Source: Gemmiger formicilis (GTDB lineage: Bacteria; Bacillota; Clostridia; Oscillospirales; Ruminococcaceae). Taken from it: a stretch of DNA of 64,000 nt. The stretch's first letter is position 1. Every line of letters begins with the position of its first letter. The notes under the pieces were generated by a model. That model saw nothing but the letters and a program-made list of their open reading frames with translations. It was not told the DNA's origin and did not search any database. The stretch spans positions 62,001 through 126,000 of the forward strand of contig NZ_JACJJP010000005.1 of assembly GCF_016900095.1 (NCBI RefSeq), in the 5' to 3' direction. Positions 1 through 64,000 of the stretch are shown piece by piece. Position numbers and translations under genes: made by a program.

Positions 1-106
1 TCAAAAAGGACGATATACCTATTATAGTGTTTTTTTTACACCATGGAAATCATTGGCGTGTACAAAGAAAACCCACTACAATAAGAACAAACCAATACTA
101 TAGGGG

Positions 107-460
107 GTGGGGTTGTTGGACAAAGAGGACAGTGTGGTGCGCCGGACCGGTGCCAAGCTGCGGCACTTCCGGATCCTGAAAGGCATCAGTCAGGAGCAGC
201 TGGCGCTGGACTGCGATCTGAACATCAACACCATCGGCATGATCGAGCGCGGCCAGAAAAACCCCACCATCTACACGCTGCAGCGGATCTGTGGCGGGCT
301 GGGCATCACGCTGGCGACTCTGTTTCTGTATGACGAGAGCAGCGACACCGCCGCCGAGGATACCATCCAGCGCATCGAGGCCGTGCTGCGGCAGATGCCC
401 CGTCAGGATGTGGAGCGAGTGGCCCGCATCGTGGAGGAGCTGTCCGGCTTCGGCCACTGA
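107..460 (+). CDS. XRE-family HTH transcriptional regulator
   Basis: A small (117-codon) DNA-binding protein with a helix-turn-helix of the Cro/C1 type at about residues 15-70. It shows the usual pattern GISQEQLALDC, then NTIGMIERGQKNPT, then LQRICGGLGI. The C-terminal 40 residues are acidic and probably form a helical dimerisation tail. A GGGGGTGG stretch precedes either a GTG (107) or a TTG a few codons later, so the exact start is uncertain. It is monocistronic and is followed at once by a hairpin terminator. The target is unknown; the next genes are on the opposite strand. Confidence 0.85.
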   Translation: MGLLDKEDSVVRRTGAKLRHFRILKGISQEQLALDCDLNINTIGMIERGQKNPTIYTLQRICGGLGITLATLFLYDESSDTAAEDTIQRIEAVLRQMPRQDVERVARIVEELSGFGH

Positions 461-474
461 ACCGATACAACCAA

Positions 475-515
475 GCCCTGCGTTTTCTTTTCCGGAAAGC
501 GCAGGGCCTTTTTTT
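475..515 (+). terminator. Rho-independent terminator after the XRE gene
   Basis: Eight-base stem GCCCTGCG / CGCAGGGC (475-482 with 500-507) followed by seven T. It separates the XRE gene from the convergent membrane-protein gene ending at 518. Confidence 0.85.
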
Positions 516-517
516 GT

Positions 518-907
518 TCAGATACGGCCGCCCAGTTCCATGGCACCGAAGAGCAGCAGCCCTGTGCCGATCAGCCAGGCCAGCGGCGTAATCCAGTGGC
601 AGCCGCGGGGCAGGGCGAGCTGCGGCCAGCGGAAACTGCCGTACACATTGCAGGCAAAACCGGCTGCCAGGCAGAGGACCATCCCCCAGGAGCCCAGCTG
701 TACCCACAGTCCGCTGTGGTGTGCCATCCCGAAGCCCACCAGCCCGCGGCTGCAGGCGTCGGCCAGCACCAGGGGCAGATAGCAGCGCAGGGCGGTGCGC
801 CAGCTGCCGTGCCAGAGCAGCCAGAGTGGGCCCAGCACCAGGGCACCGGTGCTGGAACCCAGCAGCCGCCGTGCGGGGGCGGGCAATGTATCAAACTCTT
901 GTTCCAT
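518..907 (-). CDS. Small integral membrane protein, DUF2628-like
   Basis: 129 residues with about four hydrophobic segments: GALVLGPLWLLWHGSW, YLPLVLADACSRGLVGFG, SWGMVLCLAAGFACNVYG and WLIGTGLLLFGAMEL. The GPLWLLWHG segment resembles the GPFWLLYRK signature of DUF2628 proteins, which are often encoded beside zinc-ribbon proteins as here. The start at 907 is chosen because AAGGAGAACC lies just before the ATG; an in-frame ATG further upstream has no such site. It lies 13 bp downstream of the zinc-ribbon gene and is probably cotranscribed with it. The function is unknown. Confidence 0.6.
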   Translation of the reverse strand: MEQEFDTLPAPARRLLGSSTGALVLGPLWLLWHGSWRTALRCYLPLVLADACSRGLVGFGMAHHSGLWVQLGSWGMVLCLAAGFACNVYGSFRWPQLALPRGCHWITPLAWLIGTGLLLFGAMELGGRI

Positions 908-920
908 GGTAGGTTCTCCT

Positions 921-1809
921 TCAGGTGGCGGTGCGCAGATAGCGGTAGCGCACGTTGCCGTCCGCATCATAGATGGTCAGATAGGTGTCCTCCCCCTCGG
1001 TGGAGAAACTGAACACCGTGAAGAATCCCTCGGGGCCGGACGAACAGTAGATGCTCATGGTGCCGTCGCCGTTGTCGCTCAGCCGCTGGTAGGGGCAGAT
1101 ACCGAACCGGAAGGCGTCCACGATGAAATCCACGCTGGGGCCGTAGGGGTTGTAGCCGGAGGCATCTCCTTCCACCATCGTGTAGGCGCCCCAGTCCGAC
1201 GAAGGCAGTGGGGTGGGGGCCATATCGTAGGTGGGGCGGCGGTAGGTGTCCAGCGTCTTGCCGGTGTAGTCCAGATGGGTCAGGGTGGTCTGGTCGGCAG
1301 AGAGCAGGTAGGTCTCGGTGGGCGTACCGCCCCGCACGTCGGTGCAATAGATGGTGATGGACCCATCCTCGTTGGTCTCGGGCAGCTGAGAGGCGTTCAT
1401 GTTCCAGCTTTCAAAAATCATGAGTTCGGCGCCGTCCTCGGTGCACCAGGCTCCCTTCCAGGGCTCGGCGGCAGTCACCAGCCAGCTGCCGTCATCCTGG
1501 ACCGGTTGGGATGTTTCAGCGGGGACAGGAGAGACCGTGGGTGGCTCTGTAGGCGCCGGGGAAGCCGTGACGACGGCGGTGCTTTCGCCGGACTGGGGGG
1601 GCACCCGGAGCTTCCGGGGAATAGCCGCCCTGAGTCAGGGCGAAGAAAACCCCGGCCACCAGGGCTACGGCCAGGATGGCCAGCAGGACCGGCAAGGGAA
1701 ATTTCCGGGCCGGGGCGGGGGAGGCACTGTCCCCGGCGGCTTTGCCGCATCCGGGACAGAACTGGGCATCATCGGGCAGCTGGGCGCCGCAGTGAGTGCA
1801 ATACTTCAT
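921..1809 (-). pseudogene. Zinc-ribbon membrane-anchored protein with a C7-tract frameshift
   Basis: The N-terminus MKYCTHCGAQLPDD...FCPGCGK is a double-CxxC zinc ribbon. It is followed by one transmembrane segment (LPVLLAILAVALVAGVFFAL) and a Pro/Ser/Thr-rich linker, then a 170-residue extracytoplasmic domain. This is the usual plan of Firmicutes zinc_ribbon_2 envelope proteins. The frame breaks inside the linker at a run of seven C on the coding strand (1595-1601): the zinc-ribbon/TM part reads in one frame up to there and the outer domain continues in another. Both halves look uneroded, so this is either a sequencing length error or a slippage-prone tract. Start at ATG 1809. The role is unknown. 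Confidence 0.7.
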
Positions 1810-2009
1810 AGAGATCGCTCCTTTGCTTTTCTTTCTGTGCCCCCAGCATAGCAAATCCCGATGGACAGGCTCCTGTCCATCGGGAAAAATGTTTGACACA
1901 GCCTCCGGAAAGAGTGACCACCGCGTTGCCATACAAAGCGGCGGGCGGCGCATCTGTGGGGAAGGTATGCCGGCAGGCCAAGGCGAAAATCCTCCGGGAA
2001 CCAAAACAA

Positions 2010-2063
2010 GCGAGGGAAGTCAATGGTAAAATAACGGCCTGCGCCGCCATTGACTTCCCTCGC
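2010..2063. repeat. 17-bp perfect inverted repeat
   Basis: Arms GCGAGGGAAGTCAATGG (2010-2026) and its exact complement (2047-2063) flank a 20-base loop. It lies in the 297-bp gap between the zinc-ribbon gene start and the small membrane protein end. There is no T-run, so it looks more like a repeat element or a structured RNA segment than a standard terminator. The rest of the 1810-2106 gap shows nothing further. Confidence 0.7.
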
Positions 2064-2106
2064 CTATCTTATGATTGGCAGGATGGAACAACTGCCCGGC
2101 GTGCAG

Positions 2107-2403
2107 TCACTCCCAATCGCACTTCCTGTTTTTCTTCTGGATAAAGAAACTGATGCTGTTGATCAAAATTGAGGCCACGGTTCCGATCCAACACATGGTA
2201 ACCCCGGTGGGTGTGACATCCATCAACGCAGACCAATCCTCTCTTGCAACATACTGTGCATCCAGCTGGTAAAAGGCGCAGACTGTGAGGGCGGTCAGCG
2301 AAACGCTGATAAAGCGGATAACCTCCGCATTTTTACCGTTCATTCCCCAAATCACTGTGCCAATCGCGGTCACGATGGCCAGGATACCCAGTACAAGAAA
2401 CAT
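2107..2403 (-). CDS. Small three-helix membrane protein
   Basis: 98 residues. Three hydrophobic segments are visible: LVLGILAIVTAIGTVIWG, IRFISVSLTALTVCAFYQL and VTMCWIGTVASILINSISFF. The tail KKNRKCDWE is charged and probably cytosolic. The start at 2403 follows AGAGGAGGCG with good spacing. I do not recognise a family, and no enzymatic motif is visible. Confidence 0.65.
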   Translation of the reverse strand: MFLVLGILAIVTAIGTVIWGMNGKNAEVIRFISVSLTALTVCAFYQLDAQYVAREDWSALMDVTPTGVTMCWIGTVASILINSISFFIQKKNRKCDWE

Positions 2404-2565
2404 ACAATCACGCCTCCTCTGAAAATGCGAGTTCGCTGGTGTCTCATTCTGATTTGATTGTAGCATAAAGCCGCGCGGATCAAAAGCAACATCCAGGCAC
2501 CCGCCATCGCCCGGAGCATTTTGTGTTATACTGTTCTTACCAGAGACAGAAAGGGGTGCGGCAGG

Positions 2566-3294
2566 ATGGCAGTGGAAAACGGGGAGTGGATCATGCGGGG
2601 GCCGGCCTGGGAGGACCCGGCCTGCATCCACAGCTGGCAGGAACTGGTGGACTGGATCGACGAGGTGGGATTCCTGCCCCTGTTCCGCAACGGCATCGAC
2701 GGCTTTTCGGCGGAGGAGCGCACCTGTCCTACTGACTGGTGGAGCGGGGATGCCGCCCGTGATCCCTGGGAGTGGCGGCAGCTGATTGCCCGCAGCGGCC
2801 GGGTGGCCTACGGTAAGTTTTTCGGCAAGAAAGCGGGATTCATCTCCAAGGCCTGGTTCCCGGATTTTGCCAACTGGCGGCGGGACGGCTACGACTTTGA
2901 CAGCCGGTGGGACGATGGTCTCGCCACCGCCCGCCAGAAGAAGATCATGGACCAGTTCACCGAAGCGGACGCCCTGCTCTCCTATGAACTGAAGGAGCGG
3001 GCCGGGTTCGGCAAGGGCGGGGAGAAAAACTTCGAAGGCACCGTGACCGATCTGCAGATGAGCAGCTATCTGATCATCCGGGATTTCCGTCAGAAGCTCA
3101 ACAAAAAAGGCCAGCCCTACGGCTGGCCACGGGCAGAATATACGACGCCGGAAGCGCTCTGGGGTGCGGCGTGCATCGCGGCAGCCTACGCCACCGACCC
3201 GGTACAGTCCCGGGCAAAGGTGTTCCGCCAGATCCAGGCCCATTTTCCCGCCGCCACCGAAGAGCGACTGCGTGCGGTGCTGGGAGGACGCTGA
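2566..3294 (+). CDS. AlkZ-related protein (putative HTH_42 / DNA glycosylase relative)
   Basis: 242 residues starting at MAVENGEW, preceded by AAAGGGGTGCGGCAGG. The N-terminal block CIHSWQELVDWIDEVGFLPLF and the tryptophan-rich segment DPWEWRQLIARSGRVAYGKFF match my recollection of Clostridia proteins annotated as AlkZ-related. AlkZ itself unhooks or excises bulky and alkylated bases, but I cannot see its QxQ catalytic motif here, so activity is not implied. The gene is monocistronic and convergent with the next XRE gene across a shared terminator. Confidence 0.55.
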   Translation: MAVENGEWIMRGPAWEDPACIHSWQELVDWIDEVGFLPLFRNGIDGFSAEERTCPTDWWSGDAARDPWEWRQLIARSGRVAYGKFFGKKAGFISKAWFPDFANWRRDGYDFDSRWDDGLATARQKKIMDQFTEADALLSYELKERAGFGKGGEKNFEGTVTDLQMSSYLIIRDFRQKLNKKGQPYGWPRAEYTTPEALWGAACIAAAYATDPVQSRAKVFRQIQAHFPAATEERLRAVLGGR

Positions 3295-3357
3295 GAAGAT
3301 GAACCTCCATGTAGAAGGCCTTTCCCGTGCTTCACAAAATACAGAATACAAACAGCA

Positions 3358-3392
3358 AAGCCAGCCGGTTGAGAAAACCGGCTGGCTTTTTT
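3358..3392. terminator. Bidirectional terminator
   Basis: Stem AGCCAGCCGGTT / AACCGGCTGGCT followed by T6 on the plus strand and preceded by A-rich sequence. It serves both the AlkZ-related gene and the convergent XRE gene ending at 3391. Confidence 0.85.
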
Positions 3393-3717
3393 ACTGTTCG
3401 GTATGTTCCAGAACCGCCCGGATCATGGTAAGGGCAACTTCCTGCTTTTGCAGCGGTACATTCTCCCAGAGCGTTTCGATTGCCTGAATTTTGCTGACCT
3501 CATTTTCCGCCAGCTCGTCCTGGAGCAGATAATCCGGAGAAACATGAAGCGCGTTGCAGATGTCGATAAAGACCGGCAGGCTGGGCATCTTTGCGCCGCC
3601 CTCGATCTGCCGCAGATAGGTGGCATTGATGTTGCACAGCTCCGACAGCTTGTCCGCCGTCAGGCCGCGGGCCTTCCGCACCTCGTTGATCCGCTTTCCC
3701 AGTTTGCTTTGTTCCAT
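3391..3717 (-). CDS. XRE-family HTH regulator
   Basis: 108 residues. The HTH lies at residues 6-62: LGKRINEVRKARGLTADKLS, then NATYLRQIEGGAKMPSL, then ICNALHVSPDYLL. A short acidic helix forms the C-terminal tail. It is divergent from the SLOG-fold gene at 3848 with about 130 bp between them, so it may regulate that gene or itself; this is inferred from position only. Confidence 0.85.
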   Translation of the reverse strand: MEQSKLGKRINEVRKARGLTADKLSELCNINATYLRQIEGGAKMPSLPVFIDICNALHVSPDYLLQDELAENEVSKIQAIETLWENVPLQKQEVALTMIRAVLEHTEQ

Positions 3718-3847
3718 AGTCTATACCCGTCTGTTAGCTCTTGGCGATTATTTTGTTCACTTTAAGGCTACATTATCCTTGCAGGGGAAAATAGATTCTG
3801 ATAGACTATACTTTATAAGCTATTAGCTTTATGCAGGGGAATGCGGT

Positions 3848-4303
3848 ATGATTGTGACTTTTTGCGGGCACGCACAGCTTTCGCAGAACAGCGGCGTTGA
3901 AAAATGGCTCTATACGGTGACGGGAAAGCTCATAGAAGAGGGCGCGGCATCCTTTTATCTGGGCGGCTACGGGGATTTTGACAGCCTGGCAGCTTCGGTT
4001 TTGAAAAGCCAGAAAAGGCAGCACCCGCAGATTCAGCGGATTCTTGTTCTGGCTTATCTTGGCACCAGACAGGATGTTTCCGACTATGACGGCACTCTGT
4101 ATCCACCGCTGGAAACGGTGCCCCGCCGGTTTGCGATTCCCCGCAGAAACCGGTGGATGGTCGATGCCGCCGACGTGGTGGTGGCTTGTGTGCTCCACGA
4201 TTGGGGCGGAGCCGCCGCAATCCTGCGGTACGCCAGGCAAAAAGGGAAACGGATTATTGCCTATGAACAGCTGCAGATTCTCCCTAAAATCACCAAAAAA
4301 TAA
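3848..4303 (+). CDS. SLOG-fold (DUF1273 / YoqJ-like) protein
   Basis: 151 residues with a Rossmann-like pattern of nucleotide- or ligand-binding SLOG proteins. It opens with strand MIVTFCGHAQL, then FYLGGYGDFDSLAA, a central ILVLAYLG strand, and VDAADVVVACVLHDWGGAAAILRYARQKGKRIIAY near the end. The G-G-x-G-D-F-D loop is characteristic of the group. SLOG proteins sense or process nucleotide-type ligands in several defence and stress systems. Here it stands alone on its strand between a divergent XRE gene and a convergent three-gene operon. The biochemical role is unknown. Confidence 0.65.
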   Translation: MIVTFCGHAQLSQNSGVEKWLYTVTGKLIEEGAASFYLGGYGDFDSLAASVLKSQKRQHPQIQRILVLAYLGTRQDVSDYDGTLYPPLETVPRRFAIPRRNRWMVDAADVVVACVLHDWGGAAAILRYARQKGKRIIAYEQLQILPKITKK

Positions 4304-4346
4304 ATGGCAGTTATCCTCAAAATGAGGACAACTGCCATCTTTTTTT
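4304..4346. terminator. Bidirectional terminator
   Basis: Stem ATGGCAGTTATCCTCA paired with TGAGGACAACTGCCAT and a T7 run on the plus strand. It sits between the SLOG gene and the convergent helicase-remnant gene ending at 4354. Confidence 0.85.
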
Positions 4347-4353
4347 ATCCGGT

Positions 4354-4767
4354 TTATCGGGCCAACCGGGAGAAGTATTGTGCCAGCTTCTCCTCACAGA
4401 TCTTCTCCATTTCCGCTTTCTCCCCGGCAGTGAGTTTCTTCCACACCGATTCATCCACCTGGACGATGCCCAGCGTCCGGGTGTGGCGGAGCATCTGCAT
4501 ATCCTCGAACCGCTTGAAGGGGTTGGCCAGGATGTTCCGCTCGGCCTCCTTGTCGGTGTACCCGCCCCGGGCGAACAGACTGTTGGGCTTTTCCACCACC
4601 AGTCCGGCAGCCCGGCGTCCCTCATAGTAGCGGCTGTTCTGGTAGATGTCGAAGAAGGGATACTGGGAGTAGAGATACCCGGCCTTCTCAGCGCCGAAGG
4701 TTTCGCTGAACAGGTCGATGAAAAGGTCCTCGGCAGCGCTGCCGGATACGGCTTGATACTTAGGCAT
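4354..4767 (-). pseudogene. Probable internally deleted helicase/restriction-type protein remnant
   Basis: 137 codons from ATG 4767. The first 40 residues (AAEDLFIDLFSETFGAEKAG, then YLYSQYPFFDIY) resemble the N-terminus of large DEAD/DEAH-box helicase proteins. The last 70 (AERNILANPFKRFEDMQM...VWKKLTAGEKAEMEKICEEK) resemble the extreme C-terminus of large ATPase proteins of the same kind. No Walker motifs lie between, so I infer that most of a large gene has been deleted in frame. It could instead be a genuine small protein. It overlaps the upstream DUF6998 gene by 8 bp, which implies translational coupling. Confidence 0.45.
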
Positions 4768-5236
4768 GGGCAGACACCTCATTGATTTTCGGCAGCCGTT
4801 CGGATTCCGGAACTTCCGTTTGTAACTTGTGAAGAGTCGCCAGCGTAATGGGACATTGGCCGTTTGTCTGCTGTTTTCCGCAGTGGCTCCAGGCCAGTGC
4901 GCCGGGGCCGTTGTATTCCTCGGTAAAGGTGCCGTCGGGGTGGATCCTTAACACGAGCAGCCAATCCGGTTCGCTGGACAGCGCCACCCGGTCAATCTGG
5001 GTGGCCTTGATCTGCACAAGGCGTCCATCGGTGGCTTTGGCGTCGTGGGTTTTGGCGGAGGCTTCGAACAGTTCCAGCCCATACCAGCTGGCAGCCAGGG
5101 CTTCCCCGATGCTGCCGATCATGTGGCCGTCCGGCGTGTAATGTCTGCCGGGAAAGAGCTGCTCCAGTTCCCGGGAGATGGCATACAGTGCCTTGATCTT
5201 TTCAGCCACCGATCTCTGCAAAGAAATGTGGTTCAT
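4760..5236 (-). CDS. DUF6998-family protein, PD-(D/E)XK-like
   Basis: 158 residues. The segment TPDGHMIGSIGEALAASWYG, then AKTHDAKATDGRLVQIKAT, places a Glu, an Asp-rich turn and a Q-x-K in the order seen in restriction-endonuclease-fold nucleases (E...D...QxK). This matches my recollection of DUF6998. It overlaps its neighbours on both sides (4 bp with the MazG-like gene, 8 bp with the helicase remnant), so the three form one operon. Nuclease activity is an inference; DNA-end or foreign-DNA processing is the obvious possibility next to a helicase remnant. Confidence 0.6.
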   Translation of the reverse strand: MNHISLQRSVAEKIKALYAISRELEQLFPGRHYTPDGHMIGSIGEALAASWYGLELFEASAKTHDAKATDGRLVQIKATQIDRVALSSEPDWLLVLRIHPDGTFTEEYNGPGALAWSHCGKQQTNGQCPITLATLHKLQTEVPESERLPKINEVSAHA

Positions 5237-5748
5237 TCCGACACTTCCTTCAGCAAAATCTTCTTGGAAAATCCGCCGCGCCGTCGGCGCTTCTCTTTGC
5301 GCAGTGCAGTGAGTTCGTCCCAGGTCCAGCCCCGGGCAGCCACGACGGCCCCCATGACCTCCAGCAGATCGGCCAGTTCTTCCAGGGATTTGCTCTCCTG
5401 GTATTCGGCCAGCTCCTCGTTCAGCTTTTCATCCAGCAGCTGGAGGTACGCTTCGTCGGAGAGGGTTTCCCAGGTAAAGGTTTTGCCGGAAGCCTCGATG
5501 ATCTCCGGGATGCGGTCCCGGACCAGTTTGTGGTACGTTTTCTTTTTGAGGGAAGCATACAGGCCAAAAGGAGGGGCGGCACAGGAATTCTGCCGTGCAA
5601 TTTCCGCAGCCATCATTTCGTACTGGTACTGGATGGTTTTCGGCTCTGTGCCGTTGGCCAACTTTTGCTGAATGAATTCGGCCGGGGAACGGCCAATCCT
5701 GTCCTGAAAGGCTTTCTCAAACCGCTGCCGCTCAGAATCTTTTTCCAA
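5233..5748 (-). CDS. MazG-like nucleoside triphosphate pyrophosphohydrolase
   Basis: 171 residues. The C-terminal part begins KLVRDRIPEIIEASG and carries LNEELAEYQESKSLEELADL, the E-x-x-E...E-x-x-D helices that bind Mg in all-alpha NTP pyrophosphatases (phosphoribosyl-ATP / MazG type). The N-terminal 70 residues (RFEKAFQDRIGRSPAEFIQQ...) are an extra helical segment. I chose the TTG at 5748 because GGAGGG sits six bases upstream; no ATG has a comparable site. First gene of the operon; three 10-bp direct repeats lie just upstream. Likely clears non-canonical nucleotides. Confidence 0.75.
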   Translation of the reverse strand: MEKDSERQRFEKAFQDRIGRSPAEFIQQKLANGTEPKTIQYQYEMMAAEIARQNSCAAPPFGLYASLKKKTYHKLVRDRIPEIIEASGKTFTWETLSDEAYLQLLDEKLNEELAEYQESKSLEELADLLEVMGAVVAARGWTWDELTALRKEKRRRRGGFSKKILLKEVSE

Positions 5749-5776
5749 TCCAATCCCTCCCTCGGCGTTTTTCGTC

Positions 5777-5806
5777 TTACAGACAATTACAGACAATTAC
5801 AGACAA
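5777..5806. repeat. Three 10-bp tandem repeats upstream of the MazG-like operon
   Basis: TTACAGACAA occurs three times without a gap (5777-5786, 5787-5796, 5797-5806). The period is one helical turn, and the array lies about 30 bp before the MazG-like start codon, in the likely promoter. This suggests an operator bound by an oligomer along one face of DNA, though slippage is also possible. Confidence 0.7.
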
Positions 5807-5925
5807 TTTCAGTATACCGTTTATGGCATCCGATAAAGCGGATGCTCAACGGATCTGATTCTATTATAGAATATCGGATTGCACCGAACAAGGGAAAGCG
5901 CCCACGGAAGTATGTCCCATTCCCG

Positions 5926-6741
5926 TCACAATCCTTCCACAAACTTCCCGATCAGCCCATTCACTTCGTCCGGTGCATCAGTGTTGGCATTGTGTCCAGC
6001 TCCGGGAATCCACACCAGCGGGATGCCGGTGTTTTTGTGCCAGGCCTTGTTGTACCGAATGCAGGAACCGGCATGATCTTTTTCTCCGCAGATCAGCAGC
6101 GCCGGACAGGGAATTTTGTAGGGAAGGTCCGCTTCCATGGCTTCGGCCAGCATCCGCATCCCATGGCCTGACAGTCTGGCGTATCGTTCCTGGTCGCCGT
6201 CGTAGGTCATCATCATCTCGTGCATCAGGGCCTGTCCATAGGGCGAAGTGGCCACCCCTTTCGACCCGGTTTTCAGCAGGGACTTCCACGGGTAATGGCG
6301 ATAGACCGGTTCCATCCGTTTCAGCAGCCACAGTTCGATGCCCGTCACATACTTTCGCTGCAGAGGGGCCGAATCAATGGCCACAAAGCCCTTCAATTTC
6401 TGAGGAAACAATTCCGCATAGGCTTGTCCCACATAGCCGCCCATGGATTGCCCCACGATCACCGGCTGGCACAGAGCTTCCCGGCAGAGAATCTCGTCCA
6501 GCCATCTTGCCTTGTCCATCAGGGAAAAGGTAAGGCGGAAGGGCCAGGAAGCGGCATGGCAGGGGGCGTCCCATACCAGCAGATTGTATTTCCCTTCGAA
6601 ACAGGCAATCTGTTTGTCAAACAGCCGATGGTCAGCGGTCAGCCCCGGCAGAAAAACCAGGGTGATGGCTTCGGGGCCGCAGTCACGATTCACCCAGTAA
6701 TGAATCTTGCCGCAGGGCGTTTCGTAGAGCTTTTCCTGCAT
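5926..6741 (-). CDS. Alpha/beta-hydrolase family protein
   Basis: 271 residues. The nucleophile elbow is GQSMGG at about residue 100, the acid residue probably lies in LLICGEKDHAG, and the catalytic His is in GAGHNANTDAP near the C-terminus, giving a complete Ser-Asp-His triad. The oxyanion segment LVFLPGLTADHRLF is in the expected place. No signal peptide is visible, so it is probably cytosolic. Start at ATG 6741, which AGGAGG precedes by eight bases. Substrate unknown; esterase, lipase-like or haloalkane-type activity are all possible. Monocistronic. Confidence 0.8.
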   Translation of the reverse strand: MQEKLYETPCGKIHYWVNRDCGPEAITLVFLPGLTADHRLFDKQIACFEGKYNLLVWDAPCHAASWPFRLTFSLMDKARWLDEILCREALCQPVIVGQSMGGYVGQAYAELFPQKLKGFVAIDSAPLQRKYVTGIELWLLKRMEPVYRHYPWKSLLKTGSKGVATSPYGQALMHEMMMTYDGDQERYARLSGHGMRMLAEAMEADLPYKIPCPALLICGEKDHAGSCIRYNKAWHKNTGIPLVWIPGAGHNANTDAPDEVNGLIGKFVEGL

Positions 6742-6852
6742 GGCTGTCACCTCCTGCGATTTCTGCTTTCATTATACAGCAACCCCGGGGAAAGCACAGC
6801 CTCTTGGAGCAGCATGGACAGCCCCCAGCCTCTGTTTGCACTCACAAAAATC

Positions 6853-6894
6853 AGCGCCGGAATCTGGACACCTTGCACAGATTCCGGCGCTTTC
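6853..6894. terminator. Terminator-like hairpin in the gap before att site A
   Basis: Fourteen-base stem AGCGCCGGAATCTG / CAGATTCCGGCGCT with a short T-run on the plus side. No intact gene ends here. The only coding-like trace nearby is a short plus-strand tail ending in KKGPDGWKIMAKVFTEA (about 6930-7004), possibly the 3' remnant of a lost gene. Confidence 0.6.
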
Positions 6895-7147
6895 CTGTGG
6901 GCGGGACGCTTTCTCTGCGGTAAGTGCCGTTTATGTGGACTTCCACGCCCAGAAGAAGGGACCGGACGGCTGGAAGATCATGGCCAAGGTATTTACCGAG
7001 GCCTGAGGCTCCGTCCTTCGATAGGCAAACAGACTTTTCCGCCCTGCGTAGGGGCAGAGAAGTCTTTTGTTTTGTGCAGGCCAGCCTATACAGGTGGCCG
7101 GGAGTATCCACAGGCCGTAACTGCCGATTCAGGCAAGACGAGACAGC

Positions 7148-7295
7148 TTGACCACCATCTGACCACTTCTTCTTCCCAGCCGGTTCCGTGTATTGTTTTT
7201 TACGTTCCAACATCCTTTTATAACCATCAAAAACAGCGCCGGAAGTTGTGCACACTACACAATTTTCGGCGCTGTATCATGCTATTTGCCTGTGC
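7148..7295 (+). other. Conserved element-end sequence leading into att site A
   Basis: It begins with the motif TTGACCACCATCTGACCACT and resembles 26652-26799 over its whole length (shared blocks include ACGTTCCAACATCCTTTT and TTGTGyACACTrCACAA). The spacing from the motif to the att core is identical. It is non-coding as far as I can see and is interpreted as the terminal segment of an integrated element. Confidence 0.6.
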
Positions 7296-7349
7296 GTCAC
7301 AGTTCTCCGACCCGAAAGGCCGCAGGTTCGAATCCTGTCAGCCGCACCA
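7296..7349 (+). mobile_element. Attachment site A: 3' half of a tRNA (probably tRNA-Arg, CCG)
   Basis: 54 bp identical to 26800-26853. It contains the anticodon loop CTCCGAC, 3' anticodon stem CCGAA, a five-base variable loop, T arm GCAGG-TTCGAAT-CCTGT, acceptor strand CAGCCGC and ACCA. No matching 5' half (which should start GCGGCTG) lies upstream, so this is not a functional tRNA. It is the kind of duplicated tRNA 3' end left by tyrosine-integrase insertion. The tRNA identity is inferred from loop geometry. Confidence 0.75.
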
Positions 7350-7354
7350 CGCAG

Positions 7355-7659
7355 ACGCCTTGCTGGAAAGCAGGGCGTTTTTCTTTTGTCCAGTCTTCGG
7401 GAAAGCTGCACCCGGTGCGCCATCGGGGATGAGAACAGCACGTCCGGCCGGTCAGCGTCCCGGCCGGTTCCAACAGTCCTGCGGACTGTTGGAAAGTGCG
7501 CGGGTCCCTGCGGAGCCCGGATGGAGGAATGGGGGCAGTGCGCCATCCCCTTCGGGGCGGGATCATGCATCGCGCGAACGCTCGCATTCGCCTCGCGGGG
7601 AAGTCGCTAAATACGCTCCGCAGGAGCATTTTCTTCACACGCCCGCTGATGGCGCACCA
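7355..7659. repeat. 310-bp tandem module, copy 1
   Basis: It starts with a terminator hairpin (ACGCCTTGCTGG...CAGGGCGT plus T-run) directly after att A. It contains a GTCCGGCCGG-rich palindromic part and the perfect hairpin CCAACAGTC...GACTGTTGG, and ends in GCGCACCA, mimicking the tRNA acceptor end. It is about 90% identical by eye to copy 2. Open frames run through it but differ between copies, so I regard it as non-coding. Confidence 0.75.
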
Positions 7660-7664
7660 AAGAA

Positions 7665-7969
7665 ACGCCTTGCTGGAAAGCAGGGCGTTTTTCTTATGTC
7701 CAGCCTTTGAGAAAGCAGCATCTGGTGCGCCATCGGGGACGAAAACAGCACGTCCGGCCGGTCAGCGTCCCGGCCGGTTCCAACAGTCCTGCGGACTGTT
7801 GGAAAGTGCGCGGGTCCCGGTGGAGCCCGGATGGAGGAATGGGGGGGGGCAGTGCGCCATCCCCTTCGGGGCGGGATCATGCATCGCGCGAACGCTCGCA
7901 TTCGCCTCGCGGGGAAGTCGCTAAATACGCTCCGCAGGAGCGTTTTCTTCACGCGCCCGCTGGCGCACC
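7665..7969. repeat. 310-bp tandem module, copy 2
   Basis: Second copy of the module at a 310-bp period, with the same order of hairpins. It differs by a few point changes and an expanded G-run near 7840 (nine G where copy 1 has five). It again ends in GCGCACCA and is followed by the terminator at 7971. Confidence 0.75.
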
Positions 7970-7970
7970 A

Positions 7971-8000
7971 AAAAAAGCCTTACGGAAACGTAAGGCTTTT
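7971..8000. terminator. Bidirectional terminator
   Basis: AAAAAAGCCTTACG-GAAA-CGTAAGGCTTTT: a perfect stem with A and T runs on either side. It ends the tandem modules on the plus strand and the TetR gene on the minus strand. Confidence 0.85.
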
Positions 8001-8062
8001 CCTTTTCTATGGCTTGTTTGGCTGTATACGGCCTGAACCACAGGATGCCCCGGCAGCACCTG

Positions 8063-8641
8063 TCAGGAATGGGGATAAAAATCGCTCACGGTGTTGGTCA
8101 CCAAGCGGAAGGTGAGCTGCGCCATGTGCTGGGGACTTTCCTCACATCCGTGGGACAGCCAGTCTTTGATCAGGCCCACGCCGCCGGCCACGCAGTAGGC
8201 ATAGGTGTATTTCAGATTGTCCATCCGCTCGGGAAAAGCTTCGCGCAGGGCAGCCAGGCTGTACTGAGAAAGCATCTCCTCGATGCGGTGCAGAAAGCCG
8301 ATGTCCCCGTGGGGGCCCAGCAGGGCGGCACAGATTTCCCGGTTGTCGAACAGAATGGCAAAGATATCCTCGATGAAAGGAAAACTGTCTTTGTTGAATG
8401 GACTGACCGGATGGGTCCGGATGGTGTGCAGGATTTCATCGAACAACTCGTCCTCCACGCTTTCCAGCATATTGTAGATGTCGGTGTAGTGCAGATAGAA
8501 GGTGGAACGGTTGATGTCCACCAGGTCCACCAGCTCTTTGACGGTCACCTCGTTGACACTTTTCTCGGACATCAGCTGGGCAAGACCATGCCGCAGCAGC
8601 GCCTTGGTGCGGCGGATGCGCCGGTCCGACTTCTTTTCCAT
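8063..8641 (-). CDS. TetR/AcrR-family transcriptional regulator
   Basis: 192 residues. The N-terminal HTH covers residues 5-55: RRIRRTKALLRHGLAQLM, then VNEVTVKELVDLVDINRSTF, then YLHYTDIYNML. The variable helical C-terminal domain is of the kind seen in Firmicutes TetR_C_8-type regulators. It is divergent from the YhgE-like gene with about 215 bp between them, the usual arrangement for a repressor of a membrane protein; that regulation is inferred. The signal it senses is unknown. Confidence 0.85.
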   Translation of the reverse strand: MEKKSDRRIRRTKALLRHGLAQLMSEKSVNEVTVKELVDLVDINRSTFYLHYTDIYNMLESVEDELFDEILHTIRTHPVSPFNKDSFPFIEDIFAILFDNREICAALLGPHGDIGFLHRIEEMLSQYSLAALREAFPERMDNLKYTYAYCVAGGVGLIKDWLSHGCEESPQHMAQLTFRLVTNTVSDFYPHS

Positions 8642-8735
8642 GGAAGCCCTTCCTCCCGTTTGTAAATTATTTGTGACTGTTCAACATCATACAACATAAT
8701 GTCGATTACTGGTCACGGCGATGCGAAATTGTCGG

Positions 8736-8764
8736 TTGAGTCCCTTCCTCCTGTTTAGTATAAT
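8736..8764 (+). promoter_or_regulatory. Sigma-A-type promoter of the YhgE-like gene
   Basis: TTGAGT (8736-8741), a 17-bp spacer and a consensus TATAAT (8759-8764), about 95 bp before the proposed start codon. It lies in the tetR/yhgE divergent region, where a TetR operator would be expected (dyad-like ACATCATACAACATAATGT just upstream). Confidence 0.65.
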
Positions 8765-8858
8765 TCTCGATGCAGCAAAAAGCAATACAGCGACGAATAA
8801 ACAACACAATGTCTTGCTTTTTGCGCAGACAGAGGAAAGGAAGCGATTTTTTCGTTCT

Positions 8859-11744
8859 ATGCTGAAAGGTGAATGGAAAAAGCTGCTGAGCAACAGGCTG
8901 ATGCTCGTGGTGGTGCTGGCCGTCATCGCCATCCCCACGATCTACACCACCCTGTTTCTCGGTTCCATGTGGGACCCCTATGGCAGCGTGGAAAATCTGC
9001 CGGTGGCGCTGGTCAATCAGGATCAGCCGGTGGAATATGAGGGAAAAACACTGAATGTGGGCGGCCAACTGGTGGAAAATTTGCAGGAGGATGCCTCGCT
9101 TGACTTCCGGCTGACGGATGCGGACGATGCGGCCCAGGGCCTTGCGGATGGAACCTATTACATGGTGATCACCATTCCGCAGGATTTTTCATCCAACGCG
9201 GCGACGCTGACCGATGAGCAGCCCCGGGAGATGGAACTGGAATACGAAACCAACCCGGGTACCAACTACATCGCCTCCAAACTGAGCGAAACCGCCATGA
9301 AAGAGATCCAGGCGGGGGTTCGGGAAGAGGTGACCAAAACCTACGCCGAAACCATGTTCGATCAGCTCGCCCAGGTGGGGGACGGCATGCAGGAGGCTGC
9401 GGACGGCGCAGGCGAAATCCAGGATGGAACCCGGCAGCTGGCCGACGGCAACAATACCATCCGGGAAAATCTGGAGCTGCTGGCGGACAGCACCCTGACC
9501 TTCCGCAGCGGCAGCGAGACCCTCACCGAAGGGCTGGCCCAGTACACCCAGGGGGTGCAGCAGCTGTCGGACGGTGCAAAGAAGCTGGATGACGGGGCGG
9601 CACAACTGAAGGATGGCGTGGACCAGATGGGAGCATCGGCGCCGGAACTGACCCAGGGGGTGAGTGCCCTGAACAACGGCGCGGCCCAACTGGCCCAGGG
9701 GGCGGCCCAGGCCAAGACCGGCAGCGATACGCTGGCCGGCGGCGCAGCCCAGGTGGATGACCAGATGAAAACCCTGAACGAAGGTCTGGCCCAGCTGCAA
9801 AGCCAGACCGAGACGCTGCCGGATTCGGCATCCGCGCTGGATGACGGGGCGGCGCAGGCACTGGACGGCGCAAAGCAGGTCCAGCAGGGGGCTCACAATC
9901 TGGCCGATGGTGCCCAGCAGGCCCAGGAGGGGGCGGATGCCCTGAATCAGGGGCTGCAGGCGCTGAGCGGACAGTCGGATGCATTGAATCAGGGGGCAGC
10001 AGGGCTGAAAAACGGGCTGGATTCGCTGGCCGCAGCAGTGGCAGGGTCCGCCGGAGCAGGCGACAGCCTGAATGCGCTGGCCGGGCAGCTGAATGAAACT
10101 GCCCAGGCAGTTCAGGCCGGGGCAGTCACGCTCCAGGACCCCGCTGCGCTGGCCCAGACCATCGCGGACAACACCGCAGCCGCCCAAAGCGGGGACCCGG
10201 ATGCCCTGAACGCCCTGATCGCGGCAGCCGACGAGCTGGCGACGGCAGCGCAGCAGAATTATCAGGCGGCGCAGACCGCCGACAACGCCCGCCAGCAGGC
10301 CGCAAATGCGCTGTCCGGTGCGGCGGAAGCCCTGGGCAGTGCATCCGGGGACACGGGAACCGGAGAGCTGAGTGCCGCGGTCACCCAGCTGCAGCAGGGC
10401 GCAGCTCAGCTGCAAACCGGGCTGACCGCTTACACCGCCGGTGTGGACCAGGCAGCCGCAGGCAGTGCGGCGCTGGCCGATCCGTCCAGCGGCCTGCCCG
10501 CCCTGCAGGCGGGAGCGCAGCATCTTTCGGATGGAACGGATTCCCTGGTGACCGGACTGACCCAGCTGCAGAGCGGTACCGGCCAGCTGGCCCAGCAGGC
10601 CCCGCTGCTCACCGGAGGAATCGCCCGGGCTGCCAGCGGCGGCGCGGCCCTGCAGCAGCAGGGCACCGCGGTGCTGCGCCAGGGCGCCGACCAGCTGAAC
10701 AGCGGTCTGGATGCACTGGCTGCCGGCAGCGGAAGCCTGCAAAGCGGTATGAACAGCCTGAACGGCAAGCTGCCCGCCCTGACCGACGGCATCAGCCGGC
10801 TGCAGCAGGGCACGAAGGATTTGAAGGACGGCACGGCGCAGCTGGTCAGCGGTGCCGGAACGCTGACCCAGAACAGCCCGGCGCTGAATCAGGGGGCCGC
10901 GGCGCTGACCGACGGCGCGGTCCAGATCCAGGACGGTGCTCGGCAGCTGGCAGACGGCAGCGGCGAACTGGCGGACGGCATTGACCGGCTGACGGACGGT
11001 GCCGGAACCCTGCAGAGCAGCCTGGCGGATGGCGCGGAGGAGATCCGCAGCACCAACACCGGCGATGCAACGGTGGAAATGTTCGCTGCTCCGGTGACCG
11101 CCACCGAAACCCAGCTGACCCAGGTGCCCAACAACGGGCACGGCATGGCCCCCTACATGATGTCGGTGGCGCTGTGGGTGGGCTGCATCGCCTTCAGCCT
11201 GATGTATCCTTTGACCGAATATATAGGCAAGCTGAAGAGCGGTGCCGCCTGGTGGCTGAGCAAGGCCTCGGTGCTGTACGCCATCGCGGTGGCACAGGCG
11301 CTGGTGATGGTGGCGGCGCTGCACGTCATCAACGGGTTCGACCCGGCCCGGATGGGTCAGACTCTGCTGGTGGCCTGTGTGGCCTCGGTGACCTTCATGT
11401 CGGTGATGTACTTCTTCACCAACCTGATGGGCAAGGTGGGCAGCTTTTTGATGCTGGTCTTCATGGTGATCCAGCTGGCCGGCTCGGTGGGCACTTATCC
11501 GCTGGAGCTGTCGGGGTCCTTCGTGAAGTATCTGCATGACTGGGTGCCCTTCACCTATACCGTCACCGCCTTCCGCTGTGCCATCTGCGGCGGCGGGAGC
11601 GTGACCGGATGCCTGGCTTACCTGGCGGTATGGCTGGTGGTCTTCACGCTGCTGACCATTCTGGTATTCACGGTGCGTGCACGGCGCATCAAGGCGGAAA
11701 AGCCTACCCTGATGGTCTGGCTGGAACAACACCGCCTGGCCTGA
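8859..11744 (+). CDS. YhgE/Pip-family membrane protein with a very long repeat domain
   Basis: 961 residues. One N-terminal transmembrane helix (LMLVVVLAVIAIPTIYTTLF) is followed by the conserved YhgE/Pip N-domain (VALVNQDQPVEYEGK). Next comes a Gln/Ala/Gly-rich extracytoplasmic repeat region of about 600 residues built from LxxGAxQLxxG-type heptad or 11-mer units, and then about five C-terminal helices of an ABC-2-like permease domain. The family includes phage infection protein Pip and type-VII-linked YhgE/EsaA-like proteins. Start taken at MLKGEWKKLL; AGGAAAGG lies rather far upstream, so the start may be off by a few codons. Probably controlled by the divergent TetR. Confidence 0.85.
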   Translation: MLKGEWKKLLSNRLMLVVVLAVIAIPTIYTTLFLGSMWDPYGSVENLPVALVNQDQPVEYEGKTLNVGGQLVENLQEDASLDFRLTDADDAAQGLADGTYYMVITIPQDFSSNAATLTDEQPREMELEYETNPGTNYIASKLSETAMKEIQAGVREEVTKTYAETMFDQLAQVGDGMQEAADGAGEIQDGTRQLADGNNTIRENLELLADSTLTFRSGSETLTEGLAQYTQGVQQLSDGAKKLDDGAAQLKDGVDQMGASAPELTQGVSALNNGAAQLAQGAAQAKTGSDTLAGGAAQVDDQMKTLNEGLAQLQSQTETLPDSASALDDGAAQALDGAKQVQQGAHNLADGAQQAQEGADALNQGLQALSGQSDALNQGAAGLKNGLDSLAAAVAGSAGAGDSLNALAGQLNETAQAVQAGAVTLQDPAALAQTIADNTAAAQSGDPDALNALIAAADELATAAQQNYQAAQTADNARQQAANALSGAAEALGSASGDTGTGELSAAVTQLQQGAAQLQTGLTAYTAGVDQAAAGSAALADPSSGLPALQAGAQHLSDGTDSLVTGLTQLQSGTGQLAQQAPLLTGGIARAASGGAALQQQGTAVLRQGADQLNSGLDALAAGSGSLQSGMNSLNGKLPALTDGISRLQQGTKDLKDGTAQLVSGAGTLTQNSPALNQGAAALTDGAVQIQDGARQLADGSGELADGIDRLTDGAGTLQSSLADGAEEIRSTNTGDATVEMFAAPVTATETQLTQVPNNGHGMAPYMMSVALWVGCIAFSLMYPLTEYIGKLKSGAAWWLSKASVLYAIAVAQALVMVAALHVINGFDPARMGQTLLVACVASVTFMSVMYFFTNLMGKVGSFLMLVFMVIQLAGSVGTYPLELSGSFVKYLHDWVPFTYTVTAFRCAICGGGSVTGCLAYLAVWLVVFTLLTILVFTVRARRIKAEKPTLMVWLEQHRLA

Positions 11745-11757
11745 TCCATAATGCATC

Positions 11758-11795
11758 GCCCCGTTCCATGCGGTTGCATGGAACGGGGCGTTTTT
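11758..11795 (+). terminator. Terminator of the YhgE-like gene
   Basis: Perfect 14-bp stem CGCCCCGTTCCATG / CATGGAACGGGGCG with loop CGGTTG and a T5 run. Confidence 0.9.
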
Positions 11796-11811
11796 GGCGG
11801 CGGAATGCCGC

Positions 11812-12099
11812 AGTATCCGCCAGCCGCAAAGCCCGGCTGTGCAGCCGCTGTGGGCCATCCTCCAGCGCCAGGTAGAGCACCTCGCTTTTCCGCGTTGCGC
11901 ACCCCAAAAAGGCCCCTCCACCGCACACAGCGAGGCACAGCTGCAGCGCCATCCAGCTCTTTCCCACTTTGGGTGAACCACCCAGTATGTACAATCCCGG
12001 AGCCAGCAGGCCATCCACCAGACAGGCCATCGGTTCTAGGGGGTGCTCGTACAACTCCTGCATCGTGTAAGTTTTCAGTTCTTTGGTTCCATTCGTCAT
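11812..12099 (-). pseudogene. 5' fragment of a RepA-like AAA ATPase
   Basis: Starts MTNGTKELKTYTMQELY and keeps the Walker A motif GSPKVGKS and the following YLALEDG strand. It closely matches the first 95 codons of the gene at 29547-30627. Homology stops at about 11812, where the reading runs into the YhgE terminator region, so the Walker B and C-terminal parts are gone. It is divergent, with only 72 bp, from the XRE/acetyltransferase-like gene at 12172. The same pair occurs at 30.6/31.5 kb. Confidence 0.75.
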
Positions 12100-12171
12100 C
12101 GCATTTTCCTTTCTGCCTCGCGGCCTTACTTGTTATGCTTTTTCCCCAGCCAGGTAACCAAGAGGTATCCC

Positions 12172-13086
12172 ATGACATTCGGTGAAAAACTCCGCCGCGC
12201 CCGCAAAGAAAAGGGTCTGACGCAAGCCGAGCTTGCTAATCAGGCCGGGTTGGGGCTGCGGACGATCATCGCTTATGAAAAGGGCGAGACCTACCCGCAA
12301 AAGCGCTCTACGTATCAGACATTGGCGGACATTCTGGGCGTACAGGCGGACGACCTGCACAACGAGGAAACAGCAACCTCTGCTGCGCCCCTTTCCCGCG
12401 CCCAGTGGGAGAACGCCAAACAGCGCTACGAAGAACTGCTCCCGGACGGCCCCGCCTGGCCGGGCGATTCTTCCTATGAAGAATACTGCGAAAAAATGGC
12501 GCAATCGTCCAATGCGGACACCGCGCGCAATTCCTATAAATCGACCGGATCAGAGTTGCCGCAAATCACGATCCGCCCGGCCCTGGCGAAGGACTTTCCG
12601 ACGCTATTGCAAATCCGCAAGGACCGCTACCAGTTCGACGCCACCCGTGCAGGCGTTGACAAAAGCCGACTCCCCGCTTTTGAATCACAACTCGAAGCCC
12701 TGACACAGTCCCTTGTTGGTTGGATTGCCGCCGGGCAGTGCTTCCTGATGGAAGCCAACGGCCGCCCCGGCGCCTGGTTCGTCTTGCAACTCCCCGCGCC
12801 GGACGCCTACACGGCCGCGAACAAACGAAAAGGCGGCGCGAAGGCAACGGCCTCCACGCCGCTGCCCCGCGCCACCATGCTGGGCCCTTATACAAGCCCC
12901 CGTTTTGCAGGTGCTTCCAAGTACATGCTGTCCTTCTGCCAAGCCTGCTGCCCGCGGCTGGCGATCGAGGCGCCGCTGGACGATCCGCTCAGCCGGTTCC
13001 GTTTGACCTACTGGCTGGATCAGGGGTTTGTGCCGGATGCACGGGTGGCAACTGGCGGGGCTGTTTTCCTTGTCTTACACAGCTAG
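12172..13086 (+). CDS. XRE regulator fused to a GNAT-like C-terminal domain
   Basis: 304 residues. The HTH is at residues 1-60 (MTFGEKLRRARKEKGLTQAE, then GLRTIIAYEKGETYP, then LADILGVQADDL). A linker follows, then a domain beginning ITIRPALAKDFPTLLQIRKD and ending FRLTYWLDQGFVPDARV. Its opening and closing strands resemble those of GNAT acetyltransferases, but I cannot identify an acetyl-CoA P-loop. It is the intact paralogue of the broken gene at 31455. Linked to RepA-like genes in both places, so probably a regulator of an element's maintenance. Confidence 0.65.
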   Translation: MTFGEKLRRARKEKGLTQAELANQAGLGLRTIIAYEKGETYPQKRSTYQTLADILGVQADDLHNEETATSAAPLSRAQWENAKQRYEELLPDGPAWPGDSSYEEYCEKMAQSSNADTARNSYKSTGSELPQITIRPALAKDFPTLLQIRKDRYQFDATRAGVDKSRLPAFESQLEALTQSLVGWIAAGQCFLMEANGRPGAWFVLQLPAPDAYTAANKRKGGAKATASTPLPRATMLGPYTSPRFAGASKYMLSFCQACCPRLAIEAPLDDPLSRFRLTYWLDQGFVPDARVATGGAVFLVLHS

Positions 13087-13177
13087 ACTTTTGGTTGCAA
13101 ATCAGGAAGGCGTTATAATTGTTCTTGATATTCGTCTGTTTTTGGGAAAAGACGGCTATATCCATCACCAACCCTAG

Positions 13178-13342
13178 AGGGTGTACCTGAAAAATCCTCA
13201 GCACTGTTCAATTCTACTAAAAAGTAACGTCTGCTGCGTTACTCAACCTTGAAATACCCCAAGTATTTCTGCGGTTTCGTGCCTTGCATCCGCCACTTTT
13301 TAGCGAATTTTCCAGCACTTTTGCTTTATCAGATACACCCCT
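13178..13342. mobile_element. MITE-like element with long imperfect terminal inverted repeats
   Basis: About 165 bp. The ends AGGGTGTACCTGAaAAA and (complement) AGGGGTGTATCTGAtAAA begin inverted repeats that continue inwards through GCACTG / GTGCTG, AATTC and CTAAAAAGT. It has no coding capacity. The size and terminal structure fit a miniature inverted-repeat element in the gap between the XRE gene and the M16 peptidase promoter. Confidence 0.75.
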
Positions 13343-13557
13343 AACGCGCTTTGGCAAAACAACTGTCCTTCTATTCACCAGAATCAACAACATCTGTGTT
13401 TCCTATATGCTTCTTTGACTTGGCTTGTGTGCAGAGGGAAGTAGGGTCCCACCGGGCCAGCAGAGAAAGTCCACGTTGCGCCGTACAACCGTCACCGCGC
13501 AGGCTCCATGAATCCATACAAAATAGAGCCTGAAGCGGACAGAATCGACAAATCAAA

Positions 13558-13586
13558 TTGACAAAACCGCCGGTACTTTTTACAGT
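13558..13586 (+). promoter_or_regulatory. Promoter of the M16 peptidase / desulfidase genes
   Basis: Perfect -35 TTGACA (13558-13563), 17-bp spacer and -10 TACAGT (13581-13586). A second TTACAGTATA repeat overlaps and follows the -10. Confidence 0.6.
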
Positions 13587-13602
13587 ATATTACAGTATAA
13601 GT

Positions 13603-13626
13603 AACCGACAATTCAACCGACAATTC
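13603..13626. repeat. Two 12-bp tandem repeats in the M16 leader
   Basis: AACCGACAATTC is repeated exactly (13603-13614 and 13615-13626) just after the putative promoter and about 58 bp before the start codon. It is a candidate operator for the downstream genes. Part of it (GACAATT) recurs in the repeats at 5777. Confidence 0.6.
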
Positions 13627-13683
13627 GCGCCTGCCGTCCCGGAACGGCCGCTATCCCAATCGCAGAAAGCGAGGAAACCATCC

Positions 13684-16566
13684 ATGAACACGCCCCTTCA
13701 CGGTTTTACCGAAATCCGGCAGGCCCCGCTGCCCGAACTCGACGCCACCCTGCACGAGATGGAACACGCGCAGACCGGCGCGCGGCTGGTCTGGCTGGAG
13801 CGGGACGAGGCGAACATGACCTTCGGCATCGCCTTCCCCACCCTGCCGGGCGACGACACCGGCGTCTTTCATATTCTCGAGCACTCGGTGCTCTGCGGGT
13901 CGGACCGCTACCCGGTCAAGGAGCCCTTCGTCGAGCTGCTCAAGCACTCGATGAACACCTTTTTGAATGCGCTGACCTTCCCGGACAAGACGCTCTACCC
14001 CATTTCCAGCCGCAACCCCAAGGACTTTCTGACCCTGATGCGGGTGTATCTTGACGCCGTGTTCCAACCGGCCATCTACCACAACCCCGCCATCTTCCGG
14101 CAGGAGGGCTGGCGGTACGAGTTTGACGCCGACGGCCAGCCCCACTACAAGGGCGTCGTGTTCAACGAGATGAAAGGCGCGTTTGCCGATGCGGATGAGC
14201 TGGAGACGAACGCCCTCAACCGCGCCCTCTTTCCCGACACGCCCTACCGGTTTGTGTCGGGCGGCGACCCGGCACGCATCCCGGACCTGACCTACGAGCA
14301 GTTTTTGGCCGCCCACCGCAAGTTCTACGCGCCCTCCAACGCGCTGATCTTTCTGGACGGCGCCGTGGACCTGGACGCCGTGCTGCAAGTGATGGACGAG
14401 GAATACCTGCGCGGCTTTGCCCACAGCGAGCGCACGGTGTTTCCGCCGCTGCAAGCCCCGGTGGACGGCGGCGTGCAGCACATCGAGTACGAGGTGGCCA
14501 GCGAGGCCGAGGAGCCCGGCCGCACCCGTCTGGGCTACGGCTTTGTGCTGGGCAGTTACGCCGACCGCGAGACGCTGGTAGCCGCCCAGGTGCTGGCCCA
14601 GGTGCTGGCCGGGGACAACGAATCCCCGCTGTGCCGGGCGGTTTTGTCCCGCCAGTTGGCCCGGGACCTGATGCTGCGGGTGTACGACAGCGTGGCCCAG
14701 CCCTGGCTGCAAATGGAGATCACCGACCTGCACGCCGAGAACGCGGCCGCCGCCGAGCAGGCGGTTTTTGACGAACTGCGCCGCCTGGCCGAGCAGGGCA
14801 TCGACCGCGCCAAGCTGGAAGCCGCCCTGGCCCGGCGGGAATTTGAGATGCGGGAGCGGGATTTCGGCCCCTACACGCCGGGCGTGGGCCTGTGTATGCA
14901 GACGCTGGAAAGCTGGCTGTACGGCGGCCAGCCGGAAGCGAACCTGCAGGTGGGTGACCTGTTCGACAGCCTGCGCGCCAAGATGTGCGAGGGCTACTTT
15001 GAGGACCTGCTGCGGCGCATCTTCTTAGAAAACCCGCACAAGGCCAAGGCGGTGCTGACCCCGAGCCACACCGCCGGCGAGGCCCGCCGCCAGGCCGAGG
15101 CCGAGCGCCTCACTCGGGAGGCCGCGGCCTGGACCGAAGCCGACCGCACCGCGCTGCAACAAAAGCAGCAGGAGCTGGACGCCTGGCAGCAAACGCCGGA
15201 CAGCCCCGAAGCGCTGGCCACGCTGCCCAGCCTGACGCTGGCCGACCTGCCCGCCGCCCCCACCGACCTGCCGCTGGAAACGGCCACATGGGCGGGGATT
15301 CCGATGCTGCGGCACCGGGTCAAGACGCGGGGCATCGTCTACGTGACCTTCTACTTGGACGCCGACGGCCTGCGCCCCGAGCAGATGAGCGAACTCGGCT
15401 ATCTGTGCCAACTGCTGGGCCACCTGCCCACCCGGCACTACACGGCGGAACAGCTCAACGACCGCATCCGGCTGACCTGCGGCGAACTGCGGTTCTACGC
15501 CACCGCCTATGCGATCCCCGGCGAGACCGACCGCTGCCATGTCAAGCTCTGCCTGAGCCTGAGCGCGCTGGAGCCCAAGCTGGACGCAGCGCTGGACCTG
15601 GCCGCCGAGGTGCTGACCACCACCGACCTGAGCGCCGAGCCCGCCGCCCGGGACATTCTGCGCCAGCTGCGGATGCAGCGGATGCAGAACTGCATCATGG
15701 CCGGGCACAATGTGGGCATCGGCCGGCTGACGGCCCAGTTCTCGGCTGCCGGCGCGGCGCAGGAGTATCTGACCGGGTTTGCCGGGTACCAGTGGGTCAA
15801 AGCCCGGGAGGATCATTGGGACTGGGCCGCCCTGCGCCCGGCCTTGCAAAGCCTGCTGGACGCCATCGCCTGCCAGGCCCGGCTGACGCTGGCCGTGACC
15901 ACCGACCATGACCTGGCCGGGCAGGCCGCCGCCCGGCTGGCCGCGGCCCTGCCCGCAGGCGCCGCCGCCCCCGAAGCCACCGCGCTGGCCCCCTGGGGCG
16001 CGCGGCGGGAGGGCATCGCCATCCCGGCCGACATCGCTTTTGCCTGCTGCGGCGGCAACGTTCTGGCAGGCGGGCAGCCCTACACCGGCGCCTGGCAGCT
16101 GGCATCCAAGCTGCTGGGGCTTGAATACCTGTGGAACGCCGTGCGGGTACAGGGCGGCGCTTACGGCACCGGGCTGGCGGTGCGGGACACCGGCCTGGCG
16201 GCCTGCTGGTCCTACCGCGACCCGCGGGGCGTGCAGAGTTTGCAGGCCTATACCCGCTGCGCGGAATTTCTGCGCCAATTCTGCCGGGAGGGCCGCGATT
16301 TGACGGGCCTCATCATCGGCGCGGTGTCAGACAGCGAGCCGCTGCTCTCGCCCCAGGCCCAGGGCACCACCGCCGACACCTGGTACTGGCAGGGCGTGGA
16401 CTACGCCGAGCGGTGCCGCCGCCGTCAAGAACTGCTGTCCGCCACGCCGGACACGCTGCTGGCCCTGGCCGACGCGCTCGAAACGGCGCTGCAAGGCGGC
16501 GTCTGCGTGGTGGGCGGCCGGCCCCAGTTGGAAGCCTGCGGGCTGGACAGCATCGAGAGCGTTTGA
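13684..16566 (+). CDS. M16C-family zinc metallopeptidase (presequence-protease type)
   Basis: 960 residues. The inverted zinc motif HxxEH is HILEH at residues 63-67, and the distal glutamate lies in NEMKG at residue 162. The length and order match the one-chain M16C peptidases (PreP, insulinase superfamily) with four homologous domains forming a closed chamber that degrades peptides. No signal peptide is seen, so cytosolic peptide turnover is likely. Start at ATG 13684 after AGCGAGGAAACC. The next gene, a cysteine desulfidase, follows after 21 bp, which suggests an operon for peptide and amino acid catabolism. Confidence 0.9.
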   Translation: MNTPLHGFTEIRQAPLPELDATLHEMEHAQTGARLVWLERDEANMTFGIAFPTLPGDDTGVFHILEHSVLCGSDRYPVKEPFVELLKHSMNTFLNALTFPDKTLYPISSRNPKDFLTLMRVYLDAVFQPAIYHNPAIFRQEGWRYEFDADGQPHYKGVVFNEMKGAFADADELETNALNRALFPDTPYRFVSGGDPARIPDLTYEQFLAAHRKFYAPSNALIFLDGAVDLDAVLQVMDEEYLRGFAHSERTVFPPLQAPVDGGVQHIEYEVASEAEEPGRTRLGYGFVLGSYADRETLVAAQVLAQVLAGDNESPLCRAVLSRQLARDLMLRVYDSVAQPWLQMEITDLHAENAAAAEQAVFDELRRLAEQGIDRAKLEAALARREFEMRERDFGPYTPGVGLCMQTLESWLYGGQPEANLQVGDLFDSLRAKMCEGYFEDLLRRIFLENPHKAKAVLTPSHTAGEARRQAEAERLTREAAAWTEADRTALQQKQQELDAWQQTPDSPEALATLPSLTLADLPAAPTDLPLETATWAGIPMLRHRVKTRGIVYVTFYLDADGLRPEQMSELGYLCQLLGHLPTRHYTAEQLNDRIRLTCGELRFYATAYAIPGETDRCHVKLCLSLSALEPKLDAALDLAAEVLTTTDLSAEPAARDILRQLRMQRMQNCIMAGHNVGIGRLTAQFSAAGAAQEYLTGFAGYQWVKAREDHWDWAALRPALQSLLDAIACQARLTLAVTTDHDLAGQAAARLAAALPAGAAAPEATALAPWGARREGIAIPADIAFACCGGNVLAGGQPYTGAWQLASKLLGLEYLWNAVRVQGGAYGTGLAVRDTGLAACWSYRDPRGVQSLQAYTRCAEFLRQFCREGRDLTGLIIGAVSDSEPLLSPQAQGTTADTWYWQGVDYAERCRRRQELLSATPDTLLALADALETALQGGVCVVGGRPQLEACGLDSIESV

Positions 16567-16587
16567 AACGCCACCGAGGAGGATACC

Positions 16588-17865
16588 ATGGAGGACAAAA
16601 TTTACAGCGAATACTGTGCCATTCTGGCCGAGGAGCTGCAGCCCGCGATGGGCTGCACCGAGCCCATCGCCGTGGCCTACTGTGCCGCGCTGGCCCGCAA
16701 GACGCTGGGCTGCCTGCCGGAGGATGTGCAGGTGTACGCCAGCGCCAACATCATCAAGAACGTCAAGAGCGTTGTCGTGCCCAACACCGGCGGCCAGCGG
16801 GGGCTGACAGTCGCCGCCGCCGCGGGCATTGTGGCGGGTGACGCCGATGCCAAATTGCAGGTGCTGGCCGGCATCACGCCGGAACAGGTGGAACAGATCG
16901 CCGGTTATGAAAAGCGGGGCATCGTCCACGTCCACCCCTCGGAGAAAGACTACATCTTTGACATTCAGGTGCGGGTGAACGCCGCCGGGCGCACCGCCTT
17001 TGCCGAGATCGCCGGCTTCCACACCAACGTCATCCGGCTGGAACAGGACGGCACCGTGCTGCTCGACCGCCCCTACACCGAGGAAGGCCCCAAGCACGCC
17101 ACCGACCGCAGCCTTTTGACGGTGGAGCGCATCGTCGAGTTTGCGGACGCCGTTAAGATCGCCGACGTGCAGCCGGTCTTGCAGCGGCAGATCGATTGCA
17201 ACACCGCCATTGCCCGGGAGGGCCTGCAGGGGCAGTGGGGCGCAAACATCGGGCGGATCTTGCTGGAATCCTACGGCGACTCCACCCACAATCGGGCCAA
17301 GGCCTGGGCCGCCGCCGGGTCGGATGCCCGGATGAACGGCTGCGAGCTGCCGGTGGTCATCAACTCGGGCAGCGGCAACCAGGGGCTGACCGCCTCGCTG
17401 CCAGTGATCATTTACGCCCGGGCGCTGGGCTCGGCGCAGGAGGAACTTTACCGGGCGCTGGTGGTTTCAAACCTGGTGACCATTCACCTGAAAACCGGCA
17501 TCGGCAGCCTGTCCGCCTACTGCGGGGCCACCGCCGCCGGGTGCGGTGCCGGGGCCGGGGTGTGCTACCTGCACGGCGGCCGGTACAAGGAGATCGCCCA
17601 CACCATCGTCAACGCGGTAGCCATCGACTCGGGCATGATCTGCGACGGCGCCAAGGCCAGCTGCGCGGCCAAGATCGCCTCGGCGGTGGAGGCGGGGTTG
17701 CTTGGCTGGAAGATGCAGCAGCACCACAGTCAGTTCTACGGCGGCGACGGCATTGTGGTCAAGGGCGTTGAGAACACCATCCGCAATGTGGGCACCCTGG
17801 CCAGCGAGGGAATGCGGGAGACCGACCGCACGATCATCCGGCTGATGACCAGCGGGATGTGCTGA
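16588..17865 (+). CDS. cyuA: L-cysteine desulfidase (CyuA / UPF0597 family)
   Basis: 425 residues. The family converts L-cysteine to pyruvate, ammonia and sulfide using an oxygen-sensitive [4Fe-4S] cluster. The hallmark N-terminal motif GCTEPIA is present with Cys23, and further conserved cysteines lie in YCGATAAGCGAGAG and MICDGAKASC near residues 310-360. The start is preceded by GAGGAGG. It is related to Fe-S serine dehydratase alpha chains, which is the main alternative annotation. The position after the peptidase and near a thioredoxin system fits cysteine and sulfur handling. Confidence 0.85.
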   Translation: MEDKIYSEYCAILAEELQPAMGCTEPIAVAYCAALARKTLGCLPEDVQVYASANIIKNVKSVVVPNTGGQRGLTVAAAAGIVAGDADAKLQVLAGITPEQVEQIAGYEKRGIVHVHPSEKDYIFDIQVRVNAAGRTAFAEIAGFHTNVIRLEQDGTVLLDRPYTEEGPKHATDRSLLTVERIVEFADAVKIADVQPVLQRQIDCNTAIAREGLQGQWGANIGRILLESYGDSTHNRAKAWAAAGSDARMNGCELPVVINSGSGNQGLTASLPVIIYARALGSAQEELYRALVVSNLVTIHLKTGIGSLSAYCGATAAGCGAGAGVCYLHGGRYKEIAHTIVNAVAIDSGMICDGAKASCAAKIASAVEAGLLGWKMQQHHSQFYGGDGIVVKGVENTIRNVGTLASEGMRETDRTIIRLMTSGMC

Positions 17866-17920
17866 GAGGCAAGCCAGCCAAAGCCCCGCCGCCGGCGCCA
17901 AACCCAAACGAATAGCAATA

Positions 17921-17969
17921 ACAACCGGCCTGCCGGGAGATCGAGAGATGTCCCCGGCAGGCCGGTTGT
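17921..17969. terminator. Bidirectional terminator
   Basis: Seventeen-base arms ACAACCGGCCTGCCGGG and complement around a 15-base loop. It sits between the convergent desulfidase and LytTR genes. Confidence 0.8.
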
Positions 17970-18734
17970 TCAAAAGTCAATGTTGGCGTATTTTTCTTTC
18001 AGCAGGGTGAGCAGTTCGGGGTATTTGTCGCGGCTGAGCAGGATTTCGCCGTCATAGCCGTCAAACTGGATGGCATAGGTTTTGCTGTTGCCATCCGCCC
18101 GGATGAAGGAAACCTTGGACAGGTTGACGATAAAGGACTGGTAACACCGGTAAAAGCCGCACCCCTCCAGCATTTGTTCCAACTGGTTCATCGTGTAGCC
18201 CAGCGGGTGAATCTCGGTGCCGGACTGGGTGACGATGCGGTTTTTGCGGTTGCTGCGCTCGACAAACAAAATGTCGCTGACCGGCGTGAGTTGGTAACCG
18301 CTGCGCGTTTTGATGAGCAGGCTGCGGTTGGCGGCCTCCCGCTTGGTCTGCTGCAAGTCGAACACATAGCGCAGGCGGTTGACCAGCGCCTGCAACGCCA
18401 GCGGGTCAAAGGGCAGCAGCAGGTAGCCGGCGCACTGGCTGCGGTAGGCTTCAAACGCCCACTCTGTGGTGTCGGCGTACATCACGACCTGTATGTCCGG
18501 CTGGTTTTGGGCGAGAACCGTGGCCAACCAATCCCCCGTGCTGGTGCGGTTGGGCGGGGCCGGCTGGTGGTTGCAAAATACAACATCCACCTTCTGCTTC
18601 TGGAGCAGGGTCACAGCCTCCTCCGAAGTGTCCGCCTCGCCTGCCAGTGTAAACACTTGATACATGCGCAGCAGGTTCCACAGTTGCGCCCTGCGTTTTT
18701 GATCGCTTTCGACGAGAAGAGCCCGCATTTTCAT
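17970..18734 (-). CDS. LytTR-type response regulator with a degenerate receiver
   Basis: 254 residues. Residues 1-120 have the receiver fold (MRALLVESDQKRRAQLWNLL...), but the phospho-acceptor strand reads VDVVFCNHQPA, with Asn where Asp is expected. Residues 145-250 are a LytTR DNA-binding domain (ILFVERSNRKNRIV, GFYRCYQSFIVNLSKV). It probably acts without canonical phosphorylation. Start at ATG 18734 after GGGGTGAAG. It lies four bases after the secreted-protein gene at the end of the ABC exporter operon, with no histidine kinase nearby, so it may sense another input or respond to the transported molecule. Confidence 0.8.
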   Translation of the reverse strand: MKMRALLVESDQKRRAQLWNLLRMYQVFTLAGEADTSEEAVTLLQKQKVDVVFCNHQPAPPNRTSTGDWLATVLAQNQPDIQVVMYADTTEWAFEAYRSQCAGYLLLPFDPLALQALVNRLRYVFDLQQTKREAANRSLLIKTRSGYQLTPVSDILFVERSNRKNRIVTQSGTEIHPLGYTMNQLEQMLEGCGFYRCYQSFIVNLSKVSFIRADGNSKTYAIQFDGYDGEILLSRDKYPELLTLLKEKYANIDF

Positions 18735-18738
18735 CTCT

Positions 18739-19230
18739 TCACCCCGCTTCTGTTTCACTTTGCCCAAAGGCCATAAATGCGTCGGTCAGGGCGTCCACGT
18801 CGCCGGTGTAGCCCGTTGTCAGCAGCGCGAACGGGCCGTTGCTGGCCGGGGAGATCAAGCTGCCGCTGTTGAACAGGTCAATGCTGCCCTCGGTCTTGAG
18901 GCTTTCGTAGGCGGCGTACTCGGCGCTGTCCTTGTCCAGCGCGTCCAGGTCCCACCAGTAAAACTCGGCCCCGCTCTCCGAGACGGCCAGCGAACACAGC
19001 CCGTCGCTGGCCAGCGTGAGGCGCTCCCCGCTGATCAGCCCTTTCTCTTCCAAGCAGGCAAGAAGGTCGTCCATCGTTTCGTCCCAGACCGGGGCGTCCG
19101 GGTCCTCATTTTGCCCGGCAGGCACGGCGGCGGCCGGCGGCACGAAATCCGGGGTGGCGGCCACATACGCGAGGGTGCCGCCAAAACAAAGCACCAGCAG
19201 GATTGAGAAGATCACCGTAAACCGTTTCAT
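18739..19230 (-). CDS. Secreted or membrane-anchored small protein of unknown function
   Basis: 163 residues with an N-terminal signal-like helix (MKRFTVIFSILLVLCFGGTL) and no lipobox cysteine in the right place. The mature part is acidic, with segments MDDLLACLEEKGLISGE and SGAEFYWWDLDALDKDSAEY. I do not recognise the family. It overlaps the ABC gene by 4 bp and precedes the LytTR gene by 4 bp, so it belongs to the same transcript and may be an extracellular partner of the exporter or regulator. Confidence 0.6.
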   Translation of the reverse strand: MKRFTVIFSILLVLCFGGTLAYVAATPDFVPPAAAVPAGQNEDPDAPVWDETMDDLLACLEEKGLISGERLTLASDGLCSLAVSESGAEFYWWDLDALDKDSAEYAAYESLKTEGSIDLFNSGSLISPASNGPFALLTTGYTGDVDALTDAFMAFGQSETEAG

Positions 19231-20981
19231 TTCGCCGCCTCCTCCCCGGTCAGGGCAAAGCCCTGCTTTTTCAGATAGTCCCGATAGGTCGGGCTGGCCG
19301 CCAGCAATTCGTCGTGGGTGCCAGTGGCTTCCAGTTCGCCGTGGTTCAGCACAACAATGAGGTCGGCATCCATCACTGTGCGCATATCGTGCGCCACCAC
19401 AATGATGGTATGGCCCTTGAGTTCCTCGCGCACTGTGCGGAAGATCGCCGCGTCGCTGCGGTGGTCAAGGCTGGCCCCGGCTTCGTCCATCAGCAGGTAG
19501 GTGGGGCGGATGTACAGGGCCCGCGCAATGGCGATGCGCTGCCGCTGCCCGCCGGACAGCAGCGCGCCCGCCGCGCCCACGTCGGTGTCATAGCCGTTTG
19601 GCAACTGGCGGATAAAGCTGTCGGCGTCGGCCAGGCGGGCCGCCTGCTCGACCCGGCGCTGGTCGGCCGGGCCGGTTTCGCCGTAGGCGATGTTGTCGCG
19701 GACCGACCCGGAGAAGAGCGGGTTATTTTGCAGGATATACCCGAACTGCCGCCGCAGTTCGCAGGGCTTCGACTCGTCCACCGGCGTGCTGCCCAGCCAG
19801 ATACGGCCGCTGTCCGGCGCATAGATGCCCTGGAGGAGTTTGAGCAGGGTGGATTTGCCCGAGCCGTTGTTGCCGATGATGGCCGTCACCTTGCCATGGG
19901 GGATCGTGAAGGACAAATCGTGCAGCACCGGCTGCTGGGGAATGTAGCCGAACGAGACCCGCTCCAGCCGGATATCCTGCGCCGTTTGTTTGTCCGGCAG
20001 CGGATTGCCTGCCTGGGGGTCCTCCTCCGGGCCGTCCAGCAGCACGCCCACATACTGCAAAGCGCCCTGGGTGCCCTTGAGGGTCTGGTAGTGGGTCAGC
20101 ACCTCCGCCGTATACTGATCCACCCGGCCCTTGTAGGTGGAGAAATCGTTGATGCCGGTCTCGGGCATTTTGCCCTGCCGGATCAAATCCGACCCGCACA
20201 ACGCGATGACGATGGTGCCGATGGTGTTGTAGAGGGAGTTGGACAGCGTCTGAACCGCCACCATGAAGGCGTAGTAGAGGTCGGCCTTGTACCGCGAATC
20301 AATGGCTTTGAGTCCCTCCGTCACTTCCAGGTCCTCCATCGCCTGGGCCTTGACGTGTTTGGCCGCCGAGATATGCTCGGAGAAAAAGGTGGTCATCACA
20401 TTCAGGCTGTCGTACCGTCGGAGCATCATCTGGTATTGCAGATGGCCCACCAGCGCGAACACCAGCACCGCGATGGGTAGCAACAGGAGCATATACAGCG
20501 AGAGCGTGCCGTCAAAGCGGTACATCTCCCAGCAGCAGCGGAAAAAGCTGTACAGGGACACAATGGTGTTGAAGGCCATCTGGACCACCAGGCTGGCCTG
20601 GGTGATGTCGTTGACCAGGCCGGAGATCAGGGCGGAGGGCTGGCGGCGCTCCACCTCCCGCATGGGCAGGTGGAGGATCTTGCGCCAGAGCAGTTTGCGC
20701 GCCCGCAGTGTGACCAGGGCGCTGCCGTACCCGCCGGTCAGGTTGATGAGCATGCTGAGCAGGGCGTTGAAAACGTTCATCAGCGCATAGCCGATGATGA
20801 CCCCGTTGTACAGCTCACCCTTGTTGATGCGGATCAGATAGTTGGAGACGGCCAGCACGACCTCGGTGTTGGCAAACCCCAGGAGCAGCGAGAGCAAAAA
20901 CAGCCACCACGGGATCGGGAAGCGGGTAAAAAAGGACAGGTACGCCCCAAAGGAGAACTTGGCTTTCTGCTTGTTTTTCAT
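19227..20981 (-). CDS. ABC exporter half-transporter, permease-ATPase fusion (second subunit)
   Basis: 584 residues: six-helix transmembrane domain, then ATPase. Walker A is GNNGSGKST near residue 372, the signature LSGGQRQR near 477, Walker B LLMDEAGAS and the H-loop VVAHD. It is type IV (MsbA/LmrA-like). Its start overlaps the stop of the preceding ABC gene (ATGA), the typical arrangement for a heterodimeric exporter. Substrate unknown; peptide, lipid or drug export are all possible. The secreted protein and LytTR regulator in the operon lean towards a peptide or envelope role. Confidence 0.88.
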   Translation of the reverse strand: MKNKQKAKFSFGAYLSFFTRFPIPWWLFLLSLLLGFANTEVVLAVSNYLIRINKGELYNGVIIGYALMNVFNALLSMLINLTGGYGSALVTLRARKLLWRKILHLPMREVERRQPSALISGLVNDITQASLVVQMAFNTIVSLYSFFRCCWEMYRFDGTLSLYMLLLLPIAVLVFALVGHLQYQMMLRRYDSLNVMTTFFSEHISAAKHVKAQAMEDLEVTEGLKAIDSRYKADLYYAFMVAVQTLSNSLYNTIGTIVIALCGSDLIRQGKMPETGINDFSTYKGRVDQYTAEVLTHYQTLKGTQGALQYVGVLLDGPEEDPQAGNPLPDKQTAQDIRLERVSFGYIPQQPVLHDLSFTIPHGKVTAIIGNNGSGKSTLLKLLQGIYAPDSGRIWLGSTPVDESKPCELRRQFGYILQNNPLFSGSVRDNIAYGETGPADQRRVEQAARLADADSFIRQLPNGYDTDVGAAGALLSGGQRQRIAIARALYIRPTYLLMDEAGASLDHRSDAAIFRTVREELKGHTIIVVAHDMRTVMDADLIVVLNHGELEATGTHDELLAASPTYRDYLKKQGFALTGEEAAK

Positions 20982-22720
20982 GCGGAGGCCCCTCCTTTCA
21001 GGTCCATCATTTCACGGCAGAACGCGCTTTGCTGCAAAACCGTCTGGCGATCGCCCGCCGCGGTGACCGTCCCGTGTTCCAGCACCAGGATCCAGTCGGC
21101 GTTTTGCAGCGTCTGGGCGTCGTGGGCCACATACACCACCGTCTTACCGGCCATCAGGGTGCGGATGCTCTTCCAGACGCAGTCCTTGCCGGCTATGTCC
21201 ATGGCGGCGGTCGCCTCGTCCAGCAGCAGGATGTCCGACTTCTGCAAAAGTGCCCGCGCTACCGAGAAGCGCTGCCGCTGCCCGCCAGACAGGCTGGCCC
21301 CGGCTTCCCCGACCGGCGTGTCGTAGCCTTCCGGCTGCTCCCGCACAAAATCCAGAATGCCCACGGCCTCACAGACCCGGTCCAGTTCCTGGTCGTCCGG
21401 CGTGCGGTCCAAACCATACAGCAGGTTTTGCCGGATGGTGCCGGAATACATCACGCTCTCCTGCGTCACATAGCCCACGGCCTGGCGGAAACTGTGCAGG
21501 GAAATACCGGCAATGTCCCGCCCGTCCACGGCGATGGTCCCCTTTGCCAGCGGGTACAGCCGGTCGATCAGGTTCAGCAGCGTTGTCTTGCCGCTGCCGG
21601 AAGGGCCCACGATCGCGGTAATTTTTCCGGCAGGGATCTCCGCGTTGAGACCGGTAAACAGCGCTGTGTTCCCGTAGGAGAAGCACACGTCCCGCAGCGA
21701 GATGTTCCCCCGGAGCACTTCCGCAGCACAGCCCTCGTCCAACGGCTCCTCCCGCTCGTCCATGATTTGGGACACGCGGTCCACAGACCCCTGCGCCCCC
21801 TTGAAGTTGGACCAGGAATTGCAGTAGTTGCTGAGGATGTTTGTGAGCTGGATTGCAAACCCATAGTAGGCGATCCACTGGGTCAGGTCCAGTGCGCCGG
21901 TGCTGTAAAAGGCGCGGCCCGCCAGGATGATCGCCACGCTTTGCAGCGCGCTGGCGATGGCGTTGATCGGCAGCGCCAGGCCGCGCACCCACAGGTCGGT
22001 CACCTCGGCCTGGTAGGAGGCTTTCATCCGTGCTTCGCCGGCGACCGTTTCTTTTTCCTCGGTGCCCATCGACTTGATCAGCAGCATATTGTTGGCCCGC
22101 TCCGCGATGGCCGCGGTCAGCTGTGCGTTGCGCCGGTTGATCAGGTCCGCCACGCCAAAGCGCATCCGCCCCAGCACAAAGGAGATCAGGATGTTGACGG
22201 GCAGCACGATCACCAGCGCCCACATCAGCCGCTGGTCATAGCTGGAAACGCGCCCCAGCATCAGCAGGCTGGAGTACGCCGTGGTGAACACCGGCAAAAG
22301 CACCTGCATGATCAGGGTGCTGATGCTGGTTACATCGGTGGTGATTCGGCTGAGCAGCTCCTTGGGGTTGTTGGCCTCATAGAATTGCAGCGGCAGATGC
22401 ACGACCTTTTTCCACACCATCCGCCGCAGGTTCCGGTCGATCCGCGCCAGGCACAGGTTGCTTGTCAGGCTGGAAATGGAGCCGATCACCAGCGATAGCA
22501 GCGTAAAAAACAGGTAGGGCAGCACGACGGCGAAAAGGCCCACCTGGCCGGCGAACAGCGCGGCGCTGTATTCGGTCGTGCTGACGCTCACATTGGCAAT
22601 GAGGGCCGATACCGCCAGATACCCCACGATCCAGAGATAGGGCAGCTGCGCCTTGCCCAGCATGGCAAAAAAGCGCCGAAAACTGCCGTACCGCTTGCGG
22701 AACAATGCGTTCTGTTCCAT
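20978..22720 (-). CDS. ABC exporter half-transporter, permease-ATPase fusion (first subunit)
   Basis: 580 residues. Six transmembrane helices precede an ATPase with Walker A GPSGSGKTT, signature LSGGQRQR, Walker B LLLDEATAAMD and H-loop YVAHD, so both nucleotide sites look consensus from this side. Start at ATG 22720 behind GGAAGGGAGAAG; an upstream in-frame alternative lacks a ribosome site. It is the first gene of a four-gene operon (ABC, ABC, secreted protein, LytTR). Its roughly 300-nt leader contains a large hairpin. Confidence 0.88.
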   Translation of the reverse strand: MEQNALFRKRYGSFRRFFAMLGKAQLPYLWIVGYLAVSALIANVSVSTTEYSAALFAGQVGLFAVVLPYLFFTLLSLVIGSISSLTSNLCLARIDRNLRRMVWKKVVHLPLQFYEANNPKELLSRITTDVTSISTLIMQVLLPVFTTAYSSLLMLGRVSSYDQRLMWALVIVLPVNILISFVLGRMRFGVADLINRRNAQLTAAIAERANNMLLIKSMGTEEKETVAGEARMKASYQAEVTDLWVRGLALPINAIASALQSVAIILAGRAFYSTGALDLTQWIAYYGFAIQLTNILSNYCNSWSNFKGAQGSVDRVSQIMDEREEPLDEGCAAEVLRGNISLRDVCFSYGNTALFTGLNAEIPAGKITAIVGPSGSGKTTLLNLIDRLYPLAKGTIAVDGRDIAGISLHSFRQAVGYVTQESVMYSGTIRQNLLYGLDRTPDDQELDRVCEAVGILDFVREQPEGYDTPVGEAGASLSGGQRQRFSVARALLQKSDILLLDEATAAMDIAGKDCVWKSIRTLMAGKTVVYVAHDAQTLQNADWILVLEHGTVTAAGDRQTVLQQSAFCREMMDLKGGASA

Positions 22721-22763
22721 TTGCTTCTCCCTTCCCTTTCCGGCCATACCCCGGAAAGCAAGA

Positions 22764-22844
22764 GAGACCCGCCGGTTTTGCGGGGAGCGCGGCGCGCCCG
22801 GTGGCCGGGGGCGCCGCAGCCGCGCACAAAACTGGCTAGGTCTC
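22764..22844. promoter_or_regulatory. Large GC-rich hairpin in the ABC operon leader
   Basis: Outer arms GAGACCCGCCGGTTTTG and GAGACCTAGCCAGTTTTG (as complement) pair over about 17 bases. Inside, GCGGCGCGCCC-type arms form a second strong stem. It lies 44-124 bp upstream of the ABC start codon and after a possible TAAAAT -10 near 22984. It could be an attenuator or a protein-binding leader. It matches no riboswitch class I know. Confidence 0.5.
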
Positions 22845-23071
22845 CATTGACTTTACTGTCCTGCCTGCGCCCGGTCAAGCGTTCGGGCGGCAGGGGCCGG
22901 CGGCGCCAGGTTTGGCTGTGTGAGGGCTGCCGCTTTCATCCTGCACACATCCTTTCCCAGACGACCGGCTTGGTTATTGGCTGTATTTTACCACATTTTT
23001 ACACGGGAAAACAGCAGCGGTGTCGATTTTGTCCGGCTGCGGGTCTATTCTGCCGCTTTCCGCCGCAGGGC

Positions 23072-23386
23072 TCAGTCATACATGTACCGGGCGATTACAT
23101 CCTTGACCTGCTGCGGCTGCATCACGCCCACATGGCTGTGAACCAGCTTGCCGTCCTTGTAAAACTGGACGGTGGGCACCGCCTGGATATGATATTGGGC
23201 GGCCAGTTGGGGATTGTCTGTGGTGTTGAGCTTGACGATGTTCAAAAAAGGGATCTCGGTGTCCAGGTCCTCGAGAATGCGGGCAAAAAGCTTACAGGGC
23301 ACGCAGGTGGTGCCGTAAAAATCGACGATCACAAAACCGTCTTGGACAAGGCTTTCAAAATTTTCGCTGTTGGCCTGTTGGATCAT
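23072..23386 (-). CDS. Thioredoxin with a CVPC active site
   Basis: 104 residues with the full thioredoxin fold. The active site is TTCVPCK in place of the classical WCGPCK, at about residues 28-34, and the cis-Pro segment is VPTVQFYKDG. The absence of the WCGPC tryptophan and glycine should change its redox potential and partners. It is the last gene of the TrxR-like / YitT / trigger-factor-like / thioredoxin operon. RBS GGAGGCAACCCC precedes the ATG. It likely reduces cytosolic disulfides using the reductase of the same operon. Confidence 0.9.
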   Translation of the reverse strand: MIQQANSENFESLVQDGFVIVDFYGTTCVPCKLFARILEDLDTEIPFLNIVKLNTTDNPQLAAQYHIQAVPTVQFYKDGKLVHSHVGVMQPQQVKDVIARYMYD

Positions 23387-23420
23387 GGGGTTGCCTCCTG
23401 TTGTGTTTCATGGGGATGGG

Positions 23421-24365
23421 TCATTCCGCGCCGGGCAGCGGGTTTTTGTCCCGGTACAGCCGGTCCGCGTGGGCGCGCCAGACCTCCTCGGCATGGGCAG
23501 CGTACTGGTTGAATGTATAGGTTTCTTTGGGCATGGCGGCCCGGGCCTCCTCCGCGGTGGTATGCCAGGTGGCGGCGTAGTCCTGCAAGAACGCGGCGTA
23601 GCCCGCCTCGGTCACGGCAAAGCCGTCGTTTTGGGCGTAATGCTGCCCCAGCAGGCAGCAGCGCAGGCTGTCAAAGCAGGTGTCCTGGGTCATGGCCACC
23701 AGTTCGGCGTAGCTCTTGACCGGGATGTTCCCGGCAAACTGCTCGGGGGTCATCTGTTCCAGCACCATGCCGCTCTGCCGGGCGATGGCCCGGCAGCGGT
23801 CCAGCTCCCGCTCCACCGCCTGCTTCCAGTCCGCCTTGCAGAGCACAAACACAGATTCGTCCAGCACCGCCCGCTTGATCCGGGCGGCCAGCGTCCAGGC
23901 GGCCTGTGCGGCGGCTTTGTCCCGCTGCTGCGCCAGCAGATAGCGCCGGTACCCGGCCACCGTGCGCACCCCCGGCAGCTTGCACGCGGCGGCCATCTCG
24001 TCGGTCAGCGCAGGCACAACCCGCTTTTGCACGGCCAGCACGGTCAGGGTGACCTCCCCCTCCGGCAGGGTCGCCGTGCGGGACTCGCCGGCCTGCATAC
24101 CGATGGCCAGGGCTTCCAGCGTTGGATTGTACATCCCGCTGCCCGCCACAAAGCGGATGCTGTCTTTTTGAAAGCGCGGCAGCGCGGAGCGCAGCGAGCA
24201 GCGGACCATATCGCCGGCAGCCACCGCGCCGCCCGGCTCCCAGGTCACATACGGGTTGCGGAGCCGGTCCAGCTCTTTTTGCAAAGCGGCCTGGTCGGGC
24301 ACAAACGCCGGGATGTCCAAAGCCACCTCATGGTAGTCCTTGGCGGCAACAAGTTTGGATTGCAT
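23421..24365 (-). CDS. Trigger-factor-like chaperone lacking the ribosome-binding domain
   Basis: 314 residues. The middle part (residues 45-120: AAGDMVRCSLRSALPRF, GMQAGESRTATLPEGEVTL) resembles the FKBP-like PPIase domain of trigger factor. The following helical part (TDEMAAACKLPGVRTVAGYR...) resembles its C-terminal chaperone arms. The usual N-terminal domain with the GFRxGxxP ribosome-docking loop is absent; only about 40 residues precede. It is therefore more likely a free foldase than a co-translational one. Gene order with thioredoxin and a reductase suggests oxidative or thiol-linked protein folding. Confidence 0.65.
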   Translation of the reverse strand: MQSKLVAAKDYHEVALDIPAFVPDQAALQKELDRLRNPYVTWEPGGAVAAGDMVRCSLRSALPRFQKDSIRFVAGSGMYNPTLEALAIGMQAGESRTATLPEGEVTLTVLAVQKRVVPALTDEMAAACKLPGVRTVAGYRRYLLAQQRDKAAAQAAWTLAARIKRAVLDESVFVLCKADWKQAVERELDRCRAIARQSGMVLEQMTPEQFAGNIPVKSYAELVAMTQDTCFDSLRCCLLGQHYAQNDGFAVTEAGYAAFLQDYAATWHTTAEEARAAMPKETYTFNQYAAHAEEVWRAHADRLYRDKNPLPGAE

Positions 24366-24374
24366 ATGTTCCTC

Positions 24375-25250
24375 CTATTTTCCCACCGGCAATGGGATGC
24401 GCGCGGCGGTGAACCCCTGACCCTGCACTTCCCGGACGGTGGCGATGGTCAAAAATGCGCCGGGGTCGATGCGGTGGATAGCTGCTTTAACGCCGTAAAG
24501 TTTCTTGTTAGGGATGACGCAGAACACCACACTGCCCGCCGTCCGCCGCAGGCCGGTGTCTGCGTGGAGCATTGTCACGCCGGCCTGTGCCTCGCAAAGC
24601 AGGGCTTGCCGGATCTCCTCGTAGTGGTCGGAGATCACCAGCAGCTGAAGCTGGGCGGCGCCTGCCACCATGGTCCGGTTCATCACAAAAGTTTCGATGG
24701 CCAGGGCCATCACGCTGAACCAGAGGTTGCGCCCGCCAGCCATCCAGAACGCCATGGCCATCACGCCGTAGTCGGCGGCCATTTTGACCCCCGCTACCGG
24801 CAGCCGGATTGTCCGGTGCAGGATCATGGCCAGCGAGTCGCTGCCGCCGGTGGAAGCGCCGGCCCGAAGTGTAACCCCCACGCCGGCCCCCACAAAGCAG
24901 GCCCCGCACACAAGGGCCGCGAAGCGGTCGGTTTCGAGCAGTGAAAAGGCGGGCAAACGCTGCCACAGCCCCAGAAACACTGGATAGGCCAGCGACCCGG
25001 CCGCTGTGTTGATGGCAAACTCCCGCCCGATGCAGGCCCATCCGGCCACCAGCAGGCCCAGGTTCAGCACAAAGACGGACACAGCAGTGTCCAGCCCAAA
25101 CAGTGTGTGGAGGATCAGCCCTACGCCAGTGGCGCCGCCCACTGCCAGCCCGGCAGGCAGGTAGACCGCCGCTACCCCGTAGGCCAGCAGCGCATTGCCG
25201 GCCAGCACGCCCGCCAGCCGCCCCAGGTAGCCCAGCCAGCCGGGTTTCAT
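24375..25250 (-). CDS. YitT-family membrane protein (DUF161/DUF2179)
   Basis: 291 residues. About five transmembrane helices (for example GNALLAYGVAAVYLPAG and FAALVCGACFVGAGVGVTL, with the conserved GASTGGSDSLAMIL) are followed by a cytosolic DUF2179 domain from residue 210 (VISDHYEEIRQALL...). The molecular function of the family is not established; transport is often suggested. Its ATG overlaps the stop of the reductase gene by 4 bp, so it is translationally coupled to it. Confidence 0.85.
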   Translation of the reverse strand: MKPGWLGYLGRLAGVLAGNALLAYGVAAVYLPAGLAVGGATGVGLILHTLFGLDTAVSVFVLNLGLLVAGWACIGREFAINTAAGSLAYPVFLGLWQRLPAFSLLETDRFAALVCGACFVGAGVGVTLRAGASTGGSDSLAMILHRTIRLPVAGVKMAADYGVMAMAFWMAGGRNLWFSVMALAIETFVMNRTMVAGAAQLQLLVISDHYEEIRQALLCEAQAGVTMLHADTGLRRTAGSVVFCVIPNKKLYGVKAAIHRIDPGAFLTIATVREVQGQGFTAARIPLPVGK

Positions 25251-26104
25251 CGCGGCTCCTCCTGCGGTTGTGCCAAGAAAGCCAGCGCGCTGTGCACCGC
25301 CACATTGCCCTCGCCCACTGCCTTGGCGTACTGGTAGGGGCGGCCGGTGCAGTCCCCGGCGGCAAAGCAGCCGGGCAGGTTGGTGCGCTGGGCCCGGTCC
25401 ACCTGGATATGGCCGTTTTCCATGGCAAGGCCGGATAGGAGCGCCTGCGGGGCCACCGTTTCCCGCAGGCAGAACACACCCTCCACCGGGAGGGTCGCAT
25501 CCGCCCAGCGCACCCCGGTCACCCGGTCGTCCCCCTCGATGGCCTGGGGCCGGCCTTTGTGGCAGCCCGGTGTATCGGCCAGACCGCCCGCGTAGGTGCA
25601 GAACAGTTCCACATGGCCCGCCACGCTTTGCAAAAAGCGGACGTCCTCCTCCAGGCTCTGGCTTTCGCACACCACCGCGATGTTCCGCCCGCGGTACAGC
25701 TCGCCGTCGCAGGTGGCGCAGCAGCTGACCCCCTTGCCCAGCAGCCGGTTTTCGCCGGGGATCTGCCCGCGTGCCGCCACGCCGGTGGCCAGGATCAGGC
25801 AGCGCCCTTCATAGAAATCCGGCCCGGCGCAGACAGCATAGTGCCCGCCCATCTCGTAGACCGCCGCCACCCGTGCTTGCTGGATTGGGATGCCAAGATC
25901 ATCCACCTGCCGCAGAAAAGCGTCCCGCAGCTCCCGGCCGGTCACCCGGGGCAGGCCGGGGTAATTCAGGATACGCTCTGCCTTTTCGACCTTGTCACTG
26001 AGCCGCCGGCTGCCAAACCAGAGGAACGAAAGCCCCCTGGCCCTGGCGGTCAACGCGGCAGATACCCCGGCCGGGCCGGTGCCCACGATCAGCAAATCCA
26101 ACAT
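25247..26104 (-). CDS. Thioredoxin reductase-like flavoprotein without a canonical NADPH motif
   Basis: 285 residues. FAD site GTGPAGVSAALTA at the N-terminus, redox pair CATC near residues 129-132 and the C-terminal FAD motif GCFAAGDCTG. Where NADPH-dependent enzymes have GGGxS and a downstream HRR, this protein reads IAVVCESQSLEEDVRFL and then FCTYAG, so the nucleotide-binding glycines and the phosphate-binding arginines are missing. Clostridial ferredoxin-dependent flavin thioredoxin reductases (FFTR) are known to lack the same features, so ferredoxin as the electron donor is a reasonable inference. Start at ATG 26104 after GGAGGCG. Confidence 0.85.
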   Translation of the reverse strand: MLDLLIVGTGPAGVSAALTARARGLSFLWFGSRRLSDKVEKAERILNYPGLPRVTGRELRDAFLRQVDDLGIPIQQARVAAVYEMGGHYAVCAGPDFYEGRCLILATGVAARGQIPGENRLLGKGVSCCATCDGELYRGRNIAVVCESQSLEEDVRFLQSVAGHVELFCTYAGGLADTPGCHKGRPQAIEGDDRVTGVRWADATLPVEGVFCLRETVAPQALLSGLAMENGHIQVDRAQRTNLPGCFAAGDCTGRPYQYAKAVGEGNVAVHSALAFLAQPQEEPR

Positions 26105-26799
26105 GAACGGCGCCTCCTGTCCATCTTTTATTACGCAGTATACAGGGCCCACCGCCGCCGCTCAAGGGGGATTGTCTATCTCGTCCGAAATCCGGCTTAT
26201 TTTGCCGGGGTAAGCCAGTACATCCCCGGCATCCAAAAAAAGTTGTTACCTTTGCCAACACGGCCGATGGAGGTGGCGGCAGCGGCACCTTGCCTGTGGC
26301 CGCAGTATCAGGCCTTGGCATCCCGGCCGCTGACGGCCTGTACACCAACCTGGGGCTTCTGGTTTCGGACCAGTGTCAGCATTCCAGCAAGCTGGCCGTT
26401 TTTCAGGGAACCGACAAACTGCTGTTTAAGGAACTGTTATGCGGGTCTCCCTGTTCAGCCGAGCCTTGAAAGCGTAGAGGGCACCTCCCATGTCGTTCTG
26501 CCGAACATGCACGCTGCCCCCATATTGGCAAGGTGCAAAAGATCGGGAATGGAAAAAATACCCGGTATCAATACACGTGATTTTGGTTGAAAAAGAAAAT
26601 AGCGGTTGCTGACCGATGGGCGCTGTGTTGTGGCCCGCACAGGGAGGGCCGTTGACCACCATTTGACCACTCTTCCTTTGGGATCGTCTCCTTGCGGCAA
26701 TTTTCACGTTCCAACATCCTTTTCTTTGCGCAGCAACCAGTGCAGGAATTTGTGTACACTGCACAAATCTCTGCGATGGTTCATTGCTATTTGCCAGAT
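26105..26799 (+). other. Gap before att site B: coding-like remnant plus element-end sequence
   Basis: At about 26240-26460 the plus strand reads in one frame VVTFANTADGGGGSG, then GLYTNLGLLVSDQCQHSS and LAVFQGTDKLLFKELL. It has plausible protein composition but no start codon or known family, and may be a decayed gene. From 26652 the sequence TTGACCACCATTTGACCACT begins a 148-bp segment that matches 7148-7295 at the same spacing to the att core. Confidence 0.4.
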
Positions 26800-26853
26800 G
26801 TCACAGTTCTCCGACCCGAAAGGCCGCAGGTTCGAATCCTGTCAGCCGCACCA
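26800..26853 (+). mobile_element. Attachment site B: duplicate of the tRNA 3' half
   Basis: Identical over 54 bp to att site A (7296-7349), from GTCACAG through the T arm to the CCA end. The integrase gene of the following element ends 74 bp downstream and points towards the site, as is usual for tyrosine integrases. No 5' tRNA half is present. Confidence 0.75.
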
Positions 26854-26855
26854 AA

Positions 26856-26891
26856 AAAGCACGCGCTTACGTTATGTGGGCGCGTGCTTTT
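26856..26891. terminator. Bidirectional terminator between att B and the integrase
   Basis: Stem AAAGCACGCGC / GCGCGTGCTTT with A and T runs on its sides. Confidence 0.8.
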
Positions 26892-26926
26892 GCTGTTGTA
26901 TGGAATCGGTCCCGGCGCGGGCCGCC

Positions 26927-28099
26927 TTACAGCCCCATCACTTCGCCCAACTTTTCCTGGGCTTCCCGCTTCTTTTTGTCAAAGGCATGGGCGTAAATGT
27001 CCAGCGTTGTACTGGCCTGGGAATGACCCAGCAGGCTGGCTACCGTTCGCACATCCACGCCTTGGGCAATCAACAGGCTGGCGTTTGTATGCCGCAAGCT
27101 GTGTACGTTCAGATTTTCCGGCAGACCATTCTGCCACAAGATTTTCTTGAAACGAAATGTAAAGGTTGTAGGCACCATCGGGTCGCCGTTGGGCTGGCGG
27201 AACAGGTAGTCATCTTCCTGTAACACCTCATCGTTCTGTTTGCGTTCCCACGCGCATTGCTGCTTCCACGACTTCAACAGTTTTGCCATCTCCTTGCTGA
27301 CATACACCACCCGGTCGCCGCTGGCTGTTTTGGGCGGCTTCACGAAGATGGGTTCGCGGCTCAGTTTCACCACGTTGCGCTGGATGTGGATGCTGCAGCG
27401 CTTCCAGTTAATATCCGACCACCGCAGCCCGCAGGCTTCGCCCCGGCGCATCCCGGTGGCCAGCACCAGTTTGAAGTAAGTTTCGTATTTAAGACCCTGC
27501 CCTTCCAGGGCGGCGATGAGCTTTTGCACCAGTTCTTCGTCGGCTACTGGACGCTCCTTTTTCTCGCCTTGCGGTTTATACATTTTCCAGGCCGGGTTAT
27601 GGAGTAAGTATCCCTCCTCTACTGCATCGCTCAAGATACTGCACAGGGTGTTGTGGATGCCCTCCACGCTTTTCTCGCTCAATGGCTTGCCGTCAGTCAA
27701 CTTCGGGGCCTTGCGCATTTCCTCATAAAAATCCCGGATGACCTCCTTGCGTAAATCAGTGAGCTTGTAATGCCCCAGCGCGGGCAAGATGCGCCGCACA
27801 TCCTGCTGGTCACGGGAGTAGGTCGTTTTCGCCAGTTTTTTCGGCGCCACCTCCGCCAGCCAGTGGTCGATGTACTTGGCCAATGTAATGCTCTTATTCA
27901 CCGGCTCCGGGGTGTGGTGTACTTCCCGCTCGAACAGCACCGCCTGTTCCTGTAACCACTTCTCGCGCTGCTTTGGTTTTAACTCCACCGGCGGATGCAC
28001 GGTTTTCTGTGCCGATTTCAGCCGGTTGCCCTCGTAGTCGTACCCACGAGATACAACGATTAAATAACTGTTTTCTCCCCGTTTGCGAATGGATGCCAT
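26927..28099 (-). CDS. Tyrosine site-specific integrase
   Basis: 390 residues. An AP2/arm-binding N-terminus (MASIRKRGENSYLIVVSRGY), a core-binding domain at residues 70-165 and a catalytic domain carry the full set: Arg in ATGMRRGEA, Lys in PPKTASG, HSLRH, GHSQASTT and the nucleophile Tyr in LDIYAH. It is of Tn916/ICE type. It is the only intact recombinase here and lies 74 bp from att site B, so it is the best candidate for the enzyme that inserted the 26.9-55.4 kb block at the tRNA. Confidence 0.92.
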   Translation of the reverse strand: MASIRKRGENSYLIVVSRGYDYEGNRLKSAQKTVHPPVELKPKQREKWLQEQAVLFEREVHHTPEPVNKSITLAKYIDHWLAEVAPKKLAKTTYSRDQQDVRRILPALGHYKLTDLRKEVIRDFYEEMRKAPKLTDGKPLSEKSVEGIHNTLCSILSDAVEEGYLLHNPAWKMYKPQGEKKERPVADEELVQKLIAALEGQGLKYETYFKLVLATGMRRGEACGLRWSDINWKRCSIHIQRNVVKLSREPIFVKPPKTASGDRVVYVSKEMAKLLKSWKQQCAWERKQNDEVLQEDDYLFRQPNGDPMVPTTFTFRFKKILWQNGLPENLNVHSLRHTNASLLIAQGVDVRTVASLLGHSQASTTLDIYAHAFDKKKREAQEKLGEVMGL

Positions 28100-28262
28100 A
28101 CTGCCACGTCCTTTCCGTTTTGCTTTGTGTTTTATTTTTTACGTCTAGTCATTGTTTTTGACCTTCCGCACCACAAAGCATACCAACCTCTGTGGCATAT
28201 AGCTATCACCAAACCCAACAGACTTTGGAGGCAAAACTGCCCCAAGACCCCACCAAAACCAA

Positions 28263-28299
28263 CAACAGGGAAGCCCCGGAGTACGAGGCTTCCCTGTTG
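28263..28299. terminator. Terminator of the second integrase
   Basis: Stem CAACAGGGAAGCC / GGCTTCCCTGTTG downstream of the minus-strand gene ending at 28325. Confidence 0.75.
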
Positions 28300-28324
28300 C
28301 TTTTCGTCTTACGGTCTTATAGGC

Positions 28325-29519
28325 TTACGGGTTTCCCGCTTCCAGCATTTTTTGTTCCCGCTCCCAGGCAACGGCATCCGCCGGTTGCAACATGGTATCC
28401 AGGAGCCCCGCTGCCTGCTCCTTGCAGGTATCCTGTGGGTGGCAGTAGGTGCGCTCCAGGAAGGCAGTGTCCGCATGGCCCAGCAGGTCGGCGGTCACCT
28501 GTTTGCTGGTCCCGTTTTCCAGCAGATAGGTGGCGAAGAAGTGCCGCATCGTGTGCAAGTGGTAATCTTTTGGAAAGGCGTTTTTATCGCACAGGCGGCG
28601 CAAGTGGCGGCTGAAGGTGTCCGGGTGGATGGGTTTTCCGTTTTTGGCGAAAATCAGGTCATCCGGGCAGACGCCGTTGTTTTCCACAATTTGGTTGAAA
28701 AGCAACTCACCCAAGTAATCGTATACCACCTGGGGCAACACCACCACGCGGGTGCGGTGGCTTTTGGTGTCGCTCTCTATCACCCCCTTGCCCACAACCG
28801 TGCTGCGGGAATGTTGGATCAACAGCTGGTTCCCGCCGTGCAGGTCCCGCCACCGCAGGGCGCAGAGCTCCCCACGGCGCAGGCCGGTGGACAGTGCCAG
28901 CAGATAGTAGACCCGGTAGAGCAGCGGCTCCTGCAAAATACATTGCAGCAGCTTCTGCATTTCCCATGCCTGGGGAATGCACTGGGGGGGTGCGTTCCAC
29001 CCGCAGCTTGTCCACGCGGCGGGCTGGGTTGTACAGCAGGATGTCATTTTTTACGGCATCCTGCAAAACGGCGGAAATGGTGTCCAAGTATTTATGTACC
29101 GTATTTTCGCTCAGTGACTGACCGTTCCGTCCGGGACGCTGGCGCAGTTCCTCGCACAGTTCTTCCAGCACCATAGGCCGGATCTTGCACAGCGGCAGTC
29201 CGCCAATGGCAGGGTACACCGCCTCCAGCATCCGGCGGTAGCCCTCCAGTGTACTGACTTTGTAGCGTTTGGCCATTCGTTCCAGCCAGCGGTTGGCGTA
29301 GTCCTCGAACCGGGTGTTCTCGCTCTGGTCGATGCCGGTGCGGAACCGTTTTTCCAGGCGCTCGGCCTCCGCCATAACGTATTGTTGGATACCCCGTTTC
29401 GCCACCTCTTTAGGAACAGTAATAGTTCGTGCCTGCATCCGCTTTTGACCATTGGGTTTATAGCCATTACAAACTGTAATTTTATACTTACGTTCTCCGC
29501 GTTGTTGAATACATGCCAT
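28325..29519 (-). pseudogene. Second tyrosine integrase, frameshifted at a C7 tract
   Basis: From ATG 29519 (after GGGAGGTG) the N-terminal arm and core-binding domain read cleanly to DKLRVERTPP. At 28984-28990 there is a run of seven C on the coding strand, and the catalytic half continues in another frame: STGLRRGELCAL (Arg), HTMRHFFATYLL, LGHADTAFLERTY (Tyr). All catalytic residues are intact in the downstream frame. The break may be a sequencing length error or real slippage. About 400 codons in total. The next gene upstream, the RepA-like ATPase, ends 27 bp before it. Confidence 0.8.
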
Positions 29520-29546
29520 ACAAGCACCTCCCTTACACATTGAATC

Positions 29547-30627
29547 TTATGACGCCAGTGACGGACGTGACGCTGGTGACGGCAGTGACGGGACACCCCC
29601 GGTATAGCTGTGTCTGTCACACCCGTCACTGCCGTCACTCGTGTCACAGATGTCACCAACATGGGCCTCATAGCGCAGGCACAGCAGCCGTTTGCTGTTG
29701 GTGCGCTTGGTCTCTAACAGGATTCCGCATCGGTCCAGCGCCTCATCGTGGCTTTGCAGATATTTGGAAAGAATCGCCGGACTCCAATAGCTGCCCTGTT
29801 TTTCCAGTTGTGCTGCCAGTTCAGTGACGGTTCCCCGGAACTCCCCCGCCGCCAGCAGTTTTTTCAGGGCATTCACAACCAAAGCCAGTTGCAGCTGCTC
29901 CTGTGGCACGGCCCGGCTCCACCGGCAATCGGAGAACTCCAGTTCTTCCTCCACATCCTCAATGTCCCGCCCAGTGGCATAAAGGATGGCGGTGCCATCC
30001 TGGCGTTTGTTGCGCATCAGGATCAGAGTGCCGTCCGCCGCACCGGCCAACCCATTGGTGCCGGACAGCCGGTTGAACGGGTCGTCGTCCGCCATCTTGC
30101 GCAGGTGGTGGATGACCAGCAGGCAGATGCCGTTGCGGTCAGCCAGCGCCTTGAGCGCCCCGGCGTCCTCGTAGTCGCTGCTGTAGGAAAGCCCGCTGCC
30201 GTTCACGCACCGCACCTTTTGCAGCATATCCAGCACCACCAGCCGGATGTGCGGATGTTCCGCAAGCTGCGCTTCGATCTGCCGTTCCAGACCCTGGCCG
30301 ATGGGTGCCGTCCGGTGGCAGAGGTGCAGCCCCTCCGGTGCGGTGTCTGCCAGCCGCAAAGCCCGGCTGTGCAGCCGCTGTGAGCCATCCTCCAGCGCCA
30401 GGTAGAGCACCTCGGCCTGCGTGGTTTTCCGCCCCAGAAAAGCCGTTCCGCTGCACACAGCGAGGCACAGCTGCAACGCCATCCAGCTCTTGCCCACTTT
30501 GGGTGCCCCCCAGTATGTACAGGCCCGGCGCCAGCAGCCCGTCCACCAGATATTCCACCGGTTCCAGCGGCTGGGCGTACAGTTGCTGCATCGTGTAAGT
30601 TTTCAGTTCTTTGGTTTCATTCGTCAT
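29547..30627 (-). pseudogene. RepA-like AAA (RecA-fold) ATPase, frameshifted in Walker A
   Basis: About 360 codons from ATG 30627. A RecA-fold ATPase of the RepA/RSF1010-like helicase type: Walker A region LYILGGxPKVGKSW, Walker B-like IRLVVLDMLQKV, and LVIHHLRK sensor segment. The frame breaks at a G6 run (30506-30511) exactly before the Walker A lysine; adding one G restores LGGAPKVGKS, as in the related fragment at 11812. The 3' end contains 9-bp repeats. Likely the replication or maintenance ATPase of the element. Confidence 0.75.
29558..29656. repeat. Inverted array of 9-bp GTGAC / GTCAC repeats at the 3' end of repA-like gene 1
   Basis: GTGAC occurs at 29558, 29567, 29576 and 29585, then GTCAC at 29616, 29625, 29634, 29643 and 29652, all with a period of exactly 9 bp. 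The inner units form a perfect 17-bp stem (29576-29592 with 29622-29638) around a 29-base loop. The array overlaps the ATPase C-terminus. The same layout recurs at 49806-49899. It is a candidate iteron or initiator-binding structure. Confidence 0.8.
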
Positions 30628-30713
30628 CGCATTTTCCTTTCTGCCTTGCAGCCTTACTTGTTATGCTTTTTTCCCAGCCAGGTAACAAGGGGTTTGGGCC
30701 CGTCCAAAAGTTT

Positions 30714-30733
30714 GCGTTTGGACGTCCAAACGC
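30714..30733. promoter_or_regulatory. Perfect 20-bp palindrome upstream of repA-like gene 1
   Basis: GCGTTTGGACGTCCAAACGC reads the same on both strands. A partial extra half-site (GTCCAAAAGTTTG) lies just before it. It sits about 90 bp upstream of the ATPase start, where an operator for the linked XRE or ParR-like protein would be expected. Confidence 0.6.
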
Positions 30734-30835
30734 TATGCTAGCAAAACGTACCGGGCTGGAAAAGTGATCTTGCGTATCCCTTTTTCACGGTATATCCAAT
30801 ATTTTCACGGTCATAGGTGAACATCTTCCCGATTT

Positions 30836-30957
30836 GTACCACCGACATTTCATCTTTGTACCACCCGGGTACTTTTCATGCGCCACCATACCATTCGCCT
30901 CCAAACCACCGTACCAACTGTGGTACTTTTAGAGGGAATTTGTACCATGTGTGGTAT
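30836..30957. repeat. GTACCA direct and inverted repeats (iteron- or centromere-like)
   Basis: GTACC(A) occurs at 30836, 30858, 30911 and 30942, with inverted TGGTAC/TGGTAT at 30920 and 30952; most are preceded by TTT. TTTTCACGGT is also present twice just upstream (near 30782 and 30802). The cluster lies between the ParR-like gene and the RepA-like gene, the place for iterons or a partition site. Confidence 0.6.
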
Positions 30958-30969
30958 ATTCATGTTTTC

Positions 30970-31278
30970 TCACTTGCCGTTTGCTAAACTTTGCAAGAAA
31001 TCAATCGTCGTTCTGGGCACTTTCTTCACTTCTGGTTCTTCCTTGGATGCCGCCACGGCACCCGCCCCAACAGACGGTGCCAAATGTGCCTGCGCCAGTT
31101 CCTCCCGGATAATGGCCCTCAGCTGTTCTTCGAGCTGCTTTTTCCTATCCTATTGCAAAATCGCCTCCACCAAAAATGTGGTGCGGGAACCACGGCGCTT
31201 ACTTTGCAAAATATGCCACGCCTCCCGCTTGTTGGGGTCATCAAGATTTAAATTCAAGTGATAATGTGCTCTTGCCAT
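30970..31278 (-). pseudogene. ParR-like small DNA-binding protein with an in-frame amber stop
   Basis: From ATG 31278 (after AAAGGAGGCAAT) the frame encodes ARAHYHLNLNLDDPNKREAW, then SRRGSRTTFLVEAILQ-like sequence, meets TAG at 31150-31152, and continues in the same frame with KKQLEEQLRAIIREEL and a tail ending DFLQSLANGK before TGA. The start resembles plasmid partition proteins of Firmicutes elements (ribbon-helix-helix type), 103 codons in all. One nonsense codon separates the DNA-binding and oligomerisation parts. It could be a real pseudogene, or the two parts may still be made separately. Confidence 0.6.
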
Positions 31279-31454
31279 ATTGCCTCCTTTGCGCGTTTGT
31301 TGCGCCGACTTGATGGCGGAAATTGAATTTTGCATACTGATTATGCGGATATTTCGCGTTTTTTGTTTTATATATTCTTTGCGCTATATCCGCGCGTGTC
31401 AAGTATACTCACAAATTATTAAGCAATATATTCGCATATTCAAGGAGGTAATCC

Positions 31455-32376
31455 ATGACATTCGGTGAAAAACTCCGCCGCGCCCGCAGAGAAAAAGGCC
31501 TGACGCAAGCCGAACTTGCTCTTCAGGCCGGTTTAGGGTTACGGACGATCATCGCCTACGAGAAAGGTGAGACCTACCCGCAGAAGCGTTCCACTTACCA
31601 GACATTGGCAGACATTCTGGGCGTACAGGCGGATAACCTGCACAATGAGGAAACGGCAAGTTCTGCTGCGTCCCTTTCCCGTGCCCAGTGGGAAAATGCC
31701 AAACAGCAATATGAAAAGCTGCTGCCGGACGGCCCCGCCTGGCCGGGCGCTTCCACTTATGAGGCTTACTGCGAAAAGATGGCACAAATCTTCCGTTTAA
31801 TTGCTGCAAACAACGATCGCAATTCAACCGGTTTGGAGTTGCCGCAAACCACGATCCGCCCTGCTCTGCCCCAAGACTTCCCGACATTGCTGCAAATCTG
31901 CAAGGACCGTTACCAGTTCGATGCTACACGAGCAGGTATTGACAAAATCCGGCTTCCCACTTTTGAATCTCAACTCGAAGCCCTGACTCAGGCACTCGTC
32001 GGTTGGATCAGCGACGGGCAGTGCTTCCTGATGGAATCCAATGGTCGCCCCGGCGCCTGGTTCGTCTTGCAGCTGCCCGCACCGGACGACTACCCCGCCG
32101 CCAGCAAACGAAAAGGCGGCGCAAGGGCAACGGCCTCCACGCCGCTGCCCTGCGCCACCATGTTTGGACCCTATACTGACCCCCCATTTCGCAGGTGCTT
32201 CCAAGCACATGCTGGCTTTCTGCAAAGCCTGCTGACCGCGGCTGGCGGCCGAAGTCCCGCTGGGCGATCCACTCAGCCGGTTCCGCCTGGCCTACTGGCT
32301 GGACCAGGGCTTTGTGCCGGAGGCACGGGTGGCGTCTGGCAAGGAGATACAGCTTGTCGCGCATGGTAATTTTTAG
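31455..32376 (+). pseudogene. XRE / GNAT-like gene, broken paralogue of the one at 12172
   Basis: Starts behind AAGGAGGTAATCC and matches the intact paralogue through CATMFGPYT. A C6 run (near 32183) then shifts the frame; removing one C restores the expected HFAGASKHMLAFC. A TGA follows in the restored frame (paralogue TGC-CCG, here TGA-CCG), after which homology continues to FVPEARVASGKE and the natural stop at 32374. Two independent lesions point to genuine decay. The HTH half (residues 1-60) is intact and may still be made. Confidence 0.75.
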
Positions 32377-32454
32377 TTATAGGGCAAACTTTCACTCCAG
32401 ATCTGCGGAGGATAGACAGTCAATTCTGGCTGCTTTACCGATACAGCCGAAGTT

Positions 32455-33289
32455 CTATATCGCAAAGGGCCATAAAAAATGGTGAAAAGGCAGGAAAACA
32501 AAGCTGAAGTTTGGGGTGGAAATCCGTTTGCGCGGCCCCTGTGGGGGTGGATTCTTGGTTTTCCACTTCCATGTGGCCAGCTTTTTCAAGTTCATGGCAG
32601 CAAATTTAAGTTTCACCCAGTTCGTCACTTGGACCCAGTCTCTGTGTTGCGTATAGCGCATGCCGTGCTTTTCCTTTGCATCGGCAAACACACGCTCTAT
32701 TTTCTGTTGCCGCGGCTTGTAGATGTCCCGGTACTGCGGTGTGTGCCGGATGTTTTCCGTCATTTCCACAAAGTCCTGCCAGATGTAGCGGGTAACAGTT
32801 TTCTCACACTTGGGGCTTTGCGTACACATGGCTTTTGTCGGACAGTCCTTGCACAGATACGGCTGGCTCTTGTACTCACGGTAGCTGTTCCGGTTTGTTG
32901 TGGCATAGTGCAAGGACCGGTGTTCCGGGCAAATCACATCGTCATAGAATTCATCGTAAACGTAGGTGTACCAGGGCTGATTTCTGTCTTTGGCTTTCGG
33001 GTGCGTGTAGGCCGAGGTCAGAATACGCCCACTCTCAAAAACTCTTTTGCAGATCCACGGTGTTTTGTAGGCGCTGTCGCCAACAACAATCTTGTGCTCG
33101 GGATAGTGCTTGCAATGGAATCCCGTAGATATGCTGGACCAGCACGATTTTGAGCGGCACAAAGGGGTCAATGCTCGGCCAGCCATTGTCTTTGCTATAC
33201 AGGCTTTCAACAAATTCAAGGATTTTGTTGAAGTCGATTGTCGCGTCGATCTGCCGCAGCAAATGGTTGGCAGACACCATTTCTTCCAA
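32455..33289 (-). mobile_element. IS1182-family transposase relic with an internal deletion
   Basis: The N-terminal part (TTG start, EEMVSANHLLRQIDATIDFN...SKDNGWPSIDPFVPLKIVLV) and the C-terminal part (VVGDSAYKTPWICKR, VYDEFYDDVICPEH, IERVFADAKEKHGMRYTQ, MNLKKLATWKWK) are both typical of IS1182 transposases. They meet near 33125 out of frame, with the central part containing the first catalytic region missing. No clear terminal inverted repeats were found. It marks the right edge of the RepA/XRE module. Confidence 0.85.
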
Positions 33290-33430
33290 ACTTACAAATT
33301 CGATCTAATTCCGATTCTCAACATTTTACGTAAACACGTCTATCACTCATACTTTTATACCATATTCCCCGTACATCGAGAAATATCACGAGAAAAGGCC
33401 ACCCGGGCGCTTTTCTGGGGTGGCCGCCGT

Positions 33431-33616
33431 TCACAGCGACAGATACCGCCAGGTGTTGTAGAAGCTGATCAGGATGATGACGCCCATCAGCACCAGGAAC
33501 AGCTTGTCAACGGCGCGGCTGTCGATATGCTTGTTGATGGCCCGCCCGCCGATGCCGCAGATGATCCCGGAGATCGAGGCAAAAAAGCTGACACACTGGT
33601 ATAAGATCGATTCCAT
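33431..33616 (-). pseudogene. Remnant of a TSUP (TauE/SafE-like) membrane transporter
   Basis: About 61 codons. FFASISGIICGIGG is the first half-repeat signature of TSUP proteins, and it runs directly into RAINKHIDSRAVDKLFLVLM, then VIILISFYNTWRY, the typical C-terminal end of the family. The roughly 180 residues between are gone, apparently by an in-frame deletion at the shared GGG/GGR step. Confidence 0.6.
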
Positions 33617-33927
33617 GTACCACATCCTCTCCCGCGATTGCCAGCGCGTCGATATTCCCACCGCGGGCCCTCCCCGGCGGGGAAAGCCTGCTCCTGCCGC
33701 GCCGAAAGGGTCAGGGATCCCCCCGCCCTCCGGCTGCGTCGCCGGAAAAACGCCGGCCTTTTATTGGAATACCAGATTCTCCCGGAAAATGCGACGCATC
33801 CACGAGTAAAAAACTGCTTGCCCGGCGCCGCAGTAGGTAGGGCCCAAGGCCGGGGCGCGCCCTGGTGGCATCCGGCCGCTCCTGCTATAATAGGGCTCCC
33901 TACCCATACGCAAAGGAGAAAACCGCC

Positions 33928-34290
33928 ATGCACGTCGACCTGTTGATCAAATCGGCCTCCAGCCTGTGCAATATGCGCTACCGCTACTGCTTTTATGAGG
34001 ATGAAGCCGCCAACCGCGCCGAAGCCAGTCTGGGCCGCATGAGCCAAGAGACGGCGGCCCTGCTCATCCGCCAGGCGCTGGATGCCGAGTGGGCGGTCCT
34101 TCTGGCGGAAAAGCGCTTCCTGACGGGCATCTTGCTGGATGGTGACAAGGACCTGCGCGACAGCCTCTGGGTGGACGCCGCGGGCAAGGGCACCTGGAAC
34201 CGTGTGCAAAAAACCTGCGCCTGCAGCAAAAGGCCGGGGCCGACTACAACCTGCTGTGCGTGGTCACCCGCAGCTGCGTCCTCTTGTTAT
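33928..34290 (+). pseudogene. Remnant of an anaerobic sulfatase-maturating enzyme (radical SAM)
   Basis: The start MHVDLLIKSASSLCNMRYRY is the anSME N-terminus, but the CxxxCxxC motif reads C14-NMR-Y18-RY-C21, so the second cluster cysteine is Tyr. After QALDA, about 35 residues are missing before LLAEKRFLTGILLDGDKDLR. The frame then shifts after NRVQK (the continuation LQQKAGADYNLLCVVTR is in another frame). It cannot be functional, and it lies about 3 kb from a Cys-type sulfatase that needs such an enzyme. RBS CAAAGGAG is intact. Confidence 0.75.
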
Positions 34291-34300
34291 GATAAAGGAG

Positions 34301-34410
34301 ATGAACCGATTGAAGAAATTCGGATCCCTGATCCTGGCGGCGTCCATGTGCCTGAGTTTGGCTGCCTGCGGCGGTGCGGGCAGTAGCTCGGCGGCGGCCA
34401 ATTGCAGGAC
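34301..34410 (+). pseudogene. 5' remnant of a solute-binding lipoprotein gene
   Basis: It encodes a typical lipoprotein signal (LKKFGSLILAASMCLSLAAC, then GGAGSSSAA) after AAAGGAG, then runs within about 35 codons into unrelated sequence. It is probably the beginning of an ABC transporter binding protein whose body has been lost. Confidence 0.6.
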
Positions 34411-34439
34411 AGCGGTCTTGCACTGGCCAACAAACAATA

Positions 34440-34691
34440 CTATCGTGTATCCGAAAACTCCGCAGCACTTTTGACGGTTTGGATCGTCCCAAAACCAGCG
34501 TGTCGAACCCGATCCCGGAAAAACGCGGCAGCACCATGGGCGCACGCCCGGTGGCCAGGCAGATCAATTTTTCCCTTCCCCGCCTGCTGCAGGCGGGGAA
34601 GGGGTTCCAGTATTTGGGGGGCACTCTGCCCGGCGTAGAAATCGACCAGCGCCCCGTCGATATCAAAATAAGCGATTTTGATACGGTTCAT
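34440..34691 (-). pseudogene. 5' remnant of a HAD-family (Cof-type) phosphatase
   Basis: MNRIKIAYFDIDGALVDF is HAD motif I with DxDGT changed to DxDGA. It is followed by PQILEPLPRLQQAG, and after a frameshift (other frame) LICLATGRAPMVLPRFSGIG, the motif II region. The C-terminal cap and motifs III and IV are missing. Its 3' end overlaps the lipoprotein remnant. The 34692-34875 gap after it contains no other recognisable feature. Confidence 0.65.
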
Positions 34692-34875
34692 ATTGCCCCC
34701 TGTTTGATAGAATCCGAATTGCCGCCCGATCGTAACCGTTCCCTCTGGTGGAATGCAGGTCATGGCGTGGCTGTAACGGCTGGCGCTGCAGTTGTTCGGC
34801 TAGCCGCCGACTGCCCACGTGTTCAGGTGTTTGTTGTCGTACAGCATGCCGTCCGCATGGTTTCAAAAAGCAAAT

Positions 34876-36927
34876 TTATATTGCGCTGCTCTCTACTTCC
34901 AGCGATTTCCCGCGCATTATCAGCTTATAGTGGACGCCCGCACAGGTAAAGGTATACTCTATCTGCTCCTTACTGGCGACGTTGCTGCCAATGTCTGTCA
35001 CAGCAACAGGGCGTTCCTCCTCATGTAGCGGTACACATACGGTCAGGAATGCGTGATCTCCCGCCTCCAGATGTTCTCCCTCAAAGCGCGCAATCATCGT
35101 GTCGTGCCAGGCGTAGTCTATCACGGAGATTTTGGCCGGGACCAGATACGGCTTCAGACGGGTATCTCCATAGACGGCAATGTTGGCCCCTTTTGCGGAC
35201 AGTGACTCGGCAAAGGATGACCGGGAATCTGCCACGGCACGGGGGCTGTCCATATGAAAGTTGATCTGTACACTGGTGCCCTCGGCCACATCGCCCAGGT
35301 AGTCCAGCACGAGCAGTAGCCGGCCGTCCAGAATCGCCACAGCTCGTTTGTGGATCGTTGGTTTATAGTTCATGTGGTAGGCGATGGCATACAGCAGACG
35401 GTCTGTCTGCTTTGCCTGCAAAATATCGCCTTCCTCCTGGCTGCCGTACGCCCAGGAAGAAAAATACTCCCACGGGTTTTCATGATTCAGCGTCAGGCAA
35501 TTGTGCCAGTGGGCCGACTTTGCCTTTTGGCGGTTTTCGTCATTTTTATAGGTGTAGATGGATGGGTCGCCAAGCAGGTTGCGGCCATAGGCCGTGAACT
35601 CAAAACCGGCCGGGTCGATGTGCTCATGCAGATTTTTGACGGGAGTACGACAGGCAAACATGACGCTCAAAGCGTCATTGTCCCATCCGGTGCGGAAAAA
35701 CGTCTGTTTCAATTCATGCTGCCACGATACCAGCGCCAGATCCGGTTGACGCCGCTGCCTTCCGGCATCGGCAATACAACGGTGCAGGCTCTCCAAATCC
35801 TCCACCTCCCAGATATGCGCGGCCGCTGCGTTCAGCAGATCCTGCGGGGTATAGTAGCACAGGGCGATGTTCATATAATTTGCATCACCAAACGCCAGGT
35901 AGTGGCAAAACGCCCCCGCCGTGAGTGTGCTGCTGATGGTGTGGCTGTCGCCCCAGCAGGAATTGCCGCCACAGGGGCGGGTGGCATAGGTAGCATAGCG
36001 CGCCATCTTTTTCAGGCGTTCGCCGTATCCTTCCGACAGGGTGAAGCCGTACTTTCTGGCCAACAGCATCGGCAGTACAAACCAGTATGCTGCGCCGTTA
36101 TGGTATGAGGCGCAGCCTTCGATTTGGCCGCCGTCCGTGGTGACCTGCGCGCGGATGCTGCGCTCCATCTCGCGGATGGCGTGGGCCTTCCAGACTTCTG
36201 CTTCCCGGATTTCCGGAAACATACAGGCGAAGTACAACAGGCCATTGTTTTCCATCAGATAATGATTATGGTCCGCGTTGGGCCAAAGAATCGGTGTAAC
36301 TTTATACAAAATCTCGCAGTGCCGGTAGCCGCTCAACAGATAGGTTTTCAGGAACTTTTCATCAATATAGCCGCTGTCCAGCAGATGGTGGATGACGTTG
36401 GGCCAGGTGCGGTACATACGGATGCCCACTTCCAGCGAGCGCCAGATCCCCTGATTGCACTTGCAGCCGTCGAAGCTGTCCACGGCCAACTCGCCGTTTT
36501 CATCATACAAGGGTTGACTGGGGCATTCCTCGATCCAGGTGTAAAATTCCTCCACCAGTTTTTTTGCGTAGCGCTCGTCTTTGGTGAAAGAGTAGGCTTC
36601 TGCCATGGTGCGCCAGTGATCCATGCGATTCAGCTGGTAAGTGTACTCGTCATAATCATAGGGGTTCTCCCGCCATCGGACGGGGTCGCCAATAAAGTGC
36701 GGTTCCGGCGAACCGGGCAGTTTGGCGTAGCCGGAAAGATTCATTTCGGCCTTCTCCATCTCGGCGTCATAGATCGCAGGGAACAGTTCCCGGATCTTCT
36801 GGCCGCGCTCATACCATGTCATTCCGCCCCTGAACTTCTTTTCCCGCTCTTTCAGGTTTTTCATCACATCCGAAAGGGTAATGCCGTCTTTCAGGATGGT
36901 TTGAAGCGTCGGACTTCCCTTCATCAT
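34876..36927 (-). CDS. Heparinase II/III-family polysaccharide lyase (1)
   Basis: 683 residues. An N-terminal alpha/alpha toroid (YQLNRMDHWRTMAEAYSFTK, WRSLEVGIRMYRTWPNVI, NADHNHYLMENNGLLYFA) is followed by the beta-sandwich domain from about residue 400 with HNCLTLNHENPWEYFSSW. Such enzymes cleave uronic-acid-containing glycosaminoglycans or related polymers by beta-elimination. No signal peptide is seen, so it probably acts on imported oligosaccharides in the cytosol. Start at ATG 36927 after AAAGGGGAAAA. Last gene of the glycosaminoglycan-type operon. Exact substrate unknown. Confidence 0.82.
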   Translation of the reverse strand: MMKGSPTLQTILKDGITLSDVMKNLKEREKKFRGGMTWYERGQKIRELFPAIYDAEMEKAEMNLSGYAKLPGSPEPHFIGDPVRWRENPYDYDEYTYQLNRMDHWRTMAEAYSFTKDERYAKKLVEEFYTWIEECPSQPLYDENGELAVDSFDGCKCNQGIWRSLEVGIRMYRTWPNVIHHLLDSGYIDEKFLKTYLLSGYRHCEILYKVTPILWPNADHNHYLMENNGLLYFACMFPEIREAEVWKAHAIREMERSIRAQVTTDGGQIEGCASYHNGAAYWFVLPMLLARKYGFTLSEGYGERLKKMARYATYATRPCGGNSCWGDSHTISSTLTAGAFCHYLAFGDANYMNIALCYYTPQDLLNAAAAHIWEVEDLESLHRCIADAGRQRRQPDLALVSWQHELKQTFFRTGWDNDALSVMFACRTPVKNLHEHIDPAGFEFTAYGRNLLGDPSIYTYKNDENRQKAKSAHWHNCLTLNHENPWEYFSSWAYGSQEEGDILQAKQTDRLLYAIAYHMNYKPTIHKRAVAILDGRLLLVLDYLGDVAEGTSVQINFHMDSPRAVADSRSSFAESLSAKGANIAVYGDTRLKPYLVPAKISVIDYAWHDTMIARFEGEHLEAGDHAFLTVCVPLHEEERPVAVTDIGSNVASKEQIEYTFTCAGVHYKLIMRGKSLEVESSAI

Positions 36928-37065
36928 AGTTTTCCCCTTTTCTGAAATACAGTCTGGCGGCATCTGCCGCGACCGGGTGCAGGCGGATTTCGGCGCGCAA
37001 AACCAGTCCGCCACAGCCCATTATCCGTTTTTATATACAATACCGTGCAGAAGGCTGTGACGGTA

Positions 37066-38535
37066 TCAGAACGGCGCAGGCAAGCCGCGATAATTCTTTA
37101 CAAAGCGTGGCAGATCCGTATAAGGAAGCACAACTTCATCGTGGGTGGCCGTCATATGGGCCAGCAGGCTTTGCAGCAGTTCCTGCGCAAGAGCCATTGC
37201 GGCAGCATCTCCGTCAAAGAGCAGATTGTGCGTTTCCTGCGAATCGGCGTCTATGTTGTACAGTTCAAAGTAGACTTCATCTTTGAAGATATCCGCAATC
37301 AGCTTGTAACCACCGCGCACGATGCAGCGCTGGAAATTGCCCAGCGCGCCGTTGCCGTCAAACTGGAGGAAAACGTCTTTTTCCCGCCAGGCGTCCGGGT
37401 CTTCTATCAGCGGGCGCAGGCTCTGTCCCTCACAGGGCGGGGACTCGATATCAAGATAATCGCAGAGTGTCGGCAGGACGTCCAGATGGCTGACGGTGCT
37501 GCGTATATGTTCCCCGGCATGAGCACCATGCGGCAGCCGGATGTACAGCGGCGTGTGGGCTGATTCCTCGTACATGCACATCTTCTGAAACAAGCGATGA
37601 GAGCCCAGCATCTCACCGTGGTCGGAAGTGAAAACGATCAGACAATCGTCGTAGATTCCCTGCCGCTTGAGTTCGCTCAGGATGCGGCCTACGCAGTCGT
37701 CCAGCAGACCGACAAGCCCCAAGTAGACGCGCCAGCTTTCCCGCCACTGCTCAATTTCGTAATGGCTGCCAATCGCACCGGTAAGGTTGTATAGCTGCAA
37801 AGGCGATTGATAGGGGTACCAGCGACCGACGTTCTCCGGCAGATGTACGTCGTCCGGTTTGACACGGGAGTACCACGGTTCGGGGATTTCCAGTGGCGGG
37901 TGCGGTGCAAAGAACATCGCGCTCAGGAATAACGGGCGGGTGGCGTCACGCTGCTGCAATCCCTGTATGGCACAGTCGGCAAAATAGTTGTCAAAGTAGT
38001 AGCGCCCCTCCTCCGGGTAACGGCCGGTGTTCGGATTGGAATAAGTGCGCATCCGCGTGAATTTCCCGCTTGCCATTTCCGGCACAGCGGACCGAAAATG
38101 CGGCCCGCCGGGAGCGCGGCGCCCTGCCTGCCGCAGAAAATCCTGGTAGGTGTGTTCCGTACAGAGCCAGCGGGTACGGGTCATGGGGTCATCCTCCAAC
38201 CGTCCGCCCGCGGTAAAAAAGTGCTGCTTACCAGCATGCAGGCAGTCGCGGCCACTCTGCTCCATCAGGCCGTACAGATTAGGGGTGCCTTTGTGTACAT
38301 AGCCCGCTGCGCTGTCCCCCTTATACCATGGGTTAATGCGGCAGCCGTTGGTATTGGGGCAAAGGCCGGTAAACAATGCGCCGCGCGCCGGAACACACAA
38401 TGGGGACGCACAATAACCGTGTTCAAAGGTCACGCCCTGTGCTGCGATGGAATCAATGTTTGGGGTAAGCCCCCTGCCCAGAACATCATAGCGGAGCTGA
38501 TCCGCCACGATCATAACCAGGTGTGTCTGCTTCAT
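37066..38535 (-). CDS. Cys-type arylsulfatase-family sulfatase
   Basis: 489 residues. Metal-binding MIVADQLRYDVLG opens the protein. The active-site motif CxPxR is CVPARGALFTG near residue 47, where the Cys must be oxidised to formylglycine by anSME in anaerobes, and the distal metal site is FTSDHGEMLGSH. No signal peptide is present, so it is cytosolic. Its operon partners suggest that it removes sulfate from glycosaminoglycan disaccharides. The only maturase gene in the window is a relic, so modification must come from elsewhere. Confidence 0.9.
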   Translation of the reverse strand: MKQTHLVMIVADQLRYDVLGRGLTPNIDSIAAQGVTFEHGYCASPLCVPARGALFTGLCPNTNGCRINPWYKGDSAAGYVHKGTPNLYGLMEQSGRDCLHAGKQHFFTAGGRLEDDPMTRTRWLCTEHTYQDFLRQAGRRAPGGPHFRSAVPEMASGKFTRMRTYSNPNTGRYPEEGRYYFDNYFADCAIQGLQQRDATRPLFLSAMFFAPHPPLEIPEPWYSRVKPDDVHLPENVGRWYPYQSPLQLYNLTGAIGSHYEIEQWRESWRVYLGLVGLLDDCVGRILSELKRQGIYDDCLIVFTSDHGEMLGSHRLFQKMCMYEESAHTPLYIRLPHGAHAGEHIRSTVSHLDVLPTLCDYLDIESPPCEGQSLRPLIEDPDAWREKDVFLQFDGNGALGNFQRCIVRGGYKLIADIFKDEVYFELYNIDADSQETHNLLFDGDAAAMALAQELLQSLLAHMTATHDEVVLPYTDLPRFVKNYRGLPAPF

Positions 38536-38615
38536 TACCGTTTCTCCTTATCTTATCTCGCCGGTCCGCAGCTTTATGTCGCCCAAGTCTGCGCTGATCC
38601 ATGCCGGCTGCCCTT

Positions 38616-39746
38616 TTACCAGATCAAGAAATCTTTGTCCAACAAGCGCAGCACGGCTTCCAGCAGGAAGTAATCCGCGTAGATCAGGTCGGTCTGGTCG
38701 TCACAATTATGGTAGGCGACCTTGCAGTCCTGCACGATGGAATCCTGCGCAGGGGCCCAGTTGCAGTGCTTTTCCACTGTGCTGCGAATGATCTTTTCTG
38801 CGTGGGCGCGGTACATGGCCTTCTCAGCGCCATCGACATGGATGGCAATTTCCAGCAGGCCGCATGCCGCGCAAAGGCTCGCAGAGGTATCGAGATAGTC
38901 CGGATCGGCGGGCTGGCGAAAATCGCAGCGGGCGATATGATCTGTCAGCGAAATGTTCGCGATAAAGTAATTGGCCGTGCGCTTGGCGGTCTCCAGATAC
39001 TTCGGGTCCTTCGTATGGCGGTAGGAAAGGGCAAATCCATAGACGATCCAGGACTGGCCGCGGGACCAGGAAGACCCGGGTCCGTAACCTTGTCCGCCCA
39101 GAACGGTTTTCAGTTCGCCGGTCACAGGGTCCAGGCAGGCAATATGCCCGCATGAGCCATCCTCCCGCACAAGGGTACGGCGCACGGTATCGGCGTGGGC
39201 CGTGGCAATGTGGGCAAAGCGGGGGTCTTTCGTCACCTCCGAAGCCCAGTACAGCAGTGGGATGTTCATCATGGAATCCACGATGATCCAGCCCGTGCAG
39301 TCCTCGTTCGGCTCCACACAATCATGATTCCAGGCACGGAGATATCCGCCCACCGGATTGAAGCGGCCCGCCAGCACACTGGCTGCTGTGAGCCCGCGCA
39401 CGCGGGAGGCTTCGTTCCCGGTCAGGCGGTAGTCGGCCACGGCACTGTGCAGCCACATAAAGCCGGTGTCATGGTGCAGCCCCACAAAATCGTGCAGGGC
39501 CTTGTCCAACTGCCTTTCTGCGGTTTCGGCGGCCTGCCTGTACAGGCCCTTGCCTGTAGCATGGTACATCTGCCAGAGGATGCCCGGCCAGAAGCCGTTC
39601 GTCCACCAGCTGATGTCCTTTTCCACGTAGTCGTCTTGGTATACGCCGTTGGTAGTGCGGTAAGGGATGCGTCCTGCCAGGCGCCTGCACTCCGCTTCCA
39701 GTTTGGTTTCCAATTTTGCGAAAACTTCTTCTTTCCAGTCTGCCAT
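38616..39746 (-). CDS. GH88 unsaturated glucuronyl hydrolase
   Basis: 376 residues forming a six-hairpin alpha/alpha barrel. The two acidic residues of the hydration mechanism are visible in LHHDTGFMW and in IVDSMMNIPLLYWA, and the substrate-loop segment GPGSSWSRGQSWIVYG is typical of GH88. The enzyme hydrolyses the 4,5-unsaturated uronic acid left by the lyases. ATG 39746 follows GGAGGCCGC. It lies between lyase 2 and the sulfatase, completing a lyase, sulfatase and hydrolase pathway. Confidence 0.9.
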   Translation of the reverse strand: MADWKEEVFAKLETKLEAECRRLAGRIPYRTTNGVYQDDYVEKDISWWTNGFWPGILWQMYHATGKGLYRQAAETAERQLDKALHDFVGLHHDTGFMWLHSAVADYRLTGNEASRVRGLTAASVLAGRFNPVGGYLRAWNHDCVEPNEDCTGWIIVDSMMNIPLLYWASEVTKDPRFAHIATAHADTVRRTLVREDGSCGHIACLDPVTGELKTVLGGQGYGPGSSWSRGQSWIVYGFALSYRHTKDPKYLETAKRTANYFIANISLTDHIARCDFRQPADPDYLDTSASLCAACGLLEIAIHVDGAEKAMYRAHAEKIIRSTVEKHCNWAPAQDSIVQDCKVAYHNCDDQTDLIYADYFLLEAVLRLLDKDFLIW

Positions 39747-39765
39747 TTGCGGCCTCCATTCGTTA

Positions 39766-41856
39766 TCAGATCTCGGCAAAAAGATTCAGCGATTCGCTCA
39801 GGTTGCCAGCCTCGGCATTTTCCATCATCCTGGCGCAAAACGCATTTACGTCGTCGATCTTCGGTATACCGCCGGTCACATCCAGGATCAGCACACTTTG
39901 ACGCACAGGTTCCAGTCCGCCGGCGGGGATAAATTTGTTTTCATCCCGGAAAGACACATCAATAATATCGGTCAACGGCTCGCCGGGTTTGACGATGCGG
40001 GGACGCAGTTCCTCTTTCTGCCAGATGCGCAGGGTCGGGCTGCCGTCCCACAGCATCAGCGTCCTGGTACCGTTTTTCTCCAGCAGTACGCTGCGGCTGT
40101 CCAGTTGGGTACAGGTGATATCGTGCATCAGGTTCCAGCGCTGGATGTGTGGTTCCCGCGTACGGTTGCCGCCCTGGATCTCATCCTGGATCAAAAAGCC
40201 TTTTTTACGGTCCGCCAGCACCTTGCGGACATGGCGGCTGTGGGTATAGGCGCTGTGGCAGGCGCGGACAAAACAGCCGTTTTTCTCGCTGATGAAAGTT
40301 TCTACCGGGGAGTCCGGGCGGATAACGCCCCACTTGGCAGCATAGATAAAATCAGGCTGGACCGGGATACCGTTGACAAGTACCGTATTGTGGGAACTCA
40401 TGTTGTACTCATATCCACGCAGTGCGTCGCCCACCGGGGCAATATGGTAAAGTGGGCGGGAGTATGGCTCGCCGATGATCTCCTGCCCGTGGACGGAGAC
40501 CGCCACGGACAGCATATCCATATGATTATGGCCTGTGTCGCCGCAATTGACCTTGGCGGACATGAGCAGATAGTTGGCGTCGCCTGTCAGGCCGCTCCTG
40601 GTACAGAAAAAGCCTACCTTGTCGTTGCAGTAGTCCAGCGGGATATCGGCTTTTTCGGGGATGGTCTGCCCGTGTCGGACGGCCATGACCACGGCGCAGT
40701 CATGGTTCTGCATGGCATCGATGCCCGCCTGCAGGACCGGTTCGATCTGCGGGTTGCTGTTGTCGCCCATAGCGGGGTACAGTTCGCCGGGCGCGGCGAT
40801 GGCAGCCGTGACGGAAAAGCTCTTTTCGATGCGTTCCCTGGTGTCTTCGTCCAACAACGGTTCGTTATTCAGCCGGGCGATGTAGACCGCGCGGCAGACC
40901 ATCTCGCCCAGCGCCGCACCGAACCAGTAGGAGATGCTGTGTTCCGAGTAACCGCCCTCCGTGCTGAAATCATCCCGGATATGCTGGCGAACGACCGCTG
41001 CACCGTGATCTTTCATGGCGCCAAAGGCGGGGATCTCCGGGAAAAGGGTACCCAGCGCGAACGGCACGATGCCTCGCTCCCACATATGGTGATTAAACTT
41101 GCGGTAGCTGTCAGTATCAAAACGGCGGAACTGTATGCCCAGGAACCACAGGTGCTTGATAAGTTCAAACGTCGTGGCAACGGGCATCTCATAGGCAACG
41201 CGGGTGTAAAGCAGCGAGATATAGTTGAACGCCAACCAGCCTGCGCTCATGACGTCGCGCTCCTCTGTCAAAGAGAAGTGAGAAATATCAGGCTCCGTGT
41301 ACTCTGCCATCAGCGGGTATGTTTGCCAAAACAGCTTTAGGAATTTTTCAGCGTCCTTGACAACGGCAGCGTCTCCCGTCTCGTGGTACAGCACGCTGTA
41401 ATATTCACAGAAGACCCCGCGGACAAAAATATCCAGCGTCTGGCGGCCTTTTTTCAGCTGATCGTCAAAAAAGTTATAGTGCGGCAGATTCTCATAGCCT
41501 GCGCCCAAGTCGACCTCGCGGCGGTCCCGGCCCGGAATGACGTAGATATGGTTCATCATTTTGCGGCCGGCGAACAGGCAGAAATCTTTCAGGCTGCCTG
41601 CCAGACCCATGGAGGACTGAAACAGATAAGGGTTGCTGTCTGTGTCAATGGCCCGCAGCGGCAGGGCGCGGTAATCGCAGTAATATTTCACATTGGTACG
41701 CGTCTCAAAATAATGCACCAGAGCCGTTTTGGCGGCGGGCATATTCCCGGCATCCAGCGCCGTTCTGACACTTTCCAGTCCGGGATAGTTCAAATCAAAC
41801 GCAGAAAACACCTCCGCATCGGTAATGATGCGTTCATCGGCAGGGATCTTCAGCAT
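39766..41856 (-). CDS. Heparinase II/III-family polysaccharide lyase (2)
   Basis: 696 residues, only distantly similar to lyase 1. Toroid region with FSTEGGYSEHSISYWFG, then the beta-sandwich with the catalytic-type histidine segment GDTGHNHMDMLSVAV and SSHNTVLVNG. Start at ATG 41856 with ACAAGGAGAAC upstream. No signal peptide. Two lyases of different subfamily in one operon suggest that they split different linkages or sulfation patterns of the same polymer. It follows the solute-binding protein gene after 109 bp. Confidence 0.85.
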   Translation of the reverse strand: MLKIPADERIITDAEVFSAFDLNYPGLESVRTALDAGNMPAAKTALVHYFETRTNVKYYCDYRALPLRAIDTDSNPYLFQSSMGLAGSLKDFCLFAGRKMMNHIYVIPGRDRREVDLGAGYENLPHYNFFDDQLKKGRQTLDIFVRGVFCEYYSVLYHETGDAAVVKDAEKFLKLFWQTYPLMAEYTEPDISHFSLTEERDVMSAGWLAFNYISLLYTRVAYEMPVATTFELIKHLWFLGIQFRRFDTDSYRKFNHHMWERGIVPFALGTLFPEIPAFGAMKDHGAAVVRQHIRDDFSTEGGYSEHSISYWFGAALGEMVCRAVYIARLNNEPLLDEDTRERIEKSFSVTAAIAAPGELYPAMGDNSNPQIEPVLQAGIDAMQNHDCAVVMAVRHGQTIPEKADIPLDYCNDKVGFFCTRSGLTGDANYLLMSAKVNCGDTGHNHMDMLSVAVSVHGQEIIGEPYSRPLYHIAPVGDALRGYEYNMSSHNTVLVNGIPVQPDFIYAAKWGVIRPDSPVETFISEKNGCFVRACHSAYTHSRHVRKVLADRKKGFLIQDEIQGGNRTREPHIQRWNLMHDITCTQLDSRSVLLEKNGTRTLMLWDGSPTLRIWQKEELRPRIVKPGEPLTDIIDVSFRDENKFIPAGGLEPVRQSVLILDVTGGIPKIDDVNAFCARMMENAEAGNLSESLNLFAEI

Positions 41857-41965
41857 ATTGTTCTCCTTGTAAAACCTGATAAAAAAGGGCGCTTTGCGGA
41901 AAGTCTGCACAAAGCGCCCGATTTTCTTTTGTGTACCAGTCTGTCAGAAAACGGACTTTATTAGG

Positions 41966-43636
41966 TCAGGAGTTGGCAGCCTCACACCAGCGGTCATAGG
42001 CCGTCTGATATACACCGAGCACCTCTTCAAGGCCCATACGCTCAACGGTTTCAACGTAGGTGTCCCATTCGGTTTCAATGTCCGCAGCGCCGGAAATAAA
42101 TTTGGCCCGCATTTCCGTCACATACAGGTCGATGTCCGCGTACTTGTTATCAATGATGTACTGCTCGTCATCCGTAAATTTAAGAAAACCACCCGTGGGG
42201 TCGCTGGGGAAGATATGCTCTGTGATCTGGTAGGGAATGACATTCTTAGCGTAGGCTTTTTGACGTGCCTGCGAATTGCCGGGAGTGGAAGTGGTCGCCG
42301 TGCCGAATGCATCCGCACGCCCGAGGTCCTTGAAGCGGAGTGCCTGTGCCTGATACGCAGAGAAGGAGCTGAACTCTTCGGGGACGATTTCTTCATACGT
42401 ATTATCGTCATTCATCTTCCAGTCAACGCCCTCGAAGCCCCAGATGAACGTCTGGCCATAAAGGCCGGAACCGGGCACGACTTCTTCGGTGGCAAAGGCG
42501 ATGTCAAACATTTTGCAAAGCTCTTCTACATACTGGCTGTCTTTATTGATGAACATACCCGGCTGGTTCCGGTAGTCAATGACGCCGGCCAGGGTCTGCG
42601 TCTGATCGTATTCGCTGGTCAACGGCGCGAGGCAGTCAAGGTTCTCCCAATCGCCATTGAGATCCTCCAGCGACAGGCGCTGGGCAGCCGCAGCCGTCAT
42701 GAAGGCAACATTCCCGGACTTTGCCTGCTGATCGAGAACGGAATCGTCCATGGTCAGCCATTCGCGGTTCATGAGGTCTTCCTCATACAGCTTGTGCAGG
42801 AATTCATAGTAGTGCCTGGTCTGCTCCGTAACGGGCGCATATACGACCTGGCCTGTGCCGTCATCATCAAAGGCGAGATTGTTCAGCGTACCAAACGCAC
42901 TGAAAAGCATGGGTACCATGCCCGTCGTATTGGTGGTGTCGAGGATCATACCCGGAACACCGTTTTTCTCCCGCAGGATCTTCAGATCTTCATACAGTTC
43001 ATCGACGGTCGTCGGAGGATTCTCGATCCCGGCAGCCTCCAGTACGTCACGGCGATAGTGCGGGCGGCAGCTGGTGCTGGTGGCGCTTATGCCGCTCACC
43101 GCGAACAACTGATACATTTCCCCGTTCAGTTCAATGGAGGATGCACGCGCTTCCGGGAAATCCTTCAGCGTTTGCGCCAGATTGGGCATGATGTCCAGAT
43201 GATCGAGATAGTTGACGAAACGACCGCCCTGGATCCCATAGTCATTGATCTGGCTGGAGGTCAGCAGCCCTGTGTGGAAGAAATCAGGCCAGTCGTTGCT
43301 TGCCAGGTAGGTGGCCAGAGATTCTTCGTCGATGTTGATCCATTCAATATTGATCCCAGTGATTTCGGAGACCTTGTCCCACACCAGACGACTTTCGCTG
43401 ACGCTGTCGTCCGCACCAACGACCAGCCCGGTGACGGTGATCGGTTCCTCTACGATGGGATAGGTGGCAACATAGCTGCCGGTTTCAGCACTCTGGATCT
43501 TTTCCTGGGCTGCAGCGATGCCGTCTTCACTGACGGCGGCGCTCCCGCTGCCAGAGGAGGCAGTGGTCCCGCAGGCACATAAGGTGGCTGTCATGGCGGC
43601 GGTCATGCCCAATGCTGTGAGTTTTTTGAGATTCAT
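41966..43636 (-). CDS. Extracellular oligosaccharide-binding lipoprotein of an ABC importer
   Basis: 556 residues. Signal peptide MNLKKLTALGMTAAMTATLC with lipobox LCAC, then a Gly/Ser-rich linker (GTTASSGSGSAAVSE) and a large type-1 binding-protein fold of the LipO/YtcQ class that works with LplB/YtcP permeases. It lies directly downstream of both permease genes and ahead of the cytosolic enzymes, so it is the likely receptor for glycosaminoglycan oligosaccharides. Ligand identity is inferred. Confidence 0.88.
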   Translation of the reverse strand: MNLKKLTALGMTAAMTATLCACGTTASSGSGSAAVSEDGIAAAQEKIQSAETGSYVATYPIVEEPITVTGLVVGADDSVSESRLVWDKVSEITGINIEWINIDEESLATYLASNDWPDFFHTGLLTSSQINDYGIQGGRFVNYLDHLDIMPNLAQTLKDFPEARASSIELNGEMYQLFAVSGISATSTSCRPHYRRDVLEAAGIENPPTTVDELYEDLKILREKNGVPGMILDTTNTTGMVPMLFSAFGTLNNLAFDDDGTGQVVYAPVTEQTRHYYEFLHKLYEEDLMNREWLTMDDSVLDQQAKSGNVAFMTAAAAQRLSLEDLNGDWENLDCLAPLTSEYDQTQTLAGVIDYRNQPGMFINKDSQYVEELCKMFDIAFATEEVVPGSGLYGQTFIWGFEGVDWKMNDDNTYEEIVPEEFSSFSAYQAQALRFKDLGRADAFGTATTSTPGNSQARQKAYAKNVIPYQITEHIFPSDPTGGFLKFTDDEQYIIDNKYADIDLYVTEMRAKFISGAADIETEWDTYVETVERMGLEEVLGVYQTAYDRWCEAANS

Positions 43637-43739
43637 AAAGCACTCCTTCTTTTTTGATGGCGTTTATTTTACGGTCCTGCTCCACGATCGATCTATAAAG
43701 CAGTCCCGGTTACTACAGGGAAATGGATGCATGCTGAAC

Positions 43740-44624
43740 TCAGCCTTTTACCGAACCGATCATAATTCCTTTGTCGAAATATTTCTGCAGGAAGGGATAG
43801 ACAACCAGCAGCGGAACCGAAGAAACGACCATCGCCGCATATCGCAGCAGCGCCTCCCGGTCCGCCATAGCAGCGGCATAGTCCCCTGCTTCGTCCATCA
43901 GCGCAGCCGTTTGGGCCAACGTCATGATGCGGCGCAGAATGACCTGCAAGGACATTTTTGCAGTGTCCTGAATATAGATCAGGCAGTCCATGTAGGAGTT
44001 CCACTGCCCAACGGCAACGTAAAGCACGATCACGCCGATGAGCGCCTTGGACAGCGGCAAAATGATCCGTACAAACGCTTTCATGGGGGAACAGCCGTCG
44101 ATCTCCGCAGCTTCTACCAGTTCATGGGGCATGGAAGAGAAAAACGAACGGCAAATGATGACGTTGTACATGCTGAAGCATCCCAAAATAACGATGGCCG
44201 CACGAGTATTGTACAGGCCATAGGCTTTGACCTGCAGAAAAGTCGGGATCAGTCCGCCTGAGAAATACATCGTGATCATGAAGATCACCGTGATGACTTT
44301 TCGTCCGGGTAGATTGGTTCTCGTCAGTGCATAACCGGCCGGCAGCATGACGACCAGGCTCAAAAGCGTTTTGCAAACGGTATAGAAAATGGTGTTCGCA
44401 TACCCGGTCATGATGCTGTTGTCAGTAAAAACCGCTTTGTAGCCTTCCAGCGTAAAGCCTTTTGGAAAGAGGAGCACCTGCCCGGTGGCCACCATTTCTG
44501 GATCGCTGACAGAGTTGGACAGCACAAGGATCAACGGGTAGCCGACGACCGCAATAAGGATGATCGCAATGATCGTTACAATAACATCGAAAGCTGTTAT
44601 GTGTTTCAATTTTTTTGTCTTCAT
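43740..44624 (-). CDS. Carbohydrate ABC permease, YtcP/LplC type
   Basis: 294 residues with six predicted helices. The EAA loop VEAAEIDGCSPMKAFVRIIL is the contact site for the ATPase. It ends with the family-typical MIGSVKG. It pairs with the LplB-type permease 20 bp upstream. No ATPase gene is present; as in many Firmicutes, a shared MsmK-like ATPase probably serves it. Confidence 0.9.
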   Translation of the reverse strand: MKTKKLKHITAFDVIVTIIAIILIAVVGYPLILVLSNSVSDPEMVATGQVLLFPKGFTLEGYKAVFTDNSIMTGYANTIFYTVCKTLLSLVVMLPAGYALTRTNLPGRKVITVIFMITMYFSGGLIPTFLQVKAYGLYNTRAAIVILGCFSMYNVIICRSFFSSMPHELVEAAEIDGCSPMKAFVRIILPLSKALIGVIVLYVAVGQWNSYMDCLIYIQDTAKMSLQVILRRIMTLAQTAALMDEAGDYAAAMADREALLRYAAMVVSSVPLLVVYPFLQKYFDKGIMIGSVKG

Positions 44625-44644
44625 GGTAACATCCTTCCTGCTGC

Positions 44645-45607
44645 TCAGAATAGGCTGGTATCGCTGACAAGCTTCGATATCTTGTTCGCAATCAGTACCA
44701 ATGTAACGTTGATAACATTGTTGAACAAATCGACGGCGGCAGCGAAACTGTAATTGCTGTTGACCAGACCGCGTTTGTATACATAGGTAGAGATGACCTC
44801 AGCGGTCTCGAGATTGAAATCGTTCTGCATCAGGAATACTTTTTCGTAGCCGACAGAAGCGATCTGCCCAACACGCAGGATCAGCATAATGATGATGGTC
44901 GGCATCAAAGCCGGCAGATTGATGTAGATGATTTTCTGCAGCCTTGTGGCGCCGTCCATATCGGCGGCCTCATAAAGAGCCGGGTCAATGCCCGACAGCG
45001 CCGCCAGATAGATAATGGCGCCCCATCCCATGCCTTGCCAAACGCCCGACCATACATACAAATGCGGGAAATAGTCCGGATTGGCCATGAAATAATTGCG
45101 TTCCAGACCAAACATTTCCAGGATCGTGTTGACAACGCCCTGGGAAGGGGAAAGCATGCAGTTGAGCATACTGACCAGAACGACCAGAGAAATGAAGTGT
45201 GGCGCATAAAGGATGGTTTGTGTGAACTTTTTGAACTTGCCGCCCAGTTCGTTCAGCACAAGGGCCAGGATGATCGGAATGGGGAACCCTACCAGCAAAC
45301 TGTAGAGCGAAAGCACCAGCGTGTTTTTGATCAGCGTTCCAAAGTAATAACTGTTGAAAAAGTCCGTGAAGTTCTGAAACCCGATCCACGGGCTGCCCGT
45401 GACGCCCAGCGACATTTTGTAATTCTTAAACGCGATCTGCAGGCCATACATGGGTGCGTAGCAGAACAGGGCTACATAGATCAGGGCCGGCAGCAGCATC
45501 AGGTAGTAGTCCCGGTTGCGGCGGACGCGCAGCATCAATTTCCCTCTGGAATTGACGACCACGTCGTTATCGCCCGGTTTGGCTTTCTTTTTGAACGGAT
45601 TTTTCAT
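44645..45607 (-). CDS. Carbohydrate ABC permease, LplB/YteP type
   Basis: 320 residues. A basic N-terminal extension (MKNPFKKKAKPGDN) precedes six helices (YLMLLPALIYVALFCYAPMY first). The EAA loop is YEAADMDGATRLQKIIYINL. It is the first structural gene of the operon, with TGAGGAGG before its ATG. The gene upstream is the membrane AraC regulator on the same strand, separated by 520 bp and terminators, so this operon has its own promoter. Confidence 0.9.
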   Translation of the reverse strand: MKNPFKKKAKPGDNDVVVNSRGKLMLRVRRNRDYYLMLLPALIYVALFCYAPMYGLQIAFKNYKMSLGVTGSPWIGFQNFTDFFNSYYFGTLIKNTLVLSLYSLLVGFPIPIILALVLNELGGKFKKFTQTILYAPHFISLVVLVSMLNCMLSPSQGVVNTILEMFGLERNYFMANPDYFPHLYVWSGVWQGMGWGAIIYLAALSGIDPALYEAADMDGATRLQKIIYINLPALMPTIIIMLILRVGQIASVGYEKVFLMQNDFNLETAEVISTYVYKRGLVNSNYSFAAAVDLFNNVINVTLVLIANKISKLVSDTSLF

Positions 45608-45796
45608 CGAACGACCTCCTCAAAATTGTGAGATTTCCTGATTTCAATACGGTATGGCTGGCCATCGCCCTTGTCGGTCTGGATTTGGGTCAATGATACG
45701 CTGCCTACAATCCGCCGGCAAGAACAGAATTTTGCACAAGGCCAAGATCCGGCTCAAAATCTGCAAAATAATTCCATTGTCGTGAATCGGTTTTGC

Positions 45797-45952
45797 GCAA
45801 ACTGCACCAAAAAAATGCAAAAAACTGCAAAAGAAGCCGCAAAAAAAAGAAGATCATGTGCAAACCGCCAAAAGTTACCCGCCGCCCCTTTTTCTGCAAA
45901 GCGCCATCACAAAAACGCCCGCAAGGGGCACATCGGCACCCCCTGCGGGCGT
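45797..45952. promoter_or_regulatory. Phased A-tracts and a terminator between the regulator and the lyase operon
   Basis: A-tracts at 45809-45815, 45819-45824, 45829-45832 and 45841-45848, each next to TGC. The first three are spaced by about one helical turn, which should bend the DNA. Downstream, AACGCCCGCAAGGGG pairs with CCCCTGCGGGCGTT (45914-45952), with T-rich sequence on the minus strand, ending the regulator transcript. A smaller hairpin (CCCCAAAGCGGGG) lies near 46110. No gene was found in 45608-46129. Confidence 0.55.
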
Positions 45953-46129
45953 TAAACGGCTTGTTTTTGTGTGTAAAATTCCGGGCAGTGCATTCCTGCG
46001 GGGCCAGTACCTTCCGCATGCGAAGGCATGAACCCTCTCTGTGAAATATGTGTTTCCCCTACGCAGCTTGAAGTATCTGTGCGGGATCACGGCGTTTTTT
46101 TTGCGGTCCCCGCTTTGGGGAAAACTCGT

Positions 46130-47941
46130 CTATTTCTTCCGAAAGGCGGAAGGCACCACTCCGGTATGCAGCTTGAAAGTTCGTGAGAAATAATTTTCGT
46201 TTGTAAAGCCTGACTGCAAGGCGATGTCGCGCACAGAGCTTTCGGTGGTCAGCAGCAGCATTTTGGCATAATCCAACCGCTTGGCCGAAAGATACTCTGT
46301 GAACCCGACCCCCATTTCACTTTTGAACAACCGGCTGAGCGTATAATTGGAGATCTGGAATTTGTCTGCAACCTGCGCCTGGTTGATATCAGGGGTTCGG
46401 AAGTTTTCCTCAAGGAAGGTCAGGATCTGCCGCATCATTTCTTTCTGCTTCAGCCGCTTCGGTTTTTCTGCGCCGCTTGCCGCATGCGTTTTATGATTTG
46501 CTTTCTTGCGCTGCACGATGCAATCATTAAAACTCTGCTGAATGTTCTCCAGCATATCGCACACTGGTCCGGCGTACAGCTGACCGGCCGTGGTGCAGTT
46601 GGTTTGTAACCACGTTTTGGCCTCTCGTATCAGATCGCTGGAATCCTGCTGAAACATGAAGGCAATGAGTACATTGCAGTTTTCCTCATACCAGTCGGTG
46701 ACGAACACACGCGCACAGCAGTTTTGCATCAGAACGTCCGTAAGCCGTTTGGTCATCTCGCTGTTCACAAACGAGTAACCGTCCATGAGCATCACGCAAT
46801 AATACGGATAATCTGCTGTAACGCCCAGCTGCTGGATCTGCCGGGAGGAGATATGGACCCCATACAGCAGATGATTCATAAGCAGATCCGTGATGAGCAG
46901 CTGCTGCTCGTCGATTTTAGCCGCATTGGCACTCATCTCGTTTAAGAACATGCCAAATTCATCGCCGCTGCTGTAATCAAACTTATCCGTCAGTTCCTTC
47001 ACCGGTTTATACGATATATAGATAGCCGCGCCGCAAACCGCCAGCATGAGTATTACCGCCACGATCAGCACGAGCCACACGCTGTTAAACAGTTCCATGA
47101 TCGTATTCTGCATGGCCTCGCTGCCGATATAGGCGCTGATGTGCAGGGAAGGGTACTTGCTGTTGATATCATAGCGCACCTGCTGCACGTATCCTCCGGC
47201 GTGTTTCCGCGCACTTTGCGCCAAAACGGTTTCGGGGGCTTCATCGGGCGTATCCCCCCATGTAAGCAGAATTTTCCCGTCTGAACCGCACAAGTAGTAG
47301 CCGACCCCCTCATCGCCTACCATCACCATGGATTTTTCCACATCCTGCGGGGAAAGAACGTAAAATACAAGGGCCGGATCGTCGGTGGAGCCGATACGCG
47401 TGCATACCCCCACGAAAAGACGGTCGCCAGGCATCGCCGCTGTGCGGGTCGTGGCAAAGATCGTATCGCGGAGCTGATAGTTCTCCTGTGCAAAGAAGGC
47501 CGCCAGTTCTGCGTCATCTTCTTCAACATATTTGTACAAAAAATCCTGCAATGTGCAGGAATATGAACCGGTCAGGATCCGCTGATCGCGATAGCTGTAC
47601 AGCCCCCAATCGCTGACGTCCGAGCGCAGATAACTCTGATTCAGCGCCTGGGTCAGCTCCCAAATGCGGTAAGGGGTCATCTGCCCGAATCCATTGCGGA
47701 ACAGACTCCCCTGCCTCTCGCTTTCCACGCTGATGCGGGACGCATACTGTTCCAGTTCCTGCATTTTGCGGTCGAACATAGAAGTATATGTTGTAAACGC
47801 GCGCGTATACGATTCTTCGGTGAGCTGTTCCCGGTTACGCAGCACGCTCGAACGGAAGAACAGGAACGCGATCAGCACGGGGATCAGCAGGCCAAACAAA
47901 ATCACGAACGTCAGCCGGCGTAAATATTTCCGCCCCCTCAC
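46130..47941 (-). CDS. Membrane-bound AraC-family regulator of the lyase operon
   Basis: 603 residues. Transmembrane helix 1 is at residues 9-31 (LTFVILFGLLIPVLIAFLFF), an extracytoplasmic sensor of about 240 residues follows, and helix 2 is near residue 290 (VWLVLIVAVILMLAVCGAA). A cytosolic linker leads to a two-HTH AraC domain in the last 100 residues (ADKFQISNYTLSRLFKSEMG, IALQSGFTNENYFSRTFKLH). This one-component design senses a sugar outside and activates transcription directly; the adjacent import and lyase operon is the obvious target. Confidence 0.88.
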   Translation of the reverse strand: MRGRKYLRRLTFVILFGLLIPVLIAFLFFRSSVLRNREQLTEESYTRAFTTYTSMFDRKMQELEQYASRISVESERQGSLFRNGFGQMTPYRIWELTQALNQSYLRSDVSDWGLYSYRDQRILTGSYSCTLQDFLYKYVEEDDAELAAFFAQENYQLRDTIFATTRTAAMPGDRLFVGVCTRIGSTDDPALVFYVLSPQDVEKSMVMVGDEGVGYYLCGSDGKILLTWGDTPDEAPETVLAQSARKHAGGYVQQVRYDINSKYPSLHISAYIGSEAMQNTIMELFNSVWLVLIVAVILMLAVCGAAIYISYKPVKELTDKFDYSSGDEFGMFLNEMSANAAKIDEQQLLITDLLMNHLLYGVHISSRQIQQLGVTADYPYYCVMLMDGYSFVNSEMTKRLTDVLMQNCCARVFVTDWYEENCNVLIAFMFQQDSSDLIREAKTWLQTNCTTAGQLYAGPVCDMLENIQQSFNDCIVQRKKANHKTHAASGAEKPKRLKQKEMMRQILTFLEENFRTPDINQAQVADKFQISNYTLSRLFKSEMGVGFTEYLSAKRLDYAKMLLLTTESSVRDIALQSGFTNENYFSRTFKLHTGVVPSAFRKK

Positions 47942-48618
47942 AAAAAACGCCTCCTTTTATCGTCACCGTTGTGAGCGCCACAAGAGCAACTAATATGCTT
48001 ATCGGAAGAAACCTCAAACTTTCCTTCCACTTTGTCCATTATACAGCAAAAAAGCCCGCTGTGCATGCGGTCCGCCCGGAGAACTTTCCCGCAAAATTTT
48101 AGTTCATTTGCTGAAAAATTCACCTGTTTTTTGTAGAAAACGCTCTTGCGCACAAATTCAGGGCCATTTTTCGCAAAGCGGCCGCCGATCCGGTCACGGC
48201 TCACTCATCTTTTGTGCAGGGCCCACGGCGTCGGAAAGAAAACCTTTACTTTTTGGCATCTTTTGCTGTGAAAAATCAAGCCAAAATCTGATTATCCCTT
48301 GAAAACACTGTATCCACGGGTATTTCAGACAGGTCAAAACCACCTCATTTACTACGATTTTACTACTGTTGAGTGAGCCTTGACACGCTGAAAGACCACG
48401 AAATGCCGAGATATGGGTACCGCACTGTCAATCGGGGCCCCCGCCCCGTGACCATATAACTGAATACAGACCGGCCATCTGCTGGGGCAACGCCATAGGT
48501 AACACAAACCTGTGGCGTTTTTTATGCCCCGACGAGGGCACTCAAAACTGTATGAATACGGGTGGGAAATCCCCTGTTTTTTCGCCTGTGGGAGGCGCAA
48601 ACGAAGCCGCCCATATGC
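47942..48618. other. 677-bp non-coding gap before the mobilisation remnants
   Basis: It contains the promoter side of the membrane AraC gene and a hairpin AACGCCATAGGT / ACCTGTGGCGTT followed by T6 (near 48489-48521), plus a GGGGCCCCCGCCCCG stretch near 48435. No convincing coding sequence. The border between the carbohydrate operon and the mobilisation module probably lies here. Confidence 0.4.
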
Positions 48619-48948
48619 CTATTGACCGTCGCTTTTCGATTTTTGCGTGTAAAGCTCCTTCAGATCGTCAATGGCCATTTCCACATCAAAGGTGTGAAAA
48701 CCCAGCCGACAGTCGTTCATGGTCTCCGCTTCGGCAGTCTGGAAAATGGCCTTGCTGCTCTCGCCGGTGTAATAGTGCCAATAGCGGTAGGTGTAGCCAG
48801 CCCAGTACATCACCTCGGCGGAATAGAGCGCGCCTGCTTTTTTCAGTCCGCCCACTTCGTCGTTCAGTTCCTCCAGGATATACTCCTCACCAGCCCACTG
48901 CAGGCGATCATAGGTGTCGTCCAGCGCCGCGGCTGTCCGGCTGTTCAT
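48619..48948 (-). pseudogene. Truncated conserved hypothetical protein of mobile elements
   Basis: 109 codons. The sequence DDTYDRLQWAGEEYILEELN, then EVMYWAGYTYRYWHYYTGES and FDVEMAIDDLKELYTQK is rich in aromatic residues. It resembles a family I associate with Firmicutes integrative elements but cannot name. Its homologues normally start further upstream; here the N-terminus is replaced by the truncated relaxase frame, overlapping by 4 bp, so it looks like a deletion junction. Confidence 0.45.
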
Positions 48949-49307
48949 AAAGGCCTGAATAAATGCAGGGCAATCAAATGGTTGTGAATATGCCCCTTGT
49001 CAATATGGGTGGTAAGTACAAACTCGTACTTGCCACCCAATATTTCTTTTGCCAGCTCCATGCCGATCCTATGGGCTTCCTCCGGCGTGACCTCCCCAGG
49101 TTCAAACGCCTGGATGAGGTGGCGGCCCAGGTTCGTGCCCTTGTCGATGGAATGGCGGCGGGTCCATGCAAATTCGATGTCGGCGGTCTCCGCGGTGCAG
49201 CCGAAGGAGGACACCAGCAGCTTCCCGTCCGTCTTGCTGGGATTACAGATATAGTCGATGGCCGCTTTCAGCGTTGACTTAATAGGATGCGTCTTTGTAA
49301 CTGCCAT
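48945..49307 (-). pseudogene. MobA/VirD2-type relaxase, N-terminal fragment
   Basis: 120 codons of a relaxase that is normally about 450-550 residues. The nucleophile tyrosine is expected in AAIDYICNP, and the metal-binding HUH motif is complete: THIDKGHIHNHLI. After that the frame ends abruptly (ALHLFRPL), so the C-terminal half is lost. It overlaps mobC by 40 bp in the usual mobC-mobA order. The catalytic part might fold, but transfer functions that need the rest are gone. Confidence 0.8.
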
Positions 49308-49597
49308 ATCTGCTCTAATCTCTCCCGGATCTCCTCCATGTCGGCCTGATAAGTAGGGCCGCCGGCGTTCAGCCGCTTGGCGATCTGGTTGATGTTCCGA
49401 CCGATGCCGGAGAGGGTGCGGGTCATCTCCTTGATGTCGGTGGTGTCCACCTGAATGATGTACCCATCAATCGCCATCTTGCGGAGATAGGCGCCGATCC
49501 GCTTTGTCTGGAACTGAGACATCTTCTGTTCAATCAAGGCCCGCTCCTCCGCTGTCACCGGGCAGCGCAGGACGATGGGCCGCTTTCGGTTTGCCAT
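49268..49597 (-). CDS. mobC: MobC-family relaxosome protein
   Basis: 109 residues. Ribbon-helix-helix-like N-terminus (RPIVLRCPVTAEERALIEQK) and the MobC signature SGIGRNINQIAKRLNAGG, which helps the relaxase open oriT. It appears intact. It lies between the truncated relaxase and the oriT-like region. Confidence 0.88.
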   Translation of the reverse strand: MANRKRPIVLRCPVTAEERALIEQKMSQFQTKRIGAYLRKMAIDGYIIQVDTTDIKEMTRTLSGIGRNINQIAKRLNAGGPTYQADMEEIRERLEQIWQLQRRILLSQR

Positions 49598-49777
49598 AAT
49601 GTGTGCCTCCGTTTCTCATAAGGGTCTGGGACTATCTCGCCTGTCGGCTCGATCAGCGCTTCAAAGCGTTTCGCGCTTTGAGGTCTCCGCTGGAGACCCG
49701 CGCCCCAGCAAGCAATTTTTGTGTTTAGGGGCAGGGGGCCCCCTAAACCGAAAATCCGCAAGTGTGGCTACACTTGC
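49598..49777. other. oriT-like region
   Basis: The gap upstream of mobC holds several inverted repeats: AGCGCTTCAAAGCG..., GAGGTCTCCGCTGGAGACC, and TAGGGG...CCCCTA around GGGGGCCCCC. Next to them is the hairpin GCAAGTGT-GGCT-ACACTTGC (49758-49777). Its position beside mobC/mobA and its inverted repeats fit a transfer origin. The last hairpin overlaps the end of the RepA-like gene. Confidence 0.6.
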
Positions 49778-50873
49778 TGTGCTTGCTTCCCTCAAGCGAC
49801 CTTAATGACGATGCTGACGATGATGACGATGTTTGTGGGATACCCCATCCCGAAAGTTGGGATATATCAATATCATCGTCAGCACCGTCATCATCGTCAT
49901 GGAAGAACTCAAACAGACGTTTTTGCTCAGTGCGGGTGTACTTGTATTCGATACCACGAGGGCTGAATACGTCGCGGGCATAATGAGCCATCTTCCGGGT
50001 GAATTGGTTGGGTTTCACATCAGAAATATTTGCTGCAACAAGCAATTCCGTGGCTGTACCCTGCCATTTTCCAACCATGTCAATGTAGTCTGCAACTTTC
50101 CAAAGGTAGTCGGGAACAGCTTTTGTGACAAGTTGTTCAGCGGTTTCTTCCTCATCCAACGTCCAGATGCAGTTTTCTTCTCGGATATGCAGCATTTTCT
50201 CATCTATATCACGCCCAATTATACGAATTGTCGCGGTTTTACTCATGCGCTGACGATGCATAAGCCACGTTGTATCCGCCACGCCCATAATACCCGTTGA
50301 GCCGGAGATTTGGTCGTAGGGGTCTGACGATGATTGTTTGCGAAGATGATGCACAAGAAGAATACAGATGCCGTACCTATCCGCAAGTTCTTTTAATGCG
50401 CCAATATCCCGGTAATCGTTGGCATACATACTACCGCTCTGGTCGGTTTTTCGTACCTTTTGCAAGGTGTCGATGACGATGAGGCTAATATCGGAGTAAG
50501 TATGGATGAAACTGACGATTTGTTCTTCCAATCCCTGCCCAATTCCGTGGCTTTCTGTCTGCAAAATGAGACGTTCCGGGTCTTCTTCTGCATCGACAAG
50601 CTGGTAAAGACGCTCTTGCAGGCGACCTAATGTATCTTCCAACGAAAAATAAAGCACGGTTCTCGGTTCTATTTCACGGCCCCACACAGATTTCCCCTGC
50701 GAAATCTGCAAACAGAGCCACAGGGTCAGCCAACTCTTGCCCGCTTTGCTGGGGCCTGCAAAGATTGCCAGCCCTGCCGGGAGCAAACCGGGGATAATCC
50801 ATTTTACTGGCGGTATCGGCGTTGCAAGCAGTGCACCGGCGGTAATGGTTTTCGGTAATCTTGTTGTAGTCAT
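49743..50873 (-). CDS. RepA-like AAA (RecA-fold) ATPase, intact
   Basis: 376 residues. Walker A GPSKAGKSW near residue 40, Walker B ISLIVIDTLQKV, then LLVHHLRKQ and ISGSTGIMGVADTTWLMHR, in the order of RSF1010 RepA-type hexameric helicases. The C-terminus becomes Asp-rich (DDDDGADDDIDIS) where the DNA carries 9-bp repeats. It is clearly different in sequence from the RepA-like gene at 30.6 kb but has the same plan. Probably the replication helicase of the mobilisable element. Start ATG 50873. Confidence 0.82.
   Translation of the reverse strand: MTTTRLPKTITAGALLATPIPPVKWIIPGLLPAGLAIFAGPSKAGKSWLTLWLCLQISQGKSVWGREIEPRTVLYFSLEDTLGRLQERLYQLVDAEEDPERLILQTESHGIGQGLEEQIVSFIHTYSDISLIVIDTLQKVRKTDQSGSMYANDYRDIGALKELADRYGICILLVHHLRKQSSSDPYDQISGSTGIMGVADTTWLMHRQRMSKTATIRIIGRDIDEKMLHIREENCIWTLDEEETAEQLVTKAVPDYLWKVADYIDMVGKWQGTATELLVAANISDVKPNQFTRKMAHYARDVFSPRGIEYKYTRTEQKRLFEFFHDDDDGADDDIDISQLSGWGIPQTSSSSSASSLRSLEGSKHSKCSHTCGFSV
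49806..49899. repeat. Inverted array of 9-bp TGACG / CGTCA repeats at the 3' end of repA-like gene 2
   Basis: TGACGATG at 49806, 49815 and 49824, then CGTCA at 49877, 49886 and 49895, each with a 9-bp period. The two sets are mutually inverted around a 45-base centre that itself has GGGATACCCCATCCC-like symmetry. It mirrors the array at 29558-29656 in the other RepA-like gene. Confidence 0.8.
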
Positions 50874-51084
50874 TCACATCATCCTTTCTGTTTTGGCATA
50901 CACTATTATCTCATATTATCGTAATTTTGTGTGTAGTAAGTTTTACTCTCTAATGTTAAGTTGTACGGCTCACGCCGCCCAACAGCCCCGCAAACGCGCC
51001 AAACGGCGGTTTTGTAGGTAACCTCGCGTCCGGTCCGATGTGGGGGTTCAGCCCCACGCAGGCCGCGTTTGGGCTAGGTGTGAG

Positions 51085-51150
51085 AGTGAATCAGATTTGA
51101 TTCACTTTTTCGGTTTTACCACACCGGAGTGAATCAGTTCTGATTCACTC
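51085..51150. promoter_or_regulatory. Two related palindromes upstream of repA-like gene 2
   Basis: AGTGAATCA-GATT-TGATTCACT (51085-51106) and GAGTGAATCAG-TT-CTGATTCACTC (51127-51150). Their centres are 43 bp apart, about four helical turns. They form a paired operator candidate about 210-280 bp before the ATPase start. The intervening 50874-51084 sequence is GC-rich with short repeats and has no gene. Confidence 0.65.
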
Positions 51151-51277
51151 TGGCGGTCCGCGAGCATATTCCGTACAATTTTGCTGCTTTAGTCTAATCA
51201 TAGGTTCACTTCCTTTTCTATTTCCGCTGTTGTGTTGTATAACACTTTCGGATGCACTTTCCGGTGAGGAGAAAAAA

Positions 51278-51324
51278 GAGCCCGGAGAACCTTACCGATT
51301 TGGTAAGGCCCTCCGGGCTCTTTT
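51278..51324. terminator. Strong terminator
   Basis: Long stem GAGCCCGGAG...CCTTACC / GGTAAGG...CTCCGGGCTC followed by T4. No intact gene ends immediately before it. The following 51325-51942 is AT-richer; no convincing gene was found. Confidence 0.8.
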
Positions 51325-51942
51325 ATAGTTTCTCTGTTCTATCCGGACGTGAGGGTACACTTTCCCCGCAAATCTTGATGTGAATTCAATAAAACCAAAT
51401 AATACGCATAACAGCGTCAATCTCACGGTTATGTAAATAGTAAAAAATAAGAAACCGTGTACATCAAAATAAGTGCTGAAGAAAAATGTCTAATTTGCCG
51501 CTCGCCCCCAGACATGGGAACATAACAGGCAAGCCGCTGGCGACGACCGTACACTGACTCTGCAAGGGTCTTACTTCTTACAACCCAAGCGCGGTCACCC
51601 CATCTGAAGCTGTGGGGCATCTGGAGTATCATTATGTTCTCTCCCCGCCGTGGGTTCTGGTCTGCCTTGACCTTGCTGTGCGCCCCACCGAGAGAGTAAA
51701 GTACCTGTTATGCTGTGTATTCGGTTGTAAAGGTGCTAGTGTAGAATAAATCTACGATTTTAATACACGCTTTTCGTTAGCAGTCTGTCAATAGCAAGTG
51801 CTAATTGTTTACACAGCATTCACAATTCAAGGCGATAGTCCGCCGATGGCGGTTTGCATTAGCAGGGCTTTCACAACATTCGAAGCATTCCTCAAACGGC
51901 AATTATCTTTTCTTGATTACCACATAAGTTCAAGTTTTAAGA

Positions 51943-52329
51943 TTACATTTTCTTAGCATAAGAGAGCCTAGAGTTGGCACTGTCACAGGTCAGCCATTGG
52001 CCCTGCCACGGCTCGTTCTGCTTGGCGGTTTCAAACCAGTTTACAGCGCTCGTTGCTTCCTCATCCGCGTCGGTGCGCACGGTCACGGCCCAGTAATAGC
52101 GGGTGCGCGGGGCAGTTTCCAGATGGGCTTTTGTACCGAGTGAATCCAAATCGGCAAAGCCGGAATCGTACAAAATCTCGGTTAACTGCGTATCAGCGGC
52201 AATGATAAGCCGCGCGGCGGTCTGCTTTGTACCGTGGGCGTCCTCGACCTGCCAGGAAAAGCTCAGCTGCGGCAAAGTATATCCCAGCGGATTGACCAGA
52301 TGGTTCAGCTTGCAGTGGGTGATTTTCAT
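51943..52329 (-). pseudogene. GH78 alpha-L-rhamnosidase, N-terminal fragment
   Basis: 128 codons matching the beginning of GH78 enzymes: LKITHC-like start, NHLVNPLGYTLPQLSFSWQV, KQTAARLIIA, YDSGFADLDSLGT, PRTRYYWAVTVRTD, WFETAKQNEPWQGQWLT. A normal enzyme has 800-1000 residues; homology ends near 51960 where the mobilisation element begins, so the gene was cut by the insertion or a deletion. It lies 13 bp after the six-hairpin gene. Confidence 0.75.
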
Positions 52330-52342
52330 AGATGAACCTCGT

Positions 52343-54175
52343 TTACAGTGTTTTCAATGCGAAATAAAGGCCCCAATCCTGATCGTTTGCATAGGGGTCT
52401 GCGCCGCGGGCAGACGCGCCGTTGACCGTGATGGGGTACACATAGGCACAATGGGCGCGGCCGTCGGCATCCAGCAGGCTCAGCACCGCGCGTAGGGAAT
52501 CCTCACCCCTTTGCTGCGATGCGACATCCCCCGTCATGCGCCCCCAGTCCCGCAGGGCCAGCCCAGTCAACGCGCTCCAATAATGCGGAAACGTGTCACC
52601 GTAGAGCTTGCGCTTGCCGAACCAGTAGCCGTCCCAGTGACGAATCGCAACCTCCCGCAGATGGTAGCTCGGCTGAATGCCGTTGAACAGCTCCAGCACG
52701 TCCAGCTGTTTTCGGGCGGACACAAGGTAGCTCTGCACCCCGGTCAGTTTGTAAGCCTGCAATAAAATATCTGCCGCGGGCGCGACAATGCTCTGCTCAT
52801 AATTGACCTCCAGCGCCGGGTAATCGGTTCCTTTCGCCGCCAGATAATCCGCGTGATGCAGGAACTCTGCCATCAGTGCATCCGCCTGTATGGTCAGGCC
52901 ATTGCTCCGCAGTAAGGGAATCAACTCCGCCACAGGCATTTGAATCGGATAAAATCGGCTGCCACCCTCGGCGTAGTAGAATCGCAAAATTTTACAGGCC
53001 GTCTCAAGATATTCTTTCTTCTGCCACAAGTTGAAAAATTCAATGTACAATCGCGCATACCACGGCGCGTTGTACAGCCGCTTATAGCTGTTGTCACGGT
53101 GGTAGTCGTTGTATACTTCCCCTGTGTCCGGGTTTACAAGCTCACGCCGGACAAAATCGGCATAACGGTGCAGGGCTTTTTCCAGCGTCGAATCCGGCCA
53201 TTTTTGCAGATAAGCAGCCAACGCAAGCCCCATGCCGACGCGCTCTCGACCGGCATTGTAATCATAGCGTGGATCGTAAAATTGGCATTCTTCCTCATTG
53301 TCATAAATCAGGAACGCCCCATCCAGCCCGCTGCTGGGACGGCAGGATTGCTGCTTTTCCGCGATGAAACGGCATCTTCTTTCAGCCAGTTCCGGCAGTG
53401 GCGGCAGAGCTTTCAGTTCGCAGAAAGTTTCCACCCCGTCCAGCACCACGGCGCAGCGCATCTCACCGGGAGCACCGGCGCGGATTTTTGCCGTCAGCGT
53501 GCTGCCGCTGCGGGTAAAGGGCTGCGGTGCGCCGTTCAGCGTGAGCGCCGCGTGTTCAAACGCAAAGTTGGCATCGACGGTCACAGTGGTTTCTTCCCCT
53601 GTGAACAGCAGATATTTTTCCGCCCGGACGTCAATAAAGTGCGCGCAGTATTGTTTTGCCGTGTTTAAGAACGACGCCCGCCCTGCGTGGGGGAACAGCG
53701 TCCACGCCAGCGTGTAACGCTCCCCGGGGGCCAGCACGAATGGGGCCGGGTGCAGCAGAAAATCCCCACGGTCATTGCTGATGCGGGACAGGTCGCGCTC
53801 CACGCTGTAGCCGCCCAAAGCTCCCTCGGTCAGCACCAATCCCAGATGCGGGGCCGCACCACCCATGCGCAATGCCATGACATAGCTGACAGCACCGCCG
53901 CACCAGATGTGGGTATGGCATTTGTGGTGCATACATTCCCGGGCGGTGGTGTAGTCATCGTTGAACGTCGCATAGATGGCAATGTCGGTCAGCTTGGTAA
54001 AGACTTCCCGGTTTGTTTCGTTGATAAAGGTATACCGTTCCCGCAGGATGTCGCCCTCCCGCACCTGTTCGGTTTCCACCCGCAAGGGGGCTGCACAGCG
54101 GACTGTCCCCCATTCGATGTAGCCCTCGACCCAGTTCATGCGCGCAGGATCATTCTGTAAGACAAACTCTTCCAT
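52343..54175 (-). CDS. Putative alpha/alpha-toroid glycoside-active protein
   Basis: 610 residues. An N-terminal beta-sandwich-like half (RERYTFINETNREVFTKLTD, YTLAWTLFPHAGRASF) is followed by a helical toroid (LALAAYLQKWPDSTLEKALH, YNAPWYARLYIEFFNLWQKK, YPALEVNYEQSIVAPAADIL, HYWSALTGLALRDWGRMTGD). The plan is that of six-hairpin glycosidases and lyases, but I cannot assign a numbered family. No signal peptide. Start at ATG 54175 after AAAGGAATGG. The neighbours are rhamnosidase and GH3 fragments, so plant-glycan use is likely. Confidence 0.6.
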   Translation of the reverse strand: MEEFVLQNDPARMNWVEGYIEWGTVRCAAPLRVETEQVREGDILRERYTFINETNREVFTKLTDIAIYATFNDDYTTARECMHHKCHTHIWCGGAVSYVMALRMGGAAPHLGLVLTEGALGGYSVERDLSRISNDRGDFLLHPAPFVLAPGERYTLAWTLFPHAGRASFLNTAKQYCAHFIDVRAEKYLLFTGEETTVTVDANFAFEHAALTLNGAPQPFTRSGSTLTAKIRAGAPGEMRCAVVLDGVETFCELKALPPLPELAERRCRFIAEKQQSCRPSSGLDGAFLIYDNEEECQFYDPRYDYNAGRERVGMGLALAAYLQKWPDSTLEKALHRYADFVRRELVNPDTGEVYNDYHRDNSYKRLYNAPWYARLYIEFFNLWQKKEYLETACKILRFYYAEGGSRFYPIQMPVAELIPLLRSNGLTIQADALMAEFLHHADYLAAKGTDYPALEVNYEQSIVAPAADILLQAYKLTGVQSYLVSARKQLDVLELFNGIQPSYHLREVAIRHWDGYWFGKRKLYGDTFPHYWSALTGLALRDWGRMTGDVASQQRGEDSLRAVLSLLDADGRAHCAYVYPITVNGASARGADPYANDQDWGLYFALKTL

Positions 54176-54279
54176 ATCGGAGCCATTCCTTTCACAGCAG
54201 CTTTCCTGCTTCATTATGCACTTTTCTTACGAAAAATACCAGTAGTTTTTCGCTTGCTGCTGTGCAGAAATGCTCATTT

Positions 54280-55026
54280 TTATAATTTTGCTGTCAAGCT
54301 CTGCTCGATCAGGGTTAGCACGCGGGCGGCGGCGCGGCGGACCTCGGCGGGGGTGATGCTGCCATCGGCCAGGCCCGCCAGCACGGCGTCACGATCGGCG
54401 TCCGCGCCGGGCATCATCATATCAACCTGGGCATGCAGGGCAGCGGCGGGGTCGTACTTCGTACCCCAGTCGGTCATGACAAGGCCCTTGTAGCCCCACT
54501 CACAGCGCAGAATATCGGTGACAAGGTCACGGCGACAGCCGGTGTACGCGCCGTTGAGCTGGTTGTAACTCGTCATCGGGGCAAGCGGTTTACTCTCTTT
54601 CACGGCAATCTCAAAGCCGCGCAGGTAGATTTCGCGCAGAGCGCGCTCCGACACATTCTCATTGACGCCAAAGCGGTTATCCTCCTGGTTGTTGCAGCAG
54701 AAGTGCTTGATCGTCGCACCTACGCCGGGCTTGGACTGCATACCGCGCACATAGGCGGCGGCCATTTTGCCGGTGATGAGCAGGTCCTCGGAGTAATATT
54801 CAAAGTTGCGGCCACACAGCGGATTGCGGTGGATGTTCATGGCCGGGGCCAGCAGCAGCGTGACGCCGAACTCGACCAGCTCGTCGGCCACAGCCGCGCC
54901 GACTTCCTCCAGCAGCGCCGTGTCCCAGCTCTGGGCCAGCAGCATTTCCACAGGCCAGGCGGTGGCGTAGCGGTAGACGTGCTGGCCCTCGCCGCCGCAC
55001 AGCCGCGCGGCAAGCTGGCGCAGCAT
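54280..55026 (-). pseudogene. GH3 beta-glucosidase, C-terminal (catalytic domain) fragment
   Basis: 248 codons. It contains the GH3 catalytic domain motifs GVTLLLAPAMNIHRNPLCGR, IKHFCCNNQED and the nucleophile segment GLVMTDWG. In the intact homologue at 55900-58344 this part forms the C-terminal third of a domain-permuted protein, so here the N-terminal two thirds are missing. Homology ends near 55045, about 170 bp from the third element end, which suggests loss at the integration junction. Confidence 0.8.
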
Positions 55027-55213
55027 GCCTCAGTTGTAGCACTCAATCAAAGCCTATCGGCGTGAGCGAATATAAGGTTACGAGTAACCTTACCGGGGAA
55101 TTAGGAAAGCAGTTGCCTTCGGTGGAAGACATTCAGAATAGAATTAAATAAGTCTTCTGTAAATCTATTAAAAGTATCTTTATCGCATATTCTTACAGCG
55201 ATTATCTGCATTT

Positions 55214-55378
55214 TTGACCACCATTTGACCACTACTGTGCAGTCGCCCTGCAAAAAGCCGAAAAGCCTGTTGTGACAACCACTAACAGGCTTTTTCTAGT
55301 TTTAGGTGCAGTTGTGCAGAGCCAACAAAATTTACGCTTCAACGTCGGTCTACACCGTCCTGTCGTAGTTCTCCGACC
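55214..55378 (+). mobile_element. Third element end / partial attachment site C
   Basis: TTGACCACCATTTGACCACT (55214-55233) is followed exactly 153 bp later by AGTTCTCCGACC (55367-55378). The same two sequences at the same spacing occur at sites A and B, where the second begins within the tRNA core. Here the sequence after the 12-base core diverges from the tRNA. It is interpreted as the right end of the 26.9 kb element. A short plus-strand coding tail (about 55060-55150, ending VEDIQNRIK) precedes it. Confidence 0.6.
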
Positions 55379-55770
55379 AGACTACTACGTCCAACTGGAC
55401 TATAGGCGACTGATCTGAGAACAACTGAGCTATGTAGCAGTTCCAGTTGTGCGTTTTTACGCAAAAAATAAAAAGCCAAGCGCGTTTTTGAAATGTGTTT
55501 TTGATGCGCAGTTCCCACCCCGTACGGTTCTTTTTTAGAATTCCGGCAACAGTTTCCTGCCTATAACACACTGGAAAGTCTTTGCAAAAGGAAAATCCGG
55601 TTGATGATGGATTCCTACCGGACGAAAGCACAAGCAGGGCAGAATAACGGTTTGCCAATTTCCCGGCCCGCTTAGCTGACAAGACAGCGTTTTGCCATAC
55701 AATCCAGAAGACCATCAAACCGCGCAAGGTCCGATACGTTTCGGAACAAAAGATCCCGTTGGCCGGGCCA

Positions 55771-55880
55771 AAAAAATGACCGCAGACTCTTCACCGAATA
55801 GTGAAGAACCTGCGGTCGTTCCAGGGTAAGAGGTGCCGGGGCCCGGCAATCTTCTCCCCAAGATCACCGGGCCCGCACCT
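55771..55880 (-). terminator. Terminator hairpins after the GH3 gene
   Basis: Two stems: AGGTGC-CGGGGCCCGG with its complement (55831-55880) and GACCGCAG...CTGCGGTC (55778-55817). The second is followed by a T-run on the minus strand. The remaining 55379-55770 holds no gene; it contains an imperfect inverted repeat AACTGGA / TCCAGTT (55393-55447). Confidence 0.7.
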
Positions 55881-55899
55881 TTTCCCGGGAAAGCAGAAG

Positions 55900-58344
55900 T
55901 TACCGGTTCGCGGTCAGGCGGCGGGCCAGGGCCATCAGGCGGCCCGCGCAGGCACGCAGGTCGGTTTCGGTCAGGCGGCCGTCCGCCAGGGCGGCGCGGA
56001 TGTCGGCGTCATCGTGGGGATTGCCCGGCATGATGACATCGTTGCCGGCGGCGGCACAGCCCCAGGGCTCGCTGCCATCGGCGGGGACGGTGGTGTTCCA
56101 GTCCGACATGATGAGGCCGTCAAAGCCCCACTCGCCCCGGGCCACCACGGTGCAGAGGTCCCGGTTGTTGGCGGCCTGCACGCCGTTGATGCGGTTGTAG
56201 GAGGTCATCAGGGCCGCGGGGGCCGCCGTCTTGACAGCAACCTCAAAGCCGCGCAGGTAGATTTCCCGCAGGGCCTGCTCGGAGACCCGGGCATCCACCC
56301 CCATGCGGTGGTCCTCCTGGTTGTTGCAGGCAAAGTGTTTGATGGTGACCCCCCGGGTGCCGTCCGCCTGGACGCCCCGGGTGACGGCGGCGGCCATCAG
56401 GCCGGAGAGCAGCGGGTCCTCAGAATAGTACTCAAAGTTGCGGCCGCAGAGGGGGTTGCGCTGGATGTTCATGCCCGGGGCCAGCCAGAGGTCGATGTGG
56501 AACTCCGCCATCTCGGCGGCGATGGCCCGACCGAACTCCTCCAGCAGGGCGGGGTCCCAGCTCTGGGCCAGGGCGGTCCCCACCGGGAAGGCCGTGCAGA
56601 ACTGGTAGTAGGTGTCAGCGCCCTCCAGCTGCCGGGGCGCGTCCAGGAATCCGTTTTCCAGCGAGCCCAGCACCCCGGTGGGGATCACCGCGCCGTCGGC
56701 GGGGTCCACCTGGTAGCTTTGGCGCAGCCGCAGCCCGGCAGGGCCGTCCGCCATGATGAGGGAGGGGACGCCCCGGGAGGCTTCCAGCGCCTCGGAGGTC
56801 TCCCCCGCGGAGCCGGGCACCCGGATGCCCGCCGAGCCCAGCGTGCTGGCGCCTTTGGTGATGTTGCCGTAGAGCATAGGCACCAGCTCCTCCACCGGGC
56901 CATCGGCCAGGGGCACGGGGGCCGGTGCGGGCGCTTCGTCGGGCAGCGGCGCAAAGACAAAAGCGGGCAGGTCCAGGGCCGCAGCCGCCGCGGCTTTTTC
57001 CATGGCCAGGGCGGCTGGGCCCGCCTCCCCGAAGGGATGATGCAGCGGGCAGATGGGATGGGTGGTTTCCAGCACCACTTCCTCCGCCACCGTCAGGTGG
57101 GCGCAGGGGGCGGCATCCGCCAGGCTGCCCCCCGCAAAGAGGGTATAGGTCCCGGCGGGGATCACCCAGGCACCGCGCCCGGGCAGGAACTCCGCCAGCT
57201 GTTTGGCGGGTACGGCCACCGTCACGGTCTGGCTCTCCCCGGGGGCCAGGGGACGGGTCTTGGCAAAGCCGGCCAGCCGCCGGTATTCCCGGGCGGTGCC
57301 GGTCTGGGGGCAGGCGGCGTAGAGCTGGGCCACCTCCCGGCCGGTGAACCGGTCCCCGGTGTTGGTCACCGTCAGGTCCACCTCCACCCCGTGGTCCCCG
57401 GCGCGCAGGGCCGTGAAGGCGGTGGAGAAGGTGGTGTAGGAAAGCCCGTGGCCGAAGCCGAAAAGCGGTTCGATGCCGAAGCTGTCAAACCAGCGGTAGC
57501 CCACATAGAGCCCTTCGGCGTAGTCTTCCTTTTCCAGGTCGCCGTTGCAGGCCCCGAAGGTATCGGCGCAGGGGTAGTCGGCGTAGCGTTTGGCCCAGGT
57601 GGCGGTGAGCTTGCCCTCCGGTACAGCCTTGCCCAGCAGGATGTCGGCCACGGCCTCGCCGCCCTGCTGCCCAGGCTGTGAGATCTGCAAGACAGCCAGG
57701 GGATGGCGGTATTCCGCCAGCAGGTCGGTGAGCTCCACCGGGCCCCCGGCGTTGAGGACCAGTACCAGGGGCAGGCCCGCTTCATTCAGGGTGCGCAGGT
57801 CGGCGGTTTCCCGGTCGCTGAGCAGGTAGTCCCCCGCGGTGGGGGTGCGGTCCTTGCCCTCGCCGGAGATGCGGCTGATCACATAGATCGCCGCAGTGGC
57901 CTCGATCAGGTCCTGCAGGGCCACCGGACGGCCCTGGGGCAGCACAAAGGGGTTGGCCGCGTAGGCGTCAAAGGGGTTGTCCACTGTTTTGGCGTCCGCC
58001 AGGACCTTTTCCTTCCAGGACAGACGGGCCGCAGTGTAGCGGTGTTCATAGTCGGTGATCCAGTCTTCGCTGGTAAGGACGACCCCGGCTTCCTGCAGCC
58101 CCTCATAAAGGGAGACATTGGCCCGGTTGTTCACATCGCCGGAGCCGATGCCGCCCTTGACGGTATAACCGGCGCCGGCGCCGAAGAGGGCCACCGGTTT
58201 GTCGGGGGCCAGGGGCAGCACGCCGTCGTTGCGCAGCAGGACAATGCCCGCGGCGGCTGCCTTGCGGGCCAGGGCGGCGTGGGCTTTTTCCCGGGGGGAA
58301 GGGGCAGCCTGAAGGCTACCGCTGTAGGTATGTGCAGATCGCAT
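55900..58344 (-). CDS. GH3 beta-glucosidase with permuted domain order
   Basis: 814 residues. The order is unusual: the GH3 C-terminal type domain comes first (KAAAAGIVLLRNDGVLPLAP, GIGSGDVNNR), then a fibronectin-III-like domain (EVDLTVTNTGDRFTGREVAQ, LYA), and the catalytic TIM barrel last (APGMNIQRNPLCGRNFEYYS, IKHFACNNQED, nucleophile in GLIMSDWN). This permuted class is known in Firmicutes. No signal peptide, so it hydrolyses imported beta-glucosides. Start at ATG 58344. It follows the two permeases and the binding protein in one operon. Confidence 0.9.
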   Translation of the reverse strand: MRSAHTYSGSLQAAPSPREKAHAALARKAAAAGIVLLRNDGVLPLAPDKPVALFGAGAGYTVKGGIGSGDVNNRANVSLYEGLQEAGVVLTSEDWITDYEHRYTAARLSWKEKVLADAKTVDNPFDAYAANPFVLPQGRPVALQDLIEATAAIYVISRISGEGKDRTPTAGDYLLSDRETADLRTLNEAGLPLVLVLNAGGPVELTDLLAEYRHPLAVLQISQPGQQGGEAVADILLGKAVPEGKLTATWAKRYADYPCADTFGACNGDLEKEDYAEGLYVGYRWFDSFGIEPLFGFGHGLSYTTFSTAFTALRAGDHGVEVDLTVTNTGDRFTGREVAQLYAACPQTGTAREYRRLAGFAKTRPLAPGESQTVTVAVPAKQLAEFLPGRGAWVIPAGTYTLFAGGSLADAAPCAHLTVAEEVVLETTHPICPLHHPFGEAGPAALAMEKAAAAAALDLPAFVFAPLPDEAPAPAPVPLADGPVEELVPMLYGNITKGASTLGSAGIRVPGSAGETSEALEASRGVPSLIMADGPAGLRLRQSYQVDPADGAVIPTGVLGSLENGFLDAPRQLEGADTYYQFCTAFPVGTALAQSWDPALLEEFGRAIAAEMAEFHIDLWLAPGMNIQRNPLCGRNFEYYSEDPLLSGLMAAAVTRGVQADGTRGVTIKHFACNNQEDHRMGVDARVSEQALREIYLRGFEVAVKTAAPAALMTSYNRINGVQAANNRDLCTVVARGEWGFDGLIMSDWNTTVPADGSEPWGCAAAGNDVIMPGNPHDDADIRAALADGRLTETDLRACAGRLMALARRLTANR

Positions 58345-58440
58345 GGTGGTATTCCTCTCAAGATTGTGGATGAAATGCGGAAAAACCGTCACAGAGTACC
58401 ATGACGGTTTTCCGCAGATAGGAGAAAATGGGAAGAACGA

Positions 58441-59286
58441 TTATTCCTTGACGCCGCCCAGGGTGATGCCGGCAATGATGTACTTGGACAGCAGCAGGTA
58501 GACGATGATGATGGGCACAATGGCCACGGTGATCATCATATAGATCTTGCCCATGTCGAAGTTCATATAGTCGGCGCCGCGCAGGGTGGCGATGAGGATG
58601 GGAACGGTCATCTTGTCCTTGGACTGGATGATGAGGGCGGGAACGAAGTAGTTGTTCCAGGAACCCACGAAGGTGAAGATGGCCTGCACCGCCACGGCGG
58701 GCTTCATGATGGGCAGCACGATGCGGTTGAAGGTCATGAACTCACCGGAACCGTCGATGCGGGCGGCTTCCACCAGGGACAGCGGCAGCGAGGATTCCAG
58801 GTAGCTGTACATGAAGTAGAACACCGCCGGGGACGCCACCGAGGGCAGGATCAGGGGCAGCAGCGAATCGTAGAGGCCGATGTTGGTCATCAACCGCAGG
58901 AAGCCCATGGCGGTGACCTGGGTGGGCATGACCAGGATGGCCATGATGAAGGTGAAGGCCACCTTTTTCAGCTTGAACTGGTAGGCGTAGAGGCCGTAGG
59001 CCGTCAGGGCGGAGAAGTAGGTGCACAGTGCCGCCGAGCAGCTGGAAACGATCAGGCTGTTGATGATGCCCTTGAACATGGGGAAGCTGCCATCGTTGGC
59101 CACGCTTTTCAGGTTTTCCAGAAAGTAGTTGCCGGGCAGCCAGCTGAAGCCCTTCTGCAGGTCAGCGTGGGAGCGGGTGGCGTTGACGATTAGGATGTAG
59201 AAGAAGAACAGGCACAGAAAGGACAGGATGATGAGCACCAGATAGGCCAGGATGGTTTCGCCCAGCTTGTTTTTGGTAGATTTCAT
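58441..59286 (-). CDS. Carbohydrate ABC permease, MalG type
   Basis: 281 residues, six helices, EAA loop VEAARIDGSGEFMTFNRIVL. Ends IIAGITLGGVKE, the typical MalG-like tail. Overlaps the MalF-type gene by 4 bp. The ATPase is encoded elsewhere. Confidence 0.92.
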   Translation of the reverse strand: MKSTKNKLGETILAYLVLIILSFLCLFFFYILIVNATRSHADLQKGFSWLPGNYFLENLKSVANDGSFPMFKGIINSLIVSSCSAALCTYFSALTAYGLYAYQFKLKKVAFTFIMAILVMPTQVTAMGFLRLMTNIGLYDSLLPLILPSVASPAVFYFMYSYLESSLPLSLVEAARIDGSGEFMTFNRIVLPIMKPAVAVQAIFTFVGSWNNYFVPALIIQSKDKMTVPILIATLRGADYMNFDMGKIYMMITVAIVPIIIVYLLLSKYIIAGITLGGVKE

Positions 59287-60233
59287 GCTTTCTTTCCTCC
59301 TTTGGCGTGCTTCCGGGGTTTGGCGGCGGAGTCATCCCCGCCGTTGGTCATCCGGTAAACGAAGAAGCAGAGGATGCCGCTGACGATGAAGAGGTACACC
59401 GACAAAGCACCGGCCATGCCGTAGTTGCGGCTCTTCAGGTGGCTGTTCAGGAACATGATCAGCGTCATGGAGGTACGGTCGGGGTTGCCCTGGCCGTTGG
59501 TGAGGATCTGGGGCACATCGAACATCTGCAGACCGCCGATGATGGAGGTGATGAGGGTGTAAGCCAGGATGGGGCGGATCAGCGGCAGGGTGATGGAGAA
59601 GAACCGCCGGAAGCTGCCGCAGCCGTCCAGTTCTGCCGCCTCAAAGATATCGGGGCTGATGCCCATGATGGCAGCCATCAGCATGATGGTGGTGTTGCCG
59701 AACCACATCAGGAAGTTCATCAGCCCGATGAGGGACCGGGTACCGAAGGTGGTGCCCATGAAGTCGATGGGCGTGTCGGTCAGACCGATGGACATGAGGA
59801 TGGAGTTGATGGGTCCGTTGGTGGAGAACAGTGCGAAGAACAGCATGGCAAACGCCGAAGCCATGATCAGGTTGGGCAGGTAGATGATGATCTTGAAGAA
59901 CTGCTTGCCGCGGATCTTCAGGCGCACATCGGTGAACCAGTTGGCCAGCAGCAGGGCGATGACGATCTGGGGGATAAAGCCAATGACCCAGAGGATCAGG
60001 GTGTTGCCGGCGTAGGCGACCATGTCGGATTTGAGCAGCTCGGCGTAGTTTTCCAGGCCGATGAAGGTGGGGCCGATCTCCTTGATGCCGGAGCGGTAGT
60101 ACTCATAGAAGCTGTACCGCACGGTGTCCACCAGCGGGATCAGCGAGAAGATGAAGAAAGCCAAAAAGAACGGAAGGATGAAGATGTAGCCCCATTTGGC
60201 GTAACTGAGATGATGTTGTTTTTTCTTGTTCAT
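59283..60233 (-). CDS. Carbohydrate ABC permease, MalF type
   Basis: 316 residues, six helices beginning YIFILPFFLAFFIFSLIPLV. EAA loop EAAELDGCGSFRRFFSITL. A basic C-terminal tail (KPRKHAKGGKKA) extends into the cytosol. Forms the heterodimeric pore with the coupled MalG-type protein. It lies 82 bp after the binding-protein gene. Confidence 0.92.
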   Translation of the reverse strand: MNKKKQHHLSYAKWGYIFILPFFLAFFIFSLIPLVDTVRYSFYEYYRSGIKEIGPTFIGLENYAELLKSDMVAYAGNTLILWVIGFIPQIVIALLLANWFTDVRLKIRGKQFFKIIIYLPNLIMASAFAMLFFALFSTNGPINSILMSIGLTDTPIDFMGTTFGTRSLIGLMNFLMWFGNTTIMLMAAIMGISPDIFEAAELDGCGSFRRFFSITLPLIRPILAYTLITSIIGGLQMFDVPQILTNGQGNPDRTSMTLIMFLNSHLKSRNYGMAGALSVYLFIVSGILCFFVYRMTNGGDDSAAKPRKHAKGGKKA

Positions 60234-60315
60234 AGGTCACCGTTCCTTTCCGGAAAAGGCTGCCGCACCGGGGTGCGGCAGCCGGTTTTCATTCCGTAGT
60301 CTGCTTGGGGCAGGA

Positions 60316-61725
60316 TCACTCCGCCCACTGGATCTCGGTGATGTCGGGGTAGCGCTCTTTGATGGCCGTCTCAAAGTTGGCCTTGGCGCGGTCGTAGTCC
60401 ACGTTGCCCTGGAAGTAGTCGCTGAAGGCGTTCTGGATCAGCTCCACGCAGCCCTGGTCATAGGAGGACAGCGGCGCAATCTGGATGTTCTCGGCCACGG
60501 GGGCAAAGTACTCGTAGGCGTTCTGACCGCCCAGGAAGTCCGAGGCAAAGGAGGCGTCGGTAGCCGCTTCCTGCATGCCGCTGACGGTGTTGGTGAAGTC
60601 AAGGTAATCGCGGGAGATCTTGATCAGATTGTCCTTGTTGGCAGTGAGGGCCAGGATGATGTCCTTGACGTGCTGGGGGTTGTCGGTGCCGGTGGCAGCA
60701 TGGATGTAGGAACCGCCCCAGTTGTATTCCTGCGGGGGATTGGTGACGCCCCAGGCGCCGGTCTCGCCGTCCCAGTTGGGGTTCAGGGTGAAGTCGATGC
60801 CCCAGGCAGGCAGCAGGAAGGCAAAGACCTTGGAGGAGGAACTCATGGACTTGTTCCAGTCATCGTTCCACTGGCCCTTGACGGTCTTGTCGAAGTAGCC
60901 GGCATCCAGCCATTCCTTGGAATCTTTGATCCAGTTCATGATCTGGGGGTCCACCTTGACGGTGGTTTCACCGGCGGTCACCCACGGCTCCGAGATGCTG
61001 TTGCCGTACAGGCGGAAGGTGTCGGCGTAGGAAGCGAAGGTGTAGTAGCCCTTGGCCTTCAGTTCGGCGGCGGTGGCCTTCAGGGTATCCCAGTCCTTGA
61101 CCTTTTCGCCCACAGCGGCGGGGTCATCGGTGCCGAAGACGTCCTTGGCGATATCCCGGCGATAGACCAGCAGGCCCGGGCAGCACTGCCAGGTGGAGCC
61201 GCGCTGCACCCCGTTCTGGTCGGAGGCGGTGGTTCTGGTGAAGGGGTACTGGTCGGCCAGGTCGGTGTCGGGGTCGATGCCCAGGTCGGTCAGCGGCATG
61301 GCCACATCGGCGTCGGCATCGGTGTACTTGAAGACGTAGTCCGTCTCAGACAGGAAGATGTCCACCTTGTCGTCATCGGCGGCGGTGGCCTGGTTCAGCA
61401 GGGCTTCGTCCAGCTTCTGCTGGTAGACGCCGTCCTGGTTGGGATTGATGATCCAGTGGATCTCGACGCCGTCCTTCAGCTTGGTGACGGTGCCGTCGTC
61501 GGAAGTGCTCTCCACCTCGGGGTAAACGGCTTCCAGACGGGTGCGGAACTCGTCGTTCCAGCTGTAGATGTTGACGACGGCGCCTTCAGTGCCGCCGGCC
61601 GCCGCGGCATCGCCGCCGGTTTCACCGGTGGCATTGGCCGTGCCGGAGCCGCTGCCGCCGCAGGCAGTCAGCAGGCTGGCGCTGATGGCTGTGGCCATCA
61701 GCAGGGAAACAACGCGCTTTTTCAT
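60316..61725 (-). CDS. Sugar-binding lipoprotein of the beta-glucoside importer
   Basis: 469 residues. Signal MKKRVVSLLMATAISASLLT with lipobox LTAC, a Gly/Ala-rich linker (GGSGSGTANATGETGG), then an SBP_bac_1-type fold (VVNIYSWNDEFRTRLEAVYP at the first strand). First gene of the operon (binding protein, MalF, MalG, GH3). AGGAGG precedes the ATG. Upstream lie an inverted repeat and the divergent AraC gene. The ligand is probably a beta-linked glucose oligomer, inferred from the GH3 and GH94 neighbours. Confidence 0.9.
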   Translation of the reverse strand: MKKRVVSLLMATAISASLLTACGGSGSGTANATGETGGDAAAAGGTEGAVVNIYSWNDEFRTRLEAVYPEVESTSDDGTVTKLKDGVEIHWIINPNQDGVYQQKLDEALLNQATAADDDKVDIFLSETDYVFKYTDADADVAMPLTDLGIDPDTDLADQYPFTRTTASDQNGVQRGSTWQCCPGLLVYRRDIAKDVFGTDDPAAVGEKVKDWDTLKATAAELKAKGYYTFASYADTFRLYGNSISEPWVTAGETTVKVDPQIMNWIKDSKEWLDAGYFDKTVKGQWNDDWNKSMSSSSKVFAFLLPAWGIDFTLNPNWDGETGAWGVTNPPQEYNWGGSYIHAATGTDNPQHVKDIILALTANKDNLIKISRDYLDFTNTVSGMQEAATDASFASDFLGGQNAYEYFAPVAENIQIAPLSSYDQGCVELIQNAFSDYFQGNVDYDRAKANFETAIKERYPDITEIQWAE

Positions 61726-61747
61726 GCAGATAACCTCCTGTTTTGTT

Positions 61748-61768
61748 GGTACTCCCTCGCGGAGTACC
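61748..61768. promoter_or_regulatory. Inverted repeat upstream of the beta-glucoside operon
   Basis: GGTACTCC-CTCGC-GGAGTACC lies between the binding-protein RBS and a minus-strand -10-like TATAAT (61788-61793). It could be an operator or a 5' UTR hairpin. Confidence 0.55.
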
Positions 61769-61902
61769 GAATCCCTTAGCGTGCCCCTATTATAGCGTGA
61801 AGTGAACGTTGGGATATATTAGAATCGAACAAAAAATATCAAATTCATGACTGCTTTTTGTCCAAAATGCAGCTTTTTGACATGAGAAAGGCCCCCGGAC
61901 CG

Positions 61903-61931
61903 TTGCGGGTGCGGGGGCCTGGTAGTATAAT
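61903..61931 (+). promoter_or_regulatory. Promoter of the AraC regulator gene
   Basis: TTGCGG (61903-61908), a 17-bp spacer and TATAAT (61926-61931), about 70 bp before the start codon. A GC hairpin (GGCCCCCGG...GGGGGCC, 61890-61920) overlaps the spacer. Confidence 0.6.
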
Positions 61932-62000
61932 GGGAGCAGAGAGTTCCCCGCTGACGGCCAGAGGGCGGCAGCGGACGGCGCCACAGAAAGCGGGTGTAAG

Positions 62001-62747
62001 ATGAGTTACCAAAAGGAATGGCTGCTTCTGGAAGCCAACGATGAAGTGGATGAAATTGAACACCGGGACCCCAGCGAGGAATACCGGTTCTACCGGGCGG
62101 TGGCCGGGGGCGATGTGGACTATGTGCGCCATAATTGCGAGCTGGGCCGCTTCCGGGAGGGGGAGGGCGTAGGCCAGCTTTCCCGGGACCCGGTGCTGAA
62201 CCTGAAATACCATTTCGTCATCACCACGGCCATGATCACCCGGCTGTGCGGCCAGCGCGGCATGGAGCTGGAACAGGCTTTCCGCCTCAGCGATTTTTAC
62301 ATCCAGAAGCTGGACGACCTGCACACAGCCGACGAGGTCTGCGCCTTGCACGACGAGATGGTGATGGACATCACCAAAAAGATGCGCAAGAACCTGCGCA
62401 GCGACACCAACTCCAAACATATCAACGAAGGCAAGGAGTACATCTACGCCCACATCAAGGAGCGGATCACCATCGAGGACCTGGCCGACGAGCTGGGGGT
62501 GTCGGCCAGCTATCTCTCCCGGCTGTTCAAAAAGGAGACCGGCATGTCGGTGTCGGCCTACATCCGCCAGCAGAAGATCGAGATGGCCAAGAACCTGCTG
62601 CGGTTCAGCGACAGTTCCCTCATCGACATTGCCAACCAGCTGGCCTTTTCCTCCCAGAGCCATTTCATCCAGCAGTTCCGGGAGGTCACCGGCATGACCC
62701 CCAAGAAGTACCGGGACGAAAGCCGCCTGAACCCCTGGGACGACTGA
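62001..62747 (+). CDS. AraC-family transcriptional regulator
   Basis: 248 residues. The N-terminal 140 residues form a helical sensing domain of the type common in Firmicutes AraC proteins (EYRFYRAVAGGDVDYVRHNC, VITTAMITRLCGQRGMELEQ). The C-terminal two-HTH domain contains LADELGVSASYLSRLFKKET and IANQLAFSSQSHFIQQFREV. It is divergent from the importer/GH3 operon, which it probably activates. It is convergent with the GH94 gene across a shared terminator. Confidence 0.9.
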   Translation: MSYQKEWLLLEANDEVDEIEHRDPSEEYRFYRAVAGGDVDYVRHNCELGRFREGEGVGQLSRDPVLNLKYHFVITTAMITRLCGQRGMELEQAFRLSDFYIQKLDDLHTADEVCALHDEMVMDITKKMRKNLRSDTNSKHINEGKEYIYAHIKERITIEDLADELGVSASYLSRLFKKETGMSVSAYIRQQKIEMAKNLLRFSDSSLIDIANQLAFSSQSHFIQQFREVTGMTPKKYRDESRLNPWDD

Positions 62748-62755
62748 AAACCGCA

Positions 62756-62788
62756 AAACAGCCCCCGCCATACGGCGGGGGCTGTTTC
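62756..62788. terminator. Bidirectional terminator
   Basis: Stem ACAGCCCCCGCC / GGCGGGGGCTGT with loop ATAC and a short T-rich tail. Lies between the AraC and GH94 genes. Confidence 0.85.
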
Positions 62789-62815
62789 TTTAGAGCGGGT
62801 GCCGGGCAAGAGAGA

Positions 62816-64000
62816 TCACAGCACCAGCAGGATGTCGTTTTCGGCCTGCAGCTTGTCAGCAGGCAGGTAGTTGTCGGGCAGGGCCTCCCCGTTGAGGGTC
62901 AGGCTGGCAAAGCCGCTCTCCTTGCCCTGGGGATTTTCCACCCGGATGTGCAGCTTTTTGCCCCGGAAGTCCTTGTCCATGGTAAAGCTCTTCCAGCCGG
63001 AAGGCACCGCGGGGGCCAGCCGCAGACCGTTCAGGTCGGGGCGCAGGCCCAGGATGCCCTCCACGCAGCCCACCATGACGGTGGACGCCGTGCCGGTGAG
63101 CCAGTGCACCTGGGAGCGGCCGAAGTGGGCGCTGGCCGGGCCCTCGGTGAACTGGCCGTAGCAGTAGGGCTCCAGGCGGCGCACTTCCGCCCGGTCGTTC
63201 TGGGCGGCGGGGGCGTTCTCGGTAAAGTAGGTGAAGGCCCGGTCCCCGTGGCCGCAGAGGGCTTCGGCCAGGATCAGCCACCCCTGGGACTGGGAGAAGA
63301 TGCCGGCATTTTCCTTGGTGCCGGGGTTGTAGATCACCGCCAGGGCGCCCTCAAAGGCATGGGCGTGGTAGGGCGGGTCCATGAGCACCGCGCCGTAGGC
63401 GGTGTTCAGCCGGTCGTAGACCTGGGCCATGGCCCGGTCGGCCTGGTCCTTGTCCGCCAGCCCGCTGATGACCGCCCAGCTCTGGGGGTTCAGCCAGAGG
63501 TTGGCCTCCGGGTCGGCGGCGGCGCCGATGCGCTGGCCCTCCTCGGTAAAGCCGCGGATGAACCGGTCGCCGTCCCAGCAAAGGGACTGGATCTTCCGGG
63601 CGGTATCGGTCATCGTTTCTTCCAGATGGCGGCAGGCGGCCTCGTCCCCCCGGTCGGCGGCAAAACGGCGCAGGATCTCGAGGGCATAGTAGAACTGCAG
63701 CGCCACAAAGGTGGACTCGCCGTTGGCGCCCAGCCGCAGGCAGTCGTTCCAGTCGGCGTAGAGCCCGGCGGGCAGGCCGTGGGGGCCCAGATGATCCAGC
63801 GAGAACTGCACCGCCCGCTTCAGGTGCTCGTAGACGGTGCCCTCGTCCCTGTTGGCAAAGGGGATGACCTCATCGAGGAAGGCTTTGTCCCCCGTCTCGG
63901 CCACATACTTGTAGACGGTGGGGAAGAGCCACAGGGCATCGTCGGCGCGGTAGGCCGGGTGGCCGGTCTCCGCCACATAGGAGGCATCGTCGGGGGTGTC
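62816..64000 (-). CDS. GH94 glycoside phosphorylase (cellobiose-phosphorylase family), C-terminal part
   Basis: The gene runs off the right edge; about 395 codons are visible. The catalytic acid lies in LYADWNDCL, as in GH94 enzymes, with downstream YYALEILRRFA, NPQSWAVISGLAD, GIFSQSQGWLILAEAL and the C-terminal jelly-roll VGCVEGILGLRPDLNGLRLA. GH94 enzymes split beta-glucosides such as cellobiose, cellodextrins or 1,2-beta-oligoglucans with phosphate. The pairing with GH3 and an importer resembles the Listeria 1,2-beta-oligoglucan locus, but linkage specificity cannot be read from this part. Confidence 0.88.
   Translation of the reverse strand, partial: DTPDDASYVAETGHPAYRADDALWLFPTVYKYVAETGDKAFLDEVIPFANRDEGTVYEHLKRAVQFSLDHLGPHGLPAGLYADWNDCLRLGANGESTFVALQFYYALEILRRFAADRGDEAACRHLEETMTDTARKIQSLCWDGDRFIRGFTEEGQRIGAAADPEANLWLNPQSWAVISGLADKDQADRAMAQVYDRLNTAYGAVLMDPPYHAHAFEGALAVIYNPGTKENAGIFSQSQGWLILAEALCGHGDRAFTYFTENAPAAQNDRAEVRRLEPYCYGQFTEGPASAHFGRSQVHWLTGTASTVMVGCVEGILGLRPDLNGLRLAPAVPSGWKSFTMDKDFRGKKLHIRVENPQGKESGFASLTLNGEALPDNYLPADKLQAENDILLVL

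Follow-up and report, generated by a model that had tools for sequence, protein, structure and literature searches.

The window analyzed here, a 64,000-nucleotide stretch of Gemmiger formicilis DNA, raises the question of why two diverged RepA-like genes should both end in an inverted array of short repeats, and whether such an array is kept for the DNA itself or for the protein tail that it encodes. The original prediction of 9-bp inverted arrays at these two 3′ ends was confirmed, with a spacing of exactly 9 bp in both. The features of the two loci are as follows.

28325–29540, minus strand: tyrosine integrase, as two overlapping ORFs (28707–29540 and 28325–29047)
29550–29655, no strand assigned: array 1, five TGAC and five GTCA units, inverted, 9-bp period
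29547–30627, minus strand: RepA-like gene 1, AAA_25 RecA-fold ATPase with a winged-helix-type C-terminus
48945–49307, minus strand: short relaxase ORF of 120 aa (PF03432), downstream of MobC
49268–49597, minus strand: MobC/NikA-like gene (PF21983, PF05713), downstream of array 2
49806–49899, no strand assigned: array 2, three TGAC and three GTCA units, inverted, 9-bp period
49743–50873, minus strand: RepA-like gene 2, 376 aa, PF13481 match (E 4e-32)
49899–50141, minus strand: winged-helix domain of RepA-like 2 (residues 245–325), the proposed iteron-binding domain

The TGAC units of array 1 start at 29550, 29559, 29568, 29577, and 29586 and its GTCA units at 29616, 29625, 29634, 29643, and 29652, on either side of a 26-bp centre (29590–29615) that includes CCGGTATAG. 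In array 2, the corresponding starts are 49806, 49815, and 49824, and 49878, 49887, and 49896, around a 50-bp centre (49828–49877) that includes GGGATACCCC and GGGATATATC. The predicted three plus three units of array 2 and five GTCA units of array 1 are thus present, whereas the TGAC units of array 1 number five rather than the four GTGAC units first counted, because the first unit reads ATGAC. The stretch 29547–30627 is RepA-like and carries its array at the end, as proposed, but it is not a single ORF: it consists of two overlapping ORFs (29547–30497 and 30139–30627), which sit in different frames, so RepA-like gene 1 is probably a broken copy. Its first ORF matches PF13481 in Pfam (E 6.6e-20), while a Pfam search with the second gave no match. 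The tyrosine integrase directly downstream of array 1 is probably broken as well. The residues encoded by the arrays had been said to differ between the genes; the coding frame of the units is in fact identical in both (TGAC as xxT GAC and GTCA as xxG TCA).

The pattern is highly confined. Within the 64 kb, 12 of the 15 TGAC or GTCA pairs at 9-bp spacing fall inside the two arrays, and a search of the 3.26-Mb genome for a 2+2 pattern (centre of 20–50) identified three places only, all at 3′ ends of RepA-like genes, while the reversed control pattern had zero occurrences in the same 3.26 Mb. Eight AAA_25 genes of this genome were examined among 12 matches; four carry an array, and the C-termini of the four array-less genes look different by eye.

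To compare homologous 3′ ends, we collected 160 loci by protein similarity and dropped 23 (no clear gene, or <250 nt downstream), leaving 70 genome and 67 viral loci (137 scanned) that are related to one another, so that the counts below are not independent. Of the genome loci, 67/70 had a 9-bp-spaced TGAC/GTCA pair no more than 250 nt from the stop codon, compared to 20/893 control windows; among the viral loci, 50/67 were negative in the TGAC pair test. When loci were instead found from the DNA pattern alone (n = 26, one per genome), in 22/26 a RepA-like gene had the array at its 3′ end, and 3/26 had no RepA-like gene in the stretch examined, two of these directly following an integrase gene. 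The relation to the reading frame varies: 15 of 36 arrays lie within the ORF, 18 include the stop codon, and 3 come after it (L145, one of the 36, is on the same contig as L020). In seven loci (L020, L031–L034, L037, and L047), the stop codon TGA is the first unit.

The array therefore persists inside the reading frame, across the stop codon, and beyond it, and it does so with a constant 9-bp spacing and varying repeat letters, which supports the proposed selection on DNA at the 3′ end of RepA-like genes. The alternative that the pattern simply follows from the growth of an acidic, Asp-rich and Ser/Pro-rich protein tail by 9-bp (three-codon) slippage fails as the whole story for the arrays kept after the stop codon, and we consider it extremely unlikely. 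It would fit the translation of both window arrays in the same frame, the sharing of frame between both arms in 14/15 wholly coding arrays, and the 2 of 12 viral pattern matches (L021 and L023) that lie in repetitive ORFs of other genes. Against it, the tail that array 2 and the sequence beyond it encode is predicted with low confidence (residues 347–376 have pLDDT <50), and the array of plasmid pATHE01, described below, encodes IHS and SEQ/SER repeats, not D and S. Codon choice points the same way: across 17 coding genes, Ser is TCA in 64/127 cases over the array region versus 32/329 in the rest, and off-core Asp is GAT in 34/45 versus 149/330, with the caveat that these genes were chosen for having arrays and that the definition of the core already fixes its codons as GAC and TCA. 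The arrays offer a clean example of a cis-acting DNA element that shifts in and out of coding sequence.

A motif-free detector for inverted arrays, run at periods 6 to 14, identified period-9 arrays in 31/70 genome loci and 33/67 viral loci (39/70 and 34/67 being negative at this strict threshold), compared to 0–3 of 70 and 0–6 of 67 for each other period. Windows elsewhere in the same loci were positive in 5/1745 cases, and a mirror control was positive at the same place in 20/137 loci. The core letters vary by lineage (GTGTCCAA, CTACTAT, TGCAACCC, and TTGTCACT) with unchanged spacing, and the mean AT content of 72 array centres (L021 and L023 included) is 0.51, with no AT-rich melting region between the iteron sets.

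The inversion also allows a hairpin. The arms are complementary over 35 nt at 80% in array 1 and 43 nt at 79% in array 2, and both arrays fold as single strands more strongly than 200/200 shuffles (z of −5.1 and −6.0 as DNA, −5.2 and −6.2 as RNA). An RNA hairpin or DNA cruciform, acting as a terminator or attenuator between repA and the next gene, would account for this folding at z of −5 to −6, and stem integrity does matter for the pRN1 origin according to passages of PMC4234260. However, spacers match worse in stem register (2.63/5) than out of register (2.95/5; 2.04 between arrays) in a test that left out L021 and L023 as protein repeats, a perfect stem occurs in 0/70 arrays, and an Rfam scan of the window returned nothing at gathering scores. 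Since the spacers are unpaired across the arms, the hairpin is probably not the conserved feature, and the regulatory cruciform once proposed for the site is very improbable. Untranslated persistence, together with constant spacing and changing letters, instead argues for the other proposal, an iteron-type initiator site.

The predicted structure of RepA-like 2 (mean pLDDT 87.6) comprises, in order, a RecA-fold helicase core, a winged helix predicted at high confidence, and the tail encoded by array 2 and beyond. The core matches RSF1010 RepA (1nlf) with a TM-score of 0.68 by target length. On a second look, plasmid initiators bound to iteron or origin DNA (8ac8, Z 7.0; 1rep, Z 6.7) are among the best structural matches for the winged helix, although a Z below 8 is weak; Foldseek with the winged helix gave nothing at E ≤ 0.001, and a winged-helix profile gave 24 matches among PDB sequences, no initiator among them and repeat and designed proteins as the best. 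The structure of P4 alpha's own domain, 1KA8, is absent among the structural matches listed, an absence that excludes nothing.

We consider it quite likely that each array is the cis-acting replication site of its element, bound and loaded with helicase rings by the RepA-like protein of its gene; the site, spacing, inversion, position, independence from translation, and changing cores can be read directly from the sequence. Here, the array would comprise 9-bp iterons with the consensus RTGACRRYN, arranged as two inverted sets with a short centre between them, serving as the origin or as a loading site of the P4 crr type for its mobile element. Through the winged helix at its C-terminus, the RepA-like protein would contact the iterons, each 9-bp unit taking up a single domain, and each inverted set would thereby receive one RecA-fold helicase ring; these rings would open the DNA, and replication of the excised element would begin. 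From the sequence patterns, we infer this binding, ring loading, and origin activity. With the site kept at its 3′ end, the initiator gene would join the helicase to its own origin in a single unit that can be transferred.

The genes next door suggest two other uses. The array might serve the neighboring relaxase or integrase as an oriT or as integrase arm-type sites: among 62 loci (8/70 were dropped for <1.5 kb downstream), a relaxase lies within 1.5 kb downstream in at least 25 and an integrase in at least 4, both lower bounds because only the window's own genes served as queries for similarity, and the two orphan arrays noted above come after an integrase gene. By that same similarity, neither gene was found in 33/62 loci, and the layout also occurs beside RepA-like, DUF3987, VapE, and D5-type genes and in pATHE01, a plasmid typed as non-mobilizable; we judge this reading very unlikely. 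Alternatively, the array could be an operator or copy-control site, not an origin, through which the RepA-like protein or another regulator represses repA or the downstream gene. Iterons commonly act as control sites as well, and array 1 begins 9 nt before the integrase ORF start. Operators usually lie at promoters, however, whereas the array lies at the gene's 3′ end with varied genes downstream, and P4 crr, the PICI ori, and the pRN1 origin occupy the same position and are all replication sites. A purely regulatory role is thus quite unlikely.

Turning from these uses to the replication-site reading, we find that the same layout, judged by sequence pattern and with its letters changing, is also present next to replication genes elsewhere, in plasmids, phages, and integrated elements. 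In the circular 8.3-kb plasmid pATHE01, only one array cluster occurs, within the AAA ATPase gene and 265–441 nt before the gene end; the detector is negative within 300 nt of the stop codon and positive deeper in the gene; read by eye, the array directly follows a helix-turn-helix or winged-helix segment. Among five RepA-like places on small scaffolds and a plasmid, the detector was positive in L241, L244, and L245 and negative in L242 and L243. It was positive in 4/10 DUF3987 loci of the order (nine genes, since L230 and L233 are pieces of one), and repeats about 9 bp apart are seen by eye in L224, L226, L231, and L232. VapE loci of the order gave 0/6 at period 9 (one of the six below the family cut-off), with by-eye repeats at other spacing in L234 and L238. 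Single-protein scans of viral contigs yielded no DUF3987 relatives and no VapE relatives beyond two contigs already known, and the detector found no match in N15 (22000–36000) or at the 3′ end of the BPP-1 primase gene. In phage sk1, an annotated AAA ATPase gene, which may not be the sk1 gene matched, ends ~1.8 kb from the putative origin, which counts against the layout there.

A broader reading, which we hold tentatively and regard as possible but doubtful, is that ring helicases of mobile elements are in general loaded on inverted iterons at 9-bp steps, a geometry at which unrelated folds (RecA-fold RepA-like, D5-type P4/pRN1, and DUF3987) arrived separately or which they have in common; the two inverted sets would then load two rings head to head. 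With each 9-bp step, the face for binding would turn by about −51 to −60 degrees, bringing consecutive subunits of a hexameric ring to consecutive iterons. If so, the proven “stem-loop” origin of pRN1 would really be an iteron array of two units. Because the spacing is fixed while the letters change, the geometry of helicase loading can be tested directly, and inverted 9-bp iterons where a replicative helicase gene ends (its 3′ end) give a sequence rule for predicting origins in integrated elements, plasmids, and phages with unmapped replication. Among the open-access papers listed in literature searches, no title or abstract beginning described the array in RepA-like genes.

Several known systems share parts of this arrangement. 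RSF1010 RepA has the same helicase core fold but lacks an origin-binding domain, its iterons being bound by the separate RepC. In lambda, the initiator and the helicase are different proteins. Passages of PMC7157519 on phage lambda O and mycobacteriophage RepA place the origin within or beside the initiator gene, a likeness to the arrays, but describe no 9-bp inverted plan. In P4 (X51522), the cis-required crr lies directly 3′ of the alpha helicase gene and contains short direct and inverted iterons in two copies, with type-1 repeats partly 9 bp apart; its spacing is less regular than here, and the motif-free detector misses it. P4 alpha also differs in combining a Toprim primase with a D5-type helicase that has a Pox_D5 C-terminus: P4 alpha and pRN1 ORF904 match D5_N, DUF5906, and Pox_D5, while the window proteins match AAA_25 and not these families, and no primase domain was found in the window's RepA-like proteins.

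For SaPI/PICI Rep-ori and SCCmec Cch2, passages of PMC7581432 describe an origin that follows the Rep helicase gene directly and is recognized by the helicase's C-terminal domain, and passages of PMC6092414 give the PICI origin two iteron sets. Compared by description only, these systems agree with the arrays in an origin at the 3′ side of the helicase gene and in two iteron sets; here, the iterons lie at or immediately 3′ of the helicase gene end, in two sets around one centre. PICI iterons flank an AT-rich region, whereas the centres here are 51% AT, and the elements here are integrated and mobilizable, use another helicase fold, and often carry the array within coding sequence.

In pRN1 of Sulfolobus, the mapped stem-loop origin begins 54 bp 3′ of the prim-pol/helicase/winged-helix gene, according to passages of PMC4234260. 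It contains two TGTCCA units 9 bp apart together with their inverse, which suggests that this archaeal plasmid origin consists of the same kind of units; unlike the arrays, it is described as a stem-loop without iterons, has arms that are near-perfect complements, is archaeal, and belongs to a D5-type helicase. In the arms of pRN1 relatives, period 9 holds at 8/9 positions in pHEN7, 8/13 in pRN2 (where period 5 is equally good, 10/17), and 5/11 in pDL10, while no arm comparable to that of pRN1 was found in pSSVx. By analogy, the nearest kind is most likely that of initiator-helicases with their own 3′ origin, such as P4 alpha/crr, SaPI/PICI Rep-ori, and pRN1. Distinctive here is a RecA-fold helicase of the RSF1010-RepA type fused to a winged helix, so that a layout described as unique by the PICI authors would also occur with another helicase fold and in mobilizable elements.

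Both arrays in the window lie at the 3' end of an AAA_25 ATPase gene:

29550-29655: array 1, 5+5 TGAC/GTCA units spaced by exactly 9 bp, centre of 26 bp, at RepA-like gene 1 (29547-30627, minus strand)
49806-49899: array 2, 3+3 TGAC/GTCA units spaced by exactly 9 bp, centre of 50 bp, at RepA-like gene 2 (49743-50873, minus strand)

The original prediction described these arrays correctly as inverted, spaced by exactly 9 bp and located at gene 3' ends, while one of its unit counts did not hold. Across the genome, the 2+2 pattern (two TGAC units, then two inverted GTCA units) identifies three places only, all RepA-like 3' ends; L004, a fourth AAA_25 gene, carries this array around a longer centre. 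Arrays were found in four of eight AAA_25 genes examined among 12 matches and were absent from the other four, whose C-termini differ by eye. At 28325-30627, RepA-like 1 and the integrase that follows each consist of two overlapping ORFs that lie in different frames, reflecting either a decayed element or sequencing errors, and the relaxase near RepA-like 2 is short; hence, both window copies appear to sit in decayed elements. A truncated RepA-like N-terminal fragment is also present at 11782-12066 (minus strand), with no TGAC pair array nearby. The contig containing the window (C55), which has RepA-like genes at contig positions 47010, 92093, and 112331 as well as a VapE gene at 6035, has gathered several elements.

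Using similarity to RepA-like proteins, we gathered 80 genome loci and as many viral ones (137 of 160 usable) and scanned them with a motif-free detector, which looks for identical letters across 3+3 or 2+2 units after reverse-complementing the right arm. Of the 137 loci, 64 gave a signal no more than 250 nt from the stop codon, and 20 did so for the mirror control in this region; 5 of 1745 control windows from the same loci were positive. The loci are related and the counts therefore non-independent. When periods 6–14 were scanned, period 9 was found in 31/70 genome loci (followed by period 12 with 3) and 33/67 viral loci (followed by period 10 with 6 and period 8 with 4), versus 0/298 and 2/284, respectively, of every third control window; among these periods, 9 alone stands out. 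This strict test was negative in 39 genome and 34 viral loci. For TGAC or GTCA pairs at spacing 9, the 3' end has a density of 3.84 per kb and other regions 0.11 per kb; at spacings 8 and 10 the densities are 0.22 and 0.18 per kb. A looser test, one such pair at spacing 9, was positive in 67/70 genome loci (20/893 control windows) and 17/67 viral loci (21/852), indicating a core other than TGAC in most viral loci. Viral relatives keep the plan but vary the core letters, with examples including GTGTCCAA, CTACTAT, TGCAACCC, and TTGTCACT.

The 3+3 DNA pattern, which contains no protein information, matched 26 of 297 genomes of the family, while the reversed control pattern matched none of the 297. 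With one locus taken per positive genome, 22 of 26 proved to be the 3' end of a RepA-like gene and one lay at a DUF3987 gene; the remaining three (L036, L041, and L045) had no RepA-like gene in the stretch examined. Among 12 viral-contig loci, seven adjoin replication genes (RepA-like, two copies of one VapE/Prim-Pol gene, DUF3987, D5-type, a PHROG primase, and another VapE ∼140 nt off), two fall within repetitive ORFs of other genes, and three have no assigned gene. Orphan arrays, with no RepA-like gene in the stretch, were observed in L246 (2937–3026), L247 (6157–6236), and L248 (8411–8490), flanked by two different tyrosine integrase genes.

The prediction that selection acts on DNA rather than on protein is supported by 36 TGAC/GTCA arrays from the protein-similarity loci, of which 18 contain the stop codon, 3 follow it, and 15 lie within the ORF. 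In L020 (same contig as L145), L031–L034, L037, and L047, the array starts at the stop codon, whose TGA forms the first unit. Centre lengths of stop-straddling arrays take all values modulo 3, and one frame is kept in 14 of the 15 wholly coding arrays. In 17 coding genes, chosen for having arrays, TCA encodes 64 of the 127 serines within the array region versus 32 of 329 elsewhere in these genes. A whole-record scan of plasmid pATHE01 gave a single array cluster, inside an AAA ATPase gene and after a segment reading by eye as winged-helix or helix-turn-helix, with arrays encoding IHSIHS and SEQSERSER.

The unit consensus over 70 arrays is RTGACRRYN. Selection for a hairpin or for the regulatory cruciform originally suggested is not supported, since spacers agree less in stem register (2.63/5) than out of register in the same array (2.95/5; 2.04/5 between arrays) and none of the 70 arrays forms a perfect stem; folding scores look like a by-product of the inverted units. 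The centres are enriched in GGGATACC/GGTATCCC, with ATACC in 27 of 72 versus 4.0 expected from shuffling, and AT-richness was not seen in these 72. The centre at 49828–49877 in the window is one example of this enrichment, while other centres carry CTATATAG between the arms; the reading frame of the centre motif differs between L006 and L008. By eye, four loci (L102, L129, L133, and L136) have two array modules in tandem at the RepA-like 3' end, an arrangement that recalls the duplicated 120-bp crr in phage P4; GGATACCC forms the centre in most of them.

The AlphaFold2 model of RepA-like 2 (alignment of 53 sequences) displays a confident RecA-fold core, with structural matches to DnaB, RadA, and RSF1010 RepA, and a winged helix at 245–325, followed by the array-encoded tail, which is predicted with low confidence. 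In a second comparison using the winged helix alone, plasmid initiators on origin or iteron DNA ranked first (8ac8, Z 7.0) and fourth (1rep, Z 6.7), matches that may reflect a common fold only. We propose, from the sequence, that the upstream-encoded helicase would bind the array through its winged helix; in the ring geometry this may involve, 9 bp would turn ∼309° at 10.5 bp per turn, or 300° at 10.8. Alternatively, the array could be an oriT or integrase site. A relaxase gene is found no more than 1.5 kb downstream in 25 of 62 loci and an integrase gene in 4 (called by similarity to the window's genes only), and the orphan arrays are located after an integrase gene. However, 33 of the 62 loci have neither gene in this range by that similarity test, so such sites fail to explain the set. 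We conclude that each array is probably its element's iteron origin or a loading site of the P4 crr type.

Known systems offer parallels. In the P4 record, crr follows alpha directly on its 3' side; it has type-1 repeats at positions 4314 and 4323, a spacing of 9 bp, and inverted copies at 4366 and 4384. According to excerpts of published reports, PICIs carry two iteron sets at an origin that directly follows the 3' end of rep (PMC6092414), the C-terminal domain of SaPI Rep and SCCmec Cch2 recognises downstream repeats (PMC7581432), and a 100-nt stem-loop on the 3' side of the pRN1 replication gene serves as that plasmid's origin (PMC4234260). The pRN1 stem (L218), 3' of orf904, contains a pair of TGTCCA units with 9-bp spacing together with their inverse, a core common to viral loci L153, L154, and L199. 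Among relatives of pRN1, period 9 holds at 8/9 arm positions in pHEN7, 8/13 in pRN2, and 5/11 in pDL10; no comparable arm was found in pSSVx, and the detector gave no match on N15 and BPP-1. In phage sk1, ∼1.8 kb separate the end of the annotated AAA ATPase gene from the putative origin. Repeat arrays also surround the stop codons of several DUF3987 (L224–L233) and VapE (L234–L238) genes, near period 9 by eye in the former and at other spacing in the latter. This layout may apply generally to the helicase-primase genes that mobile elements carry.
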